Source: Polaromonas sp. (lineage in GTDB: Bacteria; Pseudomonadota; Gammaproteobacteria; Burkholderiales; Burkholderiaceae_C). From it: DNA of 64,000 nucleotides. The DNA is taken from contig JAURWY010000005.1 of the NCBI GenBank assembly GCA_030654695.1, positions 1 to 64,000 of the forward strand. The letters are read 5' to 3'. Made by a program: the position numbers and the translations under genes. Positions 1 to 64,000 of this stretch are shown piece by piece. The notes below the pieces were generated by a model that did not search any database, had not been told where the DNA came from, and saw only the letters and a list, made by a program, of their open reading frames with translations. The stretch's first letter is position 1; every line of letters starts with the position of its first letter.

Positions 1-1254
1 GGCCTGTTCGAGGCGCGCACCGCCATCCGCGTGGCGGGCTACGCGCTCGTCACCGAGGGCTACATGGACGTGGTGGCCCTGGCCCAGCTGGGTTTTGCCA
101 ACGCCGTCGCCACGCTGGGCACCGCCTGCACCGCTGACCACATTCAAAAGTTATTTCGCTTCACCGACGCCGTCGTCTTCAGCTTTGACGGCGACAGCGC
201 CGGACGGCGCGCCGCCCACAAAGCGTTGGAGGCCGCCCTGCCGTTTGCCAGCGATGTGCGCAGCGTGAAGTTCCTGTTTTTGCCAGCCGAACACGACCCC
301 GACAGCTACATTCGTGCGCACGGCCAAGAAGGCTTTGCCAGCATGGTCAAGCAAGCCGTGCCGCTCAGCCGTTTCATGATCGAAGCCGCCAGCGAAGCCT
401 GCGACATGAGCACCGCCGAAGGGCGCGCCCACATGGCCAGCAATGCCCGCTTGCTGTGGAGCCTGCTACCGGACGGTACGCTGAAGCGCCAGTTGCTGGC
501 CGAGATCGCCGACCAGGTGCAAATCGACAGCCGTGAATTGCTGCAACTCTGGCAACCTGCAGCCCCGTATAAAAGCGGCAAGAGCTTTAAAGCCGGCGCT
601 AAAAACGCAGCCTCAGCCTCACGCACACCGCAACCTGAAACGCCGGACTACAGCTATGCCTATGGCCCGGCTGGCGATGACGCTGACGACAACAATTCCG
701 AGCCCGACTCGTATAACGGTTCGGGCAGTTCAACATTCAAGCAGTCTGGCAGTTCCTTTTCTGGCAAAAAAGGCAGCTCATCGGGGGCCTACACCAGCTA
801 CGGCGACCGGACTTCAGCAGCGCGTCCACGCAGGCTCGCCGGCCGCATCTTGCCGGCCAGCCGCGAAGACCGCGTACTGCGCGCCTTGCTGACCGAATCC
901 CAAGCTTGGGACAAACTCAGCCACGACGAACATGCTTTGCTTTCCGGCTTGCCAGCGCCACACGGCCCACTCTTCGTCTGGCTTGAAAGCCAGCTGCACG
1001 AGCACGGCCCCCAACCTTGGGCGGCCTTGCGTGAAGGTCTGCGCGAGCATGCGCATGAGAATTACGCGCTCAACCAACTGGCGCAAATTCCGGAAGGGAT
1101 TGAGTCAGACTGGAGCGAGGTGCGCAGCATTCTGGACCAGTTGAGTCGGCTGGCACGGCAAGTTGAAATGCAAGACTTGGCCCTGCGCGCCAACACAGAC
1201 CCGACGGCCTTGGCGCGTTACCGGGAACTGGCAGCCTTACAAAAACCCGGTTGA
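1..1254 (+). CDS. dnaG: DNA primase DnaG, C-terminal part (5' truncated by window)
   Basis: Primase makes RNA primers for replication and docks on the DnaB helicase. The reading frame is open from base 1, so the gene starts upstream of the window. The visible part begins inside the TOPRIM fold: the metal-binding signatures EGYMDV (near base 58) and FSFDGDSAGRRAA (near base 178) are present. A low-complexity Ser/Gly/Asp-rich linker follows (about bases 600-830), then an alpha-helical C-terminal domain of the DnaB-binding type. It lies directly upstream of rpoD, the classic dnaG-rpoD order. The zinc-binding N-terminus is outside the window. Identification is firm. Confidence 0.97.
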   Translation, partial: GLFEARTAIRVAGYALVTEGYMDVVALAQLGFANAVATLGTACTADHIQKLFRFTDAVVFSFDGDSAGRRAAHKALEAALPFASDVRSVKFLFLPAEHDPDSYIRAHGQEGFASMVKQAVPLSRFMIEAASEACDMSTAEGRAHMASNARLLWSLLPDGTLKRQLLAEIADQVQIDSRELLQLWQPAAPYKSGKSFKAGAKNAASASRTPQPETPDYSYAYGPAGDDADDNNSEPDSYNGSGSSTFKQSGSSFSGKKGSSSGAYTSYGDRTSAARPRRLAGRILPASREDRVLRALLTESQAWDKLSHDEHALLSGLPAPHGPLFVWLESQLHEHGPQPWAALREGLREHAHENYALNQLAQIPEGIESDWSEVRSILDQLSRLARQVEMQDLALRANTDPTALARYRELAALQKPG

Positions 1255-1279
1255 AATCGTGGTTTGGCAGGTCTTGAAA

Positions 1280-1309
1280 TTGCCTCAAAAATAAGCATCT
1301 GGGTATAAT
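1280..1309 (+). promoter_or_regulatory. Probable sigma-70 promoter of the rpoD leader
   Basis: A TTGCCT -35 element (1280-1285) is followed by an 18-nt spacer and a perfect TATAAT -10 element (1304-1309). It lies just after the dnaG stop and about 290 nt upstream of rpoD, so rpoD can be transcribed apart from dnaG with a long 5' leader of roughly 280 nt. The -10 match is perfect; the transcription start is inferred. Confidence 0.75.
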
Positions 1310-1425
1310 CCAAACTTAACGCTACGGCAAGCGCGACAGCAGCACCTCCGGCACCGGCTCCCCGCACAACGGGACCTCTTTGGTACAGAGCCATTTTTCC
1401 CGCAAGGACTGCACCCCAAATGTTC

Positions 1426-1474
1426 GCCCAAACACCTTGCCATCATGCCCAGCCATCCGGTTTGGGCATTTTTT
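1426..1474 (+). terminator. Terminator-like hairpin inside the rpoD leader
   Basis: ATGCCCA (1445-1451) pairs with TGGGCAT (1463-1469), followed by a T-run (1469-1474), which is the form of an intrinsic terminator. An alternative 5' arm, GCCCAAAC (1426-1433), can pair with GTTTGGGC (1460-1467) and competes for the same 3' strand. Both lie downstream of the leader promoter and upstream of rpoD, so the element could release a leader RNA of about 160 nt, attenuate rpoD, or simply end dnaG transcription. The 1255-1596 stretch holds no convincing protein gene; bases 1316-1425 contain further short self-complementary segments. Confidence 0.6.
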
Positions 1475-1596
1475 GCGCCCGTATGGATTCCTGCACAGTT
1501 TCAACACATCGTTAAACGGTGCGGCGGAACTATTTGCGGAGTCTGTCGTCAGGCGCTTTGTTGTGAAGAAGTTTTTTAAGACACCTGGAGCTCGCC

Positions 1597-4071
1597 ATGC
1601 CTGTTCAAAAGTCCAAGAAGCCCGTCAAACCTGTCGCTAAAACGACTGCTAAAAAACCTGCGGCCAAGCCAGCAGCTAAAACAGCAGCCACAAAAGCAAC
1701 AGCTAAGCCTGCAAGCCAAAGCAAGCCCACTGTGAGTTCGGCCAAACCGGGTGCGACGCGCAGCGCAAAGGTTGAAATTTCTAAAAAGACCGTCATATCC
1801 AACAAAGCGACTGACCGAGCTGCCCCAACGGGCAAAGCGCCCGTCAAATCCGCAAAGATCCCGAAGAAAGAACCGTCCGTGCCCTCTAAGACCAGTCCTA
1901 CTGCTAAACCTGTTGCCAAAAAAGAAGCCGCATTGAAGGCCGCGCCTGCTGCAGCCGTTGCAGAAGCACCGGCCAAGAAAAAACCAGGCCGCCCGCCGAA
2001 GAATCCTGCCGCTGAAAGCGACTCGCCAGCCGCTGGCGCCAAGCGCGGTCGCAAGCCAAAAGCGTCACTCAAGGGTGACGGCGACGAAGACATGTCGGAC
2101 ATCGAAGACGACTTGGTCGGTGAGCCGGTGGCAGAGACGACCGAGAAGGTCAAGCCGCTGCGGATGAAAATCAGCAAGTCCAAAGAACGCGCTCTGATGA
2201 AAGAGTTCGGACTCGACGAAGCCGTGCTGTCTGAAGAAGACATGCTCAAACGCCGCCAGCGTCTGAAAATCCTGATCAAACTCGGCAAGACACGCGGTTA
2301 CTTGACGCATGGCGAGATTTCCGATCACCTGCCCGACAAGCTGGTCGACGCCGAGACGCTTGAAGTGGTTGTCAACATGCTCAGCGACATGGACGTTGCC
2401 GTGTTCGAGCAAGCGCCTGACGCTGAAACCCTGCTGTTGAACAACACCGGTTCAACCGTCGCCACCGAAGAAGAAGCTGAAGAGCAAGCCGAAGCAGCGC
2501 TCTCCACCGTCGACAGCGAGTTTGGCCGCACCACCGACCCAGTCCGCATGTACATGCGCGAAATGGGCACGGTCGAATTGCTGACCCGCGAAGGCGAGAT
2601 CGAGATTGCCAAGCGCATCGAGGGCGGCCTCATGCGCATGATGGAAGCCATCTCCGAAAGCCCTGCCACGATTGCAGAAATCTTGCGTCTGGCCGAAGAA
2701 ATTCGCGAAGGCAAGATCGTTATCTCCACTGTGGTCGACGGTTTTTCGAACCCCAACGAAGCCGACGATTACGTGGCCGAGGAAGACTTCGACGAATTCG
2801 ACGAAGAAGACGACGACGACGGCAAGGGCGGCTCCAAAGCGCTGACCAAAAAACTTGAAGAGCTGAAGAAAGAAGCCCTGAGTCGCTTCGACAAAATTGC
2901 CCAGCACTTTGAAAAAGTCCACAAGACCTATGACAAAGAAGGCTACGGTACGCCGACCTACTTGAAGTCGCAAAAAGCCCTCAGCGATGAGCTGATGACG
3001 GTTCGTTTCACAGCCAAGTCGATTGAAAAATTGTGCGATCTGCTGCGCGGCCAAGTGCTCGACGTTCGCAAAAAAGAGCGTGAACTGCGCCGCATCATTG
3101 TCGACAAGTGCGGCATGCCGCAAGAAACCTTCGTCAAAGATTTCCCCCCTAATTTGCTCAACCTGAAATGGGTTGAAAAGCAAGTCGCGTCGAACAAACC
3201 TTGGTCGGTCGTGATGGCTCGGAACATCCCACCCATCCAAGAACTGCAAACCAACCTCGCCGAACTGCAGTCGCGCGTGGTCGTGCCTTTGACGCACCTC
3301 AAAGACATCAACAAGCGCATGAACGAAGGCGAGACCAACTCGCGTGACGCCAAGAAAGAAATGATCGAGGCCAACTTGCGCCTGGTCATCTCGATCGCCA
3401 AAAAATACACCAACCGGGGTCTGCAGTTCTTGGACTTGATCCAGGAAGGCAACATCGGCCTGATGAAAGCGGTCGACAAGTTCGAATACCGTCGCGGCTA
3501 CAAATTCTCGACCTACGCCACTTGGTGGATTCGCCAAGCCATCACACGTTCGATCGCCGATCAGGCACGCACCATCCGTATTCCGGTGCACATGATCGAG
3601 ACCATCAACAAGATGAACCGTCTGTCACGCCAGCACTTGCAAGAGTTCGGCTTTGAGCCAGACGCCAGCGTGCTGGCCGAGAAGATGGAAATTCCTGAAG
3701 AGAAAATCCGCAAGATCATGAAGATCGCCAAAGAGCCGATCTCGATGGAAACACCGATCGGTGACGACGACGATTCTCATCTGGGTGACTTCATCGAAGA
3801 CAGCGCCAACACCGCACCGCTCGAAGCGGCGATGCAAGCGGGCCTGCGTGATGTCGTTAAGGACATTCTCGACAGCCTGACGCCACGCGAAGCCAAAGTG
3901 CTGCGCATGCGCTTCGGGATCGAAATGTCGACCGACCACACGCTGGAAGAAGTCGGCAAGCAGTTCGACGTCACCCGTGAACGGATTCGCCAGATCGAAG
4001 CCAAGGCTTTGCGCAAGCTCAAGCACCCGAGCCGCAGCGACAAACTGCGCAGCTTTATCGACATGCAATAA
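1597..4071 (+). CDS. rpoD: RNA polymerase primary sigma factor RpoD (sigma-70)
   Basis: This is the housekeeping sigma factor that directs RNA polymerase to -10/-35 promoters. The 824 residues are long for the family because the first ~160 are a Lys/Ala/Pro-rich repetitive extension, as seen in other Burkholderiales. Region 1.1 is around residues 190-275, region 1.2 ([13 protein letters not shown]) near 315, then an acidic non-conserved insert near 390-415. Region 2 spans about 590-655 ([12 protein letters not shown] through [13 protein letters not shown]), and the region 4 helix-turn-helix is near 780-810 ([18 protein letters not shown]). GGAG at 1587-1590, 6 nt before ATG, supports the start. 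Confidence 0.98.
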
Positions 4072-4109
4072 CGCCACGCTGGATCGCAAGTCCGCGAGCT
4101 CTCAGCTCC

Positions 4110-4148
4110 AAAGCGCCTGCTGCCTTCACGGTTGCAGGCGCTTTTTTT
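4110..4148 (+). terminator. Intrinsic terminator of rpoD
   Basis: A perfect 11-bp stem, AAAGCGCCTGC (4110-4120) with GCAGGCGCTTT (4134-4144), carries a 13-nt loop and runs into seven T residues (4142-4148). It lies about 40 nt after the rpoD stop. Bases 4149-4346, between it and the convergent VanZ-like gene, show no further gene. Confidence 0.93.
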
Positions 4149-4346
4149 CGTTTGGACCTGACACCAACGTACAACCCAAAGGCACCGCTGAGTGCCGTCA
4201 GAGCTGACTGTCGCTTGAAACGCTTCGAAATCCTGCTAGCGACATTCACGGTCATGGGTGCGATTGCGGCGCGGCGAGCCCGCCCGCTCGCAAAGGCCTT
4301 GAGCATGAGCAGATTGAGTCGGATGGGGTCGGCTTGGGTGCTGGCA

Positions 4347-4808
4347 TCACCGCGCTGGACGCCAACGATCAGCCCATGGCTTACCGTCCACCCATCGGTA
4401 GGCACTGCCCAGCAGAAAAGATCCGAGCAAGCCGCCGACCGCATCAGCGGCTAAGTCGTTCAAGTCAGCGCTTCGACCCGGCAAGCGCAGCTGGTGCAAC
4501 TCGTCCATCGCACCAACAGCCACAGCGCCCACTAGGCAAAACATCAGTAAATGCCATCCGCGCGCACCCGACGCCACACCAGACGTCACGCCAATCACAG
4601 TGAACACACTGGCATGCGCCAACAAATCCCAAGGCGGCGTGAACAAGCCAACGGCTACAGGCAAGGCGCCTCCCACAAACAAACCTGCAGAGACCGCCAG
4701 CACCGTCGCAGCCGCCAACCACCGCAGACAGGCACGCGGGTGAAAAACCGCGCTTGTATGGATGCAATGACACTGCCGACGGTTTCTAGAAAATGCTTTC
4801 ACGCACAT
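4347..4808 (-). CDS. VanZ-like membrane protein
   Basis: A small protein of 153 residues with three or four hydrophobic segments and the VanZ-family signature: DELHQ, then PGRSADLNDLAADAVGGLLG near the C-terminus. VanZ-like proteins are often found in exopolysaccharide and PEP-CTERM loci; their biochemical role is poorly defined. The chosen ATG (4806-4808) overlaps the end of the upstream export gene by 23 bp, which fits translational coupling. A GTG two codons later and a more upstream ATG at 4859 are alternatives. It is the last gene of the minus-strand exopolysaccharide remnant and converges on rpoD. Confidence 0.72.
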   Translation of the reverse strand: MCVKAFSRNRRQCHCIHTSAVFHPRACLRWLAAATVLAVSAGLFVGGALPVAVGLFTPPWDLLAHASVFTVIGVTSGVASGARGWHLLMFCLVGAVAVGAMDELHQLRLPGRSADLNDLAADAVGGLLGSFLLGSAYRWVDGKPWADRWRPAR

Positions 4809-5628
4809 AAATGACGTCTTCAGAACGCACCACGTCGGTGAGTTGTGGAACGGTTTCAATCACCTTGCCGGCGCTGTCGCGGCGGTGCAGTTTGAGGCGA
4901 TTCTGGCTGCCACGCGCCGTTGGCCCACCCCCTTGGGCCAAGGCCTGCATCACCGTCATGTCGCGTTCAACTCGATACGGTCCAGGGCGTTGCGCTTCGC
5001 CATAGATGTAGAACATTGGTGCCTTGTTGACGTACAGGGTGTCACCGCCCACGACCACAACATCGTCTTCTGGCTTCTGATTCAGAAACAACCCAGGAAT
5101 GTCAATCACGCGCCGAAACGCTTGGCCCTGCCGCTGACCCGTGAGAATTAATACATCATCACCAGTGGCCGTCACGCCGCCTGCCGTGGCCAGCATGTCA
5201 CTGACGCGGGTGTTGACAGTGTCCAGCGGAAAACGTCCCGGTCTGTTCACTTGGCCGAGTACCGCCACTTGATTGCCGCGCACTTGCTTCAACGTGATGT
5301 TGACTTGCGGTGCACGCACAAAGCCACCTCTGCGCAAGGCATCGGCGATTGTTTTTTCAGCCTCCGCCAAACTCAAGCCACCCAACTGCACATTGCCAAT
5401 CAAGGGATAACTGATGGTCCCGCTCTCAGAGACGCGCGACTCCAGCGACAAATCCGGGCTTTGGTAAACCTGCACGCCGATCGAGTCACCGGCACCGAGC
5501 CGGTAGTCTTGGCCAGTGACCCTTACGCTGACTGGTATCTCCGCCTGTGGTGGGTATGTCTGAGCGCTGGGGGCAATGCCAAAGCTCAACAAGCAAGTTA
5601 TCAATAAAGACTTTAGCCATAAATTCAT
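4786..5628 (-). CDS. epsE: Polysaccharide export protein, Wza/EpsE type
   Basis: Outer-membrane/periplasmic export component for exopolysaccharide. The 280-residue product begins with a signal peptide (MNLWLKSLLITCLLSFGIA, cleavage likely after SAQ). Next come a Poly_export domain (DYRLGAGDSIGVQVYQSPDL near residue 40) and SLBB-type segments: QVAVLGQVNRPGRFPL and IYGEAQRPGPYRVERDMTV. A GAGGT Shine-Dalgarno just before ATG 5626-5628 decides the start; the longer frame to 5736 has no such signal. There is no acylation Cys at the cleavage site, unlike lipoprotein Wza. The epsE symbol is by analogy with Methylobacillus-type clusters. Confidence 0.82.
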   Translation of the reverse strand: MNLWLKSLLITCLLSFGIAPSAQTYPPQAEIPVSVRVTGQDYRLGAGDSIGVQVYQSPDLSLESRVSESGTISYPLIGNVQLGGLSLAEAEKTIADALRRGGFVRAPQVNITLKQVRGNQVAVLGQVNRPGRFPLDTVNTRVSDMLATAGGVTATGDDVLILTGQRQGQAFRRVIDIPGLFLNQKPEDDVVVVGGDTLYVNKAPMFYIYGEAQRPGPYRVERDMTVMQALAQGGGPTARGSQNRLKLHRRDSAGKVIETVPQLTDVVRSEDVIYVRESIF

Positions 5629-5677
5629 CGTGCCACCTCTTGAAATAACAGTTAACAACGGTTGTTTAAAAACAGGC

Positions 5678-6982
5678 TCAAAAACTGAACAATGCAGAGA
5701 CGCCAAGCACATTCGCCTTGTAGTCAAGACCGGCAAAATTAGAACTTCTCTTGTCTCGCGCCAGTGACGCGATGAGCTTCACAAAGCGCTGAGGCTCCCA
5801 CTCCGCGCTCACACCAGCCTGACCTAATTCGTCACGTCGGCCCTCATAGCCAACCACCCCTTTGTAGTGCCGCACGCCTTGGTCCAGCCGCAAGCGAATG
5901 GCTGTTTTTTCAGTGGGCTTCCACACCGGACTGATGTAGAGGCGTTCGCCGTCGTAGTAGCTCAAGGTATCGGACTCGTAGCTGGCCAACTCGCGTATCA
6001 CGCCGACGTCGATGCGCGTCTTGCCGGTGATGATCCAGCTCAGGTTGACCCGGCCGACGACACCGGAAAACTCATTGGCCGACGTATCATCTCGATTGCG
6101 TGCCAGGTGCGAAACCCGTCCCTGCACGCTGGTGCTACTCGCCGGCAACCATTCAAAACTCAGCTCATGTTCTTTGTCGGTGAAGTTGCGAGGCGTCAGT
6201 GCGCTGACCGGCAGACCGTTGTACTCACCGTTGCCTTGCCTGTAGCGATAAGCCACAAAATCTCCGCTGCGAAAGACATACTTTGCGCCCGCCTCTGCGC
6301 CAGTCGCCTTGGTGTCCGACCCTTGTATCAAAGGGGCGCTGTTTTTGATCGTGCGATCAAACACACCCCCCAACAAGCGCCAAGCAGCGCCAACCTCATA
6401 CTCGGCATCGATGCGATTAGCGTCATCGGTGCGGCGATTGACCAAGCCGGTGCTTTGCACCAAGGTTGTGTTGTCAAGGTACTCACGCCGATCTGCCATC
6501 ACGTTGCCGGTCAACTTGGGCGTCAGGTTCCAGCGCCAAGCTGCGGCGTAATTCAACGCCGTGAAGTCAAGCGCCGTGTTGTGCTGGTAGCGGTAGTCCT
6601 GCGCGTACACGTCCAGCTCGATGCGCTGCAGACTGTAGCGTTTGTCGAACTTCATGCCCAGCGTCGTCACGCCATACGTGTCCGCCTGTCGACAGTCACG
6701 GTCTGCCAGTCTGAAAATATTACTGTCGTGCTCAACACTCTGCCCGACACGGAACCGCAGGGTGTCGGGCAACTGCAATTGAGTTCTCAGCGGCGGCAGA
6801 TCCGGCAGACGAGGCTGCTGCACCCAAGAAGGGTCGATAGGGCTCTCTTGGGCGAAGGATGTTCCGGCAAGACTCAGCAGCATCGATACCGTCAGCAGGC
6901 TGAGCGGGAATCGATGCAGCTCAGATTGACAGGCCTTGGCCTTGACCAAAGATGCAAGCGGTCGACTGGCGGTTGGTGTCAT
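5678..6982 (-). CDS. epsL: EpsL-like outer-membrane beta-barrel of an exopolysaccharide locus
   Basis: A protein of 434 residues. The N-terminus is basic followed by a hydrophobic stretch ending in SFAQ, a Sec signal peptide. The rest is rich in alternating aromatic/polar strands (RFRVGQSVEHDSNIFRL, YAQDYRYQHNTALDFTALNY) and ends in Phe (GVSALFSF), typical of beta-barrels inserted by BamA. The pattern matches the XrtB/PEP-CTERM-associated EpsL family, thought to be a secretion porin for the polysaccharide. It is first in the three-gene minus operon with epsE (50-nt gap) and the VanZ-like gene. Glycosyltransferases and exosortase are absent here. Confidence 0.75.
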   Translation of the reverse strand: MTPTASRPLASLVKAKACQSELHRFPLSLLTVSMLLSLAGTSFAQESPIDPSWVQQPRLPDLPPLRTQLQLPDTLRFRVGQSVEHDSNIFRLADRDCRQADTYGVTTLGMKFDKRYSLQRIELDVYAQDYRYQHNTALDFTALNYAAAWRWNLTPKLTGNVMADRREYLDNTTLVQSTGLVNRRTDDANRIDAEYEVGAAWRLLGGVFDRTIKNSAPLIQGSDTKATGAEAGAKYVFRSGDFVAYRYRQGNGEYNGLPVSALTPRNFTDKEHELSFEWLPASSTSVQGRVSHLARNRDDTSANEFSGVVGRVNLSWIITGKTRIDVGVIRELASYESDTLSYYDGERLYISPVWKPTEKTAIRLRLDQGVRHYKGVVGYEGRRDELGQAGVSAEWEPQRFVKLIASLARDKRSSNFAGLDYKANVLGVSALFSF

Positions 6983-7310
6983 GAAACGATCATTTAGATA
7001 AATGCTGATGGGTGGAACGGTCGTGCATCAGCTTGCGAAAGTATCTGCACGGTTGGCGCGTATGTCACAGAGGTGGAATCAATAACAGCGATTATTTCGA
7101 CACCAAAACTCAGCAGCTGTAGGACAAAAACGGCTGCTGCTGACAGGCCGAAACACACTTAACAGACTGCTTCATTTGCAAGTAAGCAAGCAGGTACATC
7201 AGACCCAGCATTGAATCTACGCACCCCTGAGCTGCGCAGCAGCTAGACTCACGAACCAACGCGCTTGACCGATGGGTCTGGCCGTGCCCCACCCGACCGA
7301 AGGACTTCTC
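6983..7310. other. Divergent intergenic region with inverted repeats
   Basis: These 328 nt separate the divergent epsL-like and denD-like genes and must hold both promoters; I could not single out a clear -35/-10 pair. Two inverted repeats are visible: TCAGCAGC (7110-7117) with GCTGCTGA (7136-7143), and AGCTGC-GCA-GCAGCT (7230-7244), about 65 nt before the denD start. Either could be an operator. No protein gene is supported. Confidence 0.4.
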
Positions 7311-8333
7311 ATGAACATCGTCATCACCGGCGGCGCCGGCTTTCTGGGTGTGCGCTTGGCGCGCACCTTGCTCAAACAAAACACCTTGGCCTTGGCTGGC
7401 CGTACGCCACTACCCATCCAAAAAATCACGTTGGTCGATCGCGTTGCACCGCCTACCGACCTGACGGATGACCACCGCGTGCGCGCTGTGATCGGCGACC
7501 TCAACGCCTTGTTGGCAGCGGACGCAGGCGGCCAAGTGGTGCAGGCGGATGATGCGCTGGTGTTTCATCTGGCCGCAGCCGTGAGCGGCGAATGCGAGGC
7601 TGATTTTGATTTGGGCGTCCGCAGCAACGTTGACGCCACGCGCAGCCTGCTCGAAGCCTGTAGAACGCTCAAGAGCGTGCCCATGTTGGTCTTCGCCTCG
7701 TCGCTGGCGGTGTTTGGAAATTCACCCGAGCAACCCCTGCCCGATGTGATCGATGACCGGACCTTGCCGACGCCGCAAAACAGTTACGGCATCCAGAAAT
7801 TCATTGGCGAGCAATGGGTCGCAGACTATGCGCGCAAGGGCTTTGTGCACGGTCGCAATGTGCGCTTGATGACGGTCAGCGTTCGTCCCGGAAAACCCAA
7901 TGGCGCGGCCTCAAGCTTTTTAAGTGGCATGATCCGCGAGCCGCTGGCGGGACTGCCTGCGGTCTGCCCTGTGCCGCCAGACACCGCTGTGGCCTTGTCG
8001 TCGCCGAGCCGCACGATCGCTGGCCTGATCCGGGCGGCCGAGGCCAACGATACCGACTGGGGCGCGCGCACCGCTGTCAATTTGCCCGCGCTCAAAACCA
8101 CTGCAGCAGACATGGCTCAAGCGCTAGAACGTGCCGCTGGCGCGCAGGCCTCACGGCTGATCAGCTGGACACCAGACCCCGCGGTAGCCAAGATCATCAC
8201 CAGCTGGCCGGCGCATATCCAAGCCGACCGAGCCGCCCGATTGGGCTTGCTACCAGACGCTGATTTCGACGCCATCATCGGCGAGTACCTAAGCGAAAAC
8301 CCCGAGCTCTGCAGCCTCAATAGGCCCGCATAA
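7311..8333 (+). CDS. denD: NAD-dependent epimerase/dehydratase, D-erythronate dehydrogenase (DenD)-like
   Basis: An extended short-chain dehydrogenase of 340 residues. The Rossmann motif GGAGFLG is at residues 7-13 and the catalytic Tyr-x3-Lys (NSYGIQK) near residue 158, with an upstream Ser (FASSLAVFG). Overall sequence resembles DenD, which oxidises D-erythronate at C2 in four-carbon acid-sugar catabolism. The start at ATG 7311 is favoured by an AAGGA ribosome site and the immediate MNIVITGGAGF start of the fold; the upstream ATG at 7272 lacks one. A TRAP transporter follows, as is common for denD. The partners otnK, otnC and otnI are absent here, so substrate assignment is moderate. Confidence 0.78.
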   Translation: MNIVITGGAGFLGVRLARTLLKQNTLALAGRTPLPIQKITLVDRVAPPTDLTDDHRVRAVIGDLNALLAADAGGQVVQADDALVFHLAAAVSGECEADFDLGVRSNVDATRSLLEACRTLKSVPMLVFASSLAVFGNSPEQPLPDVIDDRTLPTPQNSYGIQKFIGEQWVADYARKGFVHGRNVRLMTVSVRPGKPNGAASSFLSGMIREPLAGLPAVCPVPPDTAVALSSPSRTIAGLIRAAEANDTDWGARTAVNLPALKTTAADMAQALERAAGAQASRLISWTPDPAVAKIITSWPAHIQADRAARLGLLPDADFDAIIGEYLSENPELCSLNRPA

Positions 8334-8391
8334 TCCGACACTTATCCATTGATCACTTGTATCAGCCACCCTGACATCCCACGGAGACACC

Positions 8392-9363
8392 ATGAAATTC
8401 AACAAACTCATCATTGGCATGTCGCTGACCATGGGCCTGCTGGCCACCGCCACAGCCCAGACCACCATGAAAATCAGCATTTCAGTGGCGCAGAACTCAC
8501 ACCAAGGCATTGCCATCGACACCTTTGCCAAGGAAGTCGAGAAGCGCACAGCCGGCCGCTACAAAATTCAAGCCTTTTATAACGGCTCACTTGGCGGCGA
8601 GCGCGAGTCCATCGAATCGGTGCAGTTGGGCACGCAAGAGCTGGCCTTTTCGTCATCCGGACCCGTGCCCAACTTTGTGCCCGAAACCAAGATTCTCGAC
8701 GTCCCTTTCCTGTTCCGCGACAAGGCCCACGCCCGGGCGGTGCTAGATGGCCCGATCGGCCAAGACATGTTGGCGAAGTTTGAGCCCAAGGGTTTCAAGG
8801 CACTGGCCTGGGCTGAAAACGGTTTTCGCCACATGACCAACAGCAAGCGCGACGTCAACGCACCCGCTGACTTGAAAGGCCTGAAGATGCGCACGATGGA
8901 GAATCCGGTGCACATTGCAGCCTACAAAGGTCTTGGCATCATCACCACGCCCATGGCCTTCCCGGAAGTTTTCACAGCCTTGCAACAAGGAACTGTTGAT
9001 GGTCAGGAAAACCCGCTTTCAGTCATCATGTCGGCCAAGTTTGACCAAGTGCAAAAACACCTGAGCTTGACCGGCCACGTTTATTCGCCGTGCATTTTCG
9101 TCATGAACAAAGCTGCTTTTGACAAGCTCAGCGCCGCCGACAAGACCGCCTTCGTCGAAGCCGCCAAGGAAGGCGCGAAAGCCAACCGCGCGCGGGTTGA
9201 TCAAGACGATGCCAACGGCGTCAAAGAGTTGCGCGCTAAGGGCATGACGGTCATCGACAACGTCGACAAAGCCAAGTTCGTGGCGGCGTTGACGACCGTC
9301 AACGCAGGTTTTGAGAAAGATTTTGGCAAGGCCAATCTAGACCGTATTCGCAACGTCAAATAA
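8392..9363 (+). CDS. dctP: TRAP transporter substrate-binding protein DctP family
   Basis: Periplasmic solute receptor of 323 residues. A Sec signal peptide ends at ATATAQ. The family core is visible as GGERESIESVQLGTQELAF, the DLKGLKMRTMENPVH segment (its Arg normally salt-bridges a substrate carboxylate), and TALQQGTVDGQENPL. It delivers an organic acid to the DctQM permease encoded next. With denD upstream, a sugar acid such as erythronate is the likely ligand, by inference. GGAG lies a few bases before ATG. Confidence 0.9.
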   Translation: MKFNKLIIGMSLTMGLLATATAQTTMKISISVAQNSHQGIAIDTFAKEVEKRTAGRYKIQAFYNGSLGGERESIESVQLGTQELAFSSSGPVPNFVPETKILDVPFLFRDKAHARAVLDGPIGQDMLAKFEPKGFKALAWAENGFRHMTNSKRDVNAPADLKGLKMRTMENPVHIAAYKGLGIITTPMAFPEVFTALQQGTVDGQENPLSVIMSAKFDQVQKHLSLTGHVYSPCIFVMNKAAFDKLSAADKTAFVEAAKEGAKANRARVDQDDANGVKELRAKGMTVIDNVDKAKFVAALTTVNAGFEKDFGKANLDRIRNVK

Positions 9364-9386
9364 ACACCGCAGCGACAGACGTTCTA

Positions 9387-9419
9387 CCGCCCGTTGTCTT
9401 ACAGACTGCGGGCGGTTTT
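9387..9419 (+). terminator. Attenuating hairpin between dctP and dctQ
   Basis: CCGCCCG (9387-9393) pairs with CGGGCGG (9409-9415), followed by TTTT. It lies after the binding-protein gene and before the membrane genes. Such hairpins commonly stabilise the upstream mRNA and lower downstream expression, giving more receptor than permease; that role is inferred. Confidence 0.7.
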
Positions 9420-9453
9420 CAATTGATAAAACTAAAAATAAGCTCGGTTTCCG

Positions 9454-9948
9454 ATGAAGCATTATTTCCTCACCCTAGAACGCTGGACCACCGGTTTTTC
9501 GATGCTGGTGGCTTGCCTCATGTTGGTGATTGCATCGAGTCTGGGCATGTTCCAGATCGTCACCCGCTTCGTCCTCGAGCAGCCCGCTGAGTGGAGCGAA
9601 ATTCTGATTCGTCTGAGCTTGATCTGGATGGTCTTCATGGGCATTCCGGCAGCTTTTCGACAAGGCGCAATGGTCAGCGTCGATGTGCTGTACCGCTGGA
9701 GCCAGCCGAACGTCCGGCGCTGGTTCGACTGGCTGAGCTGTCTGGCCGCACTGACACTGATCGGCGTCATCATCTGGTGGGGCTGGGACTACGCGCTGCG
9801 CGGCCGGGTGCAAACCATGGCTGGCCTTGAATCGCTGTCGATGTTCTGGGGCTATGTGGCCATGCCGGTGGGCGGCGTCTTTTGCATCTTTGGCATCATC
9901 GCCAACTTGCTAGACCCACAGCGTCAAGAGTTGGAGACAGCCACATGA
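9454..9948 (+). CDS. dctQ: TRAP transporter small permease DctQ family
   Basis: Small membrane subunit of 164 residues with four predicted transmembrane helices: about residues 12-34, 47-65, 87-108 and 128-150. It has the family motif EWSEILIRLSLIWMVFMG in the second helix region. It pairs with DctM in the inner membrane to couple solute uptake to a sodium gradient. Its stop overlaps the dctM start as ATGA, so the two are translationally coupled. Confidence 0.88.
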   Translation: MKHYFLTLERWTTGFSMLVACLMLVIASSLGMFQIVTRFVLEQPAEWSEILIRLSLIWMVFMGIPAAFRQGAMVSVDVLYRWSQPNVRRWFDWLSCLAALTLIGVIIWWGWDYALRGRVQTMAGLESLSMFWGYVAMPVGGVFCIFGIIANLLDPQRQELETAT

Positions 9949-11222
9949 CCGCCGTGATGCTGACGACCATGATCTTGTGCTTTGCACTGACGATCTCTGT
10001 TGCCGTATCGATTGGCCTGGCCTCGGTGCTGGGGATTCAGGCCAACAACGCTCACATGCTGATTTCCGTCAAGGAAATGTTCAACGCCATCAATAAGTTC
10101 CCCTTAGCCGCCATTCCCTTTTTCATTTTGGCGGGCAACCTGATGGAAACCGGTGGTATTTCCCGCCGCTTGGTGGAGTTTGCGAAAAGTATCGTCGGCG
10201 GCGTGCAAGGTGGCTTGCCGATGACCTGCGTACTAACTTGCATGATCTTTGCCGCGGTCTCGGGGTCTTCGGTGGCCACCACCTTTGCGGTGGGCGCGAT
10301 CCTCATTCCGGCACTCATCAAGCATGGTTACCCGACAGCTTATGCGGCCTCGCTGCAAGCGACCAGCGCTGAGCTTGGAGTCATCATTCCGCCCTCTATA
10401 CCGATGATCTTGTATGGTGTCAGCGCTGAGGTCTCGATTGGTGAGCTGTTCATCGCTGGCATCGGCCCCGGGATTTTTATCAGCTTAGCGCTGATGGCTT
10501 TTGTTTATGTGTATTGCCGGATAAAGGGCTGGGGCAAGAACGATGGCGACGGGCGCCTCAGCTTTGGCCGCGCCACTTGGCAAGCCGGCTGGGCGCTGCT
10601 GATGCCGGTGATCATTCTGGGCGGTATCTATGGCGGCATCTTCACACCGACTGAAGCCGCTGCCGTCGCGGTGTTTTATGCGCTGGTGGTCGGCGTGCTT
10701 ATCTACCGTGAAATCAGCCTGCCGAGCCTGATCGTGGTGCTGCGCAAGTCAGTGATTTCCAGCGCGGTGATCATGTTCATCATCGCCAACGCGGGGCTGT
10801 TTGCATTTCTGATCACGCGGGCCGGCATACCGGATGAGATTGGACGCTGGCTAGAAGCCGTGCTGCAGTCGCCCATGCTGTTTTTGCTGGGGGTGAATGC
10901 CGCCCTGTTCGTGATTGGGATGTTCATAGAAACCAGCGCCGCCATCATTGTCTTGGCACCAATTTTGGCGCCAGTGGCCATGCACTTCGGCATTGACCCA
11001 GTGCATTTCGGCATGGTCATGGTGGTGAACTTGGCCATGGGCATGATCACCCCGCCCTTCGGTGTCAATCTGTTTGCCGCCTGCACGGTAGCACGCATAT
11101 CGCTGGACCGAATGGTCAGCCACCTGATCCCCTTTGTGCTGGTAATTTTCTCGTGCCTGATGGTCATCACCTACGTGCCTGCGTTGTCGCTGACACTGCG
11201 CGATTTGGTCTACGGAAGATAA
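9945..11222 (+). CDS. dctM: TRAP transporter large permease DctM family
   Basis: Large transport subunit of 425 residues with about a dozen hydrophobic helices. Family landmarks are FPLAAIPFFILAGNLM, AAVSGSSVATTFAVG, LGVIIPPSIPMILYG and the C-terminal MGMITPPFGVNLFAAC. The start at ATG 9945 overlaps the dctQ stop by 4 bp; the longer frame to 9882 would run inside dctQ. The stop codon is followed at once by the glycine riboswitch, so readthrough from this operon into gcvT is possible. Confidence 0.92.
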   Translation: MTAVMLTTMILCFALTISVAVSIGLASVLGIQANNAHMLISVKEMFNAINKFPLAAIPFFILAGNLMETGGISRRLVEFAKSIVGGVQGGLPMTCVLTCMIFAAVSGSSVATTFAVGAILIPALIKHGYPTAYAASLQATSAELGVIIPPSIPMILYGVSAEVSIGELFIAGIGPGIFISLALMAFVYVYCRIKGWGKNDGDGRLSFGRATWQAGWALLMPVIILGGIYGGIFTPTEAAAVAVFYALVVGVLIYREISLPSLIVVLRKSVISSAVIMFIIANAGLFAFLITRAGIPDEIGRWLEAVLQSPMLFLLGVNAALFVIGMFIETSAAIIVLAPILAPVAMHFGIDPVHFGMVMVVNLAMGMITPPFGVNLFAACTVARISLDRMVSHLIPFVLVIFSCLMVITYVPALSLTLRDLVYGR

Positions 11223-11223
11223 A

Positions 11224-11310
11224 AAGGTAGAGGCGGCAGCGAAGGCGCTTGCCCGCAGCGTCAGGCGAATCTCTCAGGTAAAGTGGACCGAAGTGACGGC
11301 GCTTTGCGCC
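11224..11310 (+). promoter_or_regulatory. Glycine riboswitch (single aptamer)
   Basis: The conserved core of the gcvT-type glycine aptamer is present: GCGAAGGCGC near 11239-11248, then CGAATCTCTCAGGTA near 11265-11279, and GGACCGA near 11285-11291. An AGAG segment near 11230 can close P1 with CTCT. Only one aptamer is visible, placed directly after the dctM stop. A short hairpin, GGCGC-TTT-GCGCC (11298-11310), sits between the aptamer and the GGAG ribosome site (11312-11315) of gcvT. It may be the remnant 'ghost' aptamer of a singleton type or part of the expression platform. Glycine is expected to turn on gcvTHP. Confidence 0.85.
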
Positions 11311-11323
11311 CGGAGAATTTCTT

Positions 11324-12469
11324 ATGTCCCAACCTGTTTTTGAAACCCTGTTGAACACCCCGCTGCACGCCTTGCATGCAGAACTCGGTGCCCGCATGGT
11401 GCCGTTTGCCGGCTACAGCATGCCGGTGCAATACCCGGCCGGACTGATGGCCGAACACCTGCACACGCGCACTGCAGCCGGTCTGTTTGACGTCTCGCAC
11501 ATGGGCCAGCTGCGCTTGGTTGGCGCAGACGCCGCAGCCGCGCTAGAAAGCCTGATCCCCATGAATGTGATGGGCTTGGCAGTTGGCAAACAACGCTACG
11601 GTCTGTTGCTGAATGACGCAGGCGGGATCATCGATGACCTGATGTTTGTCAACCGTGATGCGGCCCACGGCGGCGACCTGTTCCTGATCGTCAATGGCGC
11701 GTGCAAGGTCGGCGACATCGCACATATTCAGCAAAAAATCGGCACGCGCTGTGAGGTCATCCCCATGCCAGAGATGGCGCTGATGGCCTTGCAGGGGCCG
11801 CAGGCTGTGAGTGCTTTGGCGCGACTTGCACCGGGTGTGAGCTCACTGGTGTTCATGAGCGGCGGTGCCTTCCAAGTAGCAGGCTGCGACTGCTTCATCA
11901 CTCGCAGCGGCTACACCGGTGAAGACGGTTTTGAAATCTCCGTGCCAGCAGCGCAAGTTGAAATCGTGGCCCGCGCGTTACTGGCCCAGCCCGAAGTCAA
12001 GCCGGTCGGTTTGGGTGCGCGCAACTCGCTGCGCTTAGAGGCAGGGCTCTGCCTGTATGGCAATGACCTCGATACCCGCACCACGCCGGTTGAAGCGAAT
12101 CTGAACTGGGCGATCCAAAAAATTCGACGTCTAGGCGGCGAACGCGCAGGCGGCTTTCCGGGCGCCGACAAGGTGCTGGCCCAATTGGCTGACCCTGCAC
12201 TGCTAACCCGCCAACGCGTCGGCTTGATAGCACTTGAGCGCATCCCGGTACGCGAACACACGGAGTTGCAAACACCGGGCGGCGAACATGCCGGTGAAGT
12301 CACCAGCGGACTGCTTGGCCCGAGCACCAACCAAGCCATTGCCATGGCTTATGTGGCGCCGGCCCATGCGGCTCTCGGATGCCGCCTGAACGCCATCGTG
12401 CGCGGCAAGCCGGTGCCCATGCAAGTCAGCGCCCTGCCTTTTGTAGCCAATCGTTACCACCGCGGATGA
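11324..12469 (+). CDS. gcvT: Glycine cleavage system T protein (aminomethyltransferase)
   Basis: Transfers the methylene group from aminomethyl-lipoyl GcvH to tetrahydrofolate, releasing ammonia. The 381 residues include an N-terminal LHAELGARMVPFAGYSMPVQ and the folate-binding region around LFDVSHMGQL. SGYTGEDGFEISVP (near 190) and ARNSLRLEAGLCLYGNDL (near 230) follow, all family hallmarks. It is the first gene after the glycine riboswitch, with GGAG 9 nt before ATG. gcvH follows after 71 nt. Confidence 0.97.
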   Translation: MSQPVFETLLNTPLHALHAELGARMVPFAGYSMPVQYPAGLMAEHLHTRTAAGLFDVSHMGQLRLVGADAAAALESLIPMNVMGLAVGKQRYGLLLNDAGGIIDDLMFVNRDAAHGGDLFLIVNGACKVGDIAHIQQKIGTRCEVIPMPEMALMALQGPQAVSALARLAPGVSSLVFMSGGAFQVAGCDCFITRSGYTGEDGFEISVPAAQVEIVARALLAQPEVKPVGLGARNSLRLEAGLCLYGNDLDTRTTPVEANLNWAIQKIRRLGGERAGGFPGADKVLAQLADPALLTRQRVGLIALERIPVREHTELQTPGGEHAGEVTSGLLGPSTNQAIAMAYVAPAHAALGCRLNAIVRGKPVPMQVSALPFVANRYHRG

Positions 12470-12540
12470 GCTTTGGCGGCCTAGCAGGCTTGCTACATCG
12501 TTCACAATAAACACACACCTTTTCAGACTGAAAGAACAAC

Positions 12541-12906
12541 ATGATCAAGTACACCGAAGACCACGAATGGCTCAACATTGAAGGCGGTATCGCCACCGTT
12601 GGCATCACGGTCCACGCACAAGACGCGCTGGGCGATGTGGTCTTTGTCGACCTGCCCGAAGTCGGCACCACCCTCGCCCAGAAAGCCACGGCCGGCGTGG
12701 TCGAGTCGGTCAAGGCTGCCGCTGACGTTTACATGCCGGTCACCGGTGAAGTGGTCGAAGTGAATGAAGCCCTCCGCAATGACCCGTCGCTGGCCAACAG
12801 CGACCCGCTGGGCGCCGGCTGGTTTTTCAAGGTCAAGCTGGCTGACGTAGCGCAGCTGGACGCACTGATGGACGAGACCTCTTACGCCGCTTTCTCTGCC
12901 AGCTGA
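12541..12906 (+). CDS. gcvH: Glycine cleavage system H protein (lipoyl carrier)
   Basis: Carries the aminomethyl intermediate on a lipoyl-lysine between GcvP, GcvT and lipoamide dehydrogenase. The 121-residue length is normal. The lipoylated Lys is about residue 58 in [17 protein letters not shown], and the start YTEDHEWL is typical. It lies between gcvT and gcvP (24-nt gap) in the riboswitch-controlled operon. Confidence 0.97.
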
Positions 12907-12929
12907 TCCACTTTTATAAAGGTCCTCTA

Positions 12930-15821
<2,892 letters not shown>

Positions 15822-15857
15822 CCACCGACTGAATTTCTTAACTTTTCAAAGCAACCC

Positions 15858-16277
15858 ATGAATAAAATTTTGGCCTCACGCTTCTCCCCTGTTTTAGCCG
15901 CACTGGCTTTCGTCAGTGCCAGCGCCTTTGCCGCTGCCCCGGCCGAAACCCTGCCCTCTGGCGTGAAGGTGACGCACACCAAAGACGGCAACGGCGCCAA
16001 CCCCAAAGCCTCGGATTCAGTCAAGGTGCATTACCGCGGCACACTGGCCAACGGCACCGAATTCGACAGCTCGTACAAACGCGGCACACCGGCCACTTTT
16101 CCGCTCAGCCGGGTGGTCCCTTGCTGGACTGAAGGTATGCAAAAAATCAAGGTCGGCGGCAAAGCCACACTGACTTGCCCCCCTGCCACCGCTTATGGCA
16201 GCAGCGGCGCCGGTGGCGTGGTGCCACCCAATGCCACCTTGACTTTTGAGGTCGAGTTGCTGGCGATCGAGAAGTAA
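15858..16277 (+). CDS. FKBP-type peptidyl-prolyl cis-trans isomerase, exported
   Basis: Speeds proline isomerisation during protein folding. The 139 residues include a Sec signal peptide (hydrophobic core to ASAFAAAP), so it is probably periplasmic. A single FKBP domain follows with VKVHYRGTLANGTEFDSSY, FPLSRVVPCWTEGMQKIKVG and GVVPPNATLTFEVELL. Its own ATG lies 36 nt after gcvP, but a functional link to glycine cleavage is not evident. Confidence 0.92.
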   Translation: MNKILASRFSPVLAALAFVSASAFAAAPAETLPSGVKVTHTKDGNGANPKASDSVKVHYRGTLANGTEFDSSYKRGTPATFPLSRVVPCWTEGMQKIKVGGKATLTCPPATAYGSSGAGGVVPPNATLTFEVELLAIEK

Positions 16278-16318
16278 CACCTCCAGATTTTTTCATTTTC
16301 AAAAGAAAGTACTGCATC

Positions 16319-17008
16319 ATGGGCAAATTCATCACCCTCCCATCGGCTGACGGTTTCAGCCTGCCGGCTTATTTGGCGGAACCCGCCGGCCAAGCCAAAG
16401 GTGCCATCGTGGTGGTGCAAGAAATTTTTGGCGTCAATGCGCACATTCAAGAAGTGACGAATCGTTTTGCAGCCCAGGGCTATCTGGCCATTGCGCCCGC
16501 GGCTTTTGAACGGGTCAGGCCCGGTGTTGACCTCGGCTACGAAGAAAACACCATCAAAGATGGCATCGCCCTGAAAACCGCCGCCATGGCTTTGCCCGCA
16601 GACGCGGTGCTGCAAGACATTCAGGCGGCCATCAACTTTGTGGGAAAAACCAGTGGCGGCAAGGTCGGCATCATTGGCTTTTGCTGGGGTGGTCTGCTGA
16701 CATGGCAAGCCGCCTGCAAACTGAATGGCTTGAGCGCAGCCGTCCCCTATTACGGTGGTGGCATGGTGGGCGAGGCAGAGATGGCCCGGCAACCCAAAGT
16801 CCCGGTCATGGCGCATTTCAGTGACCACGACCATTCAGTACCGATGGAGGGCGTTGAAGCCTTCAAAAAAGCACACCCTGAGGTGGCAGTTCACATCTAC
16901 AACGCTGACCACGGCTTCAACTGCGATCACCGCGGCGCTTACAACGAAGCGGCGGCCCAGCTGGCGCGTGAACGCACACTCGGCTTTTTCGCCAGCCAGC
17001 TGGCTTGA
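16319..17008 (+). CDS. Dienelactone hydrolase family protein
   Basis: An alpha/beta-hydrolase of 229 residues with the Cys-Asp-His triad of this family. The nucleophile is Cys about 122 in GFCWGGLLTW, the acid is Asp in HFSDHDHSVP, and the base is His in YNADHGFNCDH. Classical members open dienelactone to maleylacetate in chloroaromatic breakdown; many paralogs have unknown esterase substrates. No chlorocatechol genes are nearby, so the physiological substrate is unknown. It converges on the lyase gene with a 24-nt gap. Confidence 0.85.
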   Translation: MGKFITLPSADGFSLPAYLAEPAGQAKGAIVVVQEIFGVNAHIQEVTNRFAAQGYLAIAPAAFERVRPGVDLGYEENTIKDGIALKTAAMALPADAVLQDIQAAINFVGKTSGGKVGIIGFCWGGLLTWQAACKLNGLSAAVPYYGGGMVGEAEMARQPKVPVMAHFSDHDHSVPMEGVEAFKKAHPEVAVHIYNADHGFNCDHRGAYNEAAAQLARERTLGFFASQLA

Positions 17009-17032
17009 GGCTCAGCGAAAAGTCAGCGCACT

Positions 17033-17890
17033 TCAGTAGCGCTGGCCCAAGGCCAGCAGCTCCGGCGTACCGATGACCTCGTTCAGCTGATCGAAGTCAA
17101 GCATCTGGTCTTGCATGGGCGCCGTGGTCTGGTGCGCATGCAAGCTGGCATAGTATTTTTGCAAGGTGAACGCTACCGCTCTGGCTGTGCCGCCTGGGAA
17201 AATGACAATGCGAAAGCCTTTGTCGCCCAGCACCTTGGCACTTTGCACCGGTGTCTTGCCACCCTCGACCATATTCGCCAGCAACGGGATGCGGCCGGCA
17301 AAGCGGGCACAAGCCAGCGCCATTTGCTCAGGCGTGCGCAAGGCCTCAATGAACAGCGCATCCACCCCGCAGGCCAAATAGGCCTCGGCGCGTTCCATCG
17401 CCGCTTCAAAGCCTTCGACCGCGAGCGCATCGGTGCGCGCCAGAATCAGTGTCTCGGAGGATTTACGGGCGTCGAGCGCCGCCTTCAACTTGCCGCACAT
17501 CTCGAGCGTGGGGACGACAGTTTTGCCATCCAGGTGACCGCAACGCTTGGGAAATGTCTGGTCTTCGAGTTGCAACATGGCCGCCCCCGCCTGCTCGAAA
17601 GCACGCACGGTACGCATCGTGTTCAGCGCATTGCCAAAACCGGTGTCGGCATCAACAATCACCGGGATGCTGACGCGCTCAGTGATGCGCGCCAAGGTGT
17701 CGGCCACTTCGGTCGCGGTCGTCAGACCAATGTCTGATCGGCCAAGCTTGGTGTAAGCGATGGACGCACCCGACAGGTACAGCGCCTCAAAGCCAGCCTG
17801 CTCAGCAATCAAGGCCGTTAACGGGTCATAAATCCCCGGTGCCAGCAGGACCTTCGGCTGATCTAGGCGTTGTTTGAATGAGGTGGACAT
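17033..17890 (-). CDS. Isocitrate lyase/PEP mutase superfamily C-C lyase, 2,3-dimethylmalate lyase-like
   Basis: A TIM-barrel enzyme of 285 residues. The Mg-binding DADTGFGN lies near residues 80-87, and the catalytic loop KRCGH (Cys about 117) marks a carbon-carbon lyase rather than a phosphonomutase. Related enzymes split isocitrate, 2-methylisocitrate or 2,3-dimethylmalate into a 2-oxoacid plus a second acid. AAGGAA before ATG 17888-17890 fixes the start; the longer frame to 18130 overlaps the upstream gene. It is the last gene of the 13-gene minus operon and would be the final cleavage step after the LeuCD-type hydratase. Which malate analogue it cleaves is not decided by sequence. Confidence 0.85.
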   Translation of the reverse strand: MSTSFKQRLDQPKVLLAPGIYDPLTALIAEQAGFEALYLSGASIAYTKLGRSDIGLTTATEVADTLARITERVSIPVIVDADTGFGNALNTMRTVRAFEQAGAAMLQLEDQTFPKRCGHLDGKTVVPTLEMCGKLKAALDARKSSETLILARTDALAVEGFEAAMERAEAYLACGVDALFIEALRTPEQMALACARFAGRIPLLANMVEGGKTPVQSAKVLGDKGFRIVIFPGGTARAVAFTLQKYYASLHAHQTTAPMQDQMLDFDQLNEVIGTPELLALGQRY

Positions 17891-17942
17891 AGATTTCCTT
17901 AACGATAAATGACAGGGACTTGAAATGGCGATGCAGTGACGT

Positions 17943-19364
17943 TTATGGAGCAACCAACTGCGCAGCGGCCGTCCCCGCGGCCACCCAGCCTCCGCCAACG
18001 GCGCTGAGCAGTCCATTGCCCGACAAATAACCCCAAACCGCATTGCCCGACACACCGCGGGCGGCCCCGCCTGCTGCCAACAAATTAGGCATGGGCGTGC
18101 CGTCGGCGCGTAGCACACGACAGTCCGCATCGATGTCCAGACCGCCTTGGGTATGGAACAAAGCGCCGGTGACTTTGACAGCGTAAAAAGGCCCTTTTAA
18201 GGCGCGCTTAAAGGTGCGACCGAAGGCATCCGTGGAGCCCTGCACAACCGCCGACAAGGTCTGCGCCAAGGTGTCGGCGTCGCAGCCGATCAAGTGCGCC
18301 AGCGCCTGCACATCTGCTGCTTCCTTCACTGCGCCAGCGCCTTCGGCCTCGACAAAGTCGGGGAAGGTCCGTACCAGTGCCAACAAGGGTGCGTCAAACA
18401 CATTGAAGGCGATGCCACTCGGTTGCTCCAACACATGCACGGCGGCTTCTGAATAGCCTTGGGATTCGTCGTGGAAACGCTGTCCGCGCGCGTTGATCTG
18501 CACGCCGCCTTCCATCATCACGGCCCAGCTCATGAGTGCCCCTTGCGGCGTGACCCAAGAACCGTGGCCTTGGTAACCGCCCAGATCGGCCAGTCTGGCG
18601 CCCATGGCTTGGCCCCACGTGATGGCGCTGCCGTCATTACCGACGTGGCCGGCAAACAAGGCTTGGCCCATGGCTGGCAACAGTTCACTGACCATCACCG
18701 GATTGCCGCCAAAACCATTGCAGGCCAATAGCAGCACATCGCAAGCGAGATACTCCATCGCACCATCGGGGCGTTGGTAAGCCACGCCCTGCACGATGTC
18801 GTCGTCATTCATCCACAATTCGCGCACCAGCGCTTCATTGAGCACATCTGCACCGACAGTACTGGCTGAACGTTCGAGCTGCGCCATGAGTGCGGCACCG
18901 GTGCGTTCGGGCAAGGCGTGCATGCGGCGCGCACGGTGGCCCGGGTACAAAAAGCCATCCAGCACCTCAAAGCCAATGCCGTGCGCCTCTAGAGAGTCGA
19001 TCGCTTGGGCTACGCCGGTTGAATAAGCGGCCACCAGATGCGGTGCCGCATCGCCGTGGGCCTTGGCCTGAATGTCCTCGGCAAAACGCTCGACCGAGTC
19101 GTCAATGCCCAACGACTTTTGCAAGCGTGTGCCGGCCGCCGGAATGAAGCCTGACGACAATGCCGTTGAGCCCCGTGACATGCTGTCGCGCTCCAGCAGC
19201 ACGCAATCAATGCCAGCATCGCGCAGACGCACTGAGGCCGTCAGACCGCAAGCTCCTGCACCGACAATCACCACCGGTACGTGGGGCGTTTCGCTTGGCA
19301 TGTTAGCCGCTCGCACAACGCGCGTGGCCACAGCATTGCCTGCTGGCTGATGGAGTGTGCTCAT
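17943..19364 (-). CDS. FAD-dependent dehydrogenase, fumarate reductase/tricarballylate dehydrogenase-like
   Basis: A soluble flavoprotein of 473 residues with an N-terminal dinucleotide motif VVIVGAGACGLTASVRL (near 30) and the fumarate-reductase-type C-terminal FAD end (GGLDIDADCRVL, GNAVWGYLSGNGLLSAVGGG). Relatives introduce or reduce a C=C next to carboxylates, or act on 3-ketosteroids. Its ATG overlaps the leuD-like stop as ATGA, so it is translated with the hydratase. I infer oxidation of a substituted succinate or tricarballylate to the unsaturated acid used by LeuCD. No haem or transmembrane partner is encoded here. Confidence 0.78.
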   Translation of the reverse strand: MSTLHQPAGNAVATRVVRAANMPSETPHVPVVIVGAGACGLTASVRLRDAGIDCVLLERDSMSRGSTALSSGFIPAAGTRLQKSLGIDDSVERFAEDIQAKAHGDAAPHLVAAYSTGVAQAIDSLEAHGIGFEVLDGFLYPGHRARRMHALPERTGAALMAQLERSASTVGADVLNEALVRELWMNDDDIVQGVAYQRPDGAMEYLACDVLLLACNGFGGNPVMVSELLPAMGQALFAGHVGNDGSAITWGQAMGARLADLGGYQGHGSWVTPQGALMSWAVMMEGGVQINARGQRFHDESQGYSEAAVHVLEQPSGIAFNVFDAPLLALVRTFPDFVEAEGAGAVKEAADVQALAHLIGCDADTLAQTLSAVVQGSTDAFGRTFKRALKGPFYAVKVTGALFHTQGGLDIDADCRVLRADGTPMPNLLAAGGAARGVSGNAVWGYLSGNGLLSAVGGGWVAAGTAAAQLVAP

Positions 19365-19849
19365 GGTGTTTGTCCTGTCCGTTGACGGAGTTGGTTCATC
19401 AGACCCCCTGCGGCCACCATGGCGAGCAAAAAGTCGGGAATCGGTTCGCACTGCATGTGCTCACCCGAGGGGCGTGTTAGCGTCAGCGTTTGCAGGTCGA
19501 GTTCAACTTGTTCGCCCTCCGCCAGTTGCTCAGCGTCGGGTGTGGTCAAGAGCAGCAGACCAAGGTTGAAGGCATTGCGAAAAAACAGGCCACTGAACGA
19601 GGGTGCGATCACCGCTTTGACCCCCAGTTGCACCAAGGCCGCAGCAGCTTGTTCGCGCGACGAGCCGATGCCAAAGTTGGGGCCGGCGGCGATGACGGCA
19701 CCAGGCTGAACCGAGGCCGCGAATTCCGGCCGAACCGACTCCAGGCAATGCGGTGCAATGCCTTCAATGCTGAGCTTCATGTAGGCACCGGGCGCCATCG
19801 CATCGGTGTCAATGTCAGCGCCAAATGTCCAGACGCGGTGAGTGCTCAT
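19361..19849 (-). CDS. Aconitase/IPM isomerase family small (swivel) subunit, LeuD/DmdB-like
   Basis: Small subunit of 162 residues. The N-terminal FGADIDTDAMAPGAYM and the GPNFGIGSSREQAAAAL motif (catalytic Ser-Arg) are the LeuD-type swivel domain. It overlaps leuC-like by 4 bp (ATGA) and the flavoprotein gene by 3 bp. Isopropylmalate isomerase is one reading, but no other leucine gene is present and the neighbours are catabolic. A hydratase acting on a substituted maleate, such as dimethylmaleate hydratase subunit B, fits better by context. Confidence 0.85.
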   Translation of the reverse strand: MSTHRVWTFGADIDTDAMAPGAYMKLSIEGIAPHCLESVRPEFAASVQPGAVIAAGPNFGIGSSREQAAAALVQLGVKAVIAPSFSGLFFRNAFNLGLLLLTTPDAEQLAEGEQVELDLQTLTLTRPSGEHMQCEPIPDFLLAMVAAGGLMNQLRQRTGQTP

Positions 19850-21144
19850 GCCAATATCTCCCTGGGATCAGAAATCAGTCCCCGCAGGGCAGACGCCGCC
19901 ACGGTAAAAGGCGAAGCCAAATAAACCTGTGCCGTCGCTGAACCCATCCGGCCTTTGAAATTGCGCGCCGTGGTAGCGATCACATTCGCGCCATCGGGAA
20001 TGCTGCCGCCGTAGCCGGAGCAAGCGCCGCAGGCCGTGGGAAGAACCTCCGCCCCCGCCTCGCGCAGCGTCGCCATGATGCCTTCGGACTCCGCCTGCTG
20101 CTGGTCTTGCTGGCTGGCTGGGGCCACCATCAAGCGCACGCCGGTGGCGACCTTGCGGCCTTTGAAAACCTGCGCAGCGGATCGCAAGTCGTCGAGTTTT
20201 GCACCCGTGCAAGCACCGATGTAAGCCACATCCACGCGCACCTGGTCGAAGGCTTGAACCGGTTGTGTGTTGGCCGGACTGTGCGGCGCAGCGACTTGTG
20301 GCGCCAGCGTCGCAGCATCAAAGACATGCGTGGTGGCGGTCGCGCTTTCGTCTGTCGTCCAGCCACGGAGGTCCATTTCAGCTGCAGCCGCAACGCCGGC
20401 GTTGAGCAACCATTGGCGGGTGGTTTCATCGGGCGCGATCAAGCCCACCTGAGCGCCCATCTCAGCGCTCATGTTCGACAGCGTCATGCGCTCTTGCATG
20501 GACAGTGCTTGCACGCCGGAACCACAAAATTCCACCGCTTGGTATTGGCCGCCGTTCATACCAAAACGGCCGACCATGTGCAGCATCATGTCTTTGGCAG
20601 CGACCCCCGGGCTCAAGGTGTTGTTCCACTGCATGCGAATGGTTTCGGGCACCCGCACCCAGAGCTCGCCGGTCACCATGACCCCCAGCATTTCAGTGCT
20701 GCCAATGCCGAACATGTAGGCGCCAAAAGCCCCACCTGTGGGAGAGTGCGAGTCGCCACCAACGCAAAACATGCCCGGCCGAATATGGCCTTTTTGTGGC
20801 AACACGACATGGCAGATACCAATGCTGTCGTAGACATGCGGCAAGCGCTGCTCGATGGCCCAGTCGCGCGCGATACGCACGATGCGCCGCGAATCGTCGT
20901 CCTGCTCCGGCACGTAGTGATCCATCACCAGCACCACCTTGGACTTGTCCCAAATTGTTGCGCCCAGCTCTTCCAACATCGGCTTGAGCCGACGCGGGCC
21001 TGACGAGTCATGAAACATCGCAAGGTCGACCTGGCAATTGAGAATCTCACCCACCGCCACCTGCGGCTGCCCGGCAGATTTAGCTAACAGTTTTTGGGCC
21101 AGCGTTTGGCCAGGCGATTGGGTTGGTAAATGAAGTTGAGTCAT
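19846..21144 (-). CDS. Aconitase/IPM isomerase family large subunit, LeuC/DmdA-like
   Basis: Large subunit of 432 residues that binds the catalytic [4Fe-4S] cluster. The visible ligands are Cys in GACTGAK (near 310) and the Cys pair in TACGACSGYGG (near 370). FCVGGDSHSPTGGAFGAYMFG is the family motif. It forms the heterodimer with the downstream small subunit. It probably adds or removes water across the double bond of a substituted C4 diacid, supplying the lyase encoded three genes later. Confidence 0.88.
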   Translation of the reverse strand: MTQLHLPTQSPGQTLAQKLLAKSAGQPQVAVGEILNCQVDLAMFHDSSGPRRLKPMLEELGATIWDKSKVVLVMDHYVPEQDDDSRRIVRIARDWAIEQRLPHVYDSIGICHVVLPQKGHIRPGMFCVGGDSHSPTGGAFGAYMFGIGSTEMLGVMVTGELWVRVPETIRMQWNNTLSPGVAAKDMMLHMVGRFGMNGGQYQAVEFCGSGVQALSMQERMTLSNMSAEMGAQVGLIAPDETTRQWLLNAGVAAAAEMDLRGWTTDESATATTHVFDAATLAPQVAAPHSPANTQPVQAFDQVRVDVAYIGACTGAKLDDLRSAAQVFKGRKVATGVRLMVAPASQQDQQQAESEGIMATLREAGAEVLPTACGACSGYGGSIPDGANVIATTARNFKGRMGSATAQVYLASPFTVAASALRGLISDPREILA

Positions 21145-21207
21145 GCAGCTGTTACTCAGTGATGTGTGTGATGGAGTGAAGGATGAACACGGGAGTCGAT
21201 GACCACA

Positions 21208-21993
21208 TCAACCGGCTGGCTTGTCCTTGAGGGAAATACGGGCATCAATGCTGCCCACCTGTGACACTTCCAGTTGGTACTCGTAGCGGTCGGGTCGGTA
21301 AAGACCGTGCAGCCACTGCACAGGCTTGTCATGAATATCAAAAACAAGACGTCGAACAGCCAGCAAGGCCGAACCGATGGGCACTCCCAATTCAGCGGCC
21401 ACCACGGCATCAGCTTGGCGAGCAGATATCGTTTGCTGAGCGCGCCCGAGTTCGACACCCGACTCCTCCAACAACTGCAAGATCGGCGTGTTGGCCAGTT
21501 CGCGCCGGCCAAAGCCGACCGCCAAATGCTCGGGGATGTAGGTCGTGATGTAAGACAGCGGCCCTTCTTGCGAGCTGCGCCTGCGTACCGCTTTTTTGAC
21601 CTTGGCAGCCAGAGGAATTTGCAGCATCTCGGCAACTTCTGCCGATGCATCAACCACTCGCCAGTCCAGCACCTTCACAGTGGTCTGGCGGGTGGTGCTA
21701 ACGATGTTTTCCATCAGCCCTGTCAGCCGGGTTTGAACGCCCTTGCCCAAAGGTATCGATGTGCGGACGGACGGACCGGCTGCAGGCCAAGTACCACGAC
21801 CGGCCGTGCGAACGATCAAATCCTCACTCACCAATTGCTCCAACGCACGGCGTACGGTGACACGGCCAACACCGAACTGCTGAGCCAGCACCATCTCCGC
21901 CGGCATGCCGTTGGCAAAACGGCCTTCTTGCAATTGCTCGCGCAGCACCAGATAAATCTGGTGGTACTTGGTCAGCGGGAGAATATGGGGCAT
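21208..21993 (-). CDS. GntR-family (HutC/UTRA type) transcriptional regulator
   Basis: A repressor-type protein of 261 residues. The N-terminal winged helix is clear (YLVLREQLQEGRFANGMPAE, FGVGRVTVRRALEQLVSEDL). The C-terminal UTRA ligand domain includes SYITTYIPEHLAVGF and WLHGLYRPDRYEYQLE. It is embedded within the catabolic operon (18 nt after the AtuA-like gene) and so is autoregulated with it. It is the only regulator in the 17-38.5 kb block, which makes it the prime candidate for the repeated TTGTTC/GAACAA operators at 29.2 and 38.5 kb. That pairing is inference. Confidence 0.9.
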   Translation of the reverse strand: MPHILPLTKYHQIYLVLREQLQEGRFANGMPAEMVLAQQFGVGRVTVRRALEQLVSEDLIVRTAGRGTWPAAGPSVRTSIPLGKGVQTRLTGLMENIVSTTRQTTVKVLDWRVVDASAEVAEMLQIPLAAKVKKAVRRRSSQEGPLSYITTYIPEHLAVGFGRRELANTPILQLLEESGVELGRAQQTISARQADAVVAAELGVPIGSALLAVRRLVFDIHDKPVQWLHGLYRPDRYEYQLEVSQVGSIDARISLKDKPAG

Positions 21994-22011
21994 GGTTAAA
22001 AAAGGACGACG

Positions 22012-23448
22012 CTATACAGCAAACATCGGCTCACCGATCTCTAGACTCTGAATGTTGAAAATATCGGCCATCGGCGCGTTGTGCATGACGTGATAAATCA
22101 CAAAGCGGTAGGCATCGCAAGCGTCGATCTCGCTGGGCGTGAAAGCAAAGGCCAGGTTGCCAGCCGTCGAGACACGGCCAGGGTAGCCATAGTGCAGCAA
22201 ATTTTGTTTCACCACGCCCGCCGCCGTTCGGGCCAGCTCGGCGTCATCGGCGATGAATTCGATCACCAAGCCCGCTTCATGACGGCTGTACTGCGCCTCG
22301 GGCAATGGCCGAACAGCCCCCTGTCCATAAACGTGCGGGTACATCTTCCAGTCACCAGCTAACAACCCACGCACTCTTTGCTCAACCACCACCAGCGCCT
22401 GCGGCAAATGCTGCAGCATGGTCGGATCGGCTATACCAGCCAACAAGACAGCCCGTGCGCCGACCCAAGCGGCGCCTTCGATTTTCAGTGTCGGCTGCAG
22501 GCGAGGCTCAAACCTGGCTCCACTGACCCGCGTGCGATGTTCATCCATGGCGTGGTACTGAGCATCAGCCAAATGCAAAGTGCCCGAAGGCTCTTCGACT
22601 GCAAAGGGATCGCTCTGTTCATACAGGGCATGCGCCGCTACAGATGCCGGGGTGGCATGCAGTGCTGGGTTCATGCTCTCTAAGGTGAAGCCGTCCAGAC
22701 TGAGCTCGGCCAACATGGCGTCGCGCCCGGCAGGCTGGCAGCACAGCGATGTGCACTCGATGATCTTCGCCATGTGCAGAGACAGCCCTGGCGGGTAGTC
22801 CAGCATCTCCGGCAGCGCTGCAAAAATGGCGGTATCACAGGCTCGGCCGGCGATCAAAACGTCGGGCAGGGTTTGCAAAGCGCGCTTGAAAGTTTCGCTG
22901 CCGCACTGGCCGACGATATGACGACAACTGAGCACCTCGGCCTCGGTCGGCAGTGACAGCGCACTGCCGCCAGCATCAGCAGCCAAAGGCTGGAGTGTGC
23001 CGTCACGCAAAGCGGCCACAACGTGTGCGGCAGACACATCACTGGCAATCGTGGCCAGCCGAAACACCAGACCATGCTGCAGTGCGATATCCCGCACCAT
23101 GGCCACTGTGGCATCTAACTGCGGCTGCGCACCCGCCGTCCCGGCGCTGCCAATGATCAGTGGGATGTCGGCCTTCAGCGCGCCCAGCAAGACCAGTTCG
23201 AGGTCGCGGCGCACCATAGCCAGCGGTGCGGCCATCTGGCCCGATCCCAAATAAAACGGACCGGGATCAATCGAGCCCATATCACAGCCGATGAAGTGCG
23301 GCTGACGCTGCAAACCCAACTCGAACGAGGCCTGCGGTATGCCATAGCCAAGTTGCCCTGATGCAGACAAGACCCGCAGTGGCTCAGCGCCTGGGCGGTG
23401 CGATGTCAACAAGCGCTGAGTTGCGGTGACCCTGAGCGGCGTGCTCAT
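22012..23448 (-). CDS. AtuA-like (DUF1446) protein of unknown function
   Basis: A protein of 478 residues resembling the AtuA/DUF1446 family, named from acyclic terpene use in Pseudomonas but without an established reaction. Landmarks include LSASGQLGYGIPQASFELGL near the start, IGCDMGSIDPGPFYLGSG near residue 55, and PLIIGSAGTAG near 98. Its ATG overlaps the DUF4387 stop by 4 bp; the two families commonly occur as a pair or a fusion. Cytosolic, no signal peptide. It probably acts on an intermediate of the operon pathway; I cannot name the step. Confidence 0.72.
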   Translation of the reverse strand: MSTPLRVTATQRLLTSHRPGAEPLRVLSASGQLGYGIPQASFELGLQRQPHFIGCDMGSIDPGPFYLGSGQMAAPLAMVRRDLELVLLGALKADIPLIIGSAGTAGAQPQLDATVAMVRDIALQHGLVFRLATIASDVSAAHVVAALRDGTLQPLAADAGGSALSLPTEAEVLSCRHIVGQCGSETFKRALQTLPDVLIAGRACDTAIFAALPEMLDYPPGLSLHMAKIIECTSLCCQPAGRDAMLAELSLDGFTLESMNPALHATPASVAAHALYEQSDPFAVEEPSGTLHLADAQYHAMDEHRTRVSGARFEPRLQPTLKIEGAAWVGARAVLLAGIADPTMLQHLPQALVVVEQRVRGLLAGDWKMYPHVYGQGAVRPLPEAQYSRHEAGLVIEFIADDAELARTAAGVVKQNLLHYGYPGRVSTAGNLAFAFTPSEIDACDAYRFVIYHVMHNAPMADIFNIQSLEIGEPMFAV

Positions 23449-23756
23449 AACAGCACCTCGAGAAATGGCGCATGCTGCTGCGCGCCATACACATCGCCAT
23501 CGCCTGGACTGCCCGCCACACGCTGACGGGGCATGGAAAACTTCAGCGCCAAAATGTTGGACAAGTCAAAGCGCTTGACCTGCCCTGCACCCAGCAGGTA
23601 CATCTTGCTCACTGCGCTACTAGACAGCGCAGGGCTGGCGGCGGCTTGCTCATAGGCCGCTGCATCGCGAAAAAAAAGATCAATCGTCAACTGGGTTGGA
23701 CCGGCATTCTTGCTGCGGATCACAGAGGCCAAAGACGTCAGCTTGATTCGGTTCAT
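23445..23756 (-). CDS. DUF4387-family small protein (AtuA partner)
   Basis: A protein of 103 residues starting MNRIKLTSLASVIRSKNAGP and containing LTIDLFFRD and ILALKFSMPRQRVAGSPGDGD, typical of DUF4387. The start at ATG 23754-23756 is preferred because the longer frame to 23804 would overlap the SDR gene. There is no strong Shine-Dalgarno, so translation may be coupled to the SDR stop 19 nt upstream. It is probably a subunit working with the AtuA-like protein. Confidence 0.72.
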   Translation of the reverse strand: MNRIKLTSLASVIRSKNAGPTQLTIDLFFRDAAAYEQAAASPALSSSAVSKMYLLGAGQVKRFDLSNILALKFSMPRQRVAGSPGDGDVYGAQQHAPFLEVLL

Positions 23757-23775
23757 GGGCAGCGGTGATGACGCT

Positions 23776-24552
23776 TTAGCGCGCAGTGAAGCCACCGTCG
23801 GCACAGATCACCTGGCCCGTGATAAAAGAAGCCCGGCGCGATAACAAAAAGCTGATGAGTTCCGCAATCTCGTCAGGCTGACCCAGCCGGCCCATCGGAA
23901 TCGTCGCCAGCATCGTTGCCAAAGCAGCTGGATCGTCCAGCACCCCTGCAACCATCGGCGTCTGCACCGGACCCGGTCCGACAGCATTTAAACGCAAGCC
24001 CTCAGATGCCCACTCCAATGCCAGTGAGCGGACCATGCCATTCAGGCCCGCCTTGGAAGCCGCATAAGCAGCGCCGCGTGGATGCCCGACCAAGCCAATT
24101 TGGCTGGTGACCACCACCACGCTGGCGTCGCCAGAGCTTGACCTTGGTGCCTGACGCATCTGCGCCACCGCGGCACGCGTCAGGACAAACGTCGCGTCAA
24201 GGTTCAATGCCAGCGTCTTGCGCCATTCGTCAAGCGTCGTTTCGTCAGAGCTTTTTTTGTAAAAAATACCGGCACAACAAGCCAAGGCATCTAGCCCCCC
24301 CAGCGCCTCAGCAGCTCGCGCTGGCAAGGCGGCGCAGGCGGCATCGTCTAGTAGGTCTTGCACAAAGACCACGGCATCTGGCAGCACGCTGCGCAAGGCT
24401 TCATGCTGATGGTTGTTTTGAACCACGGCCGCCACACGGGCCCCGCGACGACTCAGTGCGCAGGCCGTGGCCAAACCGATACCTGAGCCAGCACCGGTGA
24501 CCAGCGCGTGCCGTCCTGCCATCTCAACTTCATGCAAGGTGTTGGATCGCAT
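23776..24552 (-). CDS. Short-chain dehydrogenase/reductase (FabG-like)
   Basis: A classical SDR of 258 residues. The NAD(P) motif TGAGSGIG is near 19-26, CCAGIFYK replaces the usual NNAG segment, catalytic Ser is in [10 protein letters not shown], and Tyr-x3-Lys is in AAYAASK. It oxidises or reduces an alcohol/ketone. It lies 3 nt after livF1 and is followed by the DUF4387/AtuA pair. The substrate is unknown; a hydroxy- or oxoacid intermediate of the operon is a reasonable guess. Confidence 0.88.
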
Positions 24553-24555
24553 TCT

Positions 24556-25257
24556 TTAAAGTCCGAGGTACTTTTTACGCAAATCCGGATCGCGCGCCAA
24601 CGCCTGAGCCGGCCCTTGCATCGCCACCGCGCCGTTTTCAATGATGTAGGCCCGGTTCGCAATGGCTAATGTCTGCAATGCGTTTTGTTCCATTAAGAGG
24701 ATCGATTGACCTTCCTTGTTGATCGCCCGGATGAGGGCAAACATCTCATCAACCAACAACGGTGACAAACCCAGCGAGGGCTCGTCCATGATCAGCAGTT
24801 CCGGCTCGGACATCAGGCCGCGTCCGATCGCCAACATCTGTTGCTCACCACCCGAGAGGGTACCGGCCAACTGACCAAAGCGCTCCTTGAGGCGGGGAAA
24901 GATCGTCACCACGCGTTCGAGATTTTTCTGACGATTAGGCTTGCCTCGAACCAAGCTGCCAAGTTCTAAGTTTTCCAACACATTGAGGTTGGGAAAAACC
25001 CGGCGACCCTCCGGCACATGAATCACCCCCAGCTTGACGATATCGGTCGAACTCTTGCCGACCAACTCTTGTCCGTTAAAACGAATGGAGCCCGAAAAGG
25101 GACGATAGAGGGCCGAGATGTTGTTGTTGAGCGTCGACTTGCCCACACCATTGCTGCCCAACACCGCGACGATCTCCCCCTTGGCTAAATCAAGATCAAT
25201 ACCGCGCAGAATTTCGACCTTGCCATAGCCTGCAAACAACGAACGAATTTCAAGCAT
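24556..25257 (-). CDS. livF: Branched-chain-type ABC transporter ATP-binding protein LivF (system 1)
   Basis: A cytoplasmic ATPase of 233 residues. Walker A is GSNGVGKST, the signature LSGGEQQMLAIGRGLM is standard, and Walker B is LLIMDEPSLGLSP. The start at ATG 25255-25257 overlaps the livG1 stop by 8 bp; the longer frame to 25293 would overlap more. It is one of five Liv genes that head the catabolic operon, so the transported substrate is probably the compound degraded by the downstream genes rather than an amino acid. Confidence 0.92.
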   Translation of the reverse strand: MLEIRSLFAGYGKVEILRGIDLDLAKGEIVAVLGSNGVGKSTLNNNISALYRPFSGSIRFNGQELVGKSSTDIVKLGVIHVPEGRRVFPNLNVLENLELGSLVRGKPNRQKNLERVVTIFPRLKERFGQLAGTLSGGEQQMLAIGRGLMSEPELLIMDEPSLGLSPLLVDEMFALIRAINKEGQSILLMEQNALQTLAIANRAYIIENGAVAMQGPAQALARDPDLRKKYLGL

Positions 25258-25996
25258 GCGAGCCCTCCTGAACCATCTGTTCGGCAGCACCACGGCCTAA
25301 ATAGGCCTCGATCACGGCCGGGTTGTTGACCACTTCTTGCGGCGCACCATGGGCAATGATTTTTCCGTAAGACAACACGTAGATGTGTTCAGACAAACTC
25401 ATCACCGCCTGCATCACGTGCTCAATCAGTAAAACCGTGACGCCACTGGCACGAATCCTCCGAATGATCTCAATAATTTCAATAATTTCCGAGGGGTTCA
25501 AACCCGCCATCACCTCGTCGAGCAACAGCAACTTGGGTGAGGTCGCCAGGGTGCGTGCCAGCTCCAAACGCTTGCGTCCAGCCACAGTCAGGTCGGCTGC
25601 CGGCTGTTCCAGCTGCGCACCCATGCCCACTTGATCGGCAATGCGGCGTGCGTGTTCCCAAGCTTCGGAGGGATCATGGTATTTTTGATACGCGCCCACC
25701 GCGATGTTCTCGTGCACCGTGAGTTTGGCAAAAGGCTGCGTGATCTGGAACGTGCGGACCATGCCGCTGCGTGCGATGTCGTGCACAGGCCAGCCGGTGA
25801 TGTCCTTCCCTTGAAAAGTGACCTTGCCGGTGTTGATGGGCTGAAAGCCAGCAATGCAGGAAAAGAGCGTGGTCTTACCAGCACCGTTAGGACCAATCAA
25901 CGCTACGATACGGCCCTCTGCGACTTCCAATGAAGCGTTGTCAACAGCCTTGAGGCCACCGAAAATTTTGGTCAATCCTTCGACCTTGAGCATCAT
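25250..25996 (-). CDS. livG: Branched-chain-type ABC transporter ATP-binding protein LivG (system 1)
   Basis: A 248-residue ATPase with Walker A GPNGAGKTT and Walker B LLLLDEVMAGLNPSE. The ABC signature is unusual: DLTVAGRKRLELART in place of the usual LSYGQQR type found in the second transporter of this window. It overlaps livM1 by 4 bp. It has the long LivG C-terminus, including the VLSYGKIIAHGAPQEVVNNP segment. Confidence 0.9.
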   Translation of the reverse strand: MMLKVEGLTKIFGGLKAVDNASLEVAEGRIVALIGPNGAGKTTLFSCIAGFQPINTGKVTFQGKDITGWPVHDIARSGMVRTFQITQPFAKLTVHENIAVGAYQKYHDPSEAWEHARRIADQVGMGAQLEQPAADLTVAGRKRLELARTLATSPKLLLLDEVMAGLNPSEIIEIIEIIRRIRASGVTVLLIEHVMQAVMSLSEHIYVLSYGKIIAHGAPQEVVNNPAVIEAYLGRGAAEQMVQEGSHA

Positions 25997-26967
25997 GCGC
26001 CCCTTTGCTTGAAACGCTGACCGATACGCTTGAATAAATCGATCAGACCGTTGGGTAAAAAGGCAATGATGATGACCAGCAGAGTGCCGTAAAGCACCAG
26101 TGACAGGCCTTGCACATCGGTCATCACACGGGTCAAGTCGCCAACACCGGCCAACAACAGCGCACCAATCAATGGGCCATAGACGGTACCTGCACCACCG
26201 ATCATGCTGACCAGCAGCATCTCAACCGACTTGTCGACGCCGAACACGATGGTCGTGTCGATGTACAAAAAATACTGCGCAAAAAAACATCCGCCGACAC
26301 CACACATCGCACCTGACAACACCATGACCTTGACCTTCTCCCTGAACACGTTGATGCCCAAGGCCCTGGCGGCATCTTCGTTTTCACGAATCGCGGCGAG
26401 TTGAGCGCCAAAGCGCGAACGCTTCAACCACACAGCCACGGCGACGGACATGACCGTCAGAGCGAGAATCAGAAAATAAAACCCAATACGCTCCGCAAAC
26501 TGAAAGTTCGCCATGCTTGGTTTGGCCGGGATCAGCAAACCAAGCCCACCCCCCGTGAAACCCACCGAATTGACCAGGATGCGCAACACTTCGGCAAAGG
26601 CCAGGGTAATAAGCGCAAAGTACGACCCTTTGAGTCCCGCCCGGAATGACAGGAAACCGATGATCCAGCCAACGATGGCGCCAGCCACCGCGCTTGCCGG
26701 CAAGCCCAACCAAGGGTTCATCCCGTAGCGCAACTGAAGGACCGTCGAGGCATAGGCACCAGCGCCAAAAAACACCACATGGCCGAAGGAGAGCTGCCCG
26801 GCAAAACCTCCAGCGATATTCCACGACTGCCCAATGAAGGCATAGAACAACGCCAGCACGCCGAAGTTCACAATAAAGGGCGAAGAAAATACAAAAGGAA
26901 AAATCACGGCGAGAGTCAACAGACTCAAATGCAATGGCCAACCGATTGAGCGCGTGTTGTCGTTCAT
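25993..26967 (-). CDS. livM: Branched-chain-type ABC transporter permease LivM (system 1)
   Basis: An inner-membrane permease of 324 residues with eight or more hydrophobic helices. Family motifs are GFAGQLSFGHVVFFGAGAYA, the coupling-helix segment RENEDAARALGIN, and SMIGGAGTVYGPLIGALLL. It overlaps livH1 (ATGA) and livG1 (ATGA), so the three are translated together. Confidence 0.92.
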   Translation of the reverse strand: MNDNTRSIGWPLHLSLLTLAVIFPFVFSSPFIVNFGVLALFYAFIGQSWNIAGGFAGQLSFGHVVFFGAGAYASTVLQLRYGMNPWLGLPASAVAGAIVGWIIGFLSFRAGLKGSYFALITLAFAEVLRILVNSVGFTGGGLGLLIPAKPSMANFQFAERIGFYFLILALTVMSVAVAVWLKRSRFGAQLAAIRENEDAARALGINVFREKVKVMVLSGAMCGVGGCFFAQYFLYIDTTIVFGVDKSVEMLLVSMIGGAGTVYGPLIGALLLAGVGDLTRVMTDVQGLSLVLYGTLLVIIIAFLPNGLIDLFKRIGQRFKQRGA

Positions 26968-27833
26968 CGCTTAGCTCCGAAAAGACCTGATGGGCGAAAC
27001 AGCAGAATCAGGATAAAGATCAATGAAATGCCAATCTGACCCAAGCTTTCACCCAGGAACAAACCGCCAAATGATTCAGTCAGCCCCACGATCAAACCAC
27101 CTATCACAGCCCCTAAGAAACTGCCCATTCCACCCAACACCACAATGGTGAAAGCGACCATCACAAAGACATGTCCGGTGGTCGGAGAAACGTAGAAAAT
27201 CGGCATCAACAAACAGGCGGCAGCCCCCAGCGTCGCCAGACCAATGCCATAAGAAATCGCAAAAATACGATCGACGTTGATACCCACCAAACGGGCACCA
27301 ACACGCTCCTTGGCTACCGCGCGAATCGCTCGGCCGGTATCGGTGTGCTGAATGAAAAGACCTAGCGCGGCACACAAAGCCATGGCGGCCCCGAATGAAA
27401 TAATTTTAGGCAACGACACCAGCGTGGGGCCTACTTCGACCATCATGTCTGAGTAAGACACTGAAATGGTGCGCGTATTTCCTTTGAAAAACATCAACGC
27501 CAAGTTCTCGATCAAGATGGAGAGACCCAGCGTGATGAGCAATATATTCTCATCCTTCCCATGCGCCAGCCTGCCAATCAACAGCTTGTAGAGTAAATAG
27601 CCCAAAAGATACATGGCAGGCACCATGATCAAGAGCGACATGTAGGGGTCAATCCCGAAAATCATCAACAAGTAGTAAACGCCAAACATGGCCAGCATCA
27701 ACATGCTTCCATGCGCGAAATTGATGATGTGCAAAACGCCATAAATCAAGGTGAGTCCTGATGCAACGAGGGTGTAAATACCCCCAATCAGAAGTCCGTT
27801 GATCGTGGCTGCGCCAAGGATCGTCAAGTCCAA
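26964..27833 (-). CDS. livH: Branched-chain-type ABC transporter permease LivH (system 1)
   Basis: A permease of 289 residues, partner of LivM. GGIYTLVASGLTLIYGVLHI, FAHGSMLMLAMFGVY and IVVLGGMGSFLGAVIGGLIV are typical. The start is TTG (27831-27833) with GAGGGG about 7 nt upstream; no better ATG exists. It is separated from the binding-protein gene by 94 nt with no clear terminator. Confidence 0.9.
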   Translation of the reverse strand: MDLTILGAATINGLLIGGIYTLVASGLTLIYGVLHIINFAHGSMLMLAMFGVYYLLMIFGIDPYMSLLIMVPAMYLLGYLLYKLLIGRLAHGKDENILLITLGLSILIENLALMFFKGNTRTISVSYSDMMVEVGPTLVSLPKIISFGAAMALCAALGLFIQHTDTGRAIRAVAKERVGARLVGINVDRIFAISYGIGLATLGAAACLLMPIFYVSPTTGHVFVMVAFTIVVLGGMGSFLGAVIGGLIVGLTESFGGLFLGESLGQIGISLIFILILLFRPSGLFGAKR

Positions 27834-27927
27834 ATCAATACCCCTCAGTTGGGATGAAGGAAGGCCCCGGATTCGCCTTCACGGGTGAACCCAAGACCTT
27901 CACTGCAAAGGTGAAAAACCAGCCGAA

Positions 27928-29145
27928 TCAGCCCAGCTTAGGACGCGGGAAGATGGGCTTGGCTGATGCGAATTGGTTAGGCCAAACCACGTCAATGTCG
28001 GTGGCCGTGGCCTGCAACAAGGCTGCACGACCGCCCTCATTCTGTCCGTTGACGAATTTAGTTTCGCCGTAAGGCATGAAGTGGTTGGACCAACGGCTGC
28101 TTTCGAGTGCGGCGATCGCTTTATCCTTGTCTGCCGACTTGGCTCGCTCCAGCGCATCGGCATAGACCATGACCGAGTTCCAGCCGCAATAGACTTCAAA
28201 GGTAAACAGATTGCCAGTGGCTTCGACCTTCTTTTTCAACTCGATGGCTTTGGGGTCACGCGGGTTGAACCAGTGGTTGAAGTCCATCATGTACTGGGCC
28301 ACCTGCGGCTGCTCTTTGACCAATTTGTAGTTGAAGCCGCCACCCAACACACTGAACATGGCTGCCAGCTCCACCTTTTGCTGGTGCAGCGTGCGGGCGA
28401 GCAACACGTATTCGTTCTGGTAATTGCTCATGATGACCAGATCAGGCTTGATACCTTTGATACGCAAAGCCACATTAGAAAAATCGCGGGTTGGGTTGGC
28501 GTGCTTGATGACTTCAGCCACCTGCACGTTGATCGACGGCAACTTACCGGCCAGCAATTTGGCGGTGCCGGTTCCGAACTCAGACTCTTCATGCACCAGC
28601 ACGGCGGTCTTGACCACGCTACCTGCGGCCTTGTTGACCTCACCCAAGGCAACGATCGCGTCATCAGCGCACTTACCAAAGCCCGGGGCCAGGCGAAAGA
28701 CGTTTTTCAGGCCGCGACTGACGATCAGATCAGACACACCAACGTCGATCAGGAAAGGTGTGTTGTATTTGGCCGCAGCCTGCGTGGCAGCCAGCGCAAT
28801 GGCGCTGGCGAAGCAGCCGATGTATGCCGACACGCCGGCCTGATGTAAACGCTCGACTTCGGCGACACCGATCTCGGGCCGCGACTGGGAATCGCCCAAG
28901 GCCGCTTCCAGCTTGACGCCGCCCATGGACTTGATACCACCTGCCGCATTGATGGCATCAATGGCCATCTGGCACCCGAGACGACCCTGACCGCCGCTGT
29001 AAGCCAAGCCTCCGCTGACGGGATGAATGAGTCCGATCTTGATCGAATTAGCCTGAGCCAGAAGTCGGCCTGAACCACCTAGGGCAGCACTGGCAGCGCC
29101 AGCTTGAAGAATTAATCGACGAGTTAGCTTGGCATCGGTAGTCAT
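27928..29145 (-). CDS. Liv-type ABC transporter substrate-binding protein (system 1)
   Basis: A periplasmic receptor of 405 residues, first gene of the 13-gene operon. The N-terminus TRRLILQAGAASAAL looks like a twin-arginine signal ending at LLAQA. The mature part follows the peripla_BP_6 pattern: IKIGLIHPVSGGLAYSG, and VSAYIGCFASAIALAATQAA. GAGGA before ATG 29143-29145 sets the start. The ligand is not predictable from sequence; context suggests an amide, imide or dicarboxylic acid. Confidence 0.9.
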   Translation of the reverse strand: MTTDAKLTRRLILQAGAASAALGGSGRLLAQANSIKIGLIHPVSGGLAYSGGQGRLGCQMAIDAINAAGGIKSMGGVKLEAALGDSQSRPEIGVAEVERLHQAGVSAYIGCFASAIALAATQAAAKYNTPFLIDVGVSDLIVSRGLKNVFRLAPGFGKCADDAIVALGEVNKAAGSVVKTAVLVHEESEFGTGTAKLLAGKLPSINVQVAEVIKHANPTRDFSNVALRIKGIKPDLVIMSNYQNEYVLLARTLHQQKVELAAMFSVLGGGFNYKLVKEQPQVAQYMMDFNHWFNPRDPKAIELKKKVEATGNLFTFEVYCGWNSVMVYADALERAKSADKDKAIAALESSRWSNHFMPYGETKFVNGQNEGGRAALLQATATDIDVVWPNQFASAKPIFPRPKLG

Positions 29146-29188
29146 GGGCAAATCCTCAAAGAATAAAAAAATGGGGGTTGAAAAATGA

Positions 29189-29221
29189 GAACAATTTAAT
29201 TGTTCCATGCTTAGAACAATT
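29189..29221. promoter_or_regulatory. Operator array with three GAACAATT half-sites
   Basis: GAACAATT-T-AATTGTTC (29189-29205) is a perfect 17-bp palindrome. A third half-site GAACAATT (29214-29221) follows, so AATTGTTC (29198-29205) also pairs with it as AATTGTTC-N8-GAACAATT. The array lies 44 nt upstream of the binding-protein start and 91 nt before the divergent deacetylase-like gene, so one regulator could control both. The N8 arrangement recurs at 38510-38529. Confidence 0.7.
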
Positions 29222-29233
29222 AGCCTAGACTGT

Positions 29234-29271
29234 GACGACTCCTTTTAAGAATGTCAAGTTTTAAAGTCGTC
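29234..29271. repeat. Inverted repeat in the divergent promoter region
   Basis: GACGACT (29234-29240) and AGTCGTC (29265-29271) form an inverted repeat around an AT-rich 24-nt centre that itself carries TTTTAA on both sides. It could be a second operator or a transcript hairpin at the 5' end of the plus-strand deacetylase-like gene. Confidence 0.4.
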
Positions 29272-29311
29272 GAAAGAAAATACCCTTTTTGGTGCAATTT
29301 ACGCAGCTCAC

Positions 29312-30211
29312 ATGGACCACGACCACTACATTTACTCCGCCTTGCCGCTGCGTCAGCCAACTGAGGTTTTAGGTCCACCGGCGTTGTCTGCCTATGCTGT
29401 TCTATTTTTAGAGCACTGGGACTTTGAGTCGCCACCGGGCAGCCTTCGCGACCCTCGTTTTGTCGGCGAGTTTGGCAGTTTTCATCCCGACTACCGAAGC
29501 TGGTCACAACGTGAATACGGTTTGCGAATGGGTATTTTTCGCGTCATCGATGCCTTGCAAAACGCAGGCATTCGTCCGGTCATCGCAGCCAATGCGATGG
29601 CTGTTCAGCGCCTGCCACAACTGGTGCAGCGCTTCAATGAATGGGGCTGTGAGTGGTTGGGTCACGGCGTGGCCGCCACGCGCATGATGCATTCTGCGCA
29701 ATCGCTGGACGAGCAACGCCAGCACATTCACAGCACCATCGACGCAATTCACCAAACCACTGGGCAAAGCCCGCGTGGCTGGCTCAGTCAAGACTGGGGC
29801 AACAGTCCACACACCCCACAACTGCTGACCCAAGCGGGCATGACCTACACCCTAGACTGGGTCAACGACGACCAGCCCTACTGGATGCTCCCGGCGCCAG
29901 ACAGCGCACAACGGCTGCTGTCGATCCCACTGTCTGCCGAGTGGGACGATGTGCAATGTCAATGGTTTCGACAGATGGAACCCAAAGCGCACGCGGCGCT
30001 GGCCAGCGCCGCCTTCCACCGCCTGGCTGACGAGTGCAGTGCGCACCAACGACCCGCCGTTTTCGGGCTGCCTTTGCACCCGTGGCTGTGTGGCATGCCA
30101 AGTCGAATCTCGGCATTGCGTGATCTGCTGGCAGACCTCACTCAACGCAACGACGTGTCGTGGACCGACCCCGGCACCCTGTTCGACGAAATTCAAAACG
30201 CCCCCCACTGA
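29312..30211 (+). CDS. Polysaccharide deacetylase/PuuE-like hydrolase, paralog A
   Basis: A 299-residue protein of the NodB/CE4-fold group that includes PuuE allantoinase, cytosolic with no signal peptide. Visible family features are FLEHWDFESPPG, YGLRMGIFRVIDAL, EWLGHGVAATRM, GWLSQDWGNSPHTPQLL and the C-terminal PLHPWLCGMPSRISAL. It shares the DWVNDD motif with paralog C. The usual CE4 metal Asp-Asp motif is not evident. It is read divergently from the 13-gene operon and followed 20 nt later by MmgE/PrpD. I favour hydrolysis of a cyclic amide or imide over sugar deacetylation. There is no clear Shine-Dalgarno. Confidence 0.72.
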   Translation: MDHDHYIYSALPLRQPTEVLGPPALSAYAVLFLEHWDFESPPGSLRDPRFVGEFGSFHPDYRSWSQREYGLRMGIFRVIDALQNAGIRPVIAANAMAVQRLPQLVQRFNEWGCEWLGHGVAATRMMHSAQSLDEQRQHIHSTIDAIHQTTGQSPRGWLSQDWGNSPHTPQLLTQAGMTYTLDWVNDDQPYWMLPAPDSAQRLLSIPLSAEWDDVQCQWFRQMEPKAHAALASAAFHRLADECSAHQRPAVFGLPLHPWLCGMPSRISALRDLLADLTQRNDVSWTDPGTLFDEIQNAPH

Positions 30212-30231
30212 AACCACACAAGGTCAAGCCC

Positions 30232-31584
30232 ATGGACTACCTCGACACCTTCAGCAGCTTTGCTGCCGAAACGCACTACCCCACGCTGAGCAGCGACATC
30301 CAAGAGCAGGTCGGCTGGATTTTGGCCGACACCCTCGCAGCCATGGTCGCTGGGTCGGCTGAGCCTGAGCTGCGCTCACTGGCTGCCAAGCAAGTCCCGG
30401 GAACAGCGGCACTGCTGGTCGGGCTAGGCCGTACTGCTTCTGCCGATGTCGCCGCACTCATCAATGGGACAGCTGGCACGTTTTTGGAGATGGACGAAGG
30501 CAATCGATTTTCACGCGGCCACCCCGCCATCCACGTGATTCCGGCCGCACTGGCGCTGAGTCAAGAACGCGGCACTTCGGCAGCGGATTTTTTGTCAGCG
30601 ATCGTGACCGGCTACGAAGTCGGCTCACGCCTTGGCGCCGCGTCGGCCTTGCGCGGGGCCATGCACCCGCACGGCACCTGGGGGACGATTGCAGCCGCCG
30701 CAGCCTGCGCCCGCATCGCCGGGATGGACGCCCTAGCCATGCGCGAAACCATCAACATCAGCGCGTCGATGACCACCGCCTCGTCCAAGCAAACCATGTT
30801 GGAAGGGGGACTGGTGCGCAACGTCTACGCCGGCCTCAGCAACCGCAATGGGTTGCTGGCCCTGCAACTGGCCGAAAGTGGCTTCACCGGCGAACACGAC
30901 GGACTGACCTCACTCCTTGGCAAGATCATTTCTGAAAAATTTGACACGATTGGACTCATAGCAGGCCTTGGCCAAGATTGGCATTTGATGCGCAACTACT
31001 TCAAGCTGCATTCATGCTGCCGATACAACCACGGCACGCTGGACGCCCTTGACCAACTGGCTGCCCAAGGCACCCTGCCCGCGCCCTCCGACATTGCCCG
31101 CATCGACGTGACCAGCTACAACCTGGCAGCGGAGCTCAAGGACAAAGCCCCGCGTAACACACTGGCGGCCAAATTCTCAGTTCCCTTCGCCGTAGCAACG
31201 CGACTGGTCAACGGCAGCAGCGCACTGTCAAGCTTCACATGGGAGGCTGTTAGGGATCCGGCCGTGATGGCCTTGGCGCAAAAAGTTGACGTCTCTGAAG
31301 ACCCCAGCATGACGCGGCGCCTGCCGCTGGAGCGGCCGGCCAAAGTGGTGATCACCCTGAACAATGGTCAACAAGTCACCGGCGAAGCAGGCGTGAACCG
31401 CGGCGATGATGCGGCGCCCTACACCCGCGATGAATTGCGTCACAAGTTCATGGACCTGACGCAGCGTGTGTGGCCAGCCGCACATGCCCACAACGTGCTC
31501 GAAGCCACGCTCAATTTGGCGGCATTGAAAGGCTCGCTGTCTGAATGGACTGGCTTGTTGAGCCAAGCACCCAAGCTCGGTTAA
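30232..31584 (+). CDS. MmgE/PrpD family protein
   Basis: A 450-residue protein of the family that includes 2-methylcitrate dehydratase, cis-aconitate decarboxylase and iminodisuccinate epimerase. Landmarks are MDEGNRFSRGHPAIHVIPAA (near 87), MHPHGTWGTIAAAAACARIA and FKLHSCCRYNHGTLDAL. AAGG precedes ATG 30232; the longer frame to 30160 overlaps the previous gene. It likely handles a branched di- or tricarboxylic acid (dehydration, epimerisation or decarboxylation) in the same pathway. The exact reaction cannot be read from sequence. Confidence 0.83.
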   Translation: MDYLDTFSSFAAETHYPTLSSDIQEQVGWILADTLAAMVAGSAEPELRSLAAKQVPGTAALLVGLGRTASADVAALINGTAGTFLEMDEGNRFSRGHPAIHVIPAALALSQERGTSAADFLSAIVTGYEVGSRLGAASALRGAMHPHGTWGTIAAAAACARIAGMDALAMRETINISASMTTASSKQTMLEGGLVRNVYAGLSNRNGLLALQLAESGFTGEHDGLTSLLGKIISEKFDTIGLIAGLGQDWHLMRNYFKLHSCCRYNHGTLDALDQLAAQGTLPAPSDIARIDVTSYNLAAELKDKAPRNTLAAKFSVPFAVATRLVNGSSALSSFTWEAVRDPAVMALAQKVDVSEDPSMTRRLPLERPAKVVITLNNGQQVTGEAGVNRGDDAAPYTRDELRHKFMDLTQRVWPAAHAHNVLEATLNLAALKGSLSEWTGLLSQAPKLG

Positions 31585-31602
31585 CGCCATGTTGGTGACA
31601 AT

Positions 31603-32004
31603 TCAGCCCAAAGAATTGTCACCACTCATGTAAACAAACACCTCGACAAACAAGCCGTCCTGCAGGCGAAAGAAGTTGCAGTTGTTCTTCAACAACGTCT
31701 GCCCGTCGTGGGTGATGTTTTCCACTTCAAAACGGCTGGCAATGCACTGATTTGCCACGTCGACCACATGCTCGAAATGACCATGCCAGACCTTGGCGTA
31801 ACGCTCGTTGAGTCGTTCGAATATGGCGCGCAATTCAGTGTCACGGCCAGTGTACAGGGTCGAATAAGTGGCGATGCTGAAGCGGGCATCGGGGGCAAAG
31901 CAAGCCAGCACCGCCGGCACGTCGTGACGGTCAACGGCAGCGAAGTAACGTTCGGCCAATTCGACTAACTCAGGCGCTGCCAAGGGGGGATGTGACTCAT
32001 TCAT
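31603..32004 (-). CDS. SnoaL-like/NTF2-fold protein
   Basis: A 133-residue cone-shaped NTF2-fold protein: ELAERYFAAVDRHDVPAVLA, FAPDARFSI, YTGRDTELRAIFERL and VYMSGDNSLG at the end. Such proteins serve as isomerases, cyclases, hydratases or small-molecule binders. The ATG overlaps the PhyH stop (ATGA), so it is the last gene of a five-gene minus operon. Convergent with MmgE/PrpD. Function unknown; the C-terminal half of the tautomerase fusion at 35.3 kb looks like the same fold. Confidence 0.7.
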   Translation of the reverse strand: MNESHPPLAAPELVELAERYFAAVDRHDVPAVLACFAPDARFSIATYSTLYTGRDTELRAIFERLNERYAKVWHGHFEHVVDVANQCIASRFEVENITHDGQTLLKNNCNFFRLQDGLFVEVFVYMSGDNSLG

Positions 32005-32849
32005 GACTGCACCTTTTCTTTCTGACCGCTGGGCTCTCCAAATCCCGCATCCTGCCTCGCCCGAAAGAGAGCCAGTGCCTGCGTATGCTGCTGATGGGCC
32101 AACGGGGTGAGAGGCACGGCCAGCCGCTGCTCTTCCATGAAGTGACCCTGGCTGCGTCCGCGCACGCACAGTGCGGACGGTTTGACGTTGCCCATAGGAC
32201 GAACATGTGCGGGGATGTAGCTGATGGCGTAACCGATGCGACGGTCGTCGCTCTCATTGGCGCCCGAGGCGTGAACTAGGTCAGTGTGGTGCAGTGACAT
32301 CTGCCCCGCCCCGACCGGCATCATGCATCCAGCCTCGTGGTCAAAGCGGTCGCTGATGCCCTGACCACGCGGGATCATGTTGGTGGGCTCGGGCTTGTCA
32401 TCATGCTCAAAAGCGCCCCAGTGGTGGCTCCCTGGCAAGGCGCGCATGCAACCCGCTTGCACACTGGCGTCCGACAGTGCGACCCAAGCCGTGACATGCA
32501 CATGTGGTTCGAGATAAAAGTAAGTGCTGTCTTGGTGCCAACGCACATGAGCGGGCGTTCTCGCTTCTTTGAGAAACAGCGTCGAATGGTAAACCAGAAT
32601 ATCGGGGCCGATCAGGTCTTCGACTGCGTCGAGAATTTTGGGGTGGTGCACCAATTGGTCAGCCCAATTGAACAACAGATAAGACTTGGACTTTTCAGGG
32701 AAGTTGATGGGCGTTCCCCGCGCCTTTTCCCAAGCCTGAAGTTCAGCACGGTGCTGCTGAACCTCTTGAGCGCTCAGCACATCGACAGGAAAGACGAAGC
32801 CATCGCGTTCGTAGGCGACAACTTGTTCGGGCGTCAGCAGTTGTGTCAT
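32001..32849 (-). CDS. Phytanoyl-CoA dioxygenase (PhyH) family protein
   Basis: A 282-residue Fe(II)/2-oxoglutarate-dependent oxygenase candidate. The HxD pair is in RWHQDSTYFYLE (near residue 108-110) and the distal His in MSLHHTDLVHASGAN, followed by an Arg for 2-oxoglutarate. It would hydroxylate a small substrate or a side chain. AGGAG lies before ATG 32847-32849. It lies between the racemase-family gene (32-nt gap) and the SnoaL gene. The substrate is unknown. Confidence 0.83.
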   Translation of the reverse strand: MTQLLTPEQVVAYERDGFVFPVDVLSAQEVQQHRAELQAWEKARGTPINFPEKSKSYLLFNWADQLVHHPKILDAVEDLIGPDILVYHSTLFLKEARTPAHVRWHQDSTYFYLEPHVHVTAWVALSDASVQAGCMRALPGSHHWGAFEHDDKPEPTNMIPRGQGISDRFDHEAGCMMPVGAGQMSLHHTDLVHASGANESDDRRIGYAISYIPAHVRPMGNVKPSALCVRGRSQGHFMEEQRLAVPLTPLAHQQHTQALALFRARQDAGFGEPSGQKEKVQS

Positions 32850-32881
32850 GGTCTCGGCTCCTATGGGGTTGGAATTCGGTC

Positions 32882-33646
32882 TTAACTCAGCGATTTTTGC
32901 GCCGCGTCCAGCATGGCGGTGAGCATGTCTAAGCGTGGATGCATGGGCCGTGGGTAGGCGGTTCGGCTGTGAGAATGCCCTAAGGCCAAGGCCGCTTCCG
33001 CCATCTTGTAGCTCAGCGGTCCCGGATTGATGACAGGCACCGGCAAGCGACTTTGCAAATAGCTGTGGGCTTGGTGCATCGTGGTCGAACCCAGGATGAT
33101 GACGTCCGCACCGTCGAGCTCAATGGCTTTCGTGGCCGCGGCTTCGAGCAAGGGAAAAACTTCTTCTTCCTTGCCTGACAGCAAGCCCTGGTTGTCGGGA
33201 CTGACTTCAATCGCCCTGACTGACGCGCATTTGTGATGCATCCCCAACTCGTCCAATGCTTTTTTGTACAGCGGCTTCCAGCGGCTGGCCATGGTCAGAA
33301 TTGAGAACTTGTCACCCAACATGAGCGCCGTCAACATAGCCACCTTGCCCGGACCGAACACGGGAATGTCGAGCACCGATCGCAGCGCGGCCACGCCGGA
33401 GTCACTCATGGTGTCAATGCAGACAGCCGCAAAGCCTTCGGCTTGCGCTCTGCAGCCGGCTTCAAAAATAGACGCATCAGCCAACACGAAGTCATGGTGG
33501 CTGGAGTAATTCACCGGTCCGGCTTTAACCGAACGGTATTCAAACTGCAGGTCCGGGCCGAACTGCAAACCTTGCAGCTGCTGCTGCCGCAATGCCAAAT
33601 TGTCTGCCGACATGGCAAAGGGAACAATAGTTAACACTTTTTTCAT
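32882..33646 (-). CDS. Asp/Glu/hydantoin racemase family protein
   Basis: A 254-residue two-domain protein. The first half carries VCIDTMSDSGVAALRSVL with a Cys at the usual first catalytic position and FGPGKVAMLTALMLGDKFSI. At the second site, where hydantoin or glutamate racemases have LGC, this protein reads ILGSTTMHQAH. It may therefore be a one-Cys enzyme such as a decarboxylase-like or cis-trans isomerase-like member (maleate isomerase and arylmalonate decarboxylase belong to the superfamily). The ATG at 33644-33646 is chosen over an upstream start that would overlap the amidohydrolase gene. Confidence 0.78.
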   Translation of the reverse strand: MKKVLTIVPFAMSADNLALRQQQLQGLQFGPDLQFEYRSVKAGPVNYSSHHDFVLADASIFEAGCRAQAEGFAAVCIDTMSDSGVAALRSVLDIPVFGPGKVAMLTALMLGDKFSILTMASRWKPLYKKALDELGMHHKCASVRAIEVSPDNQGLLSGKEEEVFPLLEAAATKAIELDGADVIILGSTTMHQAHSYLQSRLPVPVINPGPLSYKMAEAALALGHSHSRTAYPRPMHPRLDMLTAMLDAAQKSLS

Positions 33647-33671
33647 CAATGACTCCGAATTCAAGGGCCGA

Positions 33672-34346
33672 TCAAGCCGACGGTTGCAGTTCGACCAAGG
33701 CTTCATCGGTCGAGCGCACCCGGCCAAACAAGCGCTGAAAGTTGCGCATCGTGACATGGTGCAGATCTTCGTGCGTGGTGCCGCATGCGTCTTCCACCAG
33801 CGTCACCAGATAGCCCCTGTCTGCAGCTTCGCGCGCCGTGGTCTCAACGCACATATTGGTCGACACGCCCGCCAGATAGAGTTGCTCAGCGCCCAAGGCG
33901 CGCAGCAGGCTGTCAATGTTGGTCGATGCAAATGCACCGATGGTCGTCTTGCGCAGCACATGTTCGCCGGGCAGCGGTTTGAGCTCGTCCAAAATTTCAT
34001 GCTCGCGGCTACCGACAAAGTTGTTGAACTCAACCAGTAATTTACGCAGGTGGATGGGTGCGTCGCTGCCGTCAGGATTGGCGGCACCCAGGGTGACGTG
34101 CAGCACCGGCAGTTTGAGTTGGGTGAAGAGCGCCCGCAAACGCAAGGTACAGGGCAGCACCGACTGTTCAATGCGGTCAAAGCGGTAGTCACCAACCGTC
34201 GAGCCATCGGCCTTGAGCTTGCGACCCAAGCCACCCACACGCGAACCCGTGGCGTATTGCATGTCAATGATCACCAGCGCTGCGCGACTAGGTTGAACGG
34301 GGCGCTCGGGCATGAAAGCCCGGATGTAGTCAGCAGGAGTCGACAT
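33672..34346 (-). CDS. Isochorismatase-fold cysteine hydrolase, copy 1
   Basis: A 224-residue amidohydrolase candidate with the complete triad of the fold: Asp in ALVIIDMQYATGS, Lys in VLRKTTIGAFAST and Cys in AGVSTNMCVETTAREA. Relatives hydrolyse N-carbamoyl compounds, maleamate (NicF) or nicotinamide. GAGG precedes the ATG. It is second in the operon after deacetylase-like paralog B and directly before the racemase-family gene, so amide hydrolysis followed by isomerisation is a plausible pair of steps. Confidence 0.87.
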   Translation of the reverse strand: MSTPADYIRAFMPERPVQPSRAALVIIDMQYATGSRVGGLGRKLKADGSTVGDYRFDRIEQSVLPCTLRLRALFTQLKLPVLHVTLGAANPDGSDAPIHLRKLLVEFNNFVGSREHEILDELKPLPGEHVLRKTTIGAFASTNIDSLLRALGAEQLYLAGVSTNMCVETTAREAADRGYLVTLVEDACGTTHEDLHHVTMRNFQRLFGRVRSTDEALVELQPSA

Positions 34347-34375
34347 GGAAAGTCCTCTTTAAAAGTGTCAAAAAA

Positions 34376-35311
34376 TCAGTTGGCCGTTGGCACACCCAGC
34401 ATTTGAGCCCGGTAGCTGGCGACGATCTCGGAGCCTGTGGCGCACCAAACGCCGCTGTGTCCAAGGATGTACTCCAGTGCCCGCGCCAGGTGCTCAATGC
34501 GGTGCGGCTGACCCATGATGAAGGGGTGCACGGCGATGTTCATCACCTTGCCGTGTTCGGCACCCTCGGCATACAGCGTGTCAAATTCATCGCAGATTTT
34601 TTGCGCAAAGGCAGCGGCTTCTTGACCCCGTCGCCAAGCGATGCTGTCATTGATTTCCATCGAGTAAGGCAAGGAAAAAAGCTCACCGCTGCGCACCCGA
34701 ATCGGTGTGGGTTGGTCGTCGTGGTACAGGTCACACAAGTAGCTGATGCCCGCCTCGGCGACTAAATCGGGCGTGTTCAAGGTGTTCGATGCCGCGGGCG
34801 AAAACCAACCATTCAAAGACCGTCCGGTGACCCGGCGATGAATGGCCTGACAAGCGTCAATGGCGGCACGTTCCTCGTCTTCACTCAGACCCCAGTGGTA
34901 GCGGGTGTTGTAAAGCCCGTGCGACATGAACTCCCAAGACCGGTTCAGCATGGCCTCGGCAATCTCCGGGTACATGTCGAGCACCGACATGGACAGCGAC
35001 ACCGTACAGGGCAAACGGTAGCGGTCAAAGACCTCCATGAGTCGCCAGACACCCACCCGGTTGCCGTAGTCGCGCAAGCCGTAGCCCAACACGTCGGGGT
35101 GCGGCGTGCGGGGCCAAGGGTCGCGCACGCTAGCTTGCTGCGGCAGGTATTCGTAATGTTCGATATTCGGCGCGATCCACAAGGCCACGCGTGCACCGCC
35201 TGGCCAACGCAGAGGCTGGCGGTCAGGCGCGGCGCTATACGCAATGCGTTCGAGCGGGCTGGACGCAATGGAAGTCATTGGTCCCGTGGAAGGCTTTTCA
35301 AAAGAAGGCAT
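34376..35311 (-). CDS. Polysaccharide deacetylase/PuuE-like hydrolase, paralog B
   Basis: A 311-residue member of the PuuE-like group: RWPGGARVALWIAPNIEHYE, DYGNRVGVWRLMEVFDRYRL, EFMSHGLYNTRYHWGLSEDE, GWFSPAASNTLNTPDLVAEA and HPFIMGQPHRIEHLARALEY. The His of the SHGLYNTRY motif is present. GGAAG 8 nt before the ATG at 35309-35311 supports the start. It leads the minus operon of amidohydrolase, racemase-family, PhyH and SnoaL genes and is divergent (35-nt gap) from the tautomerase fusion. It is closest to paralog D among the four copies. The substrate is inferred to be a cyclic amide. Confidence 0.78.
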   Translation of the reverse strand: MPSFEKPSTGPMTSIASSPLERIAYSAAPDRQPLRWPGGARVALWIAPNIEHYEYLPQQASVRDPWPRTPHPDVLGYGLRDYGNRVGVWRLMEVFDRYRLPCTVSLSMSVLDMYPEIAEAMLNRSWEFMSHGLYNTRYHWGLSEDEERAAIDACQAIHRRVTGRSLNGWFSPAASNTLNTPDLVAEAGISYLCDLYHDDQPTPIRVRSGELFSLPYSMEINDSIAWRRGQEAAAFAQKICDEFDTLYAEGAEHGKVMNIAVHPFIMGQPHRIEHLARALEYILGHSGVWCATGSEIVASYRAQMLGVPTAN

Positions 35312-35346
35312 GATGCAACTTCCGTGAAACCAACAAGAGAAAAACC

Positions 35347-35913
35347 ATGCCTGTCATTTCCATCACCTTGTTACCCGGCTACAGCGCACAGGCTGAAGAG
35401 CGGCTGGTGGGCCGTGTCGCCCTTGCTGCACGCTCTGTGATTTCCGCCGCCGCCGCAGGCACCACGGTGTTCGTGAACCACGCCCACACCTACCAACGCG
35501 ATGGCCGGGTATTTTCCAAAGGCGGGCCGGAATGCGCCGACGCCAGTGCGCTGGTGCGTCAATTTCTGGAACTGATGCAAGCGCGCAATTTGGCGGCGGC
35601 CAGCGCCCTGCTGGCGCCTGAATTTGTGATGCAGTTTCCGGGCAATGCACGCATGCACCAACTCGACGAATTGGTGGTTTGGGCCAAAGTCCGCTACAGC
35701 CGCATCGCCAAAGACTACGAACGCTTTGACGAGAGCTGGGCCGATGGCGTCACCGTGGTGTATTGCTCCGGCACCCTGAACGGTCTCTGGCTTGACGGCA
35801 CGCCATTCGAGAAGATCCGCTTCATCGACCGTTTTGAAATTGCCGATGGACAAATCAGAAAGCAAGACGTCTGGAATGACCTGGCGGAAGTCAAAGCCCA
35901 GACGCCTGTCTGA
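35347..35913 (+). CDS. Tautomerase-like domain fused to a SnoaL/NTF2-like domain
   Basis: A 188-residue protein. The first ~60 residues (MPVISITLLPGYS, VALAARSVISAAAAGTTVFV, DGRVFSKGG) look like a 4-oxalocrotonate tautomerase-type unit with Pro at position 2, the family's catalytic N-terminal residue. Residues ~65-185 look like an NTF2/SnoaL fold: LVRQFLELMQARNLAAASAL, and FIDRFEIADGQIRKQDVWND. It stands alone on the plus strand between two minus operons of the cluster and converges 4 nt from paralog C. It may catalyse keto-enol or double-bond isomerisation of an unsaturated acid. The fusion is unusual to me. Confidence 0.65.
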   Translation: MPVISITLLPGYSAQAEERLVGRVALAARSVISAAAAGTTVFVNHAHTYQRDGRVFSKGGPECADASALVRQFLELMQARNLAAASALLAPEFVMQFPGNARMHQLDELVVWAKVRYSRIAKDYERFDESWADGVTVVYCSGTLNGLWLDGTPFEKIRFIDRFEIADGQIRKQDVWNDLAEVKAQTPV

Positions 35914-35917
35914 AGGA

Positions 35918-36862
35918 TCAAGCCTGCGATGTTTTCCAGGCATCCAGGATCTCGCTTCCGGTGGCCGCCCACACGCCCTTGTGACGCATGATGTGCGCCA
36001 GCGCTTCTTCCAGCGCACGCATGCGGTAAGGCTGGCCGATCACCCAAGGGTGCAGCGAAATCGCCATGACCCGTCCACCCGCCGTGGCTGACTCTTTGTA
36101 CAGCAGGTCGAACTGGTCGCAGAGCTGGTCCCGGAAGTCATCTTCGGTGTGGTGGTTTTGAACCAAGATGGTGTGATCATCGATGTCGATGGGGTGCGGC
36201 ATCGCGTGAATCGGCCCACTGGCCGTGCGCATGGCGTAAGGCATGTCGTCATTGACCCAGTCACACACGTAATCCATGCCCGCGGCGCCCAGCAAGTCCA
36301 GCGTACTGGCCGACTCTGACTTGGCCGGCGACAACCAACCCCGCACCGCCTGGCCACTGGCCCGGCGCAAGATCTCTAGCGTGGTGTCAATCAGCTTTTT
36401 CTCATCGTCCAGCGCCAGACCCGCATGGTGCAAATGGTCCATGTCCAGACCATTCGCCATGATCTCCCAACCCCGCTGCGTGCACTCTTTGATGAGCGAG
36501 GGGTAACGCACAGCGACCGCGGCGTTGACCGCCACCGTGGGCCGAATACCGTGTTTTTCAAGCGCCTTCATGATCCGAAAAATACCCACCCGATTGCCAT
36601 AGTCGCGCAGGGTGTAGTGACGCAGGTCCGGGTAAGCGGTCTGCATGGCACCAGGCGGCTTGAAGGGCACGCCCGCCATGTTCAGCGGAAACCACTCCAG
36701 TGCCGGCACCACCCACAACGCAACGCGGGCGTTGTGCGGCCAGACCACGGCTTTGCGCTCGGGCAACATCGACCAGTCATAACGGTCATGGTCCATGCCG
36801 TAACGGCGCAACGGATAGTCCAGATAATTCTCAGGCAAAGCTTTTGGATTCGTCGTGCTCAT
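35918..36862 (-). CDS. Polysaccharide deacetylase/PuuE-like hydrolase, paralog C
   Basis: A 314-residue PuuE-like protein: DYGNRVGIFRIMKALEKHGI, GWLSPAKSESASTLDLLGAA, DWVNDDMPYAM, SLHPWVIGQPYRMRALEEAL. At the position where paralogs A, B and D have a His (GHG or SHG) this copy reads IMANGLDMDHLHHAG, so the active site differs, perhaps with His supplied a few residues later. Start ATG with GGAG upstream; it overlaps the paralog D stop (ATGA). It may have a different substrate or form a mixed complex with paralog D. Confidence 0.77.
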   Translation of the reverse strand: MSTTNPKALPENYLDYPLRRYGMDHDRYDWSMLPERKAVVWPHNARVALWVVPALEWFPLNMAGVPFKPPGAMQTAYPDLRHYTLRDYGNRVGIFRIMKALEKHGIRPTVAVNAAVAVRYPSLIKECTQRGWEIMANGLDMDHLHHAGLALDDEKKLIDTTLEILRRASGQAVRGWLSPAKSESASTLDLLGAAGMDYVCDWVNDDMPYAMRTASGPIHAMPHPIDIDDHTILVQNHHTEDDFRDQLCDQFDLLYKESATAGGRVMAISLHPWVIGQPYRMRALEEALAHIMRHKGVWAATGSEILDAWKTSQA

Positions 36863-37776
36863 GGGGCTTCTCCCACGGGCTGGGCAGCGGCCGCAAAAGC
36901 ATCAAAGTAGTGGTCGTTGAAATGTTGAGCGATCTCGCGGCCGGTGGCCAACCAGACCTTGTCGTGACTGGTGATGTAAGACAGCGCTTCTTCAAACGCC
37001 GCCATGCGGTAAGGCTGACCGACCAGATAAGGGTGCAGAGGAATACACATGACGGTTCCGGACGCCTCACCTTCTTCATACAGGCGGTCAAACTGGCGTT
37101 TCAAGATATCGGCGTAGCGCCGCGGCTGCACCAAGTTAACGTTGTAGACGATGGTGTCGTTCATTTCCAGCGAGTAAGGCACGCTGGTCAAACGACCTTT
37201 CTTGACCTTGACTGGGCCAGGTTGGTCATCATGAAACAAGTCGCAAATATAGGTCAACCCCATCTCGGCCACCAAGTCTAGGGTGTTTGGCGTGTAGGTC
37301 AGTGCGGGCGCCAACCAGCCGTCCAATTTTTGTCCTGTGTGATTGCGGATGGTGTCGATGGAGTCTTGAATCACCGCACGTTCTTCGGCCTCGCTCATGC
37401 CCATCAGGTAACGTGTGTTGTAAGTGCCGTGTGAATAAAACTCCCAGCCGTTGTCAGCGCAGGCCTTGATGACTTCAGGATGGTGCTCGCACATGGCCAC
37501 ATTCAAGGACACACTACCACGCACATTGCAGCGCTTCATGGCTTCCAGCATGCGCCAGAAACCGGCACGGTTGCCGTAGTCACGGTAGGAATAATTCAGC
37601 ACATCGGGCGAAGGTCTGGCCCACGGTGGACGGGACGGATTGCGCGGCGGATTGAGCTCGTAAAACTCCACATTCGGCGCAACCCAAAAGGCCACCCGGG
37701 CGCCACCCGGCCAGCGGATCACAGGCCGCTCGGCGTTGTACGGAAGGTAGTCGTAAAGTGCCGGATCGCGTTTCAC
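36859..37776 (-). CDS. Polysaccharide deacetylase/PuuE-like hydrolase, paralog D
   Basis: A 305-residue member: RWPGGARVAFWVAPNVEFYE, DYGNRAGFWRMLEAMKRCNV, EFYSHGTYNTRYLMGMSEAE, GWLAPALTYTPNTLDLVAEM, HPYLVGQPYRMAAFEEALSY. Start is GTG (37774-37776) overlapping the amidohydrolase stop as GTGA. It is the second gene of a three-gene operon with the second isochorismatase-fold gene in front and paralog C behind. Closest to paralog B by motif comparison. Confidence 0.78.
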   Translation of the reverse strand: MKRDPALYDYLPYNAERPVIRWPGGARVAFWVAPNVEFYELNPPRNPSRPPWARPSPDVLNYSYRDYGNRAGFWRMLEAMKRCNVRGSVSLNVAMCEHHPEVIKACADNGWEFYSHGTYNTRYLMGMSEAEERAVIQDSIDTIRNHTGQKLDGWLAPALTYTPNTLDLVAEMGLTYICDLFHDDQPGPVKVKKGRLTSVPYSLEMNDTIVYNVNLVQPRRYADILKRQFDRLYEEGEASGTVMCIPLHPYLVGQPYRMAAFEEALSYITSHDKVWLATGREIAQHFNDHYFDAFAAAAQPVGEAP

Positions 37777-38459
37777 TGATTTTTCCCTGCAGCAGAAGGC
37801 ACGCGGCGCAACTGCTCAATGGTTTCTTGCACCGACAAGACGTCGGCGTATTTCAGCGCCATGTCGTACAAATTGGCGAAGTGCGGGGCCTCGTGTTTGT
37901 CGGCCACACATTCTTCCGGGACGATGGTGCGAAAACTCCGCGAAATGCTGTCGACCACGGTGGCACGCACACAACCCGACGTCGAACCACCGGTCACCAC
38001 AAGGGTGTCGACCCCATGAAAGTTGAAGACCGAACCGAGGTTGGTTTCAAAAAAGACCGAGGCCATGCGCTTGTTCACGATGATGTCCCGCTTGTGGTCA
38101 ATCACCAGGCGATCGTCGAATTCGGCGCGGCGGCTACCGACCTTGATGTTTTGCAGTGAATCGGGCGTGTTGGTGCGGGTGCCCCAGACGCCGCAATCTT
38201 CGCCTGACTCCATGTACGCCACATAGGTCCAAACCACCGGAAAACCTTTGGTCCGGAATTCTTCAGCCAGCGTGTTCACGTACTCCAGCTGACGCGGATC
38301 GGTTTCGTAGGCCGTCGCAAATTCACCAACGTTGGTGTAGGCTTTTTGAAGATCGATATTGACCAGGGCCGGCATTTTTCCAAAACCAAAACGCTTGCGG
38401 GTGGGGTTGGTCTTGACATCGGTATACAGCTGTCGGGCGGTCTTGCTAGAGGCTTCCAT
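37773..38459 (-). CDS. Isochorismatase-fold cysteine hydrolase, copy 2 (N-carbamoylsarcosine amidase-like)
   Basis: A 228-residue cysteine hydrolase. The triad is visible: Asp in ALVNIDLQKAYTNVGEF, Lys in IIVNKRMASVFFETNL, and Cys in GGSTSGCVRATVVDSISR. The last motif resembles N-carbamoylsarcosine amidohydrolase and related maleamate amidases. It is the first gene of the 38.5 kb operon, directly under the palindromic operator, and feeds into two PuuE-like genes. Such a pair would open a ring and then remove an amide or carbamoyl group. Confidence 0.86.
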   Translation of the reverse strand: MEASSKTARQLYTDVKTNPTRKRFGFGKMPALVNIDLQKAYTNVGEFATAYETDPRQLEYVNTLAEEFRTKGFPVVWTYVAYMESGEDCGVWGTRTNTPDSLQNIKVGSRRAEFDDRLVIDHKRDIIVNKRMASVFFETNLGSVFNFHGVDTLVVTGGSTSGCVRATVVDSISRSFRTIVPEECVADKHEAPHFANLYDMALKYADVLSVQETIEQLRRVPSAAGKNQ

Positions 38460-38492
38460 GCGGACGGTCTTTCAATGAAATAAGTGCTGTCA

Positions 38493-38530
38493 CTATTGCA
38501 CGCAAGGGTTTGTTCTGTCAATAGAACAAA
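38493..38530 (-). promoter_or_regulatory. Palindromic operator overlapping the -35 box of the amidohydrolase operon
   Basis: TTTGTTCT-GTCAAT-AGAACAAA (38509-38530) is a perfect 8-bp-arm palindrome. On the minus strand its centre contains TTGACA (38516-38521), a consensus -35, followed by an 18-nt spacer and AATAGT as a possible -10. A repressor bound to the palindrome would block RNA polymerase. TTGTTC-N8-GAACAA (38510-38529) matches the arrangement at 29200-29219. Confidence 0.7.
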
Positions 38531-38575
38531 TAGAAAGGTGCAGCGACTTTTCGCCTGGATTGATGGCGCAAACTC

Positions 38576-39520
38576 TCAAAGGCTGTCGCGCAGTATCGAC
38601 AGGATTTCCGCATTGAAGACCTCAGCCTGCTCGAACTGGGCCCAATGACCCGAGGCCTGAATGGCGCGCAAAGCCCTGAAATCAGGCGCGGCCTGCAGCG
38701 CGGTTTCGTAGAGTCCGTCTTGTCTGCAGTAGAACGGATCATGCTCGCCGTACAGCAAGTACAGCGGGCTCTGAATCTCCGGCAGGGCACGGGCCAGAAT
38801 GTCGGTGCGTGACAGGCGACGTCCGGGGATGCGATCCCGCACGGCATTGGCTGCTTGCATTTGGCAAGCCAAGGGCGTGATGGCGGCCGGGTCGTGCAGC
38901 ATCAGGGCTTGCAGATTGTGGTGATGCACCGCCAATTGCTGATCGAGGCTGGGCAGGTGGCGCCAACCTTTGAGCTTGAACGCCACCAGCGGCTCAATGC
39001 CAAAGCCGGGTGCACCGACCAGTATCAGCCGCAGCACCCTGGCCGGAAAGCGATGCGCCAGCAAACCAGCTGTCATGGCACCAAAAGAAAACCCCATCAA
39101 GTCGCAAGCTGTGTCGCCCAACAACTGCGTGAGCCCGGCTTCCAAGGGCTCAGCCATCACATCGACATCACCACCACCGGGCGGCAAAGCCGAATCGCCA
39201 AAACCGGGCAGGTCTGGCACGTACACACACCGACCAGAAGCGGCCAGCGGCAGCAAGTTACGCAGCCAATGAGTCCAGCTGCCGCTGCCGCCATGGAACA
39301 GGACCAGCGGCGGCAAGGCCGGGTTGGCTCCCTGCTCACCCCAAACATGCCAGACCAGCTGCCCACTGCCGCAGGGCGTGAGGACGCGGCGCGCAGCCTT
39401 CAAGACTTGGGCGTACTCGGCATTCTGGGACAAGGGAGAAACTTGATTCTCAAGTGAAGCTTGAGAGATTTGTGCGGCGACTAAAGAGGCCTCGGCTGAA
39501 GAATCGGGTACAGATGTCAT
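38576..39520 (-). CDS. Alpha/beta hydrolase
   Basis: A 314-residue alpha/beta-hydrolase. The oxyanion strand LVLFHGGSGSWTHW is followed by DLPGFGDS, the nucleophile elbow MGFSFGAMTAG (Ser), Asp in LYGEHDPFYCRQ and His in SGHWAQFEQ. The catalytic triad is complete. It lies immediately upstream (116 nt) of the amidohydrolase operon on the same strand and could be part of the same pathway; C-C bond hydrolases and N-formylmaleamate deformylase (NicD) are in this fold. The substrate is not decided. Confidence 0.8.
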   Translation of the reverse strand: MTSVPDSSAEASLVAAQISQASLENQVSPLSQNAEYAQVLKAARRVLTPCGSGQLVWHVWGEQGANPALPPLVLFHGGSGSWTHWLRNLLPLAASGRCVYVPDLPGFGDSALPPGGGDVDVMAEPLEAGLTQLLGDTACDLMGFSFGAMTAGLLAHRFPARVLRLILVGAPGFGIEPLVAFKLKGWRHLPSLDQQLAVHHHNLQALMLHDPAAITPLACQMQAANAVRDRIPGRRLSRTDILARALPEIQSPLYLLYGEHDPFYCRQDGLYETALQAAPDFRALRAIQASGHWAQFEQAEVFNAEILSILRDSL

Positions 39521-39538
39521 CCCATGTTTATACCCGCC

Positions 39539-39949
39539 TCAGTCTTGCACCTTGCCGCGGGAGCTTTTGATGCTGGAACGCTGGCTCTTGCCTTCAAGTC
39601 GCCGCTGTTTTGAACCATAAGTCGGTTTGGTGGCGCGCCGGGCTTTGGGCGGCACCGCCACGCTGTCGACAACTTCTTGCAAGCGCGCCAGTGCATCGCT
39701 GCGGTTCATCTCTTGTGTGCGATGTTGCTGCGCCTTCAGTACCAGCACCCCATCTTGCGTGATGCGGCTGTCACTCAGGCACAGCAGCCGCTCCTTGATC
39801 TCGACCGGCAAGGACGATGCAGCGATGTCAAAGCGCAGATGCACCGCGCTGGACACCTTGTTGACGTTTTGCCCGCCCGCGCCCTGCGCGCGAATCGCGC
39901 TGAGCTCGACCTCTCGCTCGTCAACAGGGTAGTGGGAAATAGTCGCCAT
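39539..39949 (-). CDS. arfB: Alternative ribosome-rescue factor ArfB (YaeJ), class I release-factor-like
   Basis: A 136-residue peptidyl-tRNA hydrolase that frees ribosomes stalled at mRNA ends. The GGQ motif is in RAQGAGGQNVNKVSSAVHL (near 25), and the C-terminal tail is basic (KARRATKPTYGSKQRRLEGK, then KSSRGKVQD), the segment that enters the empty mRNA channel. Length and order match ArfB. It is a housekeeping gene between the two catabolic blocks. Confidence 0.94.
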   Translation of the reverse strand: MATISHYPVDEREVELSAIRAQGAGGQNVNKVSSAVHLRFDIAASSLPVEIKERLLCLSDSRITQDGVLVLKAQQHRTQEMNRSDALARLQEVVDSVAVPPKARRATKPTYGSKQRRLEGKSQRSSIKSSRGKVQD

Positions 39950-40012
39950 GACCTGAATTGTGATCGGACTTGCAGGAGTCCATCTATTTGTCGCTGCAAG
40001 CGCCGCGGCGAA

Positions 40013-41218
40013 CTACTTCACCCCCTTCAAAAACGTTTCGAGCAAGGCAGCAAACGCCTGTGGCTGCTCCACTGCGCTTAAATGTGCCGCAGGCAAGGTC
40101 ACAAGTTGGGCGCCGGGAATGCTGCTGACAATCGCTTCGGACAGCGCCAGTGTCGTGGCTTCATCGCGGGTGCCTGCGATCACCAACGTTGGGCAGCTGA
40201 TGCGCTGGTTGCTGCTGCGAAAATCAATCGCGGCCACCGCACCGCAACTTGCGGCGTAAGGCTCTGGCGCAAGTTGTTCTAGCTTTTGACGCAGCGTGGC
40301 GACGCGAGCCGCACCACCGCCTGCTGTGTCGGCAATGAACTCCGGGGTGAACCAGCGCTGAATGGCGCCTTCGGCCACAGCAGCAACACCCTGCGCCAGC
40401 ACCGTGCTCATGCGGGCCCGCCACATGGCACCGGCAGGCTCACCGTAATAATTAGCGGCGTTGGCAATCGTGATGCTCTTGACCAGTTGCGGGTGGCGCA
40501 CGGCCAGTGCCTGCGCGGTCATGCCGCCCATGCTCAGACCCACAAAATGCACCGGGCCTGGGGCTTCTGCCTTGATCAGCGCGGCTGCATCGTCGGCCAA
40601 CATCTCCATGCTGTACGGCCCTGCGGGTGCTGATGATTGACCATGTCCGCGGGCATCGTAGCGCAGCACGGTGAAGCGCGGCTTCAAGCGTTCAGCTACC
40701 ACGTCCCACATGCTGAGGTCACAACCAAGCGCATGGCTGAGCATCACCACCGGGCCTTGGCCCTCACGAACCCAATGCAGTTTAGGGGCTGGATTCGATG
40801 CATTGGAAGACAGCCATCCTTTGTCTCGCAAGATCGCACCAGCGATGGAAAACGCATGATTGGCTGCCGGCACACCGCAATAAATCGCCGCCTGGATGAT
40901 GACTTCCTTGATGTCGTCAGGGGTCAAACGCGACTCTGGCGGACCGTCCAAACCAGCGCGCACATGCAGGGCAAATTCCTCGTAGGCTTTGAGCGCGATC
41001 ATGGTCGACAGCACCATCAGGCGCCGAGTTTTGTCGCCAAACGCTGGCCGACCCCAGACCTCGTTCCACGCGTAGCGCGTGATCAGGTTCTGAAATTCAC
41101 CGTTGAAGTCATTCACATTAACCAGCGATTTATCGACCCACGGATCCCCCAACACACGGCGGCGGTTCAGCATGCCGGCGTCGTAATCTTGTGCATGATT
41201 GTTGTTGAGATCGATCAT
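40013..41218 (-). CDS. Fused 4-carboxymuconolactone decarboxylase / 3-oxoadipate enol-lactonase
   Basis: A bifunctional 401-residue enzyme of the protocatechuate branch of the beta-ketoadipate pathway. Residues ~1-130 are the PcaC (CMD) domain: YAWNEVWGRPAFGDKTRRLM, EVIIQAAIYCGVPAANHAF. Residues ~145-400 are the PcaD alpha/beta-hydrolase: YDARGHGQS, nucleophile Ser in GLSMGGMTAQAL, His in AAHLSAVEQP. The order is C then D, opposite to the D-C order of actinobacterial PcaL. The ATG overlaps the pcaB stop by 4 bp. It converts carboxymuconolactone to 3-oxoadipate in two steps. Confidence 0.92.
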   Translation of the reverse strand: MIDLNNNHAQDYDAGMLNRRRVLGDPWVDKSLVNVNDFNGEFQNLITRYAWNEVWGRPAFGDKTRRLMVLSTMIALKAYEEFALHVRAGLDGPPESRLTPDDIKEVIIQAAIYCGVPAANHAFSIAGAILRDKGWLSSNASNPAPKLHWVREGQGPVVMLSHALGCDLSMWDVVAERLKPRFTVLRYDARGHGQSSAPAGPYSMEMLADDAAALIKAEAPGPVHFVGLSMGGMTAQALAVRHPQLVKSITIANAANYYGEPAGAMWRARMSTVLAQGVAAVAEGAIQRWFTPEFIADTAGGGAARVATLRQKLEQLAPEPYAASCGAVAAIDFRSSNQRISCPTLVIAGTRDEATTLALSEAIVSSIPGAQLVTLPAAHLSAVEQPQAFAALLETFLKGVK

Positions 41219-42462
41219 CGTTTCACTTTCGTAGGGGATTTAGATCTGCTGTCGGTCTGAAGCGAATTTACTGCATTCAAAGCCTTCAAGGCTTTCAGTT
41301 GAGCCTGCGTGACCTCGGCCGCATGCAGCGCCAATGCCGGGCTGAACCACTCGTCAGCGGCTTCAACCGGCAGCACCGTGCGCAGGGCTTGCAGGTTTAC
41401 CAGCATACGCGCTGTATCCACCTGCAGCCCCGGCAAAGCCTCGGCCATGGCGCGTGCGCTGCCGTGGGCCGACATCAGCAGACCCGGCCATTCGGCCAGC
41501 TCGGTTTGCCAATGACTCAGAGCGCGCTCGTGCTCTTGCGGCATCGCCGCCAGCAGTGCAGCGACACGCTGCGGTGCGCGCTGCGCGGCCACCAGCGCCA
41601 CCATGCACGCCACCGGATTGCGCTTGTGCGGCATGGCCGAGGAACCACCGCGACCGGCCTCGGTCGGCTCGGACACTTCATTGACTTCGAACTGCCCCAT
41701 CAGCGAAATATCACGGGCAATCTTGCCAAGGCTACCCACCAGCAAGCCCAGCTCGCAACCCAGCGCAACCCATTCGTCGCGCTGCGTATGCCAAGTGGCC
41801 ATCGGCGCTTTGAGTTGCAAGTCAGCCGCCATCAGAGCGATGACTTCCGGACCTTGCGCCTTCATTTGGGCCAGCGTGCCGACCGCCCCACCGAGCTGCA
41901 CGCACAGAGCGTTGGCGGCAGCTGTTTGCAAACGTTGCTGGCTGCGGATCAAAGGCGCGACCCAGCCGGCGCACTTCAAACCGAAGCTGGTGACCGAGGC
42001 GGGCTGCAGCAAGGTGCGCGCCAATATCGGGTCGGCGGCATGGCGCTCAGCCAAGGCCAGCAAGGCATCAATGGCGATTTGCACATCGGCTTGCACCAAG
42101 GCCAGCGCGTCGCGCGTGACCAGCGACAACGCCGTGTCAATGACGTCTTGGCTAGTGCTGCCAAAGTGGACAAAGCGCACCGCGTCTGGATTGAACAGGC
42201 TGACCGTTTCCTTCAGGCTTTTCATCAAGGGAATGGCCAGCGTGCCGGCGCGTCCGCTTTCACGGACGATCTTGCTGACGTCAAAGAGCTCCACCTTGCA
42301 GGTGTCGATGATGGACTGCGCTGCGCTTTCGGGGATCAAGCCAACGTGCGCCTGCGCTCTGGCCAACGAGGCCTCAAAGCGCAACATCGCCGCTAAAAAA
42401 TGACGCTCACCGAACGCCTCAATGCTCTCAGGGGTCGACAAAAAGCCTTCGAAAATACTCAT
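41215..42462 (-). CDS. pcaB: 3-carboxy-cis,cis-muconate cycloisomerase
   Basis: A fumarase/aspartase-superfamily enzyme of 415 residues that cyclises 3-carboxymuconate to 4-carboxymuconolactone. The superfamily signature GGSSAMPHKRNPVACM (near 275) is present, as are FGSTSQDVIDTAL (near 105) and the N-terminal EAFGERHFLAAMLRFEASLA. It is followed by the pcaC-pcaD fusion that acts next. Protocatechuate dioxygenase (pcaGH) and the final thiolase/CoA-transferase steps are not in the window. Confidence 0.93.
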   Translation of the reverse strand: MSIFEGFLSTPESIEAFGERHFLAAMLRFEASLARAQAHVGLIPESAAQSIIDTCKVELFDVSKIVRESGRAGTLAIPLMKSLKETVSLFNPDAVRFVHFGSTSQDVIDTALSLVTRDALALVQADVQIAIDALLALAERHAADPILARTLLQPASVTSFGLKCAGWVAPLIRSQQRLQTAAANALCVQLGGAVGTLAQMKAQGPEVIALMAADLQLKAPMATWHTQRDEWVALGCELGLLVGSLGKIARDISLMGQFEVNEVSEPTEAGRGGSSAMPHKRNPVACMVALVAAQRAPQRVAALLAAMPQEHERALSHWQTELAEWPGLLMSAHGSARAMAEALPGLQVDTARMLVNLQALRTVLPVEAADEWFSPALALHAAEVTQAQLKALKALNAVNSLQTDSRSKSPTKVKR

Positions 42463-42509
42463 GGTCGGGGGCTTCTAAAAGTTGCGAAAGACAGAGTCTA
42501 GCGACCTTT

Positions 42510-43400
42510 TCAGCGTTTGAGCCTGATCTGATTCGGCAGCGGCACCGACCGACGCAACACGTCTTCACCCAGCCACTGCGCCGAGCGCCAAGCCCGCTGC
42601 GCGACTGTCGGCAAGGGCATTTGTTGGTAGTCATCGTTGAAGACTTCAAAGCTGTAGTCGCCGCGGTAACCCAGGCTGTGCAGCTTGTTGACCAAGGCCG
42701 CCAGCGCTTCGCTGTGAACGCCTTCGCCCGGAAACACCCGAAAGTGCCGCGCGGTGGTGATGCGTTCTTCAACGGACTTGATCTCAGTCCACATGAAGTC
42801 CGCCAGTTGAACCAGAAAAATCTTGTTGGGGTCGAGCATCTCAAGTTCGTCCAAGGAGGTCTTGGTGGCAAACATGTGGAACGAATCAAAACCGAGGCCG
42901 AGGTTCGGCATGTCCGCTTGGGTGATGATGTCCCAAGCCTGCGGAAACTCGTTGACCACACGCCCCCAAGACAAAGCTTCATAAGCGATCTTGATGTTCA
43001 TCGGAATCGCCAGCATGGCCAGCTTGCGCAGGTCCTTGACCAACGCCTGCGTGTCGCCGGTGGCGTGCACGGAGGTCGACGAACAGATCAGCAACAGGCG
43101 GCAATCCAGCGCGTGACACATCTCGAGCATCGACTTGGCGATGTCCATCTTGTACTCATGCAGATGGCCTGACAGTCCTTCAAAGTCACGCAACACCTGA
43201 AACCCAGTGACGCGCAAGCCGCTGGATTTAACCACCTGTACGGCGGCCTCCAAACCCTCAGGGTGACCGACCAAGTCGCGCGCCGACAGCATGATCTGCG
43301 TGAAGCCAGCGTCCCGCACGGCCTTCAGCTTGGCCTCCAGCGGTCCGGCCAAAGAGATGGTGTCCATCCCGAAGTCGCTGATGTTTCCGCTGTAGTGCAT
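42510..43400 (-). CDS. quiC: 3-dehydroshikimate dehydratase, TIM-barrel (sugar phosphate isomerase/epimerase family)
   Basis: A 296-residue TIM-barrel of the xylose-isomerase-like family matching the N-terminal half of Pseudomonas QuiC1. It turns 3-dehydroshikimate into protocatechuate for quinate/shikimate use. Metal-site residues are suggested in IKIAYEALSWGR (Glu), LGLGFDSFHMFA (Asp/His), LVQLADFMW and YSFEVFNDDYQQM (Glu). The HPPD-like partner lies 3 nt upstream as a separate gene, and pcaB follows after 47 nt. Role is supported by domain type and pca context. Confidence 0.83.
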   Translation of the reverse strand: MHYSGNISDFGMDTISLAGPLEAKLKAVRDAGFTQIMLSARDLVGHPEGLEAAVQVVKSSGLRVTGFQVLRDFEGLSGHLHEYKMDIAKSMLEMCHALDCRLLLICSSTSVHATGDTQALVKDLRKLAMLAIPMNIKIAYEALSWGRVVNEFPQAWDIITQADMPNLGLGFDSFHMFATKTSLDELEMLDPNKIFLVQLADFMWTEIKSVEERITTARHFRVFPGEGVHSEALAALVNKLHSLGYRGDYSFEVFNDDYQQMPLPTVAQRAWRSAQWLGEDVLRRSVPLPNQIRLKR

Positions 43401-43403
43401 GAC

Positions 43404-44357
43404 TCAGCTCCGCTCGCTGGTTTGCGGACTACTGCGTTGGTCTTGCACCAATTCAAAACTGACGCTTTGCAGCCAAGTGCGCGTGAGTGCGCCGCGGTCT
43501 TCAGTCTGTACACCGCGAGACTGCACAAACTCGACGCCGCGCTGGGCCAGTTCGGCGACTGTCGCGCGCACGTCAGCCGTACCCAGACCAATGCGCTGCA
43601 AGGCTTCATCGTCATTGACATCCAGCACGCTGGCGTCAGGCTCGATCAGCTGCACGTAAAAACGGGAAGCTGCCGGGCAAGGGCTTTGCAAAATACGACC
43701 CTTCGGCAAGACGCCAAAACGCTTGTCGTCCGGCAGATCCGTGAAGCCAAACAGCTCGCGGTAGAACTCGGCCCAGTCTTCGGTGCGGTCATTGCCGATG
43801 TACTGCACCACACCAAAGAAGTGCAGCCCGGCGACGGCCGGCGGATGCTGGTCAACGGTCGGGATCGGCACAAAGTCAACGTCGTAAATAGAGAACTTGT
43901 CGTAACGGTCGACAAAGTAAATACGGCTCTTGCCGACGCCATGAATCGCCGGGATGTTCAGCTCCATCACCTCGACCCGCGGCGGCACTGCCCAGGCGCC
44001 GCGCTCCAGCGCACGGCGGTAAGCGGCAGCGGCATCGCGCACGCGCAAGGCAATGGCCGCAATCACCGGCTTGTCATGCGGCGCAGCGCCATCGGGCAAG
44101 GTGGACACATGGGCGTTGACGATGATGTTGATCGCGCCTTGACGGTAGAGCAACACCTCGCGCGAGCGGTGGCGCGCCACCGGGCGAAAGCCCATCATCT
44201 CCAGCACCTGCCCCAGCGCCTGCGGCTTGCTGGTGGTGTATTCAATGAACTCGATGCCGTCCAAGCCTATCGGATTGGCGGCCTCCGGGATGGCTTCGCG
44301 ATCGGCAGCAAAGGCTGGCGATAACGCTTGCGAAAGTGCTTGTAAATGGGTGCTCAT
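43404..44357 (-). CDS. 4-hydroxyphenylpyruvate dioxygenase-like VOC protein (QuiC1 C-terminal-type partner)
   Basis: A 317-residue two-module vicinal-oxygen-chelate protein: IGLDGIEFIEYTTSKPQALG, AGLHFFGVVQYIGN, FGVLPKGRILQSPCP, VQLIEPDASVLDVNDDEALQ. It resembles the HPPD-like half of Pseudomonas QuiC1 but is encoded separately, 3 nt before the dehydratase gene. Where HPPD has a second metal His (the QHIA-type motif) it reads ALQRIGLGT, so classical HPPD activity is doubtful. It is probably a stabilising or accessory partner of the dehydratase. Confidence 0.75.
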   Translation of the reverse strand: MSTHLQALSQALSPAFAADREAIPEAANPIGLDGIEFIEYTTSKPQALGQVLEMMGFRPVARHRSREVLLYRQGAINIIVNAHVSTLPDGAAPHDKPVIAAIALRVRDAAAAYRRALERGAWAVPPRVEVMELNIPAIHGVGKSRIYFVDRYDKFSIYDVDFVPIPTVDQHPPAVAGLHFFGVVQYIGNDRTEDWAEFYRELFGFTDLPDDKRFGVLPKGRILQSPCPAASRFYVQLIEPDASVLDVNDDEALQRIGLGTADVRATVAELAQRGVEFVQSRGVQTEDRGALTRTWLQSVSFELVQDQRSSPQTSERS

Positions 44358-44397
44358 GGTGCGTCCTGAAATGACAAGTCAAAAAATCTAAAAAACA

Positions 44398-45156
44398 TCA
44401 CACTGCGGCTGTGGCGCTCGCTTCCGGGACGAGCCCGCCGCCAAGAAACAACCGCTCAATATGCGGGTCGGCCAGCAATTCAGGGGCGGGCTTGTGCAGG
44501 ACCAGCTGACCAGACTCTAGCGCAATGGCATCGTCTGAAATCTTCAATGCACTTTTCACGTTTTGCTCCACCATCAGCACCGTGGTGCCTTGGGCTGCCA
44601 AGTTCTTTAACAATTTGAAAACGTCTTGCACCACCAGAGGCGACAAGCCAATAGAAGGCTCGTCGATCAAAAGAACTTTGGGCCTGAGCAGCAAGGCACG
44701 ACCGATTTCAAGTTGCTTTTGTTCGCCACCTGATAGCGCAGACGCTTGTGAATGCAAGCGCTCTTTCACACGCGGGAAAAAGTTGAGCACTTCAGGAATG
44801 CGTTCATGTGTAGTCTTGGTGCCGAGGGTGATGCCGCCCAACTCCAGATTTTGGAAGACGGTCAGTTGACCAAATAAATTACGCCCCTGCGGCACAAAGG
44901 CAATGCCTTTGGCGAGCAGCTGTTTTTGTGTCGCGCCGGCGATGTCTTCGCCGTCTAGAAGAATGCGGCCCTGACGCGGCTTGAGCAAGCCAAAGAGTGT
45001 TTTCAAGACGGTCGATTTACCAGCACCGTTGGGGCCCAGCAGCAAGGTGATGGAGCCGCGCCTGACCTTGAACGACAGGTTGTTGAGGATCATGAAATCC
45101 TTGTAACCCGCGACCACATCGTCAAACTCAATACAAATGTCTTCGTTGGCCATCAT
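44398..45156 (-). CDS. livF: Branched-chain-type ABC transporter ATP-binding protein LivF (system 2)
   Basis: A 252-residue ATPase: Walker A GPNGAGKST, signature ALSGGEQKQLEIGRALLL, Walker B VLLIDEPSIGLSP. The ATG at 45154-45156 overlaps the livG2 stop by one base (TGATG); the longer frame to 45261 lies inside livG2. It belongs to the transporter heading the quinate/protocatechuate operon, so the likely substrate is quinate, shikimate or an aromatic acid. Confidence 0.92.
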   Translation of the reverse strand: MMANEDICIEFDDVVAGYKDFMILNNLSFKVRRGSITLLLGPNGAGKSTVLKTLFGLLKPRQGRILLDGEDIAGATQKQLLAKGIAFVPQGRNLFGQLTVFQNLELGGITLGTKTTHERIPEVLNFFPRVKERLHSQASALSGGEQKQLEIGRALLLRPKVLLIDEPSIGLSPLVVQDVFKLLKNLAAQGTTVLMVEQNVKSALKISDDAIALESGQLVLHKPAPELLADPHIERLFLGGGLVPEASATAAV

Positions 45157-45914
45157 CAATTTCCCAGGTAGGCGTCTAGCACCGCTTTGTTGGCGCGAAT
45201 CTCTGCCGGTGTGCCAATCGCCATGACCTGACCCTCGACCATCACCATGATCCGGTGACACAGGTCCATGACGAAGTCCATGTTGTGCTCAATCACGACA
45301 AATGAACTCTGGCGTCCCAGCGTCGGATTTCGATTGAGCTCCTTGAGCAGCGTGGAAATGCCGCCCACCAAACTGGGGTTGACGCCGGCACAGGGCTCAT
45401 CGAGCAGCACCAGTGCCGGTTGGGCCATGAAGGCCATGGCGATATCGACCAGCTTTTGCTGCCCGTAGCTCAGGGTCCCGGCCAGCGTGTCGGCGACGTG
45501 GCGAATCCGGAATTGATCGATCAAGGCATCCGCCCTGTCGCCCAGCCCCGAGTCACCCGGTGCAAAAATGCGGCTCAGCATGCTGCCTTGATGCTCTTGC
45601 GCAGCAACGATGAGGTTGTCACGCACCGTCATTTTCCCGAAGACCTGCAGGGTCTGAAACGTACGACCGACACCACGCCGGCTCAGCGCCAAGGGCGACA
45701 GCCCGCTGATGCTCTGACCATTCAGTTCGATCTCGCCGGCATCGGGCGTGATCTGCCCCAGCACGCTGTTGAACATGGTGGTCTTGCCCGAGCCGTTGGG
45801 CCCGATGACGCCAAATATTTCACCCGGCATGACTTCGAACGAGACACCGCCGACCGCTTGAATCGCACCGTAAGCCTTCTTCAGGCCGGTGACTTTGAGC
45901 AAAGGATGGGTCAT
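45156..45914 (-). CDS. livG: Branched-chain-type ABC transporter ATP-binding protein LivG (system 2)
   Basis: A 252-residue ATPase with Walker A GPNGSGKTT, signature TLSYGQQKLVDIAMAFM and Walker B LVLLDEPCAGVNP. It overlaps livM2 by 4 bp and livF2 by 1 bp. The standard LSYGQQ signature contrasts with the atypical one in system 1. Confidence 0.92.
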   Translation of the reverse strand: MTHPLLKVTGLKKAYGAIQAVGGVSFEVMPGEIFGVIGPNGSGKTTMFNSVLGQITPDAGEIELNGQSISGLSPLALSRRGVGRTFQTLQVFGKMTVRDNLIVAAQEHQGSMLSRIFAPGDSGLGDRADALIDQFRIRHVADTLAGTLSYGQQKLVDIAMAFMAQPALVLLDEPCAGVNPSLVGGISTLLKELNRNPTLGRQSSFVVIEHNMDFVMDLCHRIMVMVEGQVMAIGTPAEIRANKAVLDAYLGN

Positions 45915-46918
45915 GATCCAGCCTTCATTTTGGCAGCGTTGGACGCACGCTGGGCAGAGGCTTCACGCGCCGCACGGCGCGCCCTCAGGCGGTCTGGAAT
46001 GCTCAATAAGCCGTCCGGCAACCAAACCATCATCAGCACCACAGAAGCCCCAAATATCGGTAAATACCAAGCGGCAACGCCGGGCACATCGCGCATCCAC
46101 TCCGGCAACACAACGCCCACAGCAGCGCCCAGCACAGGGCCCAGAAAATAACCCGCACCGCCGACCACCACCATCAAATACATCATGATGGACGCACCCA
46201 CTGTGAAGGGGCCAGGCTCAATGAACTGCACCAACGATGCGAACAGCGCACCGGCCACACCGGCGAAAGCCGCGCCAATGGCAAAGCTCAGTAGCGTGTA
46301 ATTGCGAATGTCAATGCCCAGACTTTCAGCCCGAATCGGGTTATCGCGCAAGGCCTTGAAAGCCTTGCCCCAAGGCGAGCGCAGCAAGCCCCACAGCAGA
46401 CCCGCCATCACCAGCGTGACCGCCAGCACGAAGTAGTAATACGGCCGATTGCCTTCCAACGAATAGCCCAACACAGAAGGCCGCGCGATGTTGTTGATGC
46501 CGAACGTACCGCCGGTGAGCCACTCCTCGTTGCGCATCACCAACCAAATAGCGGTGTTAAAACCCAGCGTGGCAAACGCCAGATAAATAGCCTGCACGCG
46601 CAGCGCCGGAAAGCCCAGCACCAAGCCAACGGCAAAGCAAATCACAGCGGCCGCTGGCAAGCCCAGCCAGAAGCTGAAGCCCGCCTTCATCAAAATAGCC
46701 ACGGTGTAAGCACCGATGCCAAAAAATGCCGCATGGCCGAGCGACTTCTGGCCGGCATAACCGGTGGTCAGGTTCAAGCCCATGATGGCGATAACAAACA
46801 CCAGCCAATAGCTCAACAAATAAACGCCGTAATTCTTCAGGTACTGCGGCGCCACCAACAGCAGCGCAGCGGCAGCCAGCGTGAACGCCAAGCCGACCTT
46901 GTGTTGCAAGAGCTTCAT
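45911..46918 (-). CDS. livM: Branched-chain-type ABC transporter permease LivM (system 2)
   Basis: A 335-residue inner-membrane permease: TTGYAGQKSLGHAAFFGIGA, ALRDNPIRAESLGIDIRN (coupling segment), VVVGGAGYFLGPVLGAAVG. The C-terminal tail is basic and cytoplasmic (RLRARRAAREASAQRASNAA). It overlaps livH2 by 4 bp. Confidence 0.92.
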   Translation of the reverse strand: MKLLQHKVGLAFTLAAAALLLVAPQYLKNYGVYLLSYWLVFVIAIMGLNLTTGYAGQKSLGHAAFFGIGAYTVAILMKAGFSFWLGLPAAAVICFAVGLVLGFPALRVQAIYLAFATLGFNTAIWLVMRNEEWLTGGTFGINNIARPSVLGYSLEGNRPYYYFVLAVTLVMAGLLWGLLRSPWGKAFKALRDNPIRAESLGIDIRNYTLLSFAIGAAFAGVAGALFASLVQFIEPGPFTVGASIMMYLMVVVGGAGYFLGPVLGAAVGVVLPEWMRDVPGVAAWYLPIFGASVVLMMVWLPDGLLSIPDRLRARRAAREASAQRASNAAKMKAGS

Positions 46919-47790
46919 ACCTTGCGTTCCTCTTTTTTGCCCAACAGTCCTTGCGGTTTGAACAGAATCACGACCATGAAAATAACCAACGCCACGGCAT
47001 CTTTGTAGGCGGGAGAAATATAGGCAGCGGCCAAGTTTTCACAGACGCCGACGATCAATCCGCCCAGCAGCGCACCACGGGAGTTGTTGAAGCCGCCGAT
47101 GATGGCTGCAAAAAATGCCTTGGTGCCCAGCCCTTCACCCATGTCGAACTTGGCCAGATAGGTCGGCGTGACCAGCATCGCTGCGGCAACCGCCAGCACC
47201 GCATTGATGGCGAAGGTGTAGAAAATCATGCGCGGCACATTGATGCCGAGCACGGACGCACTTTCGGTGTTTTGCGCGACCGCTTGCATGGCACGGCCGG
47301 TGACCGTCTTGGCGAGGAAAGCCTGCGTCGCCATGACAATCACCATCGCCAACGCGAAGGTGCCGATGTCCTGCAAGGTGACGGTCACGCCAGCGATGTT
47401 GTAGATCTTGTCGGCAAACAGGCTGGGAAATGGATGCGCCTCAGCGCTGTACCCTGCCCGCACGCCGTTGCGCATCGCAATCGACAAACCGATGGTGGCC
47501 ACCACGATCGGCATCATGCCGTACTTGAACAGTGGATCGACCACGCCACGCTTGAAGACCCAGCCCAGAAGCAGCACCGCCAGCAACACGGTGCAGACCA
47601 CGCTGACCAGCATGGGCGCACCCAGCGACATGAAACCGAGCAGCATGAAAGCCGGCAACATGACGAATTCGCCTTGAGCGAAATTGATCGTGCCGGAGGC
47701 CTGCCACAGCAAGGTAAAGCCCAGCGCCGCCAGCGCATAAATACTGCCGGTGGCTAGGCCAGATAGGAAAAGTTGGAGGAAGTCGGTCAT
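46915..47790 (-). CDS. livH: Branched-chain-type ABC transporter permease LivH (system 2)
   Basis: A 291-residue permease: GLATGSIYALAALGFTLLW, NFAQGEFVMLPAFMLLG, AQNTESASVLGINVPRMIF, AIIGGFNNSRGALLGGLIVG. The ATG at 47788-47790 begins MTDFLQLFLSGLATG; the longer frame to 47835 is less likely. No strong Shine-Dalgarno is visible. The binding-protein gene lies 72 nt upstream. Confidence 0.9.
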   Translation of the reverse strand: MTDFLQLFLSGLATGSIYALAALGFTLLWQASGTINFAQGEFVMLPAFMLLGFMSLGAPMLVSVVCTVLLAVLLLGWVFKRGVVDPLFKYGMMPIVVATIGLSIAMRNGVRAGYSAEAHPFPSLFADKIYNIAGVTVTLQDIGTFALAMVIVMATQAFLAKTVTGRAMQAVAQNTESASVLGINVPRMIFYTFAINAVLAVAAAMLVTPTYLAKFDMGEGLGTKAFFAAIIGGFNNSRGALLGGLIVGVCENLAAAYISPAYKDAVALVIFMVVILFKPQGLLGKKEERKV

Positions 47791-47862
47791 GGCATTTGGA
47801 GAAGCTGGCAATTGGCGGATGCACCGACGCCGCAAGGCGAAGGTGCATTCAAAGCATGTTTT

Positions 47863-49050
47863 TTATTTCTTGGCAGGAGCCGCTTTGGTGGCTGCGCCAC
47901 CGATCGGTCCACCCAGCGGCGGCAGCGTCGCCACCACCACCTGTTGGCCGTTCTTCACTTCGATCATGAAGCTCTCGCGGTCCAAGTCGCCCTTGCTGTC
48001 AAAAGCCACATCCATCAGCACGCCCGGATGGTCGGCGGCGCGAACTTTCAAGGTGTGCAGCACATCGGCCACGGCCTTGCGGTCCAGCTTGCCGGTCTTC
48101 TCAATAGCCGCCTTCAAAATGTAGACGCCAGAATAGCCTTTCATGCCATTGTGATCAGAGATGTACTTGAACTCTTTCTCGAACTTGGAGCGAAAAGCGC
48201 GCACAGCTGGCAACGGCGCGTCCACCGTCAAACCCACGTGGGCGACGGCACCATTGGCTGCATCACCCGCCAGCTCGATGACTTTTTGGCCGGTCAAAGT
48301 GGTCTCGCCAATGATCGGTTTGGTCCAGCCTTGCTTGCGCAATTCGCGTAGCAAACGAGCGGACTCTTCTTCATTCGAATAGACAAATACCCCATCAGCG
48401 TTGCTTTGCTTCGAACGCAGCACCGCTGCGGAGAAGTCGACTTGGCTCGGCTCGGTTGAAATTTCGGCGACAACCTTCGTTGATGAACTGGCCAAGGCCT
48501 TCTTGATCATGTCGAGACCGCCCTTGCCAAAGTCGTTGTTCACGTAAATGATGGCAATGCTTTTGAGTTTGGCCTGGTCGCTGATGTAGCGCGCCACTTT
48601 GGGCATGGCGGTGGCCTGCGTAAAGCTGGTGCGAAAGATGAACGGATTGCCTTGCTCGGTGATGCTGGCCGCCTCACCGCCCGTGAAGTTGGGAACACCG
48701 GCGCGGCGTGACTCCGCCATGCTGACCATGATGGAGCCTGAAAAGACCGGGCCGAAAATAGCGAAGACATCGTCATCAATGGCTTTTTGCGTCAGACCCT
48801 TGGCCACGCCCGGGTTGCTCTGGGTGTCGGCCGTGGTGGTCTGGATTTTTTTGCCCAGAATGCCACCCGCTGCGTTGATCTCTTTGACAGCCAGTTCGAC
48901 GCCGTTTTTAAAGTTGGTACCCGCAGAGGCACCGCCGCCAGACAACTCGACGATGTTGGCAATTTTGATCACGCTTTGGGCGAAACCGGCTGTGCTGGCC
49001 GTTGCAATAGCGCAGGCGGCCAGCAGTTTCAGGGTGAATCGTTTGTTCAT
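47863..49050 (-). CDS. Liv-type ABC transporter substrate-binding protein (system 2)
   Basis: A 395-residue periplasmic receptor with a clear Sec signal (MNKRFTLKLLAACAIATAST, ending AGFAQ). The peripla_BP_6 fold shows VIKIANIVELSGGGASAGTN, FAIFGPVFSGSIMVSMAES and VDFSAAVLRSKQSNADGVFV. GGAG precedes ATG 49048-49050. It is first in the operon that includes quiC and pca genes and is divergent from the IclR regulator, which points to uptake of quinate, shikimate or protocatechuate. Confidence 0.9.
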   Translation of the reverse strand: MNKRFTLKLLAACAIATASTAGFAQSVIKIANIVELSGGGASAGTNFKNGVELAVKEINAAGGILGKKIQTTTADTQSNPGVAKGLTQKAIDDDVFAIFGPVFSGSIMVSMAESRRAGVPNFTGGEAASITEQGNPFIFRTSFTQATAMPKVARYISDQAKLKSIAIIYVNNDFGKGGLDMIKKALASSSTKVVAEISTEPSQVDFSAAVLRSKQSNADGVFVYSNEEESARLLRELRKQGWTKPIIGETTLTGQKVIELAGDAANGAVAHVGLTVDAPLPAVRAFRSKFEKEFKYISDHNGMKGYSGVYILKAAIEKTGKLDRKAVADVLHTLKVRAADHPGVLMDVAFDSKGDLDRESFMIEVKNGQQVVVATLPPLGGPIGGAATKAAPAKK

Positions 49051-49155
49051 TTGTATCTCCTTCATGTGGGGGGGGAAACCATGGTCATCAGCAGAGTTCT
49101 GATCGGTCCGAACTTTAGCTGTTCAGCGCCGAAGCCATTGTATAAAAACCATAAT

Positions 49156-49193
49156 GTGAGCGATTAACGCACGGTAATGTGCGATAGTCGAAC
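49156..49193. promoter_or_regulatory. PcaU/PobR-like IclR operator sites
   Basis: The minus strand reads GTTCGACTATCGCAC at 49179-49193, close to the PcaU/PobR operator GTTCGATAATCGCAC as I know it. GTGAGCGATTAACGCAC (49156-49172) is a second, inverted copy of the GCGAT-TNN-CGCAC type. Both lie between the divergent binding-protein operon and iclR gene, 34 nt before the iclR start. This supports control by the adjacent IclR protein. Confidence 0.72.
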
Positions 49194-49226
49194 GAAACTG
49201 GGGTTTAACCCCGTCAAATAAAAACC

Positions 49227-50015
49227 ATGAATCCACCCGAAACCACCCACATCCGCCCCGCTTTGGACAAACGGGATTGGATCGCCGGCCTTGAAAAAGG
49301 CCTGTCGGTGATGGAGAGTTTTGACGATGCCAACCCGCGCATGACCGCCAGCCAGGCAGGGCTGCGCTGCGGCATCACACGGACGGCTGCACGCCGGTAC
49401 TTGCTGACGCTGGAGCATCTGGGTTACGTTGCCACCGACGGCAAATTGTTCTGGCTGACGCCGCGGGTGCTGAGAATGGGCCAGTCTTACCTCGAGTCAG
49501 CGCGGCTGCCGCGCATCGTGCAACCGTTTTTGCAACGCGTCACCGCTGGCACACAAGAAAGCGCTTTTGTCAGCGTGATGGACGGCGACGACATCGTCTA
49601 CATCGCCCGCAACGGCTCGAACCGCATCATGAACACCGGCTACGTGCTCGGCGCACGGGTGCAAGCGCAGGTCACTGCCGCAGGGCTGCTACTGCTGGCC
49701 TTGCGTGGCCCCGACTGGGTTGAAGCCTGGCTGACCCACAACACCCTGAGCACCTACACCTCGCACACCATTGCCAGCAAGGAGCGCTTACGCATCGAAC
49801 TGGCCCGCGTGCGGGCGCAAGGTTGGGCGCTGTCAGAGCAGCAACTCGAACTCAACTACCGCGGCATCGCCGTGCCGCTACGCGACCGGCACGGTCAGGT
49901 CATGGGTGCGCTGAGTGTGACCATGCCGATGGGCCACGAGTCGAGCGAAGACGCCATTCGGCGCGTGCTGAATGTGCTGAGCGAAACGGCGCAAGGGATG
50001 CGCCATTTGGTCTGA
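49227..50015 (+). CDS. IclR-family regulator, PcaR/PcaU type
   Basis: A 262-residue regulator. The N-terminal HTH is MTASQAGLRCGITRTAARRY with LTLEHLGYVATDGKLFWLTP as the wing. The C-terminal effector domain includes SAFVSVMDGDDIVYIARNGS, QVTAAGLLLLAL and QLELNYRGIAVPLRDRHGQV, the pattern of the PcaR/PcaU/PobR subgroup that senses protocatechuate or 3-oxoadipate-type ligands. It is divergent from the transporter-quiC-pca operon with operator-like sites in between. It probably activates that operon. Confidence 0.88.
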   Translation: MNPPETTHIRPALDKRDWIAGLEKGLSVMESFDDANPRMTASQAGLRCGITRTAARRYLLTLEHLGYVATDGKLFWLTPRVLRMGQSYLESARLPRIVQPFLQRVTAGTQESAFVSVMDGDDIVYIARNGSNRIMNTGYVLGARVQAQVTAAGLLLLALRGPDWVEAWLTHNTLSTYTSHTIASKERLRIELARVRAQGWALSEQQLELNYRGIAVPLRDRHGQVMGALSVTMPMGHESSEDAIRRVLNVLSETAQGMRHLV

Positions 50016-50017
50016 GA

Positions 50018-52417
50018 TCACTGCTGCATCAACGCCCAAACCCGGGCTGACGACAGCGGCATTTGCAGCAGCGGCGCTTTAGCCGCCATGCCAGCGCGGG
50101 CCAGCGCATCGGCCACCGCATTGACCACCGTCGGACCCGCGCCAATGGTGCCGAGTTCGCCCACACCTTTGACGCCGAGCGGGTTGTTCAGGCACGGCAC
50201 CGAGGTGTCCATCTCGGTCTTGAAGACCGGTGAATCTTCCGCCCGTGGCGCAACGTAGTCCATCAAACTGCCGGTCAAAGGCTGGCCAGTTTCGCGGTCA
50301 TAAACCACTTGCTCGTAAAGCGCTTGACCGATGCCTTGAACCGCGCCGCCGTCAAGTTGACCGCGCACAATCATCGGGTTCACCACCCGTCCGACATCGT
50401 TGACCGAGGCGTAAGCCACCACCGCCACGCGACCCGTCATTGGGTCGATTTCGACCTCGCTGATGTGGCAACCGTTGGGCCAACTCGGTCCACTCGCCGC
50501 AGAGGTCGAGTTCATGAAAATACGGCTCTCTGCTTGCCGGCCTGCCAGCGCAAAAATGTCGGTGCTCAGGTCCGTGCCGATCACTTGCAGGCGGCCGTTG
50601 CGGTACTCGATGTCAGCCGCTGAGGCTTCAAACTCCAGTGCCGCCAGACGCTTGGCTTCGGCGATGGTGCGGTCAGCGCCGACGCGCATGGCTGAGCCGC
50701 CGGTGAACAGCGAGCGCGAACCTGCGCTGCCAAAACCATCGCCACGATCAGTGTCGCCCAGCACCACGCGGACTTGTTCAATCGGCACGCCAAAGGCGTC
50801 CACCACCAACTGCGCAAGCGAGGTCAAGATGCCCTGCCCCATGCCGTTGACGGCTGAGAAAACCTCGATCATGCCGTCGGCTTGCACCGCCACCGTGACG
50901 GTTTCTTCAAGTGCATTACCGCCCGTCCACTCTAAAAAAGTAGCGATACCTTGGCCGCGCAACAAGCCGCGTTGGGCCGAGTCTGCCGCGCGCGCCGCGA
51001 AACCAGACCAGTCGGCCAGCACCAGGGCTTGATCCATGATGGATTCAAACTGACCACAGTCGTAGGTCTGACCCATCGGGTTTTTGTAGGGCATTTGGGC
51101 AGGCGCAATGAAGTTGCGACGGCGCAGTTCTACGCGGTCAATGCCGGTCTGCCGTGCGGCTTCATCCATCAAGCGCTCCATGCTGAAGATCGCTTCAGGA
51201 CGGCCCGCGCCGCGGTAAGCGCCAATCGGCGAAGTGTTGGTCAACACCGCCTTGAAATGGAAATCGATGGTCTGGATGTCGTAGACACTGGTTTGTACCC
51301 AGGGGCCAATCATGAGTTGAATGGCAGCACCGGTGCCGGTGGCGTAGGCGCCAATATTGGCCTTGGAAGCGACCCGCAACGCGAGAATTTTACCCGTGGC
51401 GTCAAGCGCCAATTCAGCCTGCGTCTGCAAATCGCGGCCATGCAGCGCAGAGATGAATTCTTCGCTGCGGTCGGCGACCCACTTGATCGGTCGCTGCAGC
51501 GCAAGGGCGCAAAAAGCAATCGTCAAATCTTCCGGGTAAACGCCGGTTTTCATGCCGAAGCCGCCCCCCACATCGCCTACCACCACGCGCACATCGGCGC
51601 GCTCGATGCCCAGCAAATCACAGACTGAATTGCGCACGCCTGACGGCATTTGCGAGCTCATGCGAATCGTCAGACGGCCGGTCGCCGGATCCGAATGGGC
51701 CAGCACCGTGCGTGGCTCCAGACTCAGCGCCGACAAGCGTTGATTGACGATGTCGAGCTTGACCACATGCGCGGCTTTGGCAAAAGCCTCGGCGGTGGCC
51801 GGAACGCTGCCATAGCGCGTTTCACCGGCGATGTTGTCAACCGCCTTGTCGTTCAGCACGGGAGCGTCGGCGGCCGTGGCATCGTCCAAATTCACCAGCA
51901 CAGGCAACTCGGCGTAGTCAATCTCAATCGCCTCAGCCGCATCACGCGCTTGCGCCAAGGTGAGCGCCACCACGGCAACCACCGCTTCACCGACAAAGCG
52001 CACCCGCTCATGCGCCAGCGCACGGCGTTCAGGGGCAGCACAAGGCAGCGGGTCAATTCGCTTGAAAACAGAACCCGGAATCGGCTTCACGCCAGCCGCC
52101 ACCAGATCAGCACCGGTGACAATTTTCAGGACCCCGGGCATGGCCGAAGCGGCCGCGATGTCGAGCGAAACAATCCGGGCGTGCGGGTACGGCGAGCGCA
52201 AAAAGTACACATGAACCTGGTCATCGGGGCTGACGTCAGCCGTGAACTGGCCGGCGCCGATCAGCAGTTTGTCGTCTTCAAGACGCTTGACCGACTGGCC
52301 ACTGCCAAAGCGGGCGGGCGACTCAGCGTTGGATGATGAAAATGAGGTATCAGCAGAGAATGAGGTGCTTGACGTCAAGGCAAATCCAAAAAGTTGTCGT
52401 AGCGGGCGCAAAAACAA
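50018..52417 (-). CDS. Xanthine dehydrogenase/CO dehydrogenase family molybdopterin-binding subunit (orphan)
   Basis: A large molybdenum hydroxylase subunit of 799 residues. It has the CoxL/XdhB core: GSGQSVKRLEDDKLLIGAGQ near the start, VGDVGGGFGMKTGVYPEDLT, SPIGAYRGAGRPEAIFSMER and KGVGELGTIGAGPTVVNAV near the end. The medium FAD and small [2Fe-2S] subunits, normally adjacent, are missing. The start is tentative: TTG 52415-52417 with AGG just upstream and no suitable ATG. The residues before the fold (SSTSFSADTSFSSS) are low complexity. It may pair with subunits encoded elsewhere. Confidence 0.85.
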   Translation of the reverse strand: MFLRPLRQLFGFALTSSTSFSADTSFSSSNAESPARFGSGQSVKRLEDDKLLIGAGQFTADVSPDDQVHVYFLRSPYPHARIVSLDIAAASAMPGVLKIVTGADLVAAGVKPIPGSVFKRIDPLPCAAPERRALAHERVRFVGEAVVAVVALTLAQARDAAEAIEIDYAELPVLVNLDDATAADAPVLNDKAVDNIAGETRYGSVPATAEAFAKAAHVVKLDIVNQRLSALSLEPRTVLAHSDPATGRLTIRMSSQMPSGVRNSVCDLLGIERADVRVVVGDVGGGFGMKTGVYPEDLTIAFCALALQRPIKWVADRSEEFISALHGRDLQTQAELALDATGKILALRVASKANIGAYATGTGAAIQLMIGPWVQTSVYDIQTIDFHFKAVLTNTSPIGAYRGAGRPEAIFSMERLMDEAARQTGIDRVELRRRNFIAPAQMPYKNPMGQTYDCGQFESIMDQALVLADWSGFAARAADSAQRGLLRGQGIATFLEWTGGNALEETVTVAVQADGMIEVFSAVNGMGQGILTSLAQLVVDAFGVPIEQVRVVLGDTDRGDGFGSAGSRSLFTGGSAMRVGADRTIAEAKRLAALEFEASAADIEYRNGRLQVIGTDLSTDIFALAGRQAESRIFMNSTSAASGPSWPNGCHISEVEIDPMTGRVAVVAYASVNDVGRVVNPMIVRGQLDGGAVQGIGQALYEQVVYDRETGQPLTGSLMDYVAPRAEDSPVFKTEMDTSVPCLNNPLGVKGVGELGTIGAGPTVVNAVADALARAGMAAKAPLLQMPLSSARVWALMQQ

Positions 52418-52433
52418 GGCACCTGCCGGAAGT

Positions 52434-52468
52434 AAAAAAATCCGGCGCCACTTAAAAATGGCACCGGA
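52434..52468 (-). terminator. Intrinsic terminator of the tctC-like gene (minus strand)
   Basis: Read on the minus strand, TCCGGTGCCA pairs with TGGCGCCGGA (plus-strand arms 52441-52450 and 52459-52468, one G-U type mismatch) and runs into seven T residues (plus-strand A-run 52434-52440). It separates the Bug/TctC gene from the molybdopterin subunit gene and ends only about 16 nt before the latter's proposed start. Confidence 0.88.
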
Positions 52469-52502
52469 CTTTGATGTTAGCGCAAGCTAAGCCCGCCATC
52501 GA

Positions 52503-53480
52503 TCATCCTGCGGTGGTGACCTTGGCTTCCTTGATCACTTTGGCCCATTTGGCCTGCTCGGTCTTGATAAATTCGGCAAAACGCTCGGTCGAACCGCCGC
52601 CGTCTTCAGCACCGTATTGCTCGAACTTGTCCATCACATCAGACATCGCCATGACGCGGTTGATGTCGTCGTTCATGCGCTTGGCCATCGCCTGCGGCAG
52701 CTTGCCCGGGCCGACCAAACCGTACCAAGTGGTGGCGTCAAAACCCGTGAAGCCTGACTCGTCCATGGTCGGCACGTTGGGGTGGCCTTTGGCCCGTTTG
52801 GTGCGGGTTTGAGCCAGCGCAATCGCCTTGCCGCTTTTGACATGCGGCGTGGCCGAGGTCATGGTTTCAAAGCAGTAATTCACCTGCCCACCGATCAGGT
52901 CGACCAAAGCCGGGCCCGAGCCTTTGTAAGGCACATGCAGCGCGTCAATACCGGCGCGCAGCTTGAACATTTCAAGCGCCAAGTGCTGGGCCGAACCCCC
53001 GCCAGCCGAGGCAAAGCTGATGTTGCCGGGGTTCTTCTTGCACAACTCGACCAAGTCTTTGACCGTTTTAGCTGGCTGGGCTTCATTGCAAATCAACAGG
53101 TTCGGCGTCACGCCAACCAGCGCAATCGGCACGAAGTCGCGTTCGACCACGTAGCCGAGCTTGGGCACCAGACTGGGCGCCAGCGCGTGGCTGTTGATGT
53201 GCGCCATCAGCAAGGTGTTGCCGTCGCTGGCTTGTTTAGAAACATAGTCGGCTGCAATCACACCAGCGGCACCGGCCTTGTTCTCAATGATGATGGAGGT
53301 GTTCCACATGACCGAGAGCTTTTGCCCGACCACCCGCGCCAGCGCATCGGTACCACCGCCCGGCGGAAAACCAACGACGATGCGGATCGGCCCGTTGGGC
53401 AAGGTTTGCGCCTTCAGCATGGGCGCGGCCACCAAGGCCGCACCGGCGACGGCACTGCTCACAAAAGTTCTGCGTTGCAT
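52503..53480 (-). CDS. Bug/TctC-family tripartite tricarboxylate transporter binding protein
   Basis: A 325-residue periplasmic receptor of the Bug family, hugely expanded in Burkholderiales. The signal MQRRTFVSSAVAGAALVAAP has a twin-Arg start. The mature protein shows IRIVVGFPPGGGTDALARVV, IIENKAGAAGVIAADYV, and HVPYKGSGPALVDLIGGQVN. The TctAB membrane proteins are not encoded nearby. It follows the aminotransferase gene by 36 nt and ends at a strong terminator. The ligand is a carboxylic acid, not determinable here. Confidence 0.92.
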   Translation of the reverse strand: MQRRTFVSSAVAGAALVAAPMLKAQTLPNGPIRIVVGFPPGGGTDALARVVGQKLSVMWNTSIIIENKAGAAGVIAADYVSKQASDGNTLLMAHINSHALAPSLVPKLGYVVERDFVPIALVGVTPNLLICNEAQPAKTVKDLVELCKKNPGNISFASAGGGSAQHLALEMFKLRAGIDALHVPYKGSGPALVDLIGGQVNYCFETMTSATPHVKSGKAIALAQTRTKRAKGHPNVPTMDESGFTGFDATTWYGLVGPGKLPQAMAKRMNDDINRVMAMSDVMDKFEQYGAEDGGGSTERFAEFIKTEQAKWAKVIKEAKVTTAG

Positions 53481-53516
53481 GGTTGTCTCCGACTTTGTTT
53501 CAAGGACTCATCAAAC

Positions 53517-54737
53517 TCAGGCGGCCTTGCGAGTCGGCACCGCCGCCGCATGACTTGAAAAATAATCCATCGCCGCCTGCACGCCCGAGCCGGCGAGCTT
53601 GACGCCGGCCAGCTTCAAGCCCATCTCGCAACCTGCCAGCGCCGCCATCAGCGTCAGGTCATTGCTGTCACCCAAGTGGCCGATGCGGAACATCTTGCCC
53701 TTGATCTTGCCCAGCCCGGTGCCCAAAGAGCAGTCAAAGCGTTCGTAAATGATCTTGCGGACGGCGTCTGCGTCAACGCCTTCAGGCGTCATCACGCCGG
53801 TCAAAATCGGCGAATACACCGAGGCGTCCGCGCATTGAATCTGCAAGCCCCAAGCCCGCACCGCCGAGCGCACGCCTTCAGCCCAGCGCTGGTGGCGCGC
53901 AAATACCGCGTCCAGCCCGTTCTCGAGCAGCATGTCGCAAGCTTCGCTCAAGGCATAGAGCAAGTTGGTGTTCGGGGTGGTCGGCCAGAAGCCAGTTTTG
54001 TTCATCTCGATAATCTCGTCCCACGCCCAGAAAGCCTTTGGCAGCGTGGCTTTTTGGCTGGCTTCAATGGCCTTGACCGAGAGCGCGTTGAAGCTGATAC
54101 CCGGCGGCAACATCAGGCCTTTTTGCGAACCGCTGATGCTGACGTCTACGCCCCAGTCGTCGTGCCGGTAATCGGCAGAACCGAGGCCAGAGATGGTGTC
54201 GACCAACAGCAGTGCTGGGTGTTTAGCGGCGTCAATGGCTTGGCGCACAGCGGCGATGTTGCTGGTGACACCCGTGGAGGTTTCGTTGTGCACCACGCAA
54301 ACCGCTTTGATGCTGTGGGCTGTGTCGGCCTTCAGCCGCTCTTCAATCAGGTCAGCGCGAACGCCGTGCCGCCAAGCGTCGGGGCCAGGCAAGCCCATCA
54401 CTTCGGTTTTCAGGCCAAGCCGCACGGCCAGCTTGTTCCACAGCGCGGCAAAGTGACCGGTTTCATACATCAGCACATGGTCGCCGGCGCTCAAGGTGTT
54501 GACCAGGGCGGCCTCCCAGGCGCCCGTGCCGGAGGCCGGGTAAATGATCACCGGCTGACGGGTTTTGAAAATGCTCTGAACATCGGCCAGCACCTTGAGC
54601 CCGAGCACCCCGAACTCGGGGCCGCGGTGGTCAATGGTCGGGTAACTCATGGCGCGCAACACGCGGTCAGGGACCGGTGAAGGCCCAGGAATTTGCAAAA
54701 AGTGGCGACCAGTGGGGTGAAAGTCAAGCGTCTGCAT
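53517..54737 (-). CDS. Class V aminotransferase, serine/alanine-glyoxylate type
   Basis: A 406-residue PLP enzyme. The PLP Lys is in SGSQKGLMLPPG and the cofactor Asp in LLLVDTISGLGSADY. Other hallmarks are FLQIPGPSPVPDRVLRAMSY and YPASGTGAWEAALVNTLS. It matches serine-glyoxylate aminotransferase (SgaA). GGAG before ATG 54735-54737 fixes the start. It is divergent from a GntR gene and a fused hydroxyacid dehydrogenase. Together they could oxidise glycolate or a similar acid and aminate the glyoxylate formed. Confidence 0.88.
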   Translation of the reverse strand: MQTLDFHPTGRHFLQIPGPSPVPDRVLRAMSYPTIDHRGPEFGVLGLKVLADVQSIFKTRQPVIIYPASGTGAWEAALVNTLSAGDHVLMYETGHFAALWNKLAVRLGLKTEVMGLPGPDAWRHGVRADLIEERLKADTAHSIKAVCVVHNETSTGVTSNIAAVRQAIDAAKHPALLLVDTISGLGSADYRHDDWGVDVSISGSQKGLMLPPGISFNALSVKAIEASQKATLPKAFWAWDEIIEMNKTGFWPTTPNTNLLYALSEACDMLLENGLDAVFARHQRWAEGVRSAVRAWGLQIQCADASVYSPILTGVMTPEGVDADAVRKIIYERFDCSLGTGLGKIKGKMFRIGHLGDSNDLTLMAALAGCEMGLKLAGVKLAGSGVQAAMDYFSSHAAAVPTRKAA

Positions 54738-54765
54738 GGGAAGGCTCCGTGAATGAGTCTGCATT

Positions 54766-54779
54766 TTTTGCATACAAAA
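54766..54779. promoter_or_regulatory. GntR operator core 1
   Basis: TTTTGCATACAAAA is palindromic around CATA and identical to the 14-bp core at 54873-54886. It lies 29 nt upstream of the aminotransferase start. The first GntR-type site in this divergent region. Confidence 0.75.
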
Positions 54780-54869
54780 TTATTTTGTCAATAGGGCAGA
54801 TATCAGAGAATCTCACAAAAAGATGGTTTAAATCACTTTAAAACGGTTCACTTTGTGTTTGACATCCGG

Positions 54870-54889
54870 AAATTTTGCATACAAAATTT
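54870..54889. promoter_or_regulatory. GntR operator core 2
   Basis: AAATTTTG-CATA-CAAAATTT is a perfect palindrome with 8-bp arms, containing the same 14-bp core as 54766-54779. It ends 4 nt before the ATG of the GntR gene, covering the ribosome-binding region and probably the promoter, as expected for autorepression. Confidence 0.78.
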
Positions 54890-54893
54890 CACC

Positions 54894-55604
54894 ATGAGCG
54901 CTGACATCATTCCCCTGAACCCCACCCCACGATCCGCCCTGCACGAACAAGTGGCGCTGCGCCTGCGTGAAATGTTGGTCGAAAGCCGCATCGCACCGGG
55001 CGCCAAACTCAACGAACGCGAACTCAGCGAGGTCCTGAACGTCTCGCGCACGCCCTTGCGTGAGGCCATCAAGATGCTGGCGGCCGAAGGCTTGGTCGAG
55101 CTGCTGCCGAACCGCGGCGCGATTGCCGTTGAGTTGAGCGAAGCCGATGTGCTCAACACCTTTGAGGTCATGGCCGGACTCGAAGCGCAATCCGGTGAAC
55201 TGGCCGCTGAGCGCATCACAGACGCCGAACTGGTCGAGATCCAGGCCATGCATTACGAAATGCTGGCCGCCTACACACGGCGCGACTTGCCGGCCTATTA
55301 CCGACTCAACTCGGCGATTCATGCCGCCATCAATGCCGCTGCCAAAAACCCGGTGCTGAGCGCCACTTACCGGCAAGTCAATGCGCGGCTGCAGGCGCTG
55401 CGGTTTCGCTCCAACCAAGACGGCGACAAATGGGGCGCCGCGATGAAAGAACACGAGCAAATGATCGACGCCCTGACGCAGCGCAACCCGGCCGCCATGC
55501 GTGCCGTGCTGCTCAGCCACTTGAACCACAAGCGCGACGTGGTGATGGCCCAGCTGGTGCAGCAACGCAAAATTCTTGAAGCCGGCGAAGGAGAGCAAGC
55601 ATGA
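54894..55604 (+). CDS. FadR-type (FCD) GntR transcriptional regulator
   Basis: A 236-residue regulator. The winged helix is LREMLVESRIAPGAKLNERE, LSEVLNVSRTPLREAIKMLA, and the FCD effector domain follows (NTFEVMAGLEAQSGELAAER, with metal-type His in LNSAIHAAINAAAKN and HEQMIDAL). The ATG at 54894 is just after operator core 2; an in-frame ATG at 54855 would place the operator within the gene. It overlaps the following dehydrogenase start by 4 bp, so both are co-translated and likely derepressed by a hydroxyacid or oxoacid. Confidence 0.9.
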   Translation: MSADIIPLNPTPRSALHEQVALRLREMLVESRIAPGAKLNERELSEVLNVSRTPLREAIKMLAAEGLVELLPNRGAIAVELSEADVLNTFEVMAGLEAQSGELAAERITDAELVEIQAMHYEMLAAYTRRDLPAYYRLNSAIHAAINAAAKNPVLSATYRQVNARLQALRFRSNQDGDKWGAAMKEHEQMIDALTQRNPAAMRAVLLSHLNHKRDVVMAQLVQQRKILEAGEGEQA

Positions 55605-58600
55605 ACGCCCCGCTGCCCGCCAACGTGACCCAGCAAGCCACGGCACACGAAAAAACCTACGACCAAGTCTCACGCCGCAGTAACGAAGTCGCCGGGCGAC
55701 TGGCGGCACGACTGACCAGCGACACCCAGGGCGAGGTCTTGTTTTCCGCTGCAGACCGCGGCCGTTACGCCACCGATGCCTCGATTTACCAAAGCATGCC
55801 AACTGGCGTCTTTGTGCCGCGCAGCAGCGCAGACGTCGCGCTGGCACTGGATATTTGCCGCGACTTGGGCGTGCCCATCGTGGCGCGTGGCGGTGGTACC
55901 AGCCAATGCGGCCAGACGGTGGGCGCAGGTCTGGTCATTGACCACTCCAAATACGTTCGCAACATCTTGGCCGTGGACGCCGCCGAACGCATCGCGGTGG
56001 TCGAACCCGGCTTGGTGCTCGACCACCTGAACGCCAACCTCAAAAAACACGGCCTGTGGTACCCGGTCGATGTCTCCACCAGTGGACAAGCCACGCTGGG
56101 CGGCATGGCCGGCAACAACTCTTGCGGCAGCCGCAGCCTCGCCTACGGCAACATGGTGCACAACGTGCGCGGCGCGCAGGCTTGGACATCAGACGGCACG
56201 CTGCTGACGCTGGGCGACTACGCCAACAGCAGCGGCAAGTCACGTGAACTGGGCGACTACGTGCGCGCCTTGGCTGCGCAACTCGGGCCAGACATCAACG
56301 CACGCTGGCCCAAGGTTTTGCGCCGGGTCGGTGGCTACAACCTCGACATTTTTGACAACCAGAGCGAACGCCCATACACCACCGACGGCTCGGTCAATCT
56401 GGCGCACTTGTTGGTGGGCAGCGAAGGCACGCTGGCGCTGACCAAAAACCTGACGCTGCAACTCAGCGAACTGCCACGCGCCAAGGTGCTGGGCGTGGTG
56501 AATTTTCCGACCTTTTACGCGGCCATGGATGCCGCGCAGCACATCGTCAAACTCGGCGGCGGCCTGTCGGCTGTTGAGCTGGTGGACCGCACGATGATCG
56601 AGTTGTCGCTGAAAAACCCGGCCTTTGCGCCGACGGTTCGTACAGCCCTGCTGGGCCAACCCGACGCGATTTTGTTGGTTGAATTTTCAGGCGCGTCCAA
56701 GGCCGACCTGCTGCTGAAAATGCGCGAGCTGGTGGATCTCATGGGCGAGCTCGGCCTGCCCGGCTCGGTGGTGGAAATGACCGGGGACGCGCCGCAGAAA
56801 AATCTCTGGGAAGTGCGCAAAGCCGGCCTGAACATCATGATGAGCCTGAAGGGCGACGGCAAGCCGGTGAGCTTCATCGAAGACTGCGCTGTACCGCTGG
56901 AGCACCTAGCCGAATACACCGACGCGCTGACCGAAGTGTTTAAACGCCACGGCAGCAAAGGCACTTGGTACGCCCACGCCTCCGTCGGCACGCTGCACGT
57001 GCGACCCATTTTGGACATGCGCCGTGAAGGCGCAGGCAAGATGCGGGCAATTGCCGAAGAAGCCTCAGCGCTGGTGCACCAATTCAAAGGCGCTTACAGC
57101 GGTGAACACGGCGACGGCCTGTGCCGAGGCGAATGGATTTCATGGCAGTTTGGGCCGCAAATCACGCAAGCGTTTGCGAGCATCAAAGAAGCGATAGACC
57201 CGCTGAACTTGCTCTGCCCGCAGCGCATGATCAACCCGCCCAAAATGGACGACACGCGGCTCATGCGCTTTCCGCCCAGCTACAAAGTCATCCCGATCAA
57301 GACCGCGCTCGACTGGCGCGCCTGGGACGTCCAAAGCAACCCGGTGACCGAGATAACCAGCGCGCCTGGAACCGGTGGCGACCCGGCCCAAGGCTTGGCC
57401 AAAGCCGTCGAGATGTGCAACAACAATGGCCACTGCCGCCAGTTTGACGCTGGCACCATGTGCCCCAGCTACCGCGTCACACGCGACGAAAAACACCTGA
57501 CACGCGGCCGTGCCAACACGCTGCGCTTGGCGCTCTCGGGCCAGCTCCAAGGTGCTCAAGCCAGTGACAAGCCTGAAAACGCTTTCACCAGCCAAGCGGT
57601 GCATGACGCGCTCGATTTATGCGTGGGCTGCAAAGGCTGCAAACGCGACTGCCCAACCGGTGTTGACATGGCCAAGATGAAGGTCGAATTCTTACACCAC
57701 TACAAAGCGCGACACGGCTTCACGCTGAAAGACAAACTCATCGCCAGCCTGCCCGACTACGCCCATTGGGCCAGCCGCTTGGCGCCGCTGCTGAACTTGC
57801 GCGACAAGCTGCCAGGGCTGGCCACGCTGAGCGAAAAAATCATCGGCTTTTCTGCCCGCCGTACCCTGCCGCAATGGCAACGCCAAACCTTCTGGCAGCA
57901 GCTGTCAAACGCGGCTTCGCAGCCAGTCGGCGCACCTGCCAACTCACTCAAGACTGCCACGCGCGAAGAAGTGCTGACCGCCCAAAAACCCGTGGTTCTG
58001 TTTGTCGACACCTTCAACGGCACGTTTGAGGCTGGCAATGCACTCGCGGCGCTGCAAGTACTGCAAGCTGCCGGCTACACCGTGCACGTGGCCACCAAGG
58101 CCAAGCCTGATGGCAAGCACCTGTGCTGCGGCCGCACCTACTTGGCCAACGGCATGATTGACGAAGCCAAAGCCAAGGCCGCTGAAGTGGTGGCATCACT
58201 GTTGCCCTTCGCCGAAAAAGGCATCGCCATCGTCGGGCTTGAGCCTTCTTGCTTGCTCACCTTGCGCGATGAAATGCTGGTGATGGGTTTGGGCCCTGAC
58301 GCCCAAACCATCAGCGACCACGCTCTGTTGTTTGAAGAGTTTTTAGCCCGTGAAGCCGCCGCCGGCAAGCTCGACGCGCTCAAGTCAAAACTCAAAGCCA
58401 CCGACCAAGCCATCTTGCTGCACGGCCATTGCCACCAAAAAGCCTTTGGCGCGGTCAGCCCGATCATCGACGTGCTCAAGCTGATTCCGGGTGCCCAACC
58501 TGAGCTGATCGAATCGAGCTGCTGCGGTATGGCCGGCAGCTTTGGCTACGAGGCCAGCCATTACGAGGTGTCAATGCAGATGGCCGAACTCAGCCTGCTA

Positions 58601-58732
58601 CCCGCCGTACGAAAACAACCCAACGCCATCGTGGTAGCCGACGGCACCAGCTGCCGCCACCAAATACGCGACGGTGCACAACGCGAAGCGATTCATGTAG
58701 CCGAATTGCTGGCCCGACAGTTGCACAGCTGA
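55601..58732 (+). CDS. Fused FAD-linked oxidase / Fe-S hydroxyacid dehydrogenase (GlcD-GlcF or YdiJ-like)
   Basis: A 1043-residue oxidoreductase. Residues ~60-550 are a VAO-type FAD domain: FVPRSSADVALALDICRDLG, VARGGGTSQCGQTVGAGLVI, YSGEHGDGLCRGEW. Two cluster-binding segments follow (CNNNGHCRQFDAGTMCPSYR and LCVGCKGCKRDCPTGVD), then two CCG-type modules (HLCCGRTYLANG, IESSCCGMAGSFGYEASHY). The plan matches D-2-hydroxyacid dehydrogenases such as YdiJ. It oxidises a D-2-hydroxyacid (glycolate, lactate or 2-hydroxyglutarate) and passes electrons to the respiratory chain. ATGA overlap with the regulator. Confidence 0.9.
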   Translation: MNAPLPANVTQQATAHEKTYDQVSRRSNEVAGRLAARLTSDTQGEVLFSAADRGRYATDASIYQSMPTGVFVPRSSADVALALDICRDLGVPIVARGGGTSQCGQTVGAGLVIDHSKYVRNILAVDAAERIAVVEPGLVLDHLNANLKKHGLWYPVDVSTSGQATLGGMAGNNSCGSRSLAYGNMVHNVRGAQAWTSDGTLLTLGDYANSSGKSRELGDYVRALAAQLGPDINARWPKVLRRVGGYNLDIFDNQSERPYTTDGSVNLAHLLVGSEGTLALTKNLTLQLSELPRAKVLGVVNFPTFYAAMDAAQHIVKLGGGLSAVELVDRTMIELSLKNPAFAPTVRTALLGQPDAILLVEFSGASKADLLLKMRELVDLMGELGLPGSVVEMTGDAPQKNLWEVRKAGLNIMMSLKGDGKPVSFIEDCAVPLEHLAEYTDALTEVFKRHGSKGTWYAHASVGTLHVRPILDMRREGAGKMRAIAEEASALVHQFKGAYSGEHGDGLCRGEWISWQFGPQITQAFASIKEAIDPLNLLCPQRMINPPKMDDTRLMRFPPSYKVIPIKTALDWRAWDVQSNPVTEITSAPGTGGDPAQGLAKAVEMCNNNGHCRQFDAGTMCPSYRVTRDEKHLTRGRANTLRLALSGQLQGAQASDKPENAFTSQAVHDALDLCVGCKGCKRDCPTGVDMAKMKVEFLHHYKARHGFTLKDKLIASLPDYAHWASRLAPLLNLRDKLPGLATLSEKIIGFSARRTLPQWQRQTFWQQLSNAASQPVGAPANSLKTATREEVLTAQKPVVLFVDTFNGTFEAGNALAALQVLQAAGYTVHVATKAKPDGKHLCCGRTYLANGMIDEAKAKAAEVVASLLPFAEKGIAIVGLEPSCLLTLRDEMLVMGLGPDAQTISDHALLFEEFLAREAAAGKLDALKSKLKATDQAILLHGHCHQKAFGAVSPIIDVLKLIPGAQPELIESSCCGMAGSFGYEASHYEVSMQMAELSLLPAVRKQPNAIVVADGTSCRHQIRDGAQREAIHVAELLARQLHS

Positions 58733-58847
58733 CGCGTTGACCAACCATCTGTGCCGCTGTGTCCCAATCTGTAAGAGTTGAAAGCATACTTTCAAAGTCA
58801 GTTTCAAACACCATAAAACAAGGTTAATAGAGGCTCATGGAGGGAAC

Positions 58848-59342
58848 ATGGGACTCGTTCAACAATGGAAAAAAATCTCTCTCAGCTGCCTTCTTTTGTG
58901 CGGCTCTTGCTCTGCGCAAGCGCTTGATTGGTGCGCGCAGCCAGAGCTCAATTTGAATGGGTTGTCGAAGCACTTCGACAGCAATGAACGCCTGCCGGTT
59001 GATGAGCGCAACGAAGTCAATACCGGCCTCGGTTTGACATGCGCCCTCAAGGGTGTGGGGAACTGGCGAGACGAGATAGAGGCCGGGTTTTACAAAAACT
59101 CCCACGACATGACATCGTTTTATGCGGCTTACGGCATTTATTACCCGCTCAACGCCGTGATCTTCGCTGGGCTGCGAAACATCATCGCCACAGGTTACAA
59201 AACGGAGAGATATCGCACGGGAGTAGTTGCGGGGCCACTGCCCACAATCAAGTTTGAGGTGAGCTCCGCCCTCTCACTCAACTTGAGCGTCTTGCCCAAA
59301 CGGAACGCCATCGTATTGGCCAACTTAGGCTACAAGTTTTGA
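58848..59342 (+). CDS. Small exported beta-barrel-like protein, PagP-like motif
   Basis: A 164-residue protein with a Sec signal (ISLSCLLLCGSCSAQA). The mature part is rich in aromatic/Gly strands and ends in Phe (LANLGYKF), as for outer-membrane barrels. HFDSNERLPVDERNEVNTGL followed by AGFYKNSHDMTSFYAAYGI recalls the YNE-x-G-G and GlYxxxFxDS pattern of small lipid-modifying barrels like PagP, but similarity is only by motif. GGAGGG lies just before the ATG. Neighbours give no functional clue. Confidence 0.6.
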   Translation: MGLVQQWKKISLSCLLLCGSCSAQALDWCAQPELNLNGLSKHFDSNERLPVDERNEVNTGLGLTCALKGVGNWRDEIEAGFYKNSHDMTSFYAAYGIYYPLNAVIFAGLRNIIATGYKTERYRTGVVAGPLPTIKFEVSSALSLNLSVLPKRNAIVLANLGYKF

Positions 59343-59419
59343 GCAATTCATCACTGCAAACGAAGGACGACAGTCTAGGACGGCCAGAATCCCCCACCAT
59401 GGCGGGCGGCGCGGTTTTT

Positions 59420-60124
59420 TCAGCGCGACACGCTTAGCAAGCTGTCCAGCAAGTCTGGGTTGTGTTGCAGCTCTTGCGCAGTACCCGCATGGGCCACGCT
59501 GCCACGGTCAAGCACCACGGCCAAGTCGGAAATGGCCAGCACGGCCTGCGGGTGTTGTTCGACGATGATGGCCGACAAACCCTCTTCGCGGGTGATGCGG
59601 CGGATCGCCCGCAACAGCTCTTCCACAATGATGGGCGCCAAGCCCTCCAGCGGTTCGTCAAGCAACAGCAAGCGCGGATTGAGCACCAACGCGCGGCCGA
59701 CCGCCAGCATTTGCTGCTCGCCGCCCGACAACTGCGTGCCGAGGTTGGTCTTGCGCTCAGCCAGCCGCGGAAACATGGTGTAGACGCCGTCTGGCGTCCA
59801 CTTGCCGGGGCGCGCCACCGCCGTCAGGTTTTCATGCACGGTGAGCGACTTGAAGATATTGCGCTCTTGCGGCACCCAGCCAATGCCGGCCGCGGCTCGC
59901 TCGTGGGGCGCCAGTGTCTGCAGCAAACGACCGGCCAGCGTGATGCTGCCGCCGTGCTGCCGCGTCGCGCCCGCCAGCGTGTTGATCAGTGTGGTCTTGC
60001 CGGTGCCGTTGCGACCCAGCAGCGCCAGCGTCTGCCCTTCGCCGAGTGCCAGCGAGACGCCGTTTAAAACAACGGCCTCGCCGTAGCCCGCGCTCAAGTT
60101 GTCGACGCGTAAAAGTTCAGTCAT
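59420..60124 (-). CDS. livF: Branched-chain-type ABC transporter ATP-binding protein LivF (system 3)
   Basis: A 234-residue ATPase: Walker A GRNGTGKTT, signature QLSGGEQQMLAVGRALVL, Walker B LLLLDEPLEGLAP. The ATG (60122-60124) overlaps the livG3 stop by 8 bp. Last gene of the third Liv operon. Confidence 0.92.
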   Translation of the reverse strand: MTELLRVDNLSAGYGEAVVLNGVSLALGEGQTLALLGRNGTGKTTLINTLAGATRQHGGSITLAGRLLQTLAPHERAAAGIGWVPQERNIFKSLTVHENLTAVARPGKWTPDGVYTMFPRLAERKTNLGTQLSGGEQQMLAVGRALVLNPRLLLLDEPLEGLAPIIVEELLRAIRRITREEGLSAIIVEQHPQAVLAISDLAVVLDRGSVAHAGTAQELQHNPDLLDSLLSVSR

Positions 60125-60902
60125 GCTTTGCGTCCTCGCCGTGGCCCAGATAAACGGCCTTCACTTCAGGGTTGGCGGCAATCTCATCCGGCGTGCCTTC
60201 GGTGAGCAGGGTGCCGTTGACCAGCACCGTCATGCGCGTCGCGAAACTAAACACCAAATCCATGTCATGCTCGATCAGCAACACCGACACATCAGCCGGC
60301 AAGTCAGCCACGGTTTGCAGCAGCTCTTCGCGCTCGCCAGCGGGCACGCCCGCGACCGGCTCGTCGAGCAACAAGACGCGCGGTTCACACGCCAGCGCAA
60401 TGGCGATTTCCAACAGGCGCCGCTTGCCATAAGCAAGTTCGCTGGTGCGCTGGTTCATCACTTCGGTCAGGTGAAATTCCGTCAGCAGTTCCTCGCAGCG
60501 GCGGGCCACCTGGGGGTTGTGCCCGAGCGAAGACCACCATCGGCGGCCCAGCCCCAAGCGCTGCGAGACCACCAAGGCCAACGTCTGCAGCGGCGTCATG
60601 GTGTCGAACAACTGGTTGATCTGGAAAGTGCGCACCATGCCGCGGCCAACACGTTGGTTGGGCGCCAGTGTGGTGATGTCTTCGCCTTCCAGCACGATGC
60701 GGCCAGACGTCGGTTGCAGCACACCCGTGAGCAGGTTGATGAAAGTCGTTTTGCCGGCGCCGTTGGGCCCGATCAGCGCGTGACGTGCGCCTTTTTTAAG
60801 ATCCAAACTGACCTTGTTGGTGGCCACTATGCCGCCAAAGCGCATTTCCAAGCCTTGTGCGGACAGCACGGTTTCACCTGAGTTGATGGCTGCGGTGTTC
60901 AT
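60117..60902 (-). CDS. livG: Branched-chain-type ABC transporter ATP-binding protein LivG (system 3)
   Basis: A 261-residue ATPase: Walker A GPNGAGKTT, signature ELAYGKRRLLEIAIALA, Walker B VLLLDEPVAGVPAGE. The ATG at 60900-60902 overlaps the livM3 stop (ATGA); the frame to 61007 extends into livM3 and is rejected. Confidence 0.92.
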   Translation of the reverse strand: MNTAAINSGETVLSAQGLEMRFGGIVATNKVSLDLKKGARHALIGPNGAGKTTFINLLTGVLQPTSGRIVLEGEDITTLAPNQRVGRGMVRTFQINQLFDTMTPLQTLALVVSQRLGLGRRWWSSLGHNPQVARRCEELLTEFHLTEVMNQRTSELAYGKRRLLEIAIALACEPRVLLLDEPVAGVPAGEREELLQTVADLPADVSVLLIEHDMDLVFSFATRMTVLVNGTLLTEGTPDEIAANPEVKAVYLGHGEDAKHD

Positions 60903-61882
60903 ACCTTGCCTCCACGCGCCGAGCGCCACCACGTCCAGGGACGGATCAAACGATCGCGCCCGACCAGCACCAGCACCACCAAAAACAGGCCAATCCAGAA
61001 CATCCAATACTGTGGTGTGATGGAGGATAAAAAGTCTTGCATCAGCTTGAAGACGATGGCGCCAGCTACACCGCCGTAAAGCCAGCCCGTGCCGCCGATG
61101 ACCAAGACCAACATGACGTCGGCGGAGCGGTGAAACTCAAACAAATCGAGAGACGCAAAACCAGTGGTCTGCGTCATCAGCGCACCCGCTGCACCGGCCA
61201 CAGCGGCCGACAAGGTGTAGGCCACGATCAAGCGCTCATTCACCGGAATGCCGATGGCCATGGCGCGCAGCCGGTTGTCACGGATCGCCATCAAGGTGCC
61301 GCCAAAAGGCGAGTGAACGACGCGCCGCAACAAGATGAAAAACAGCAGCAGCACGCTCAACGAGTAGTAGGCGGCAGTGAGACCCGACAGGTCAAACTCG
61401 AAGCGACCTAGCAACGGGCCCATGACCACGCCTTGCAGGCCATCAGCGCCACCGGTCAGCCAGTCAAGCTTGTTGGCAATTTCCATCAAGATCAGTCCCA
61501 GCCCGAGCGTGACCATCAAACGCGTCAAATCGCTGCCGCGCAAGATCGTCAAGGAAGCCAGCAAGCCCAGCAACGTCGCCGCAGCTATGCCGACCGCCAG
61601 CCCCACCAGTGGATCCGGCATGACCAGTTTGGCGAACAGCGCGGCGGCATAACCGCCGAGTCCGAAGAAGGCCGCATGACCGAGCGAGACGATACCGGTG
61701 TAGCCTAGGATGATGTCCAACGATACCGCGAACAGCGCCACGATGGCGATTTCATTGATGATCAAGACGTGGCTAGGCGAAAGCAGAGGTGTAGCAAACG
61801 CCAGCAGCCAGAACACAACTTCTAACGGCTTGAGCCGGCTTTGCCCGAGCAGTGACTGCTGGGCGTTGAGGTGAGTGCTCAT
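60899..61882 (-). CDS. livM: Branched-chain-type ABC transporter permease LivM (system 3)
   Basis: A 327-residue permease: LGYTGIVSLGHAAFFGLGGY, AIRDNRLRAMAIGIPVNERL, VIGGTGWLYGGVAGAIVFKL. GGAGG before ATG 61880-61882 overlaps the end of livH3, whose stop is 1 nt away, so translation is coupled. Confidence 0.92.
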   Translation of the reverse strand: MSTHLNAQQSLLGQSRLKPLEVVFWLLAFATPLLSPSHVLIINEIAIVALFAVSLDIILGYTGIVSLGHAAFFGLGGYAAALFAKLVMPDPLVGLAVGIAAATLLGLLASLTILRGSDLTRLMVTLGLGLILMEIANKLDWLTGGADGLQGVVMGPLLGRFEFDLSGLTAAYYSLSVLLLFFILLRRVVHSPFGGTLMAIRDNRLRAMAIGIPVNERLIVAYTLSAAVAGAAGALMTQTTGFASLDLFEFHRSADVMLVLVIGGTGWLYGGVAGAIVFKLMQDFLSSITPQYWMFWIGLFLVVLVLVGRDRLIRPWTWWRSARGGKV

Positions 61883-61883
61883 G

Positions 61884-62756
61884 TTATTTACCTCCCTGGC
61901 GAACAAAGAGGCCTTGCGGACGCCAGATCAAAATCAAGATCATCAAGCTGTAGACGATGAAGGCGCCGAAATCGGGGATGTAATATTTTCCCGCCACATC
62001 GGCAATGCCCAACAGCAGCGCTGCCAGTAGCGGGCCAGTGATCGACGAGGTCCCGCCCACCGCGACCACGATCAAAAAGTAAACCATGAACTTGAGCGGA
62101 AAGGTCGGGTCCAGACCTAGAACTTCTGCGCCGAGCGCACCACCCAAACCAGCCAAACCCGAGCCAACGGCAAAGGTTGACAAGAAAACTAAATTGACGT
62201 TGATGCCCAGGCCCGCCGCGACGCGCTGGTCGTCCACCGAGGCGCGCAAACGACTGCCAAAACGCGTCTTGGTCAAGACATACTGCAAGCCCACCGTCAG
62301 TGCTGCGCACACCGCAATGATGAAAAGACGGTAATGCCCCATGCCCAGCATGAACGGCGCGCTGCCAATTTCAGTCCGGCCTTTGAGCCACTCTGGCAGC
62401 TGAATGTTTTGTGGGGAGGAGCCTAGAAAATAGTCGACGCTGGCCACCGCCATGAAAACCAGACCGATCGAAAACAGCACCTGGTCTAAATGCGGCTTGT
62501 GGTACAGCGGTCGGTAAAGAGTGCGCTCGAGCACCGCGCCCAGCAAGGCTGAGCCGAAAAAGGCAACGGGCAGACAGAGCAAAAAAGGCAGGTCAAAGTG
62601 CTGCATCAACAGCACCGTGATGTAACCACCGGCCATGGCAAAAGCACCGTGCGCGAGATTGATGAAGTTCATCAATCCCATGGTCACGGACAGGCCCACC
62701 GCTAGGATAAATAGGAGCATGCCATAGGCAACTCCGTCGAAAAGAATAGTCAGCAT
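61884..62756 (-). CDS. livH: Branched-chain-type ABC transporter permease LivH (system 3)
   Basis: A 290-residue permease: GVAYGMLLFILAVGLSVTMG, FINLAHGAFAMAGGYITV, VDDQRVAAGLGINVNLVFLS, VAVGGTSSITGPLLAALLLG. It starts 82 nt after the binding-protein gene. Confidence 0.92.
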   Translation of the reverse strand: MLTILFDGVAYGMLLFILAVGLSVTMGLMNFINLAHGAFAMAGGYITVLLMQHFDLPFLLCLPVAFFGSALLGAVLERTLYRPLYHKPHLDQVLFSIGLVFMAVASVDYFLGSSPQNIQLPEWLKGRTEIGSAPFMLGMGHYRLFIIAVCAALTVGLQYVLTKTRFGSRLRASVDDQRVAAGLGINVNLVFLSTFAVGSGLAGLGGALGAEVLGLDPTFPLKFMVYFLIVVAVGGTSSITGPLLAALLLGIADVAGKYYIPDFGAFIVYSLMILILIWRPQGLFVRQGGK

Positions 62757-62838
62757 GTATTAAGAGCTCGGAAAAAAGCCATGCGCCACTTATTCGAAGC
62801 TGCGCACGGCTTGCACCTTGGTTGGCGGCTGGGTTGGC

Positions 62839-64000
62839 TTACTTGACCTTGCCCGGATCTTTGACATCCTTGATGACGTCAAATTCGACATTAAACAACT
62901 GACCGTCTTTCTTCTCGACCTTGCGCAGATAAATGTCCTGCACCACATCGCGGGTTTGCGCATCAATGAACATCTTGCCGCGCGGGCTTTCGAAAATCTG
63001 GCCCTTCATGGCAGCCAGCAAAGCGTCCCCCGTGGGCATGGCTTTGCCAGTGGTCTTGGCAGCACGCAGCGCCTCATAGATCACGCGCATACCGTCATAA
63101 CCGCCGACGGCCATGAAGTTAGGACGCATGCCTTTGTTGGCTTTACCGAAAGCGTCGACGAACTTCTTGTTCATCGGCGATGGATGCGCTGCCGAGTAGT
63201 GGTGGGACGTCACCACGCCTAAGGCGCCATCGCCCATGTCGTTGAGCTGGTCGTCATCGGTCACGTCGCCGGTCCCAATAAGCTTGATGCCGGCCTTGTC
63301 CATACCACGCTCAAGGAACTGTTTCATCACCGCAGCGCCTGCGCCGGAGGGCACAAAGACGAACAAAGCGTCAGGCTTGCTGTCACGTACTTTTTGCAGG
63401 AAAGGGGCAAAGTCCGGGTTGCGCATCGGCACGCGCAGCGCTTCAGTGACTTGGCCACCGTTGAATGTCAGGCGCTCTTTGAAGAACTTTTCAGCATCGA
63501 TGCCGGGACCGTAATCAGACACCAACGTGACCACTTTCTTGATCCCATTTTTAGGGGCCCAATCAGCCAATGCGACTGATGCCTGAGGCAAGGTAAAGCT
63601 GGTGCGGACGATGTAAGGCGATGCCTCGGTGATGCTCGACGTTGCAGCGGCCATCACCACCATCGGCGTTTTCGACTGGGTGGCGATGGGCGCTGTGGCC
63701 AGCGCCGACGGCGTGATGCCGAAGCCGGCCAGCACGTTGACCTTGTCGTTGACGACCAGTTCTTGCGCCATTCGGCGCGTCGCGTCAGGCAAGGAGGTGT
63801 CGTCTTTGACGATCAGTTGAATTTTCTTACCGGCAACGGTGTCGCCGTTTTGTGCCATGTAAAGACGCGCAGCCGCTTCGATCTGGCGTCCGGTGGTCGC
63901 CTGTTGACCCGTCATCGGCAGAATCAGACCGATCTTGAACGTGTTGTCTTGCGCCAGCGCTGGCAGGGCAGCGGCCATTGTGGCGGCAGCCAAGGCTACG
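62839..64000 (-). CDS. Liv-type ABC transporter substrate-binding protein (system 3), 5' end beyond window
   Basis: A periplasmic receptor; about 387 residues are visible. The frame stays open to base 64000 and the first codons (VALAAATMAAALPALAQ) are the core of a signal peptide, so the real start is outside. The mature part NTFKIGLILPMTGQQATTGR and VNVLAGFGITPSALATAPIA is peripla_BP_6. YVRTSFTLPQ-like and ASPYIVRTSFTLPQASVALA segments resemble receptors for aromatic or aliphatic acids. The ligand is unknown; no catabolic gene lies in the same operon within the window. Confidence 0.9.
   Translation of the reverse strand, partial: VALAAATMAAALPALAQDNTFKIGLILPMTGQQATTGRQIEAAARLYMAQNGDTVAGKKIQLIVKDDTSLPDATRRMAQELVVNDKVNVLAGFGITPSALATAPIATQSKTPMVVMAAATSSITEASPYIVRTSFTLPQASVALADWAPKNGIKKVVTLVSDYGPGIDAEKFFKERLTFNGGQVTEALRVPMRNPDFAPFLQKVRDSKPDALFVFVPSGAGAAVMKQFLERGMDKAGIKLIGTGDVTDDDQLNDMGDGALGVVTSHHYSAAHPSPMNKKFVDAFGKANKGMRPNFMAVGGYDGMRVIYEALRAAKTTGKAMPTGDALLAAMKGQIFESPRGKMFIDAQTRDVVQDIYLRKVEKKDGQLFNVEFDVIKDVKDPGKVK

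Follow-up and report, generated by a model that had tools for sequence, protein, structure and literature searches.

A conserved Comamonadaceae gene cluster as a candidate catabolic unit for cyclic imides

What compound is taken up and broken down by a 13-gene importer operon and the four PuuE-type hydrolases encoded beside it? The question is raised by positions 17033 to 38459 of a 64,000-nucleotide stretch of DNA (the window), from the forward strand of contig JAURWY010000005.1 of Polaromonas sp. (assembly GCA_030654695.1). Profile and family searches of the open reading frames in the window located 24 cluster genes (Table 1). The operon, running from 29.1 to 17.0 kb, encodes a solute-binding protein (SBP), LivH, LivM, LivG, LivF, an SDR dehydrogenase, a DUF4387 protein, an AtuA-like protein, a GntR/UTRA regulator, LeuC-like and LeuD-like proteins, an FAD dehydrogenase and a PEP-mutase/ICL-type lyase. 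Beside it lie genes for four PuuE-type proteins (Puu1 to Puu4), two isochorismatases (Iso1 and Iso2), an Asp/Glu/hydantoin racemase-family protein (Race), and MmgE/PrpD, PhyH and SnoaL proteins. The genes named in the initial annotation, the 13-gene operon included, were found where it had placed them. This inventory forms one unit that is conserved in Comamonadaceae, and these roughly two dozen genes probably serve to import and dismantle a small nitrogen-ring compound by ring opening, nitrogen removal and splitting of the remaining acid. We propose, with a probability of about one half, that they are a single catabolic unit for a C-substituted five-membered cyclic imide, or a close ring-amide, ending in cleavage by CmlAB and a PrpB-like lyase.

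Table 1. Genes and operator sites of the cluster, with positions in the window
Feature	Position	Strand	Remarks
PEP-mutase/ICL-superfamily C-C lyase (PrpB-like)	17033-17890	-	KRCGH motif; ORF listed to 18130, later start likely
FAD-dependent dehydrogenase, flavocytochrome c / TcuA type	17943-19364	-	ORF listed to 19451, later start likely
LeuD/DmdB-type hydratase small subunit	19361-19849	-	TIGR02087
LeuC/HacA/DmdA-type hydratase large subunit	19846-21144	-	subfamily profiles; Cys 312, 372, 375
GntR/UTRA regulator	21208-21993	-	profile match; presumed operator binder
AtuA-family protein, citramalate-lyase subunit A (CmlA)-like	22012-23448	-	PF07287; PDB 9erq_A
DUF4387 protein, citramalate-lyase subunit B (CmlB)-like	23445-23804	-	PF14330; PDB 9erq_B
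SDR dehydrogenase	23776-24552	-	profile match
LivF-type ATPase	24556-25293	-	profile match
LivG-type ATPase	25250-25996	-	profile match
LivM-type permease	25993-26967	-	PF02653
LivH-type permease	26964-27833	-	PF02653
SBP, Peripla_BP_6 solute-binding protein	27928-29145	-	PF13458; ORF listed to 29208, likely start 29145
Operator site 1, TTGTTCCATGCTTAGAACAA	29200-29219	.	between Puu1-PrpD (+) and importer operon (-)
Puu1, PuuE-type, class B	29312-30211	+	profile match, alignment
PrpD, MmgE/PrpD family	30160-31584	+	nearest solved relatives IDS-epimerase, IRG1
SnoaL-like protein	31603-32004	-	ORF listed to 32169; likely start overlaps PhyH stop
PhyH-type Fe/2-oxoglutarate oxygenase	32001-32849	-	H-x-D at residue 105
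Race, Asp/Glu/hydantoin racemase-family protein	32882-33646	-	ORF listed to 33757, later start likely
Iso1, isochorismatase-type amidase	33672-34346	-	PF00857, E 2.2e-35
Puu2, PuuE-type hydrolase, class A	34376-35311	-	profile match, alignment
Met-Pro-starting protein with SnoaL_2 domain	35347-35913	+	SnoaL_2 match
Puu3, PuuE-type, class B	35918-36862	-	SHG motif: His replaced by Asn
Puu4, PuuE-type hydrolase, class A	36859-37776	-	profile match, alignment
Iso2, isochorismatase-type amidase	37773-38459	-	PF00857, E 3.1e-28
Operator site 2, TTGTTCTGTCAATAGAACAA	38510-38529	.	about 50 bp upstream of Iso2

The most informative part of the cluster is the AtuA/DUF4387 pair, to which the initial annotation had assigned no function. 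The AtuA-like protein matched PDB 9erq_A over residues 23-458 (E = 9.6e-89) and the DUF4387 protein matched 9erq_B over residues 21-117 (E = 2.9e-18). The two are adjacent and align, along the greater part of each protein, with both subunits of the solved CmlAB, the likely key enzyme here, and are predicted to cleave citramalate; the name citramalate lyase for 9erq rests on its PDB depositors and on E. coli gene context. The same adjacency and extent of similarity hold for CmlAB (PDB 9erq, 9evf) and the enterobacterial DUF1446-DUF4387 pair, to whose proteins the cluster CmlA is 37-40% and the cluster CmlB 36% identical. The E. coli pair sits between genes for methylaspartate ammonia-lyase and class I fumarase, whereas the pair in the cluster is accompanied by ring-opening hydrolases and LeuCD. 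Papers on CmlAB or 9erq were not found in the open-licence literature; one study, which mentions DUF1446, describes the fate of glutamate-derived citramalate in enterobacteria as an open question (PMC4682846).

The LeuC-like protein scored above the cut-offs of NF001614 (530.2 bits; cut-off 385) and TIGR01343 (414.3; 385.7) and just below that of TIGR02086 (407.1; 410.15), while the LeuD-like protein scored 161.1 bits against TIGR02087 (cut-off 108.95). These subfamily scores, together with C312, C372 and C375, which we take to be the cluster cysteines, place the pair among the LeuCD/HacAB/DmdAB hydratases. The PrpB-like lyase belongs to the ICL/PEP-mutase superfamily (PF13714, E = 2.1e-42), with KRCGH, presumably the lyase motif, at residue 195. 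It fell under the cut-off of the methylisocitrate lyase model TIGR02317 (286.6 bits; cut-off 354.4), and its match to dimethylmalate lyase 3fa3 (E = 6.8e-47) ranked behind methylisocitrate lyases. The end steps of nicotinate fermentation (DmdAB hydratase and 2,3-dimethylmalate lyase) likewise combine a LeuC/LeuD-type hydratase with a KRCGH lyase of the ICL superfamily. However, the cluster showed neither a mutase nor a methylitaconate isomerase, and 3fa3 was the sole dimethylmalate lyase encountered. A PrpF-family gene lies nearby in one related locus (L030).

All Puu proteins have the PuuE-type fold. Against the PuuE allantoinase model TIGR03212, Puu1 to Puu4 scored 82.2, 153.9, 125.4 and 154.7 bits, all under the cut-off of 424.6, and judged by these scores they are not allantoinases. 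Allantoin was rejected as the main substrate because a bona fide PuuE (493.6 bits) is encoded elsewhere in the same genome. One paper terms allantoin a small cyclic imide. In an alignment of 66 of the 67 Puu hits, one having been dropped beforehand, the class A motif is SHGxYNTRY as against SHGYRW in PuuE allantoinase 3cl6, and the genes usually occur in A/B pairs. Deacetylation of acetyl sugars was rejected after this alignment and motif comparison, and it is very improbable that the Puu proteins are ordinary sugar or peptidoglycan deacetylases in a neighborhood unrelated to rings. Passages of PMC9304392 relate the cyclic imidases HxnM of Aspergillus nidulans and that of Pseudomonas putida YZ-26 to HpPgdA/PuuE, a description that puts them in the same wider deacetylase-fold group as the Puu proteins. 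The nearest solved homologue of HxnM is 3qbu. As described in PMC9304392, ring opening by HxnM is followed by a separate amidase, HxnN, just as the cluster pairs Puu proteins with Iso amidases; unlike the cluster, the HxnM/HxnN account in those passages includes no CmlAB-type lyase. With E = 7e-31 for PuuE and E = 3e-13 for 3qbu, Puu2 stands nearer to the allantoinase, which counts against an imide as substrate.

Iso1 and Iso2 both contain the isochorismatase domain. Iso2 is nearest to N-carbamoylsarcosine amidohydrolase, and among the nearest relatives of Iso1 are distant ones that include biuret hydrolase and RutB. Race does belong to the Asp/Glu racemase superfamily, as the initial annotation had it, but the role of maleate isomerase envisaged for it lost ground: in a fold comparison it resembled allantoin racemase more than maleate isomerase, and a motif check placed Ser at the position of Cys in an Amdase-like relative, so that a racemase role is also unsure. 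The isochorismatase fold and the Asp/Glu racemase superfamily also occur in the maleamate and maleate steps of aerobic nicotinate breakdown (NicF and NicE). The supposed tautomerase fusion has its SnoaL_2 domain, whereas its first ~60 residues had no Pfam match at 1e-5 and the tautomerase part rests on the Met-Pro start. We rejected orf215 (35371-36018, minus strand) as a gene because it is the antisense of this one. Three genes past 38.5 kb (abhydrolase, RF-1 and CMD) were likewise not retained as members, as all three followed Iso2 only in L102-L104 among 20 stretches, several of which were too short to judge their presence.

The search for the same gene set in related genomes suggested by the initial annotation revealed that the neighborhood is kept in CmlA-clade relatives. 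The relatives compared were the best 80 of 192, gene presence was scored at identity thresholds of our choosing, and all conservation counts are raw, with kinship among genomes included. Puu1 and PrpD were linked in 27 of 27 CmlA-clade loci with enough flank. Puu2 was present in 32 of 37 CmlA-clade genomes (two of the 32 matches, in G565 and G571, were partial) and adjacent to Puu4 in 27 of the 32, counted by eye. Of 25 loci, only 15 have SnoaL next to the cluster, 13 PhyH and 15 Race, a patchiness that counts against the imide reading. Among the other 43 loci, Puu1 was counted in 1 of 25 at the thresholds used; relatives outside this count are found in L082 (45%, with a shorter flank), L050 (38%), L063 (39%) and L078 (40%). 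Across 399 genomes of the order, 15 besides the Polaromonas genome had a CmlA relative of 52-58%, and Puu2 passed the chosen cut in 3 of these 15; Puu2 without a CmlA of this class was seen in one genome (G357). That such CmlA relatives mostly lack a close Puu2 also speaks against an imide.

The claim of an operator common to both blocks held up, with exact sites at two promoters that are conserved in relatives. Exact TTGTTC-N8-GAACAA occurred four times in the genome as compared to zero for the reversed control. At up to one mismatch, the refined pattern TTGTYCYRN4YRGRACAA has only two sites in the 3.45-Mb genome, both in the cluster: one between the importer operon and Puu1-PrpD and one before Iso2-Puu4-Puu3. 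The two further exact sites (contigs 21 and 31) do not fit the refined pattern and were set aside, as was a longer palindrome, GAACAATTNNATTGTTC, which occurs in one place only and not above chance. In the window alone, three sites with up to two mismatches were observed against 2.66 expected, which is not above chance; the case for the operator therefore rests on exactness, place and conservation. Of 26 related Puu1/SBP intergenic regions (L045, where the genes are rearranged, was omitted), 21 carry site 1 without a mismatch and the remaining five carry it with one or two. Site 2 has at most one mismatch upstream of Iso2 in 17 of 20 relatives, counted by eye in stretches picked from the 32 genomes with Puu2, and two mismatches in 2 more. 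Most relatives examined carry both sites in the same places. Off the two promoters lay 3 of the 28 operator sites in clade loci, and the other 43 loci held four sites with at most one mismatch in 683 kb. The GntR/UTRA gene, which 33 of the 35 clade loci with sufficient flank retain, presumably encodes the protein that binds this operator. While 18 of the 24 cluster genes are preceded by an operator, the Met-Pro/SnoaL gene and the Puu2-Iso1-Race-PhyH-SnoaL group have no site of their own; for the latter group this counts against the imide reading.

In the scheme that we favor, the Liv-type ABC transporter would bring in a C-substituted five-membered cyclic imide of the succinimide/maleimide class, or a close ring-amide. 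Each class A protein, Puu2 and Puu4, would work with a class B partner, Puu1 and Puu3 respectively, to open the ring to a half-amide, from which Iso1 or Iso2 would release ammonia and a C4 diacid bearing the side chain. The FAD dehydrogenase may put in a double bond where needed, a LeuCD-type or PrpD-type enzyme may add water, and CmlAB, in parallel with the PrpB-like lyase, would split the 2-hydroxy diacid into a 2-oxoacid and a carboxylate, the model being citramalate to pyruvate and acetate. Race would probably epimerize a ring carbon. PhyH, SnoaL and the SDR have no role in this scheme, which weighs against it; the Met-Pro/SnoaL gene is likewise without an assigned part. The initial annotation had also drawn a single pathway, for a cyclic imide or ureide or a substituted maleimide, and is supported in part. 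Gene content, operator, conservation and CmlAB homology are read from sequence, while the individual reactions and their order are predictions, and the imide, the tetrapyrrole-derived maleimide of the initial annotation included, is a candidate. More tentatively, catalytic Puu-A and motif-altered Puu-B proteins might assemble into a hetero-oligomeric imidase that supplies an AtuA/DUF4387 citramalate-type lyase independent of CoA, so that the imide ring would yield ammonia, a 2-oxoacid and a short carboxylate with no CoA step, pigment-derived alkyl maleimides and succinimides being the natural substrates in these Comamonadaceae. This aerobic pathway would be undescribed, as searches of the open-licence literature found no account of it and no papers on bacterial cyclic-imide catabolism with a half-amidase.

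A ureide or hydantoin is a rather unlikely alternative substrate. Race would epimerize a 5-substituted hydantoin or ureide, the PuuE-type proteins would open it, Iso1 and Iso2 would remove the carbamoyl group, and CmlAB and LeuCD would process the skeleton after an unseen loss of nitrogen. Allantoin, the substrate of PuuE, is a ureide, and the closeness of Race to allantoin racemases, of Iso2 to N-carbamoylsarcosine amidohydrolase and of Iso1 to biuret hydrolase and RutB gives the cluster three ureide-type neighbors, which counts against the imide reading. However, no aminotransferase, amino-acid oxidase or ammonia-lyase turned up in the cluster genes that were scanned, nitrogen-free di- or tricarboxylates would suit the hydratase, both lyases and the FAD enzyme, and the Ser of Race weakens the epimerization step.

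It is also unlikely that two independent pathways, an operon for import and degradation of alkyl diacids and a separate nitrogen-scavenging operon for cyclic amides, share one regulator. An Iso-Puu-A-Puu-B triad does occur without CmlAB in four loci (L089, L091, L092 and L101), and CmlAB occurs without close Puu genes, but CmlBA stands beside Puu/Iso/PrpD genes in varying order in six loci, and Puu2 and CmlA orthologues co-occur. Restricting the substrate to a tetrapyrrole-derived imide (methylethylmaleimide, methylvinylmaleimide, hematinic acid or a bilin-ring succinimide) is quite improbable. The two Puu-A/Puu-B/Iso sets within one cluster could then act on different side chains, and the LeuCD-type hydratase is accompanied by a lyase whose relatives include 2,3-dimethylmalate lyase and petal death protein, the latter with a preference for dialkyl malates; parts of the literature on chlorophyll and heme breakdown mention maleimides and hematinic acid. 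On the other hand, the cluster showed no gene specific to pigments, a flat maleimide would leave a racemase without purpose, and no sequence feature singles out a tetrapyrrole imide among imides.

The core of the proposed cyclic-imide pathway is testable in Verticiella sediminum DSM 27279 (L044), a named strain that has Puu1, PrpD, Puu2, Iso1 and CmlBA, with the importer operon and operator not adjacent. The AtuA/DUF4387 pair may also offer an answer to the question of glutamate-derived citramalate in enterobacteria (PMC4682846). If true, the cyclic-imide reading would trace, gene by gene, how Comamonadaceae use the carbon of cyclic imides, extend PuuE-type enzymes to a paired ring-opening system, and make a citramalate-type lyase that works without CoA the last step of a ring pathway.

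Domain matches in this 3.45-Mb genome placed the genes that the initial annotation had named between 17033 and 38459, and its inventory stands.

Features of the cluster and of the adjoining operon, with positions in the window
Feature	Position	Arrangement	Content
13-gene operon	29.1-17.0 kb		Liv-type importer, SDR, DUF4387 (CmlB), AtuA-family (CmlA), GntR/UTRA, LeuC- and LeuD-type, FAD dehydrogenase, PrpB-like lyase (Lyase)
Operator	29200	~55 bp ahead of likely start of SBP (solute-binding protein), 92 bp ahead of Puu1	TTGTTC-N8-GAACAA
Puu1, PrpD		divergent from 13-gene operon	class B PuuE-type; MmgE/PrpD family
SnoaL, PhyH, Race, Iso1, Puu2		past Puu1-PrpD	Race, racemase family; Iso1, isochorismatase-type amidase; Puu2, class A PuuE-type
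Met-Pro/SnoaL gene	35347-35913	strand opposite to neighbours	SnoaL_2 domain, Met-Pro start
Puu3, Puu4, Iso2		gene ends overlap	class B and class A PuuE-type; isochorismatase-type amidase
Operator	38510	~50 bp ahead of Iso2	TTGTTC-N8-GAACAA
Second Liv-type importer operon	40013-49065	beside IclR regulator gene	Lyase_1, carboxymuconolactone decarboxylase/hydrolase fusion, AP_endonuc_2-type TIM barrel, HPPD-like gene

No Pfam match was found for the N-terminal part of the Met-Pro/SnoaL protein. The second importer operon looks like one for quinate/protocatechuate breakdown, and a search with the refined operator pattern (TTGTYCYRN4YRGRACAA) found no site in it.

The case that the cluster is one conserved unit under joint control is strong. 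Across the whole genome the bare palindrome occurred at four sites, versus none for the reversed control, and the refined pattern, at one mismatch or fewer, only at the two sites in the table. At two mismatches there was no enrichment inside the window (3 sites vs 2.66 by chance), and no site in the window was proper to Puu2-Iso1-Race-PhyH-SnoaL. The GntR protein is the predicted binder.

The shared operator proposed at the outset was borne out in relatives. Among 26 scorable Puu1/SBP intergenic regions it was exact in 21, with one mismatch in three and two in two. With at most one mismatch it lay 37-113 bp upstream of Iso2 in 17 of 20 fetched relatives; L107 and L108 had a two-mismatch operator at the equivalent place, and in L111 Iso2 lies downstream of Puu1-PrpD on the same strand. 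From the best 80 of 192 relatives we defined a CmlA clade of 37 loci (CmlA identity at least 62%), whose 588 kb held 28 sites at one mismatch or fewer; of these, 24 fall in the SBP promoter, one lies upstream of an Iso2 gene and three are at other places. In the same DNA, 29 permuted palindromes averaged 0.86 sites (maximum 3). The 683 kb of the remaining 43 loci held four sites.

The neighbourhood itself, which the initial annotation had proposed to look for in other genomes, is conserved in this clade. Counting only loci with enough flank, and presence by thresholds that we set, linkage was 34/34 for CmlB, 27/27 each for Puu1 and PrpD, 26/28 for SBP, 28/30 for LeuC, 23/25 for FAD, 18/20 for Lyase and 33/35 for GntR; SnoaL and Race were found in 15/25 each and PhyH in 13/25. 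Among the other 43 loci, Puu1 and PrpD exceeded the thresholds in 1/25 each, and weaker Puu1 relatives adjoin CmlAB in L050, L063, L078 and L082. Because 10-kb flanks mostly stop short of Iso1 and Puu2, whole genomes were searched for Puu2, which was present at 74% or more in 32 of the 37 clade genomes (two partial) and absent from those of L012, L013, L019, L024 and L028. By eye, 27 of the 32 had another class A gene within 4 kb of Puu2, which we regard as Puu4. A single contig of L098 carries Puu4-Puu3-Puu2-Iso1-Race-PhyH-SnoaL in this order, followed by PrpD and Puu1, which diverge from SBP. Of 150 genomes from the family, three carry CmlA (at least 66%), namely our own, G037 and G082, and the identical three carry Puu2 (at least 77%). 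At the order level, however, 15 of 398 genomes (own excluded) have a 52-58% CmlA, only three of these with Puu2 above the cut, and in G357 Puu2 occurs with no CmlA in this range.

The closest loci among the matches listed (best 80 of 192) were MAGs titled Comamonadaceae. L029, titled Singulisphaera, has a 64% CmlA within a Comamonadaceae-type operon, SBP through Lyase, and is probably a mis-binned contig.

CmlBA adjoins Puu/Iso genes in different orders in L030, L044, L045, L050, L063 and L082. We take Puu1, PrpD, Puu2, Iso1 and CmlBA as the minimal core because these remain in L030 and L044, whose 21-kb stretches are devoid of importer, GntR, LeuCD, FAD and Lyase genes; neither stretch, each lacking a GntR gene, contains the operator. 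In L030, two 2-oxoglutarate oxygenases, an ApbA reductase and an SDR (1100-4762) lead the core, and a PrpF-family gene (12602-13786) lies downstream. In L045, Puu2-Iso1-CmlBA come after genes for an Amdase-type protein, an amidohydrolase and a second member of the racemase family (1342-4265), possibly another entry route. A portable triad of an isochorismatase with class A and class B PuuE-type paralogues occurs in L089, L091, L092 and L101, where the transporters and amidases alongside differ.

The AtuA-family and DUF4387 proteins matched chains A and B of 9erq (E 9.6e-89 and 2.9e-18), whose depositors name them cmlA and cmlB, the subunits of citramalate lyase; our literature search found no paper on this structure or enzyme. 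Gene context on two plasmids supports the naming independently. Both on E. coli plasmid CP088669.1 (L122, 7998-9682) and on a Klebsiella plasmid (L093, 7989-9708) the pair belongs to a methylaspartate cluster and has a class I fumarase gene nearby; on the Klebsiella plasmid four genes stand between the pair and a fumarate hydratase gene. PMC4682846 describes an enterobacterial methylaspartate cluster of this kind and leaves the citramalate-cleaving step open; given its position in such a cluster, the pair therefore probably supplies that step.

Of the imide pathway first proposed, the tetrapyrrole origin of the substrate is a bold guess and an imide substrate is not proven, while conservation and joint control of the unit are strongly supported. 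Breakdown of a C-substituted five-membered cyclic imide is, of the several explanations, the one we prefer.
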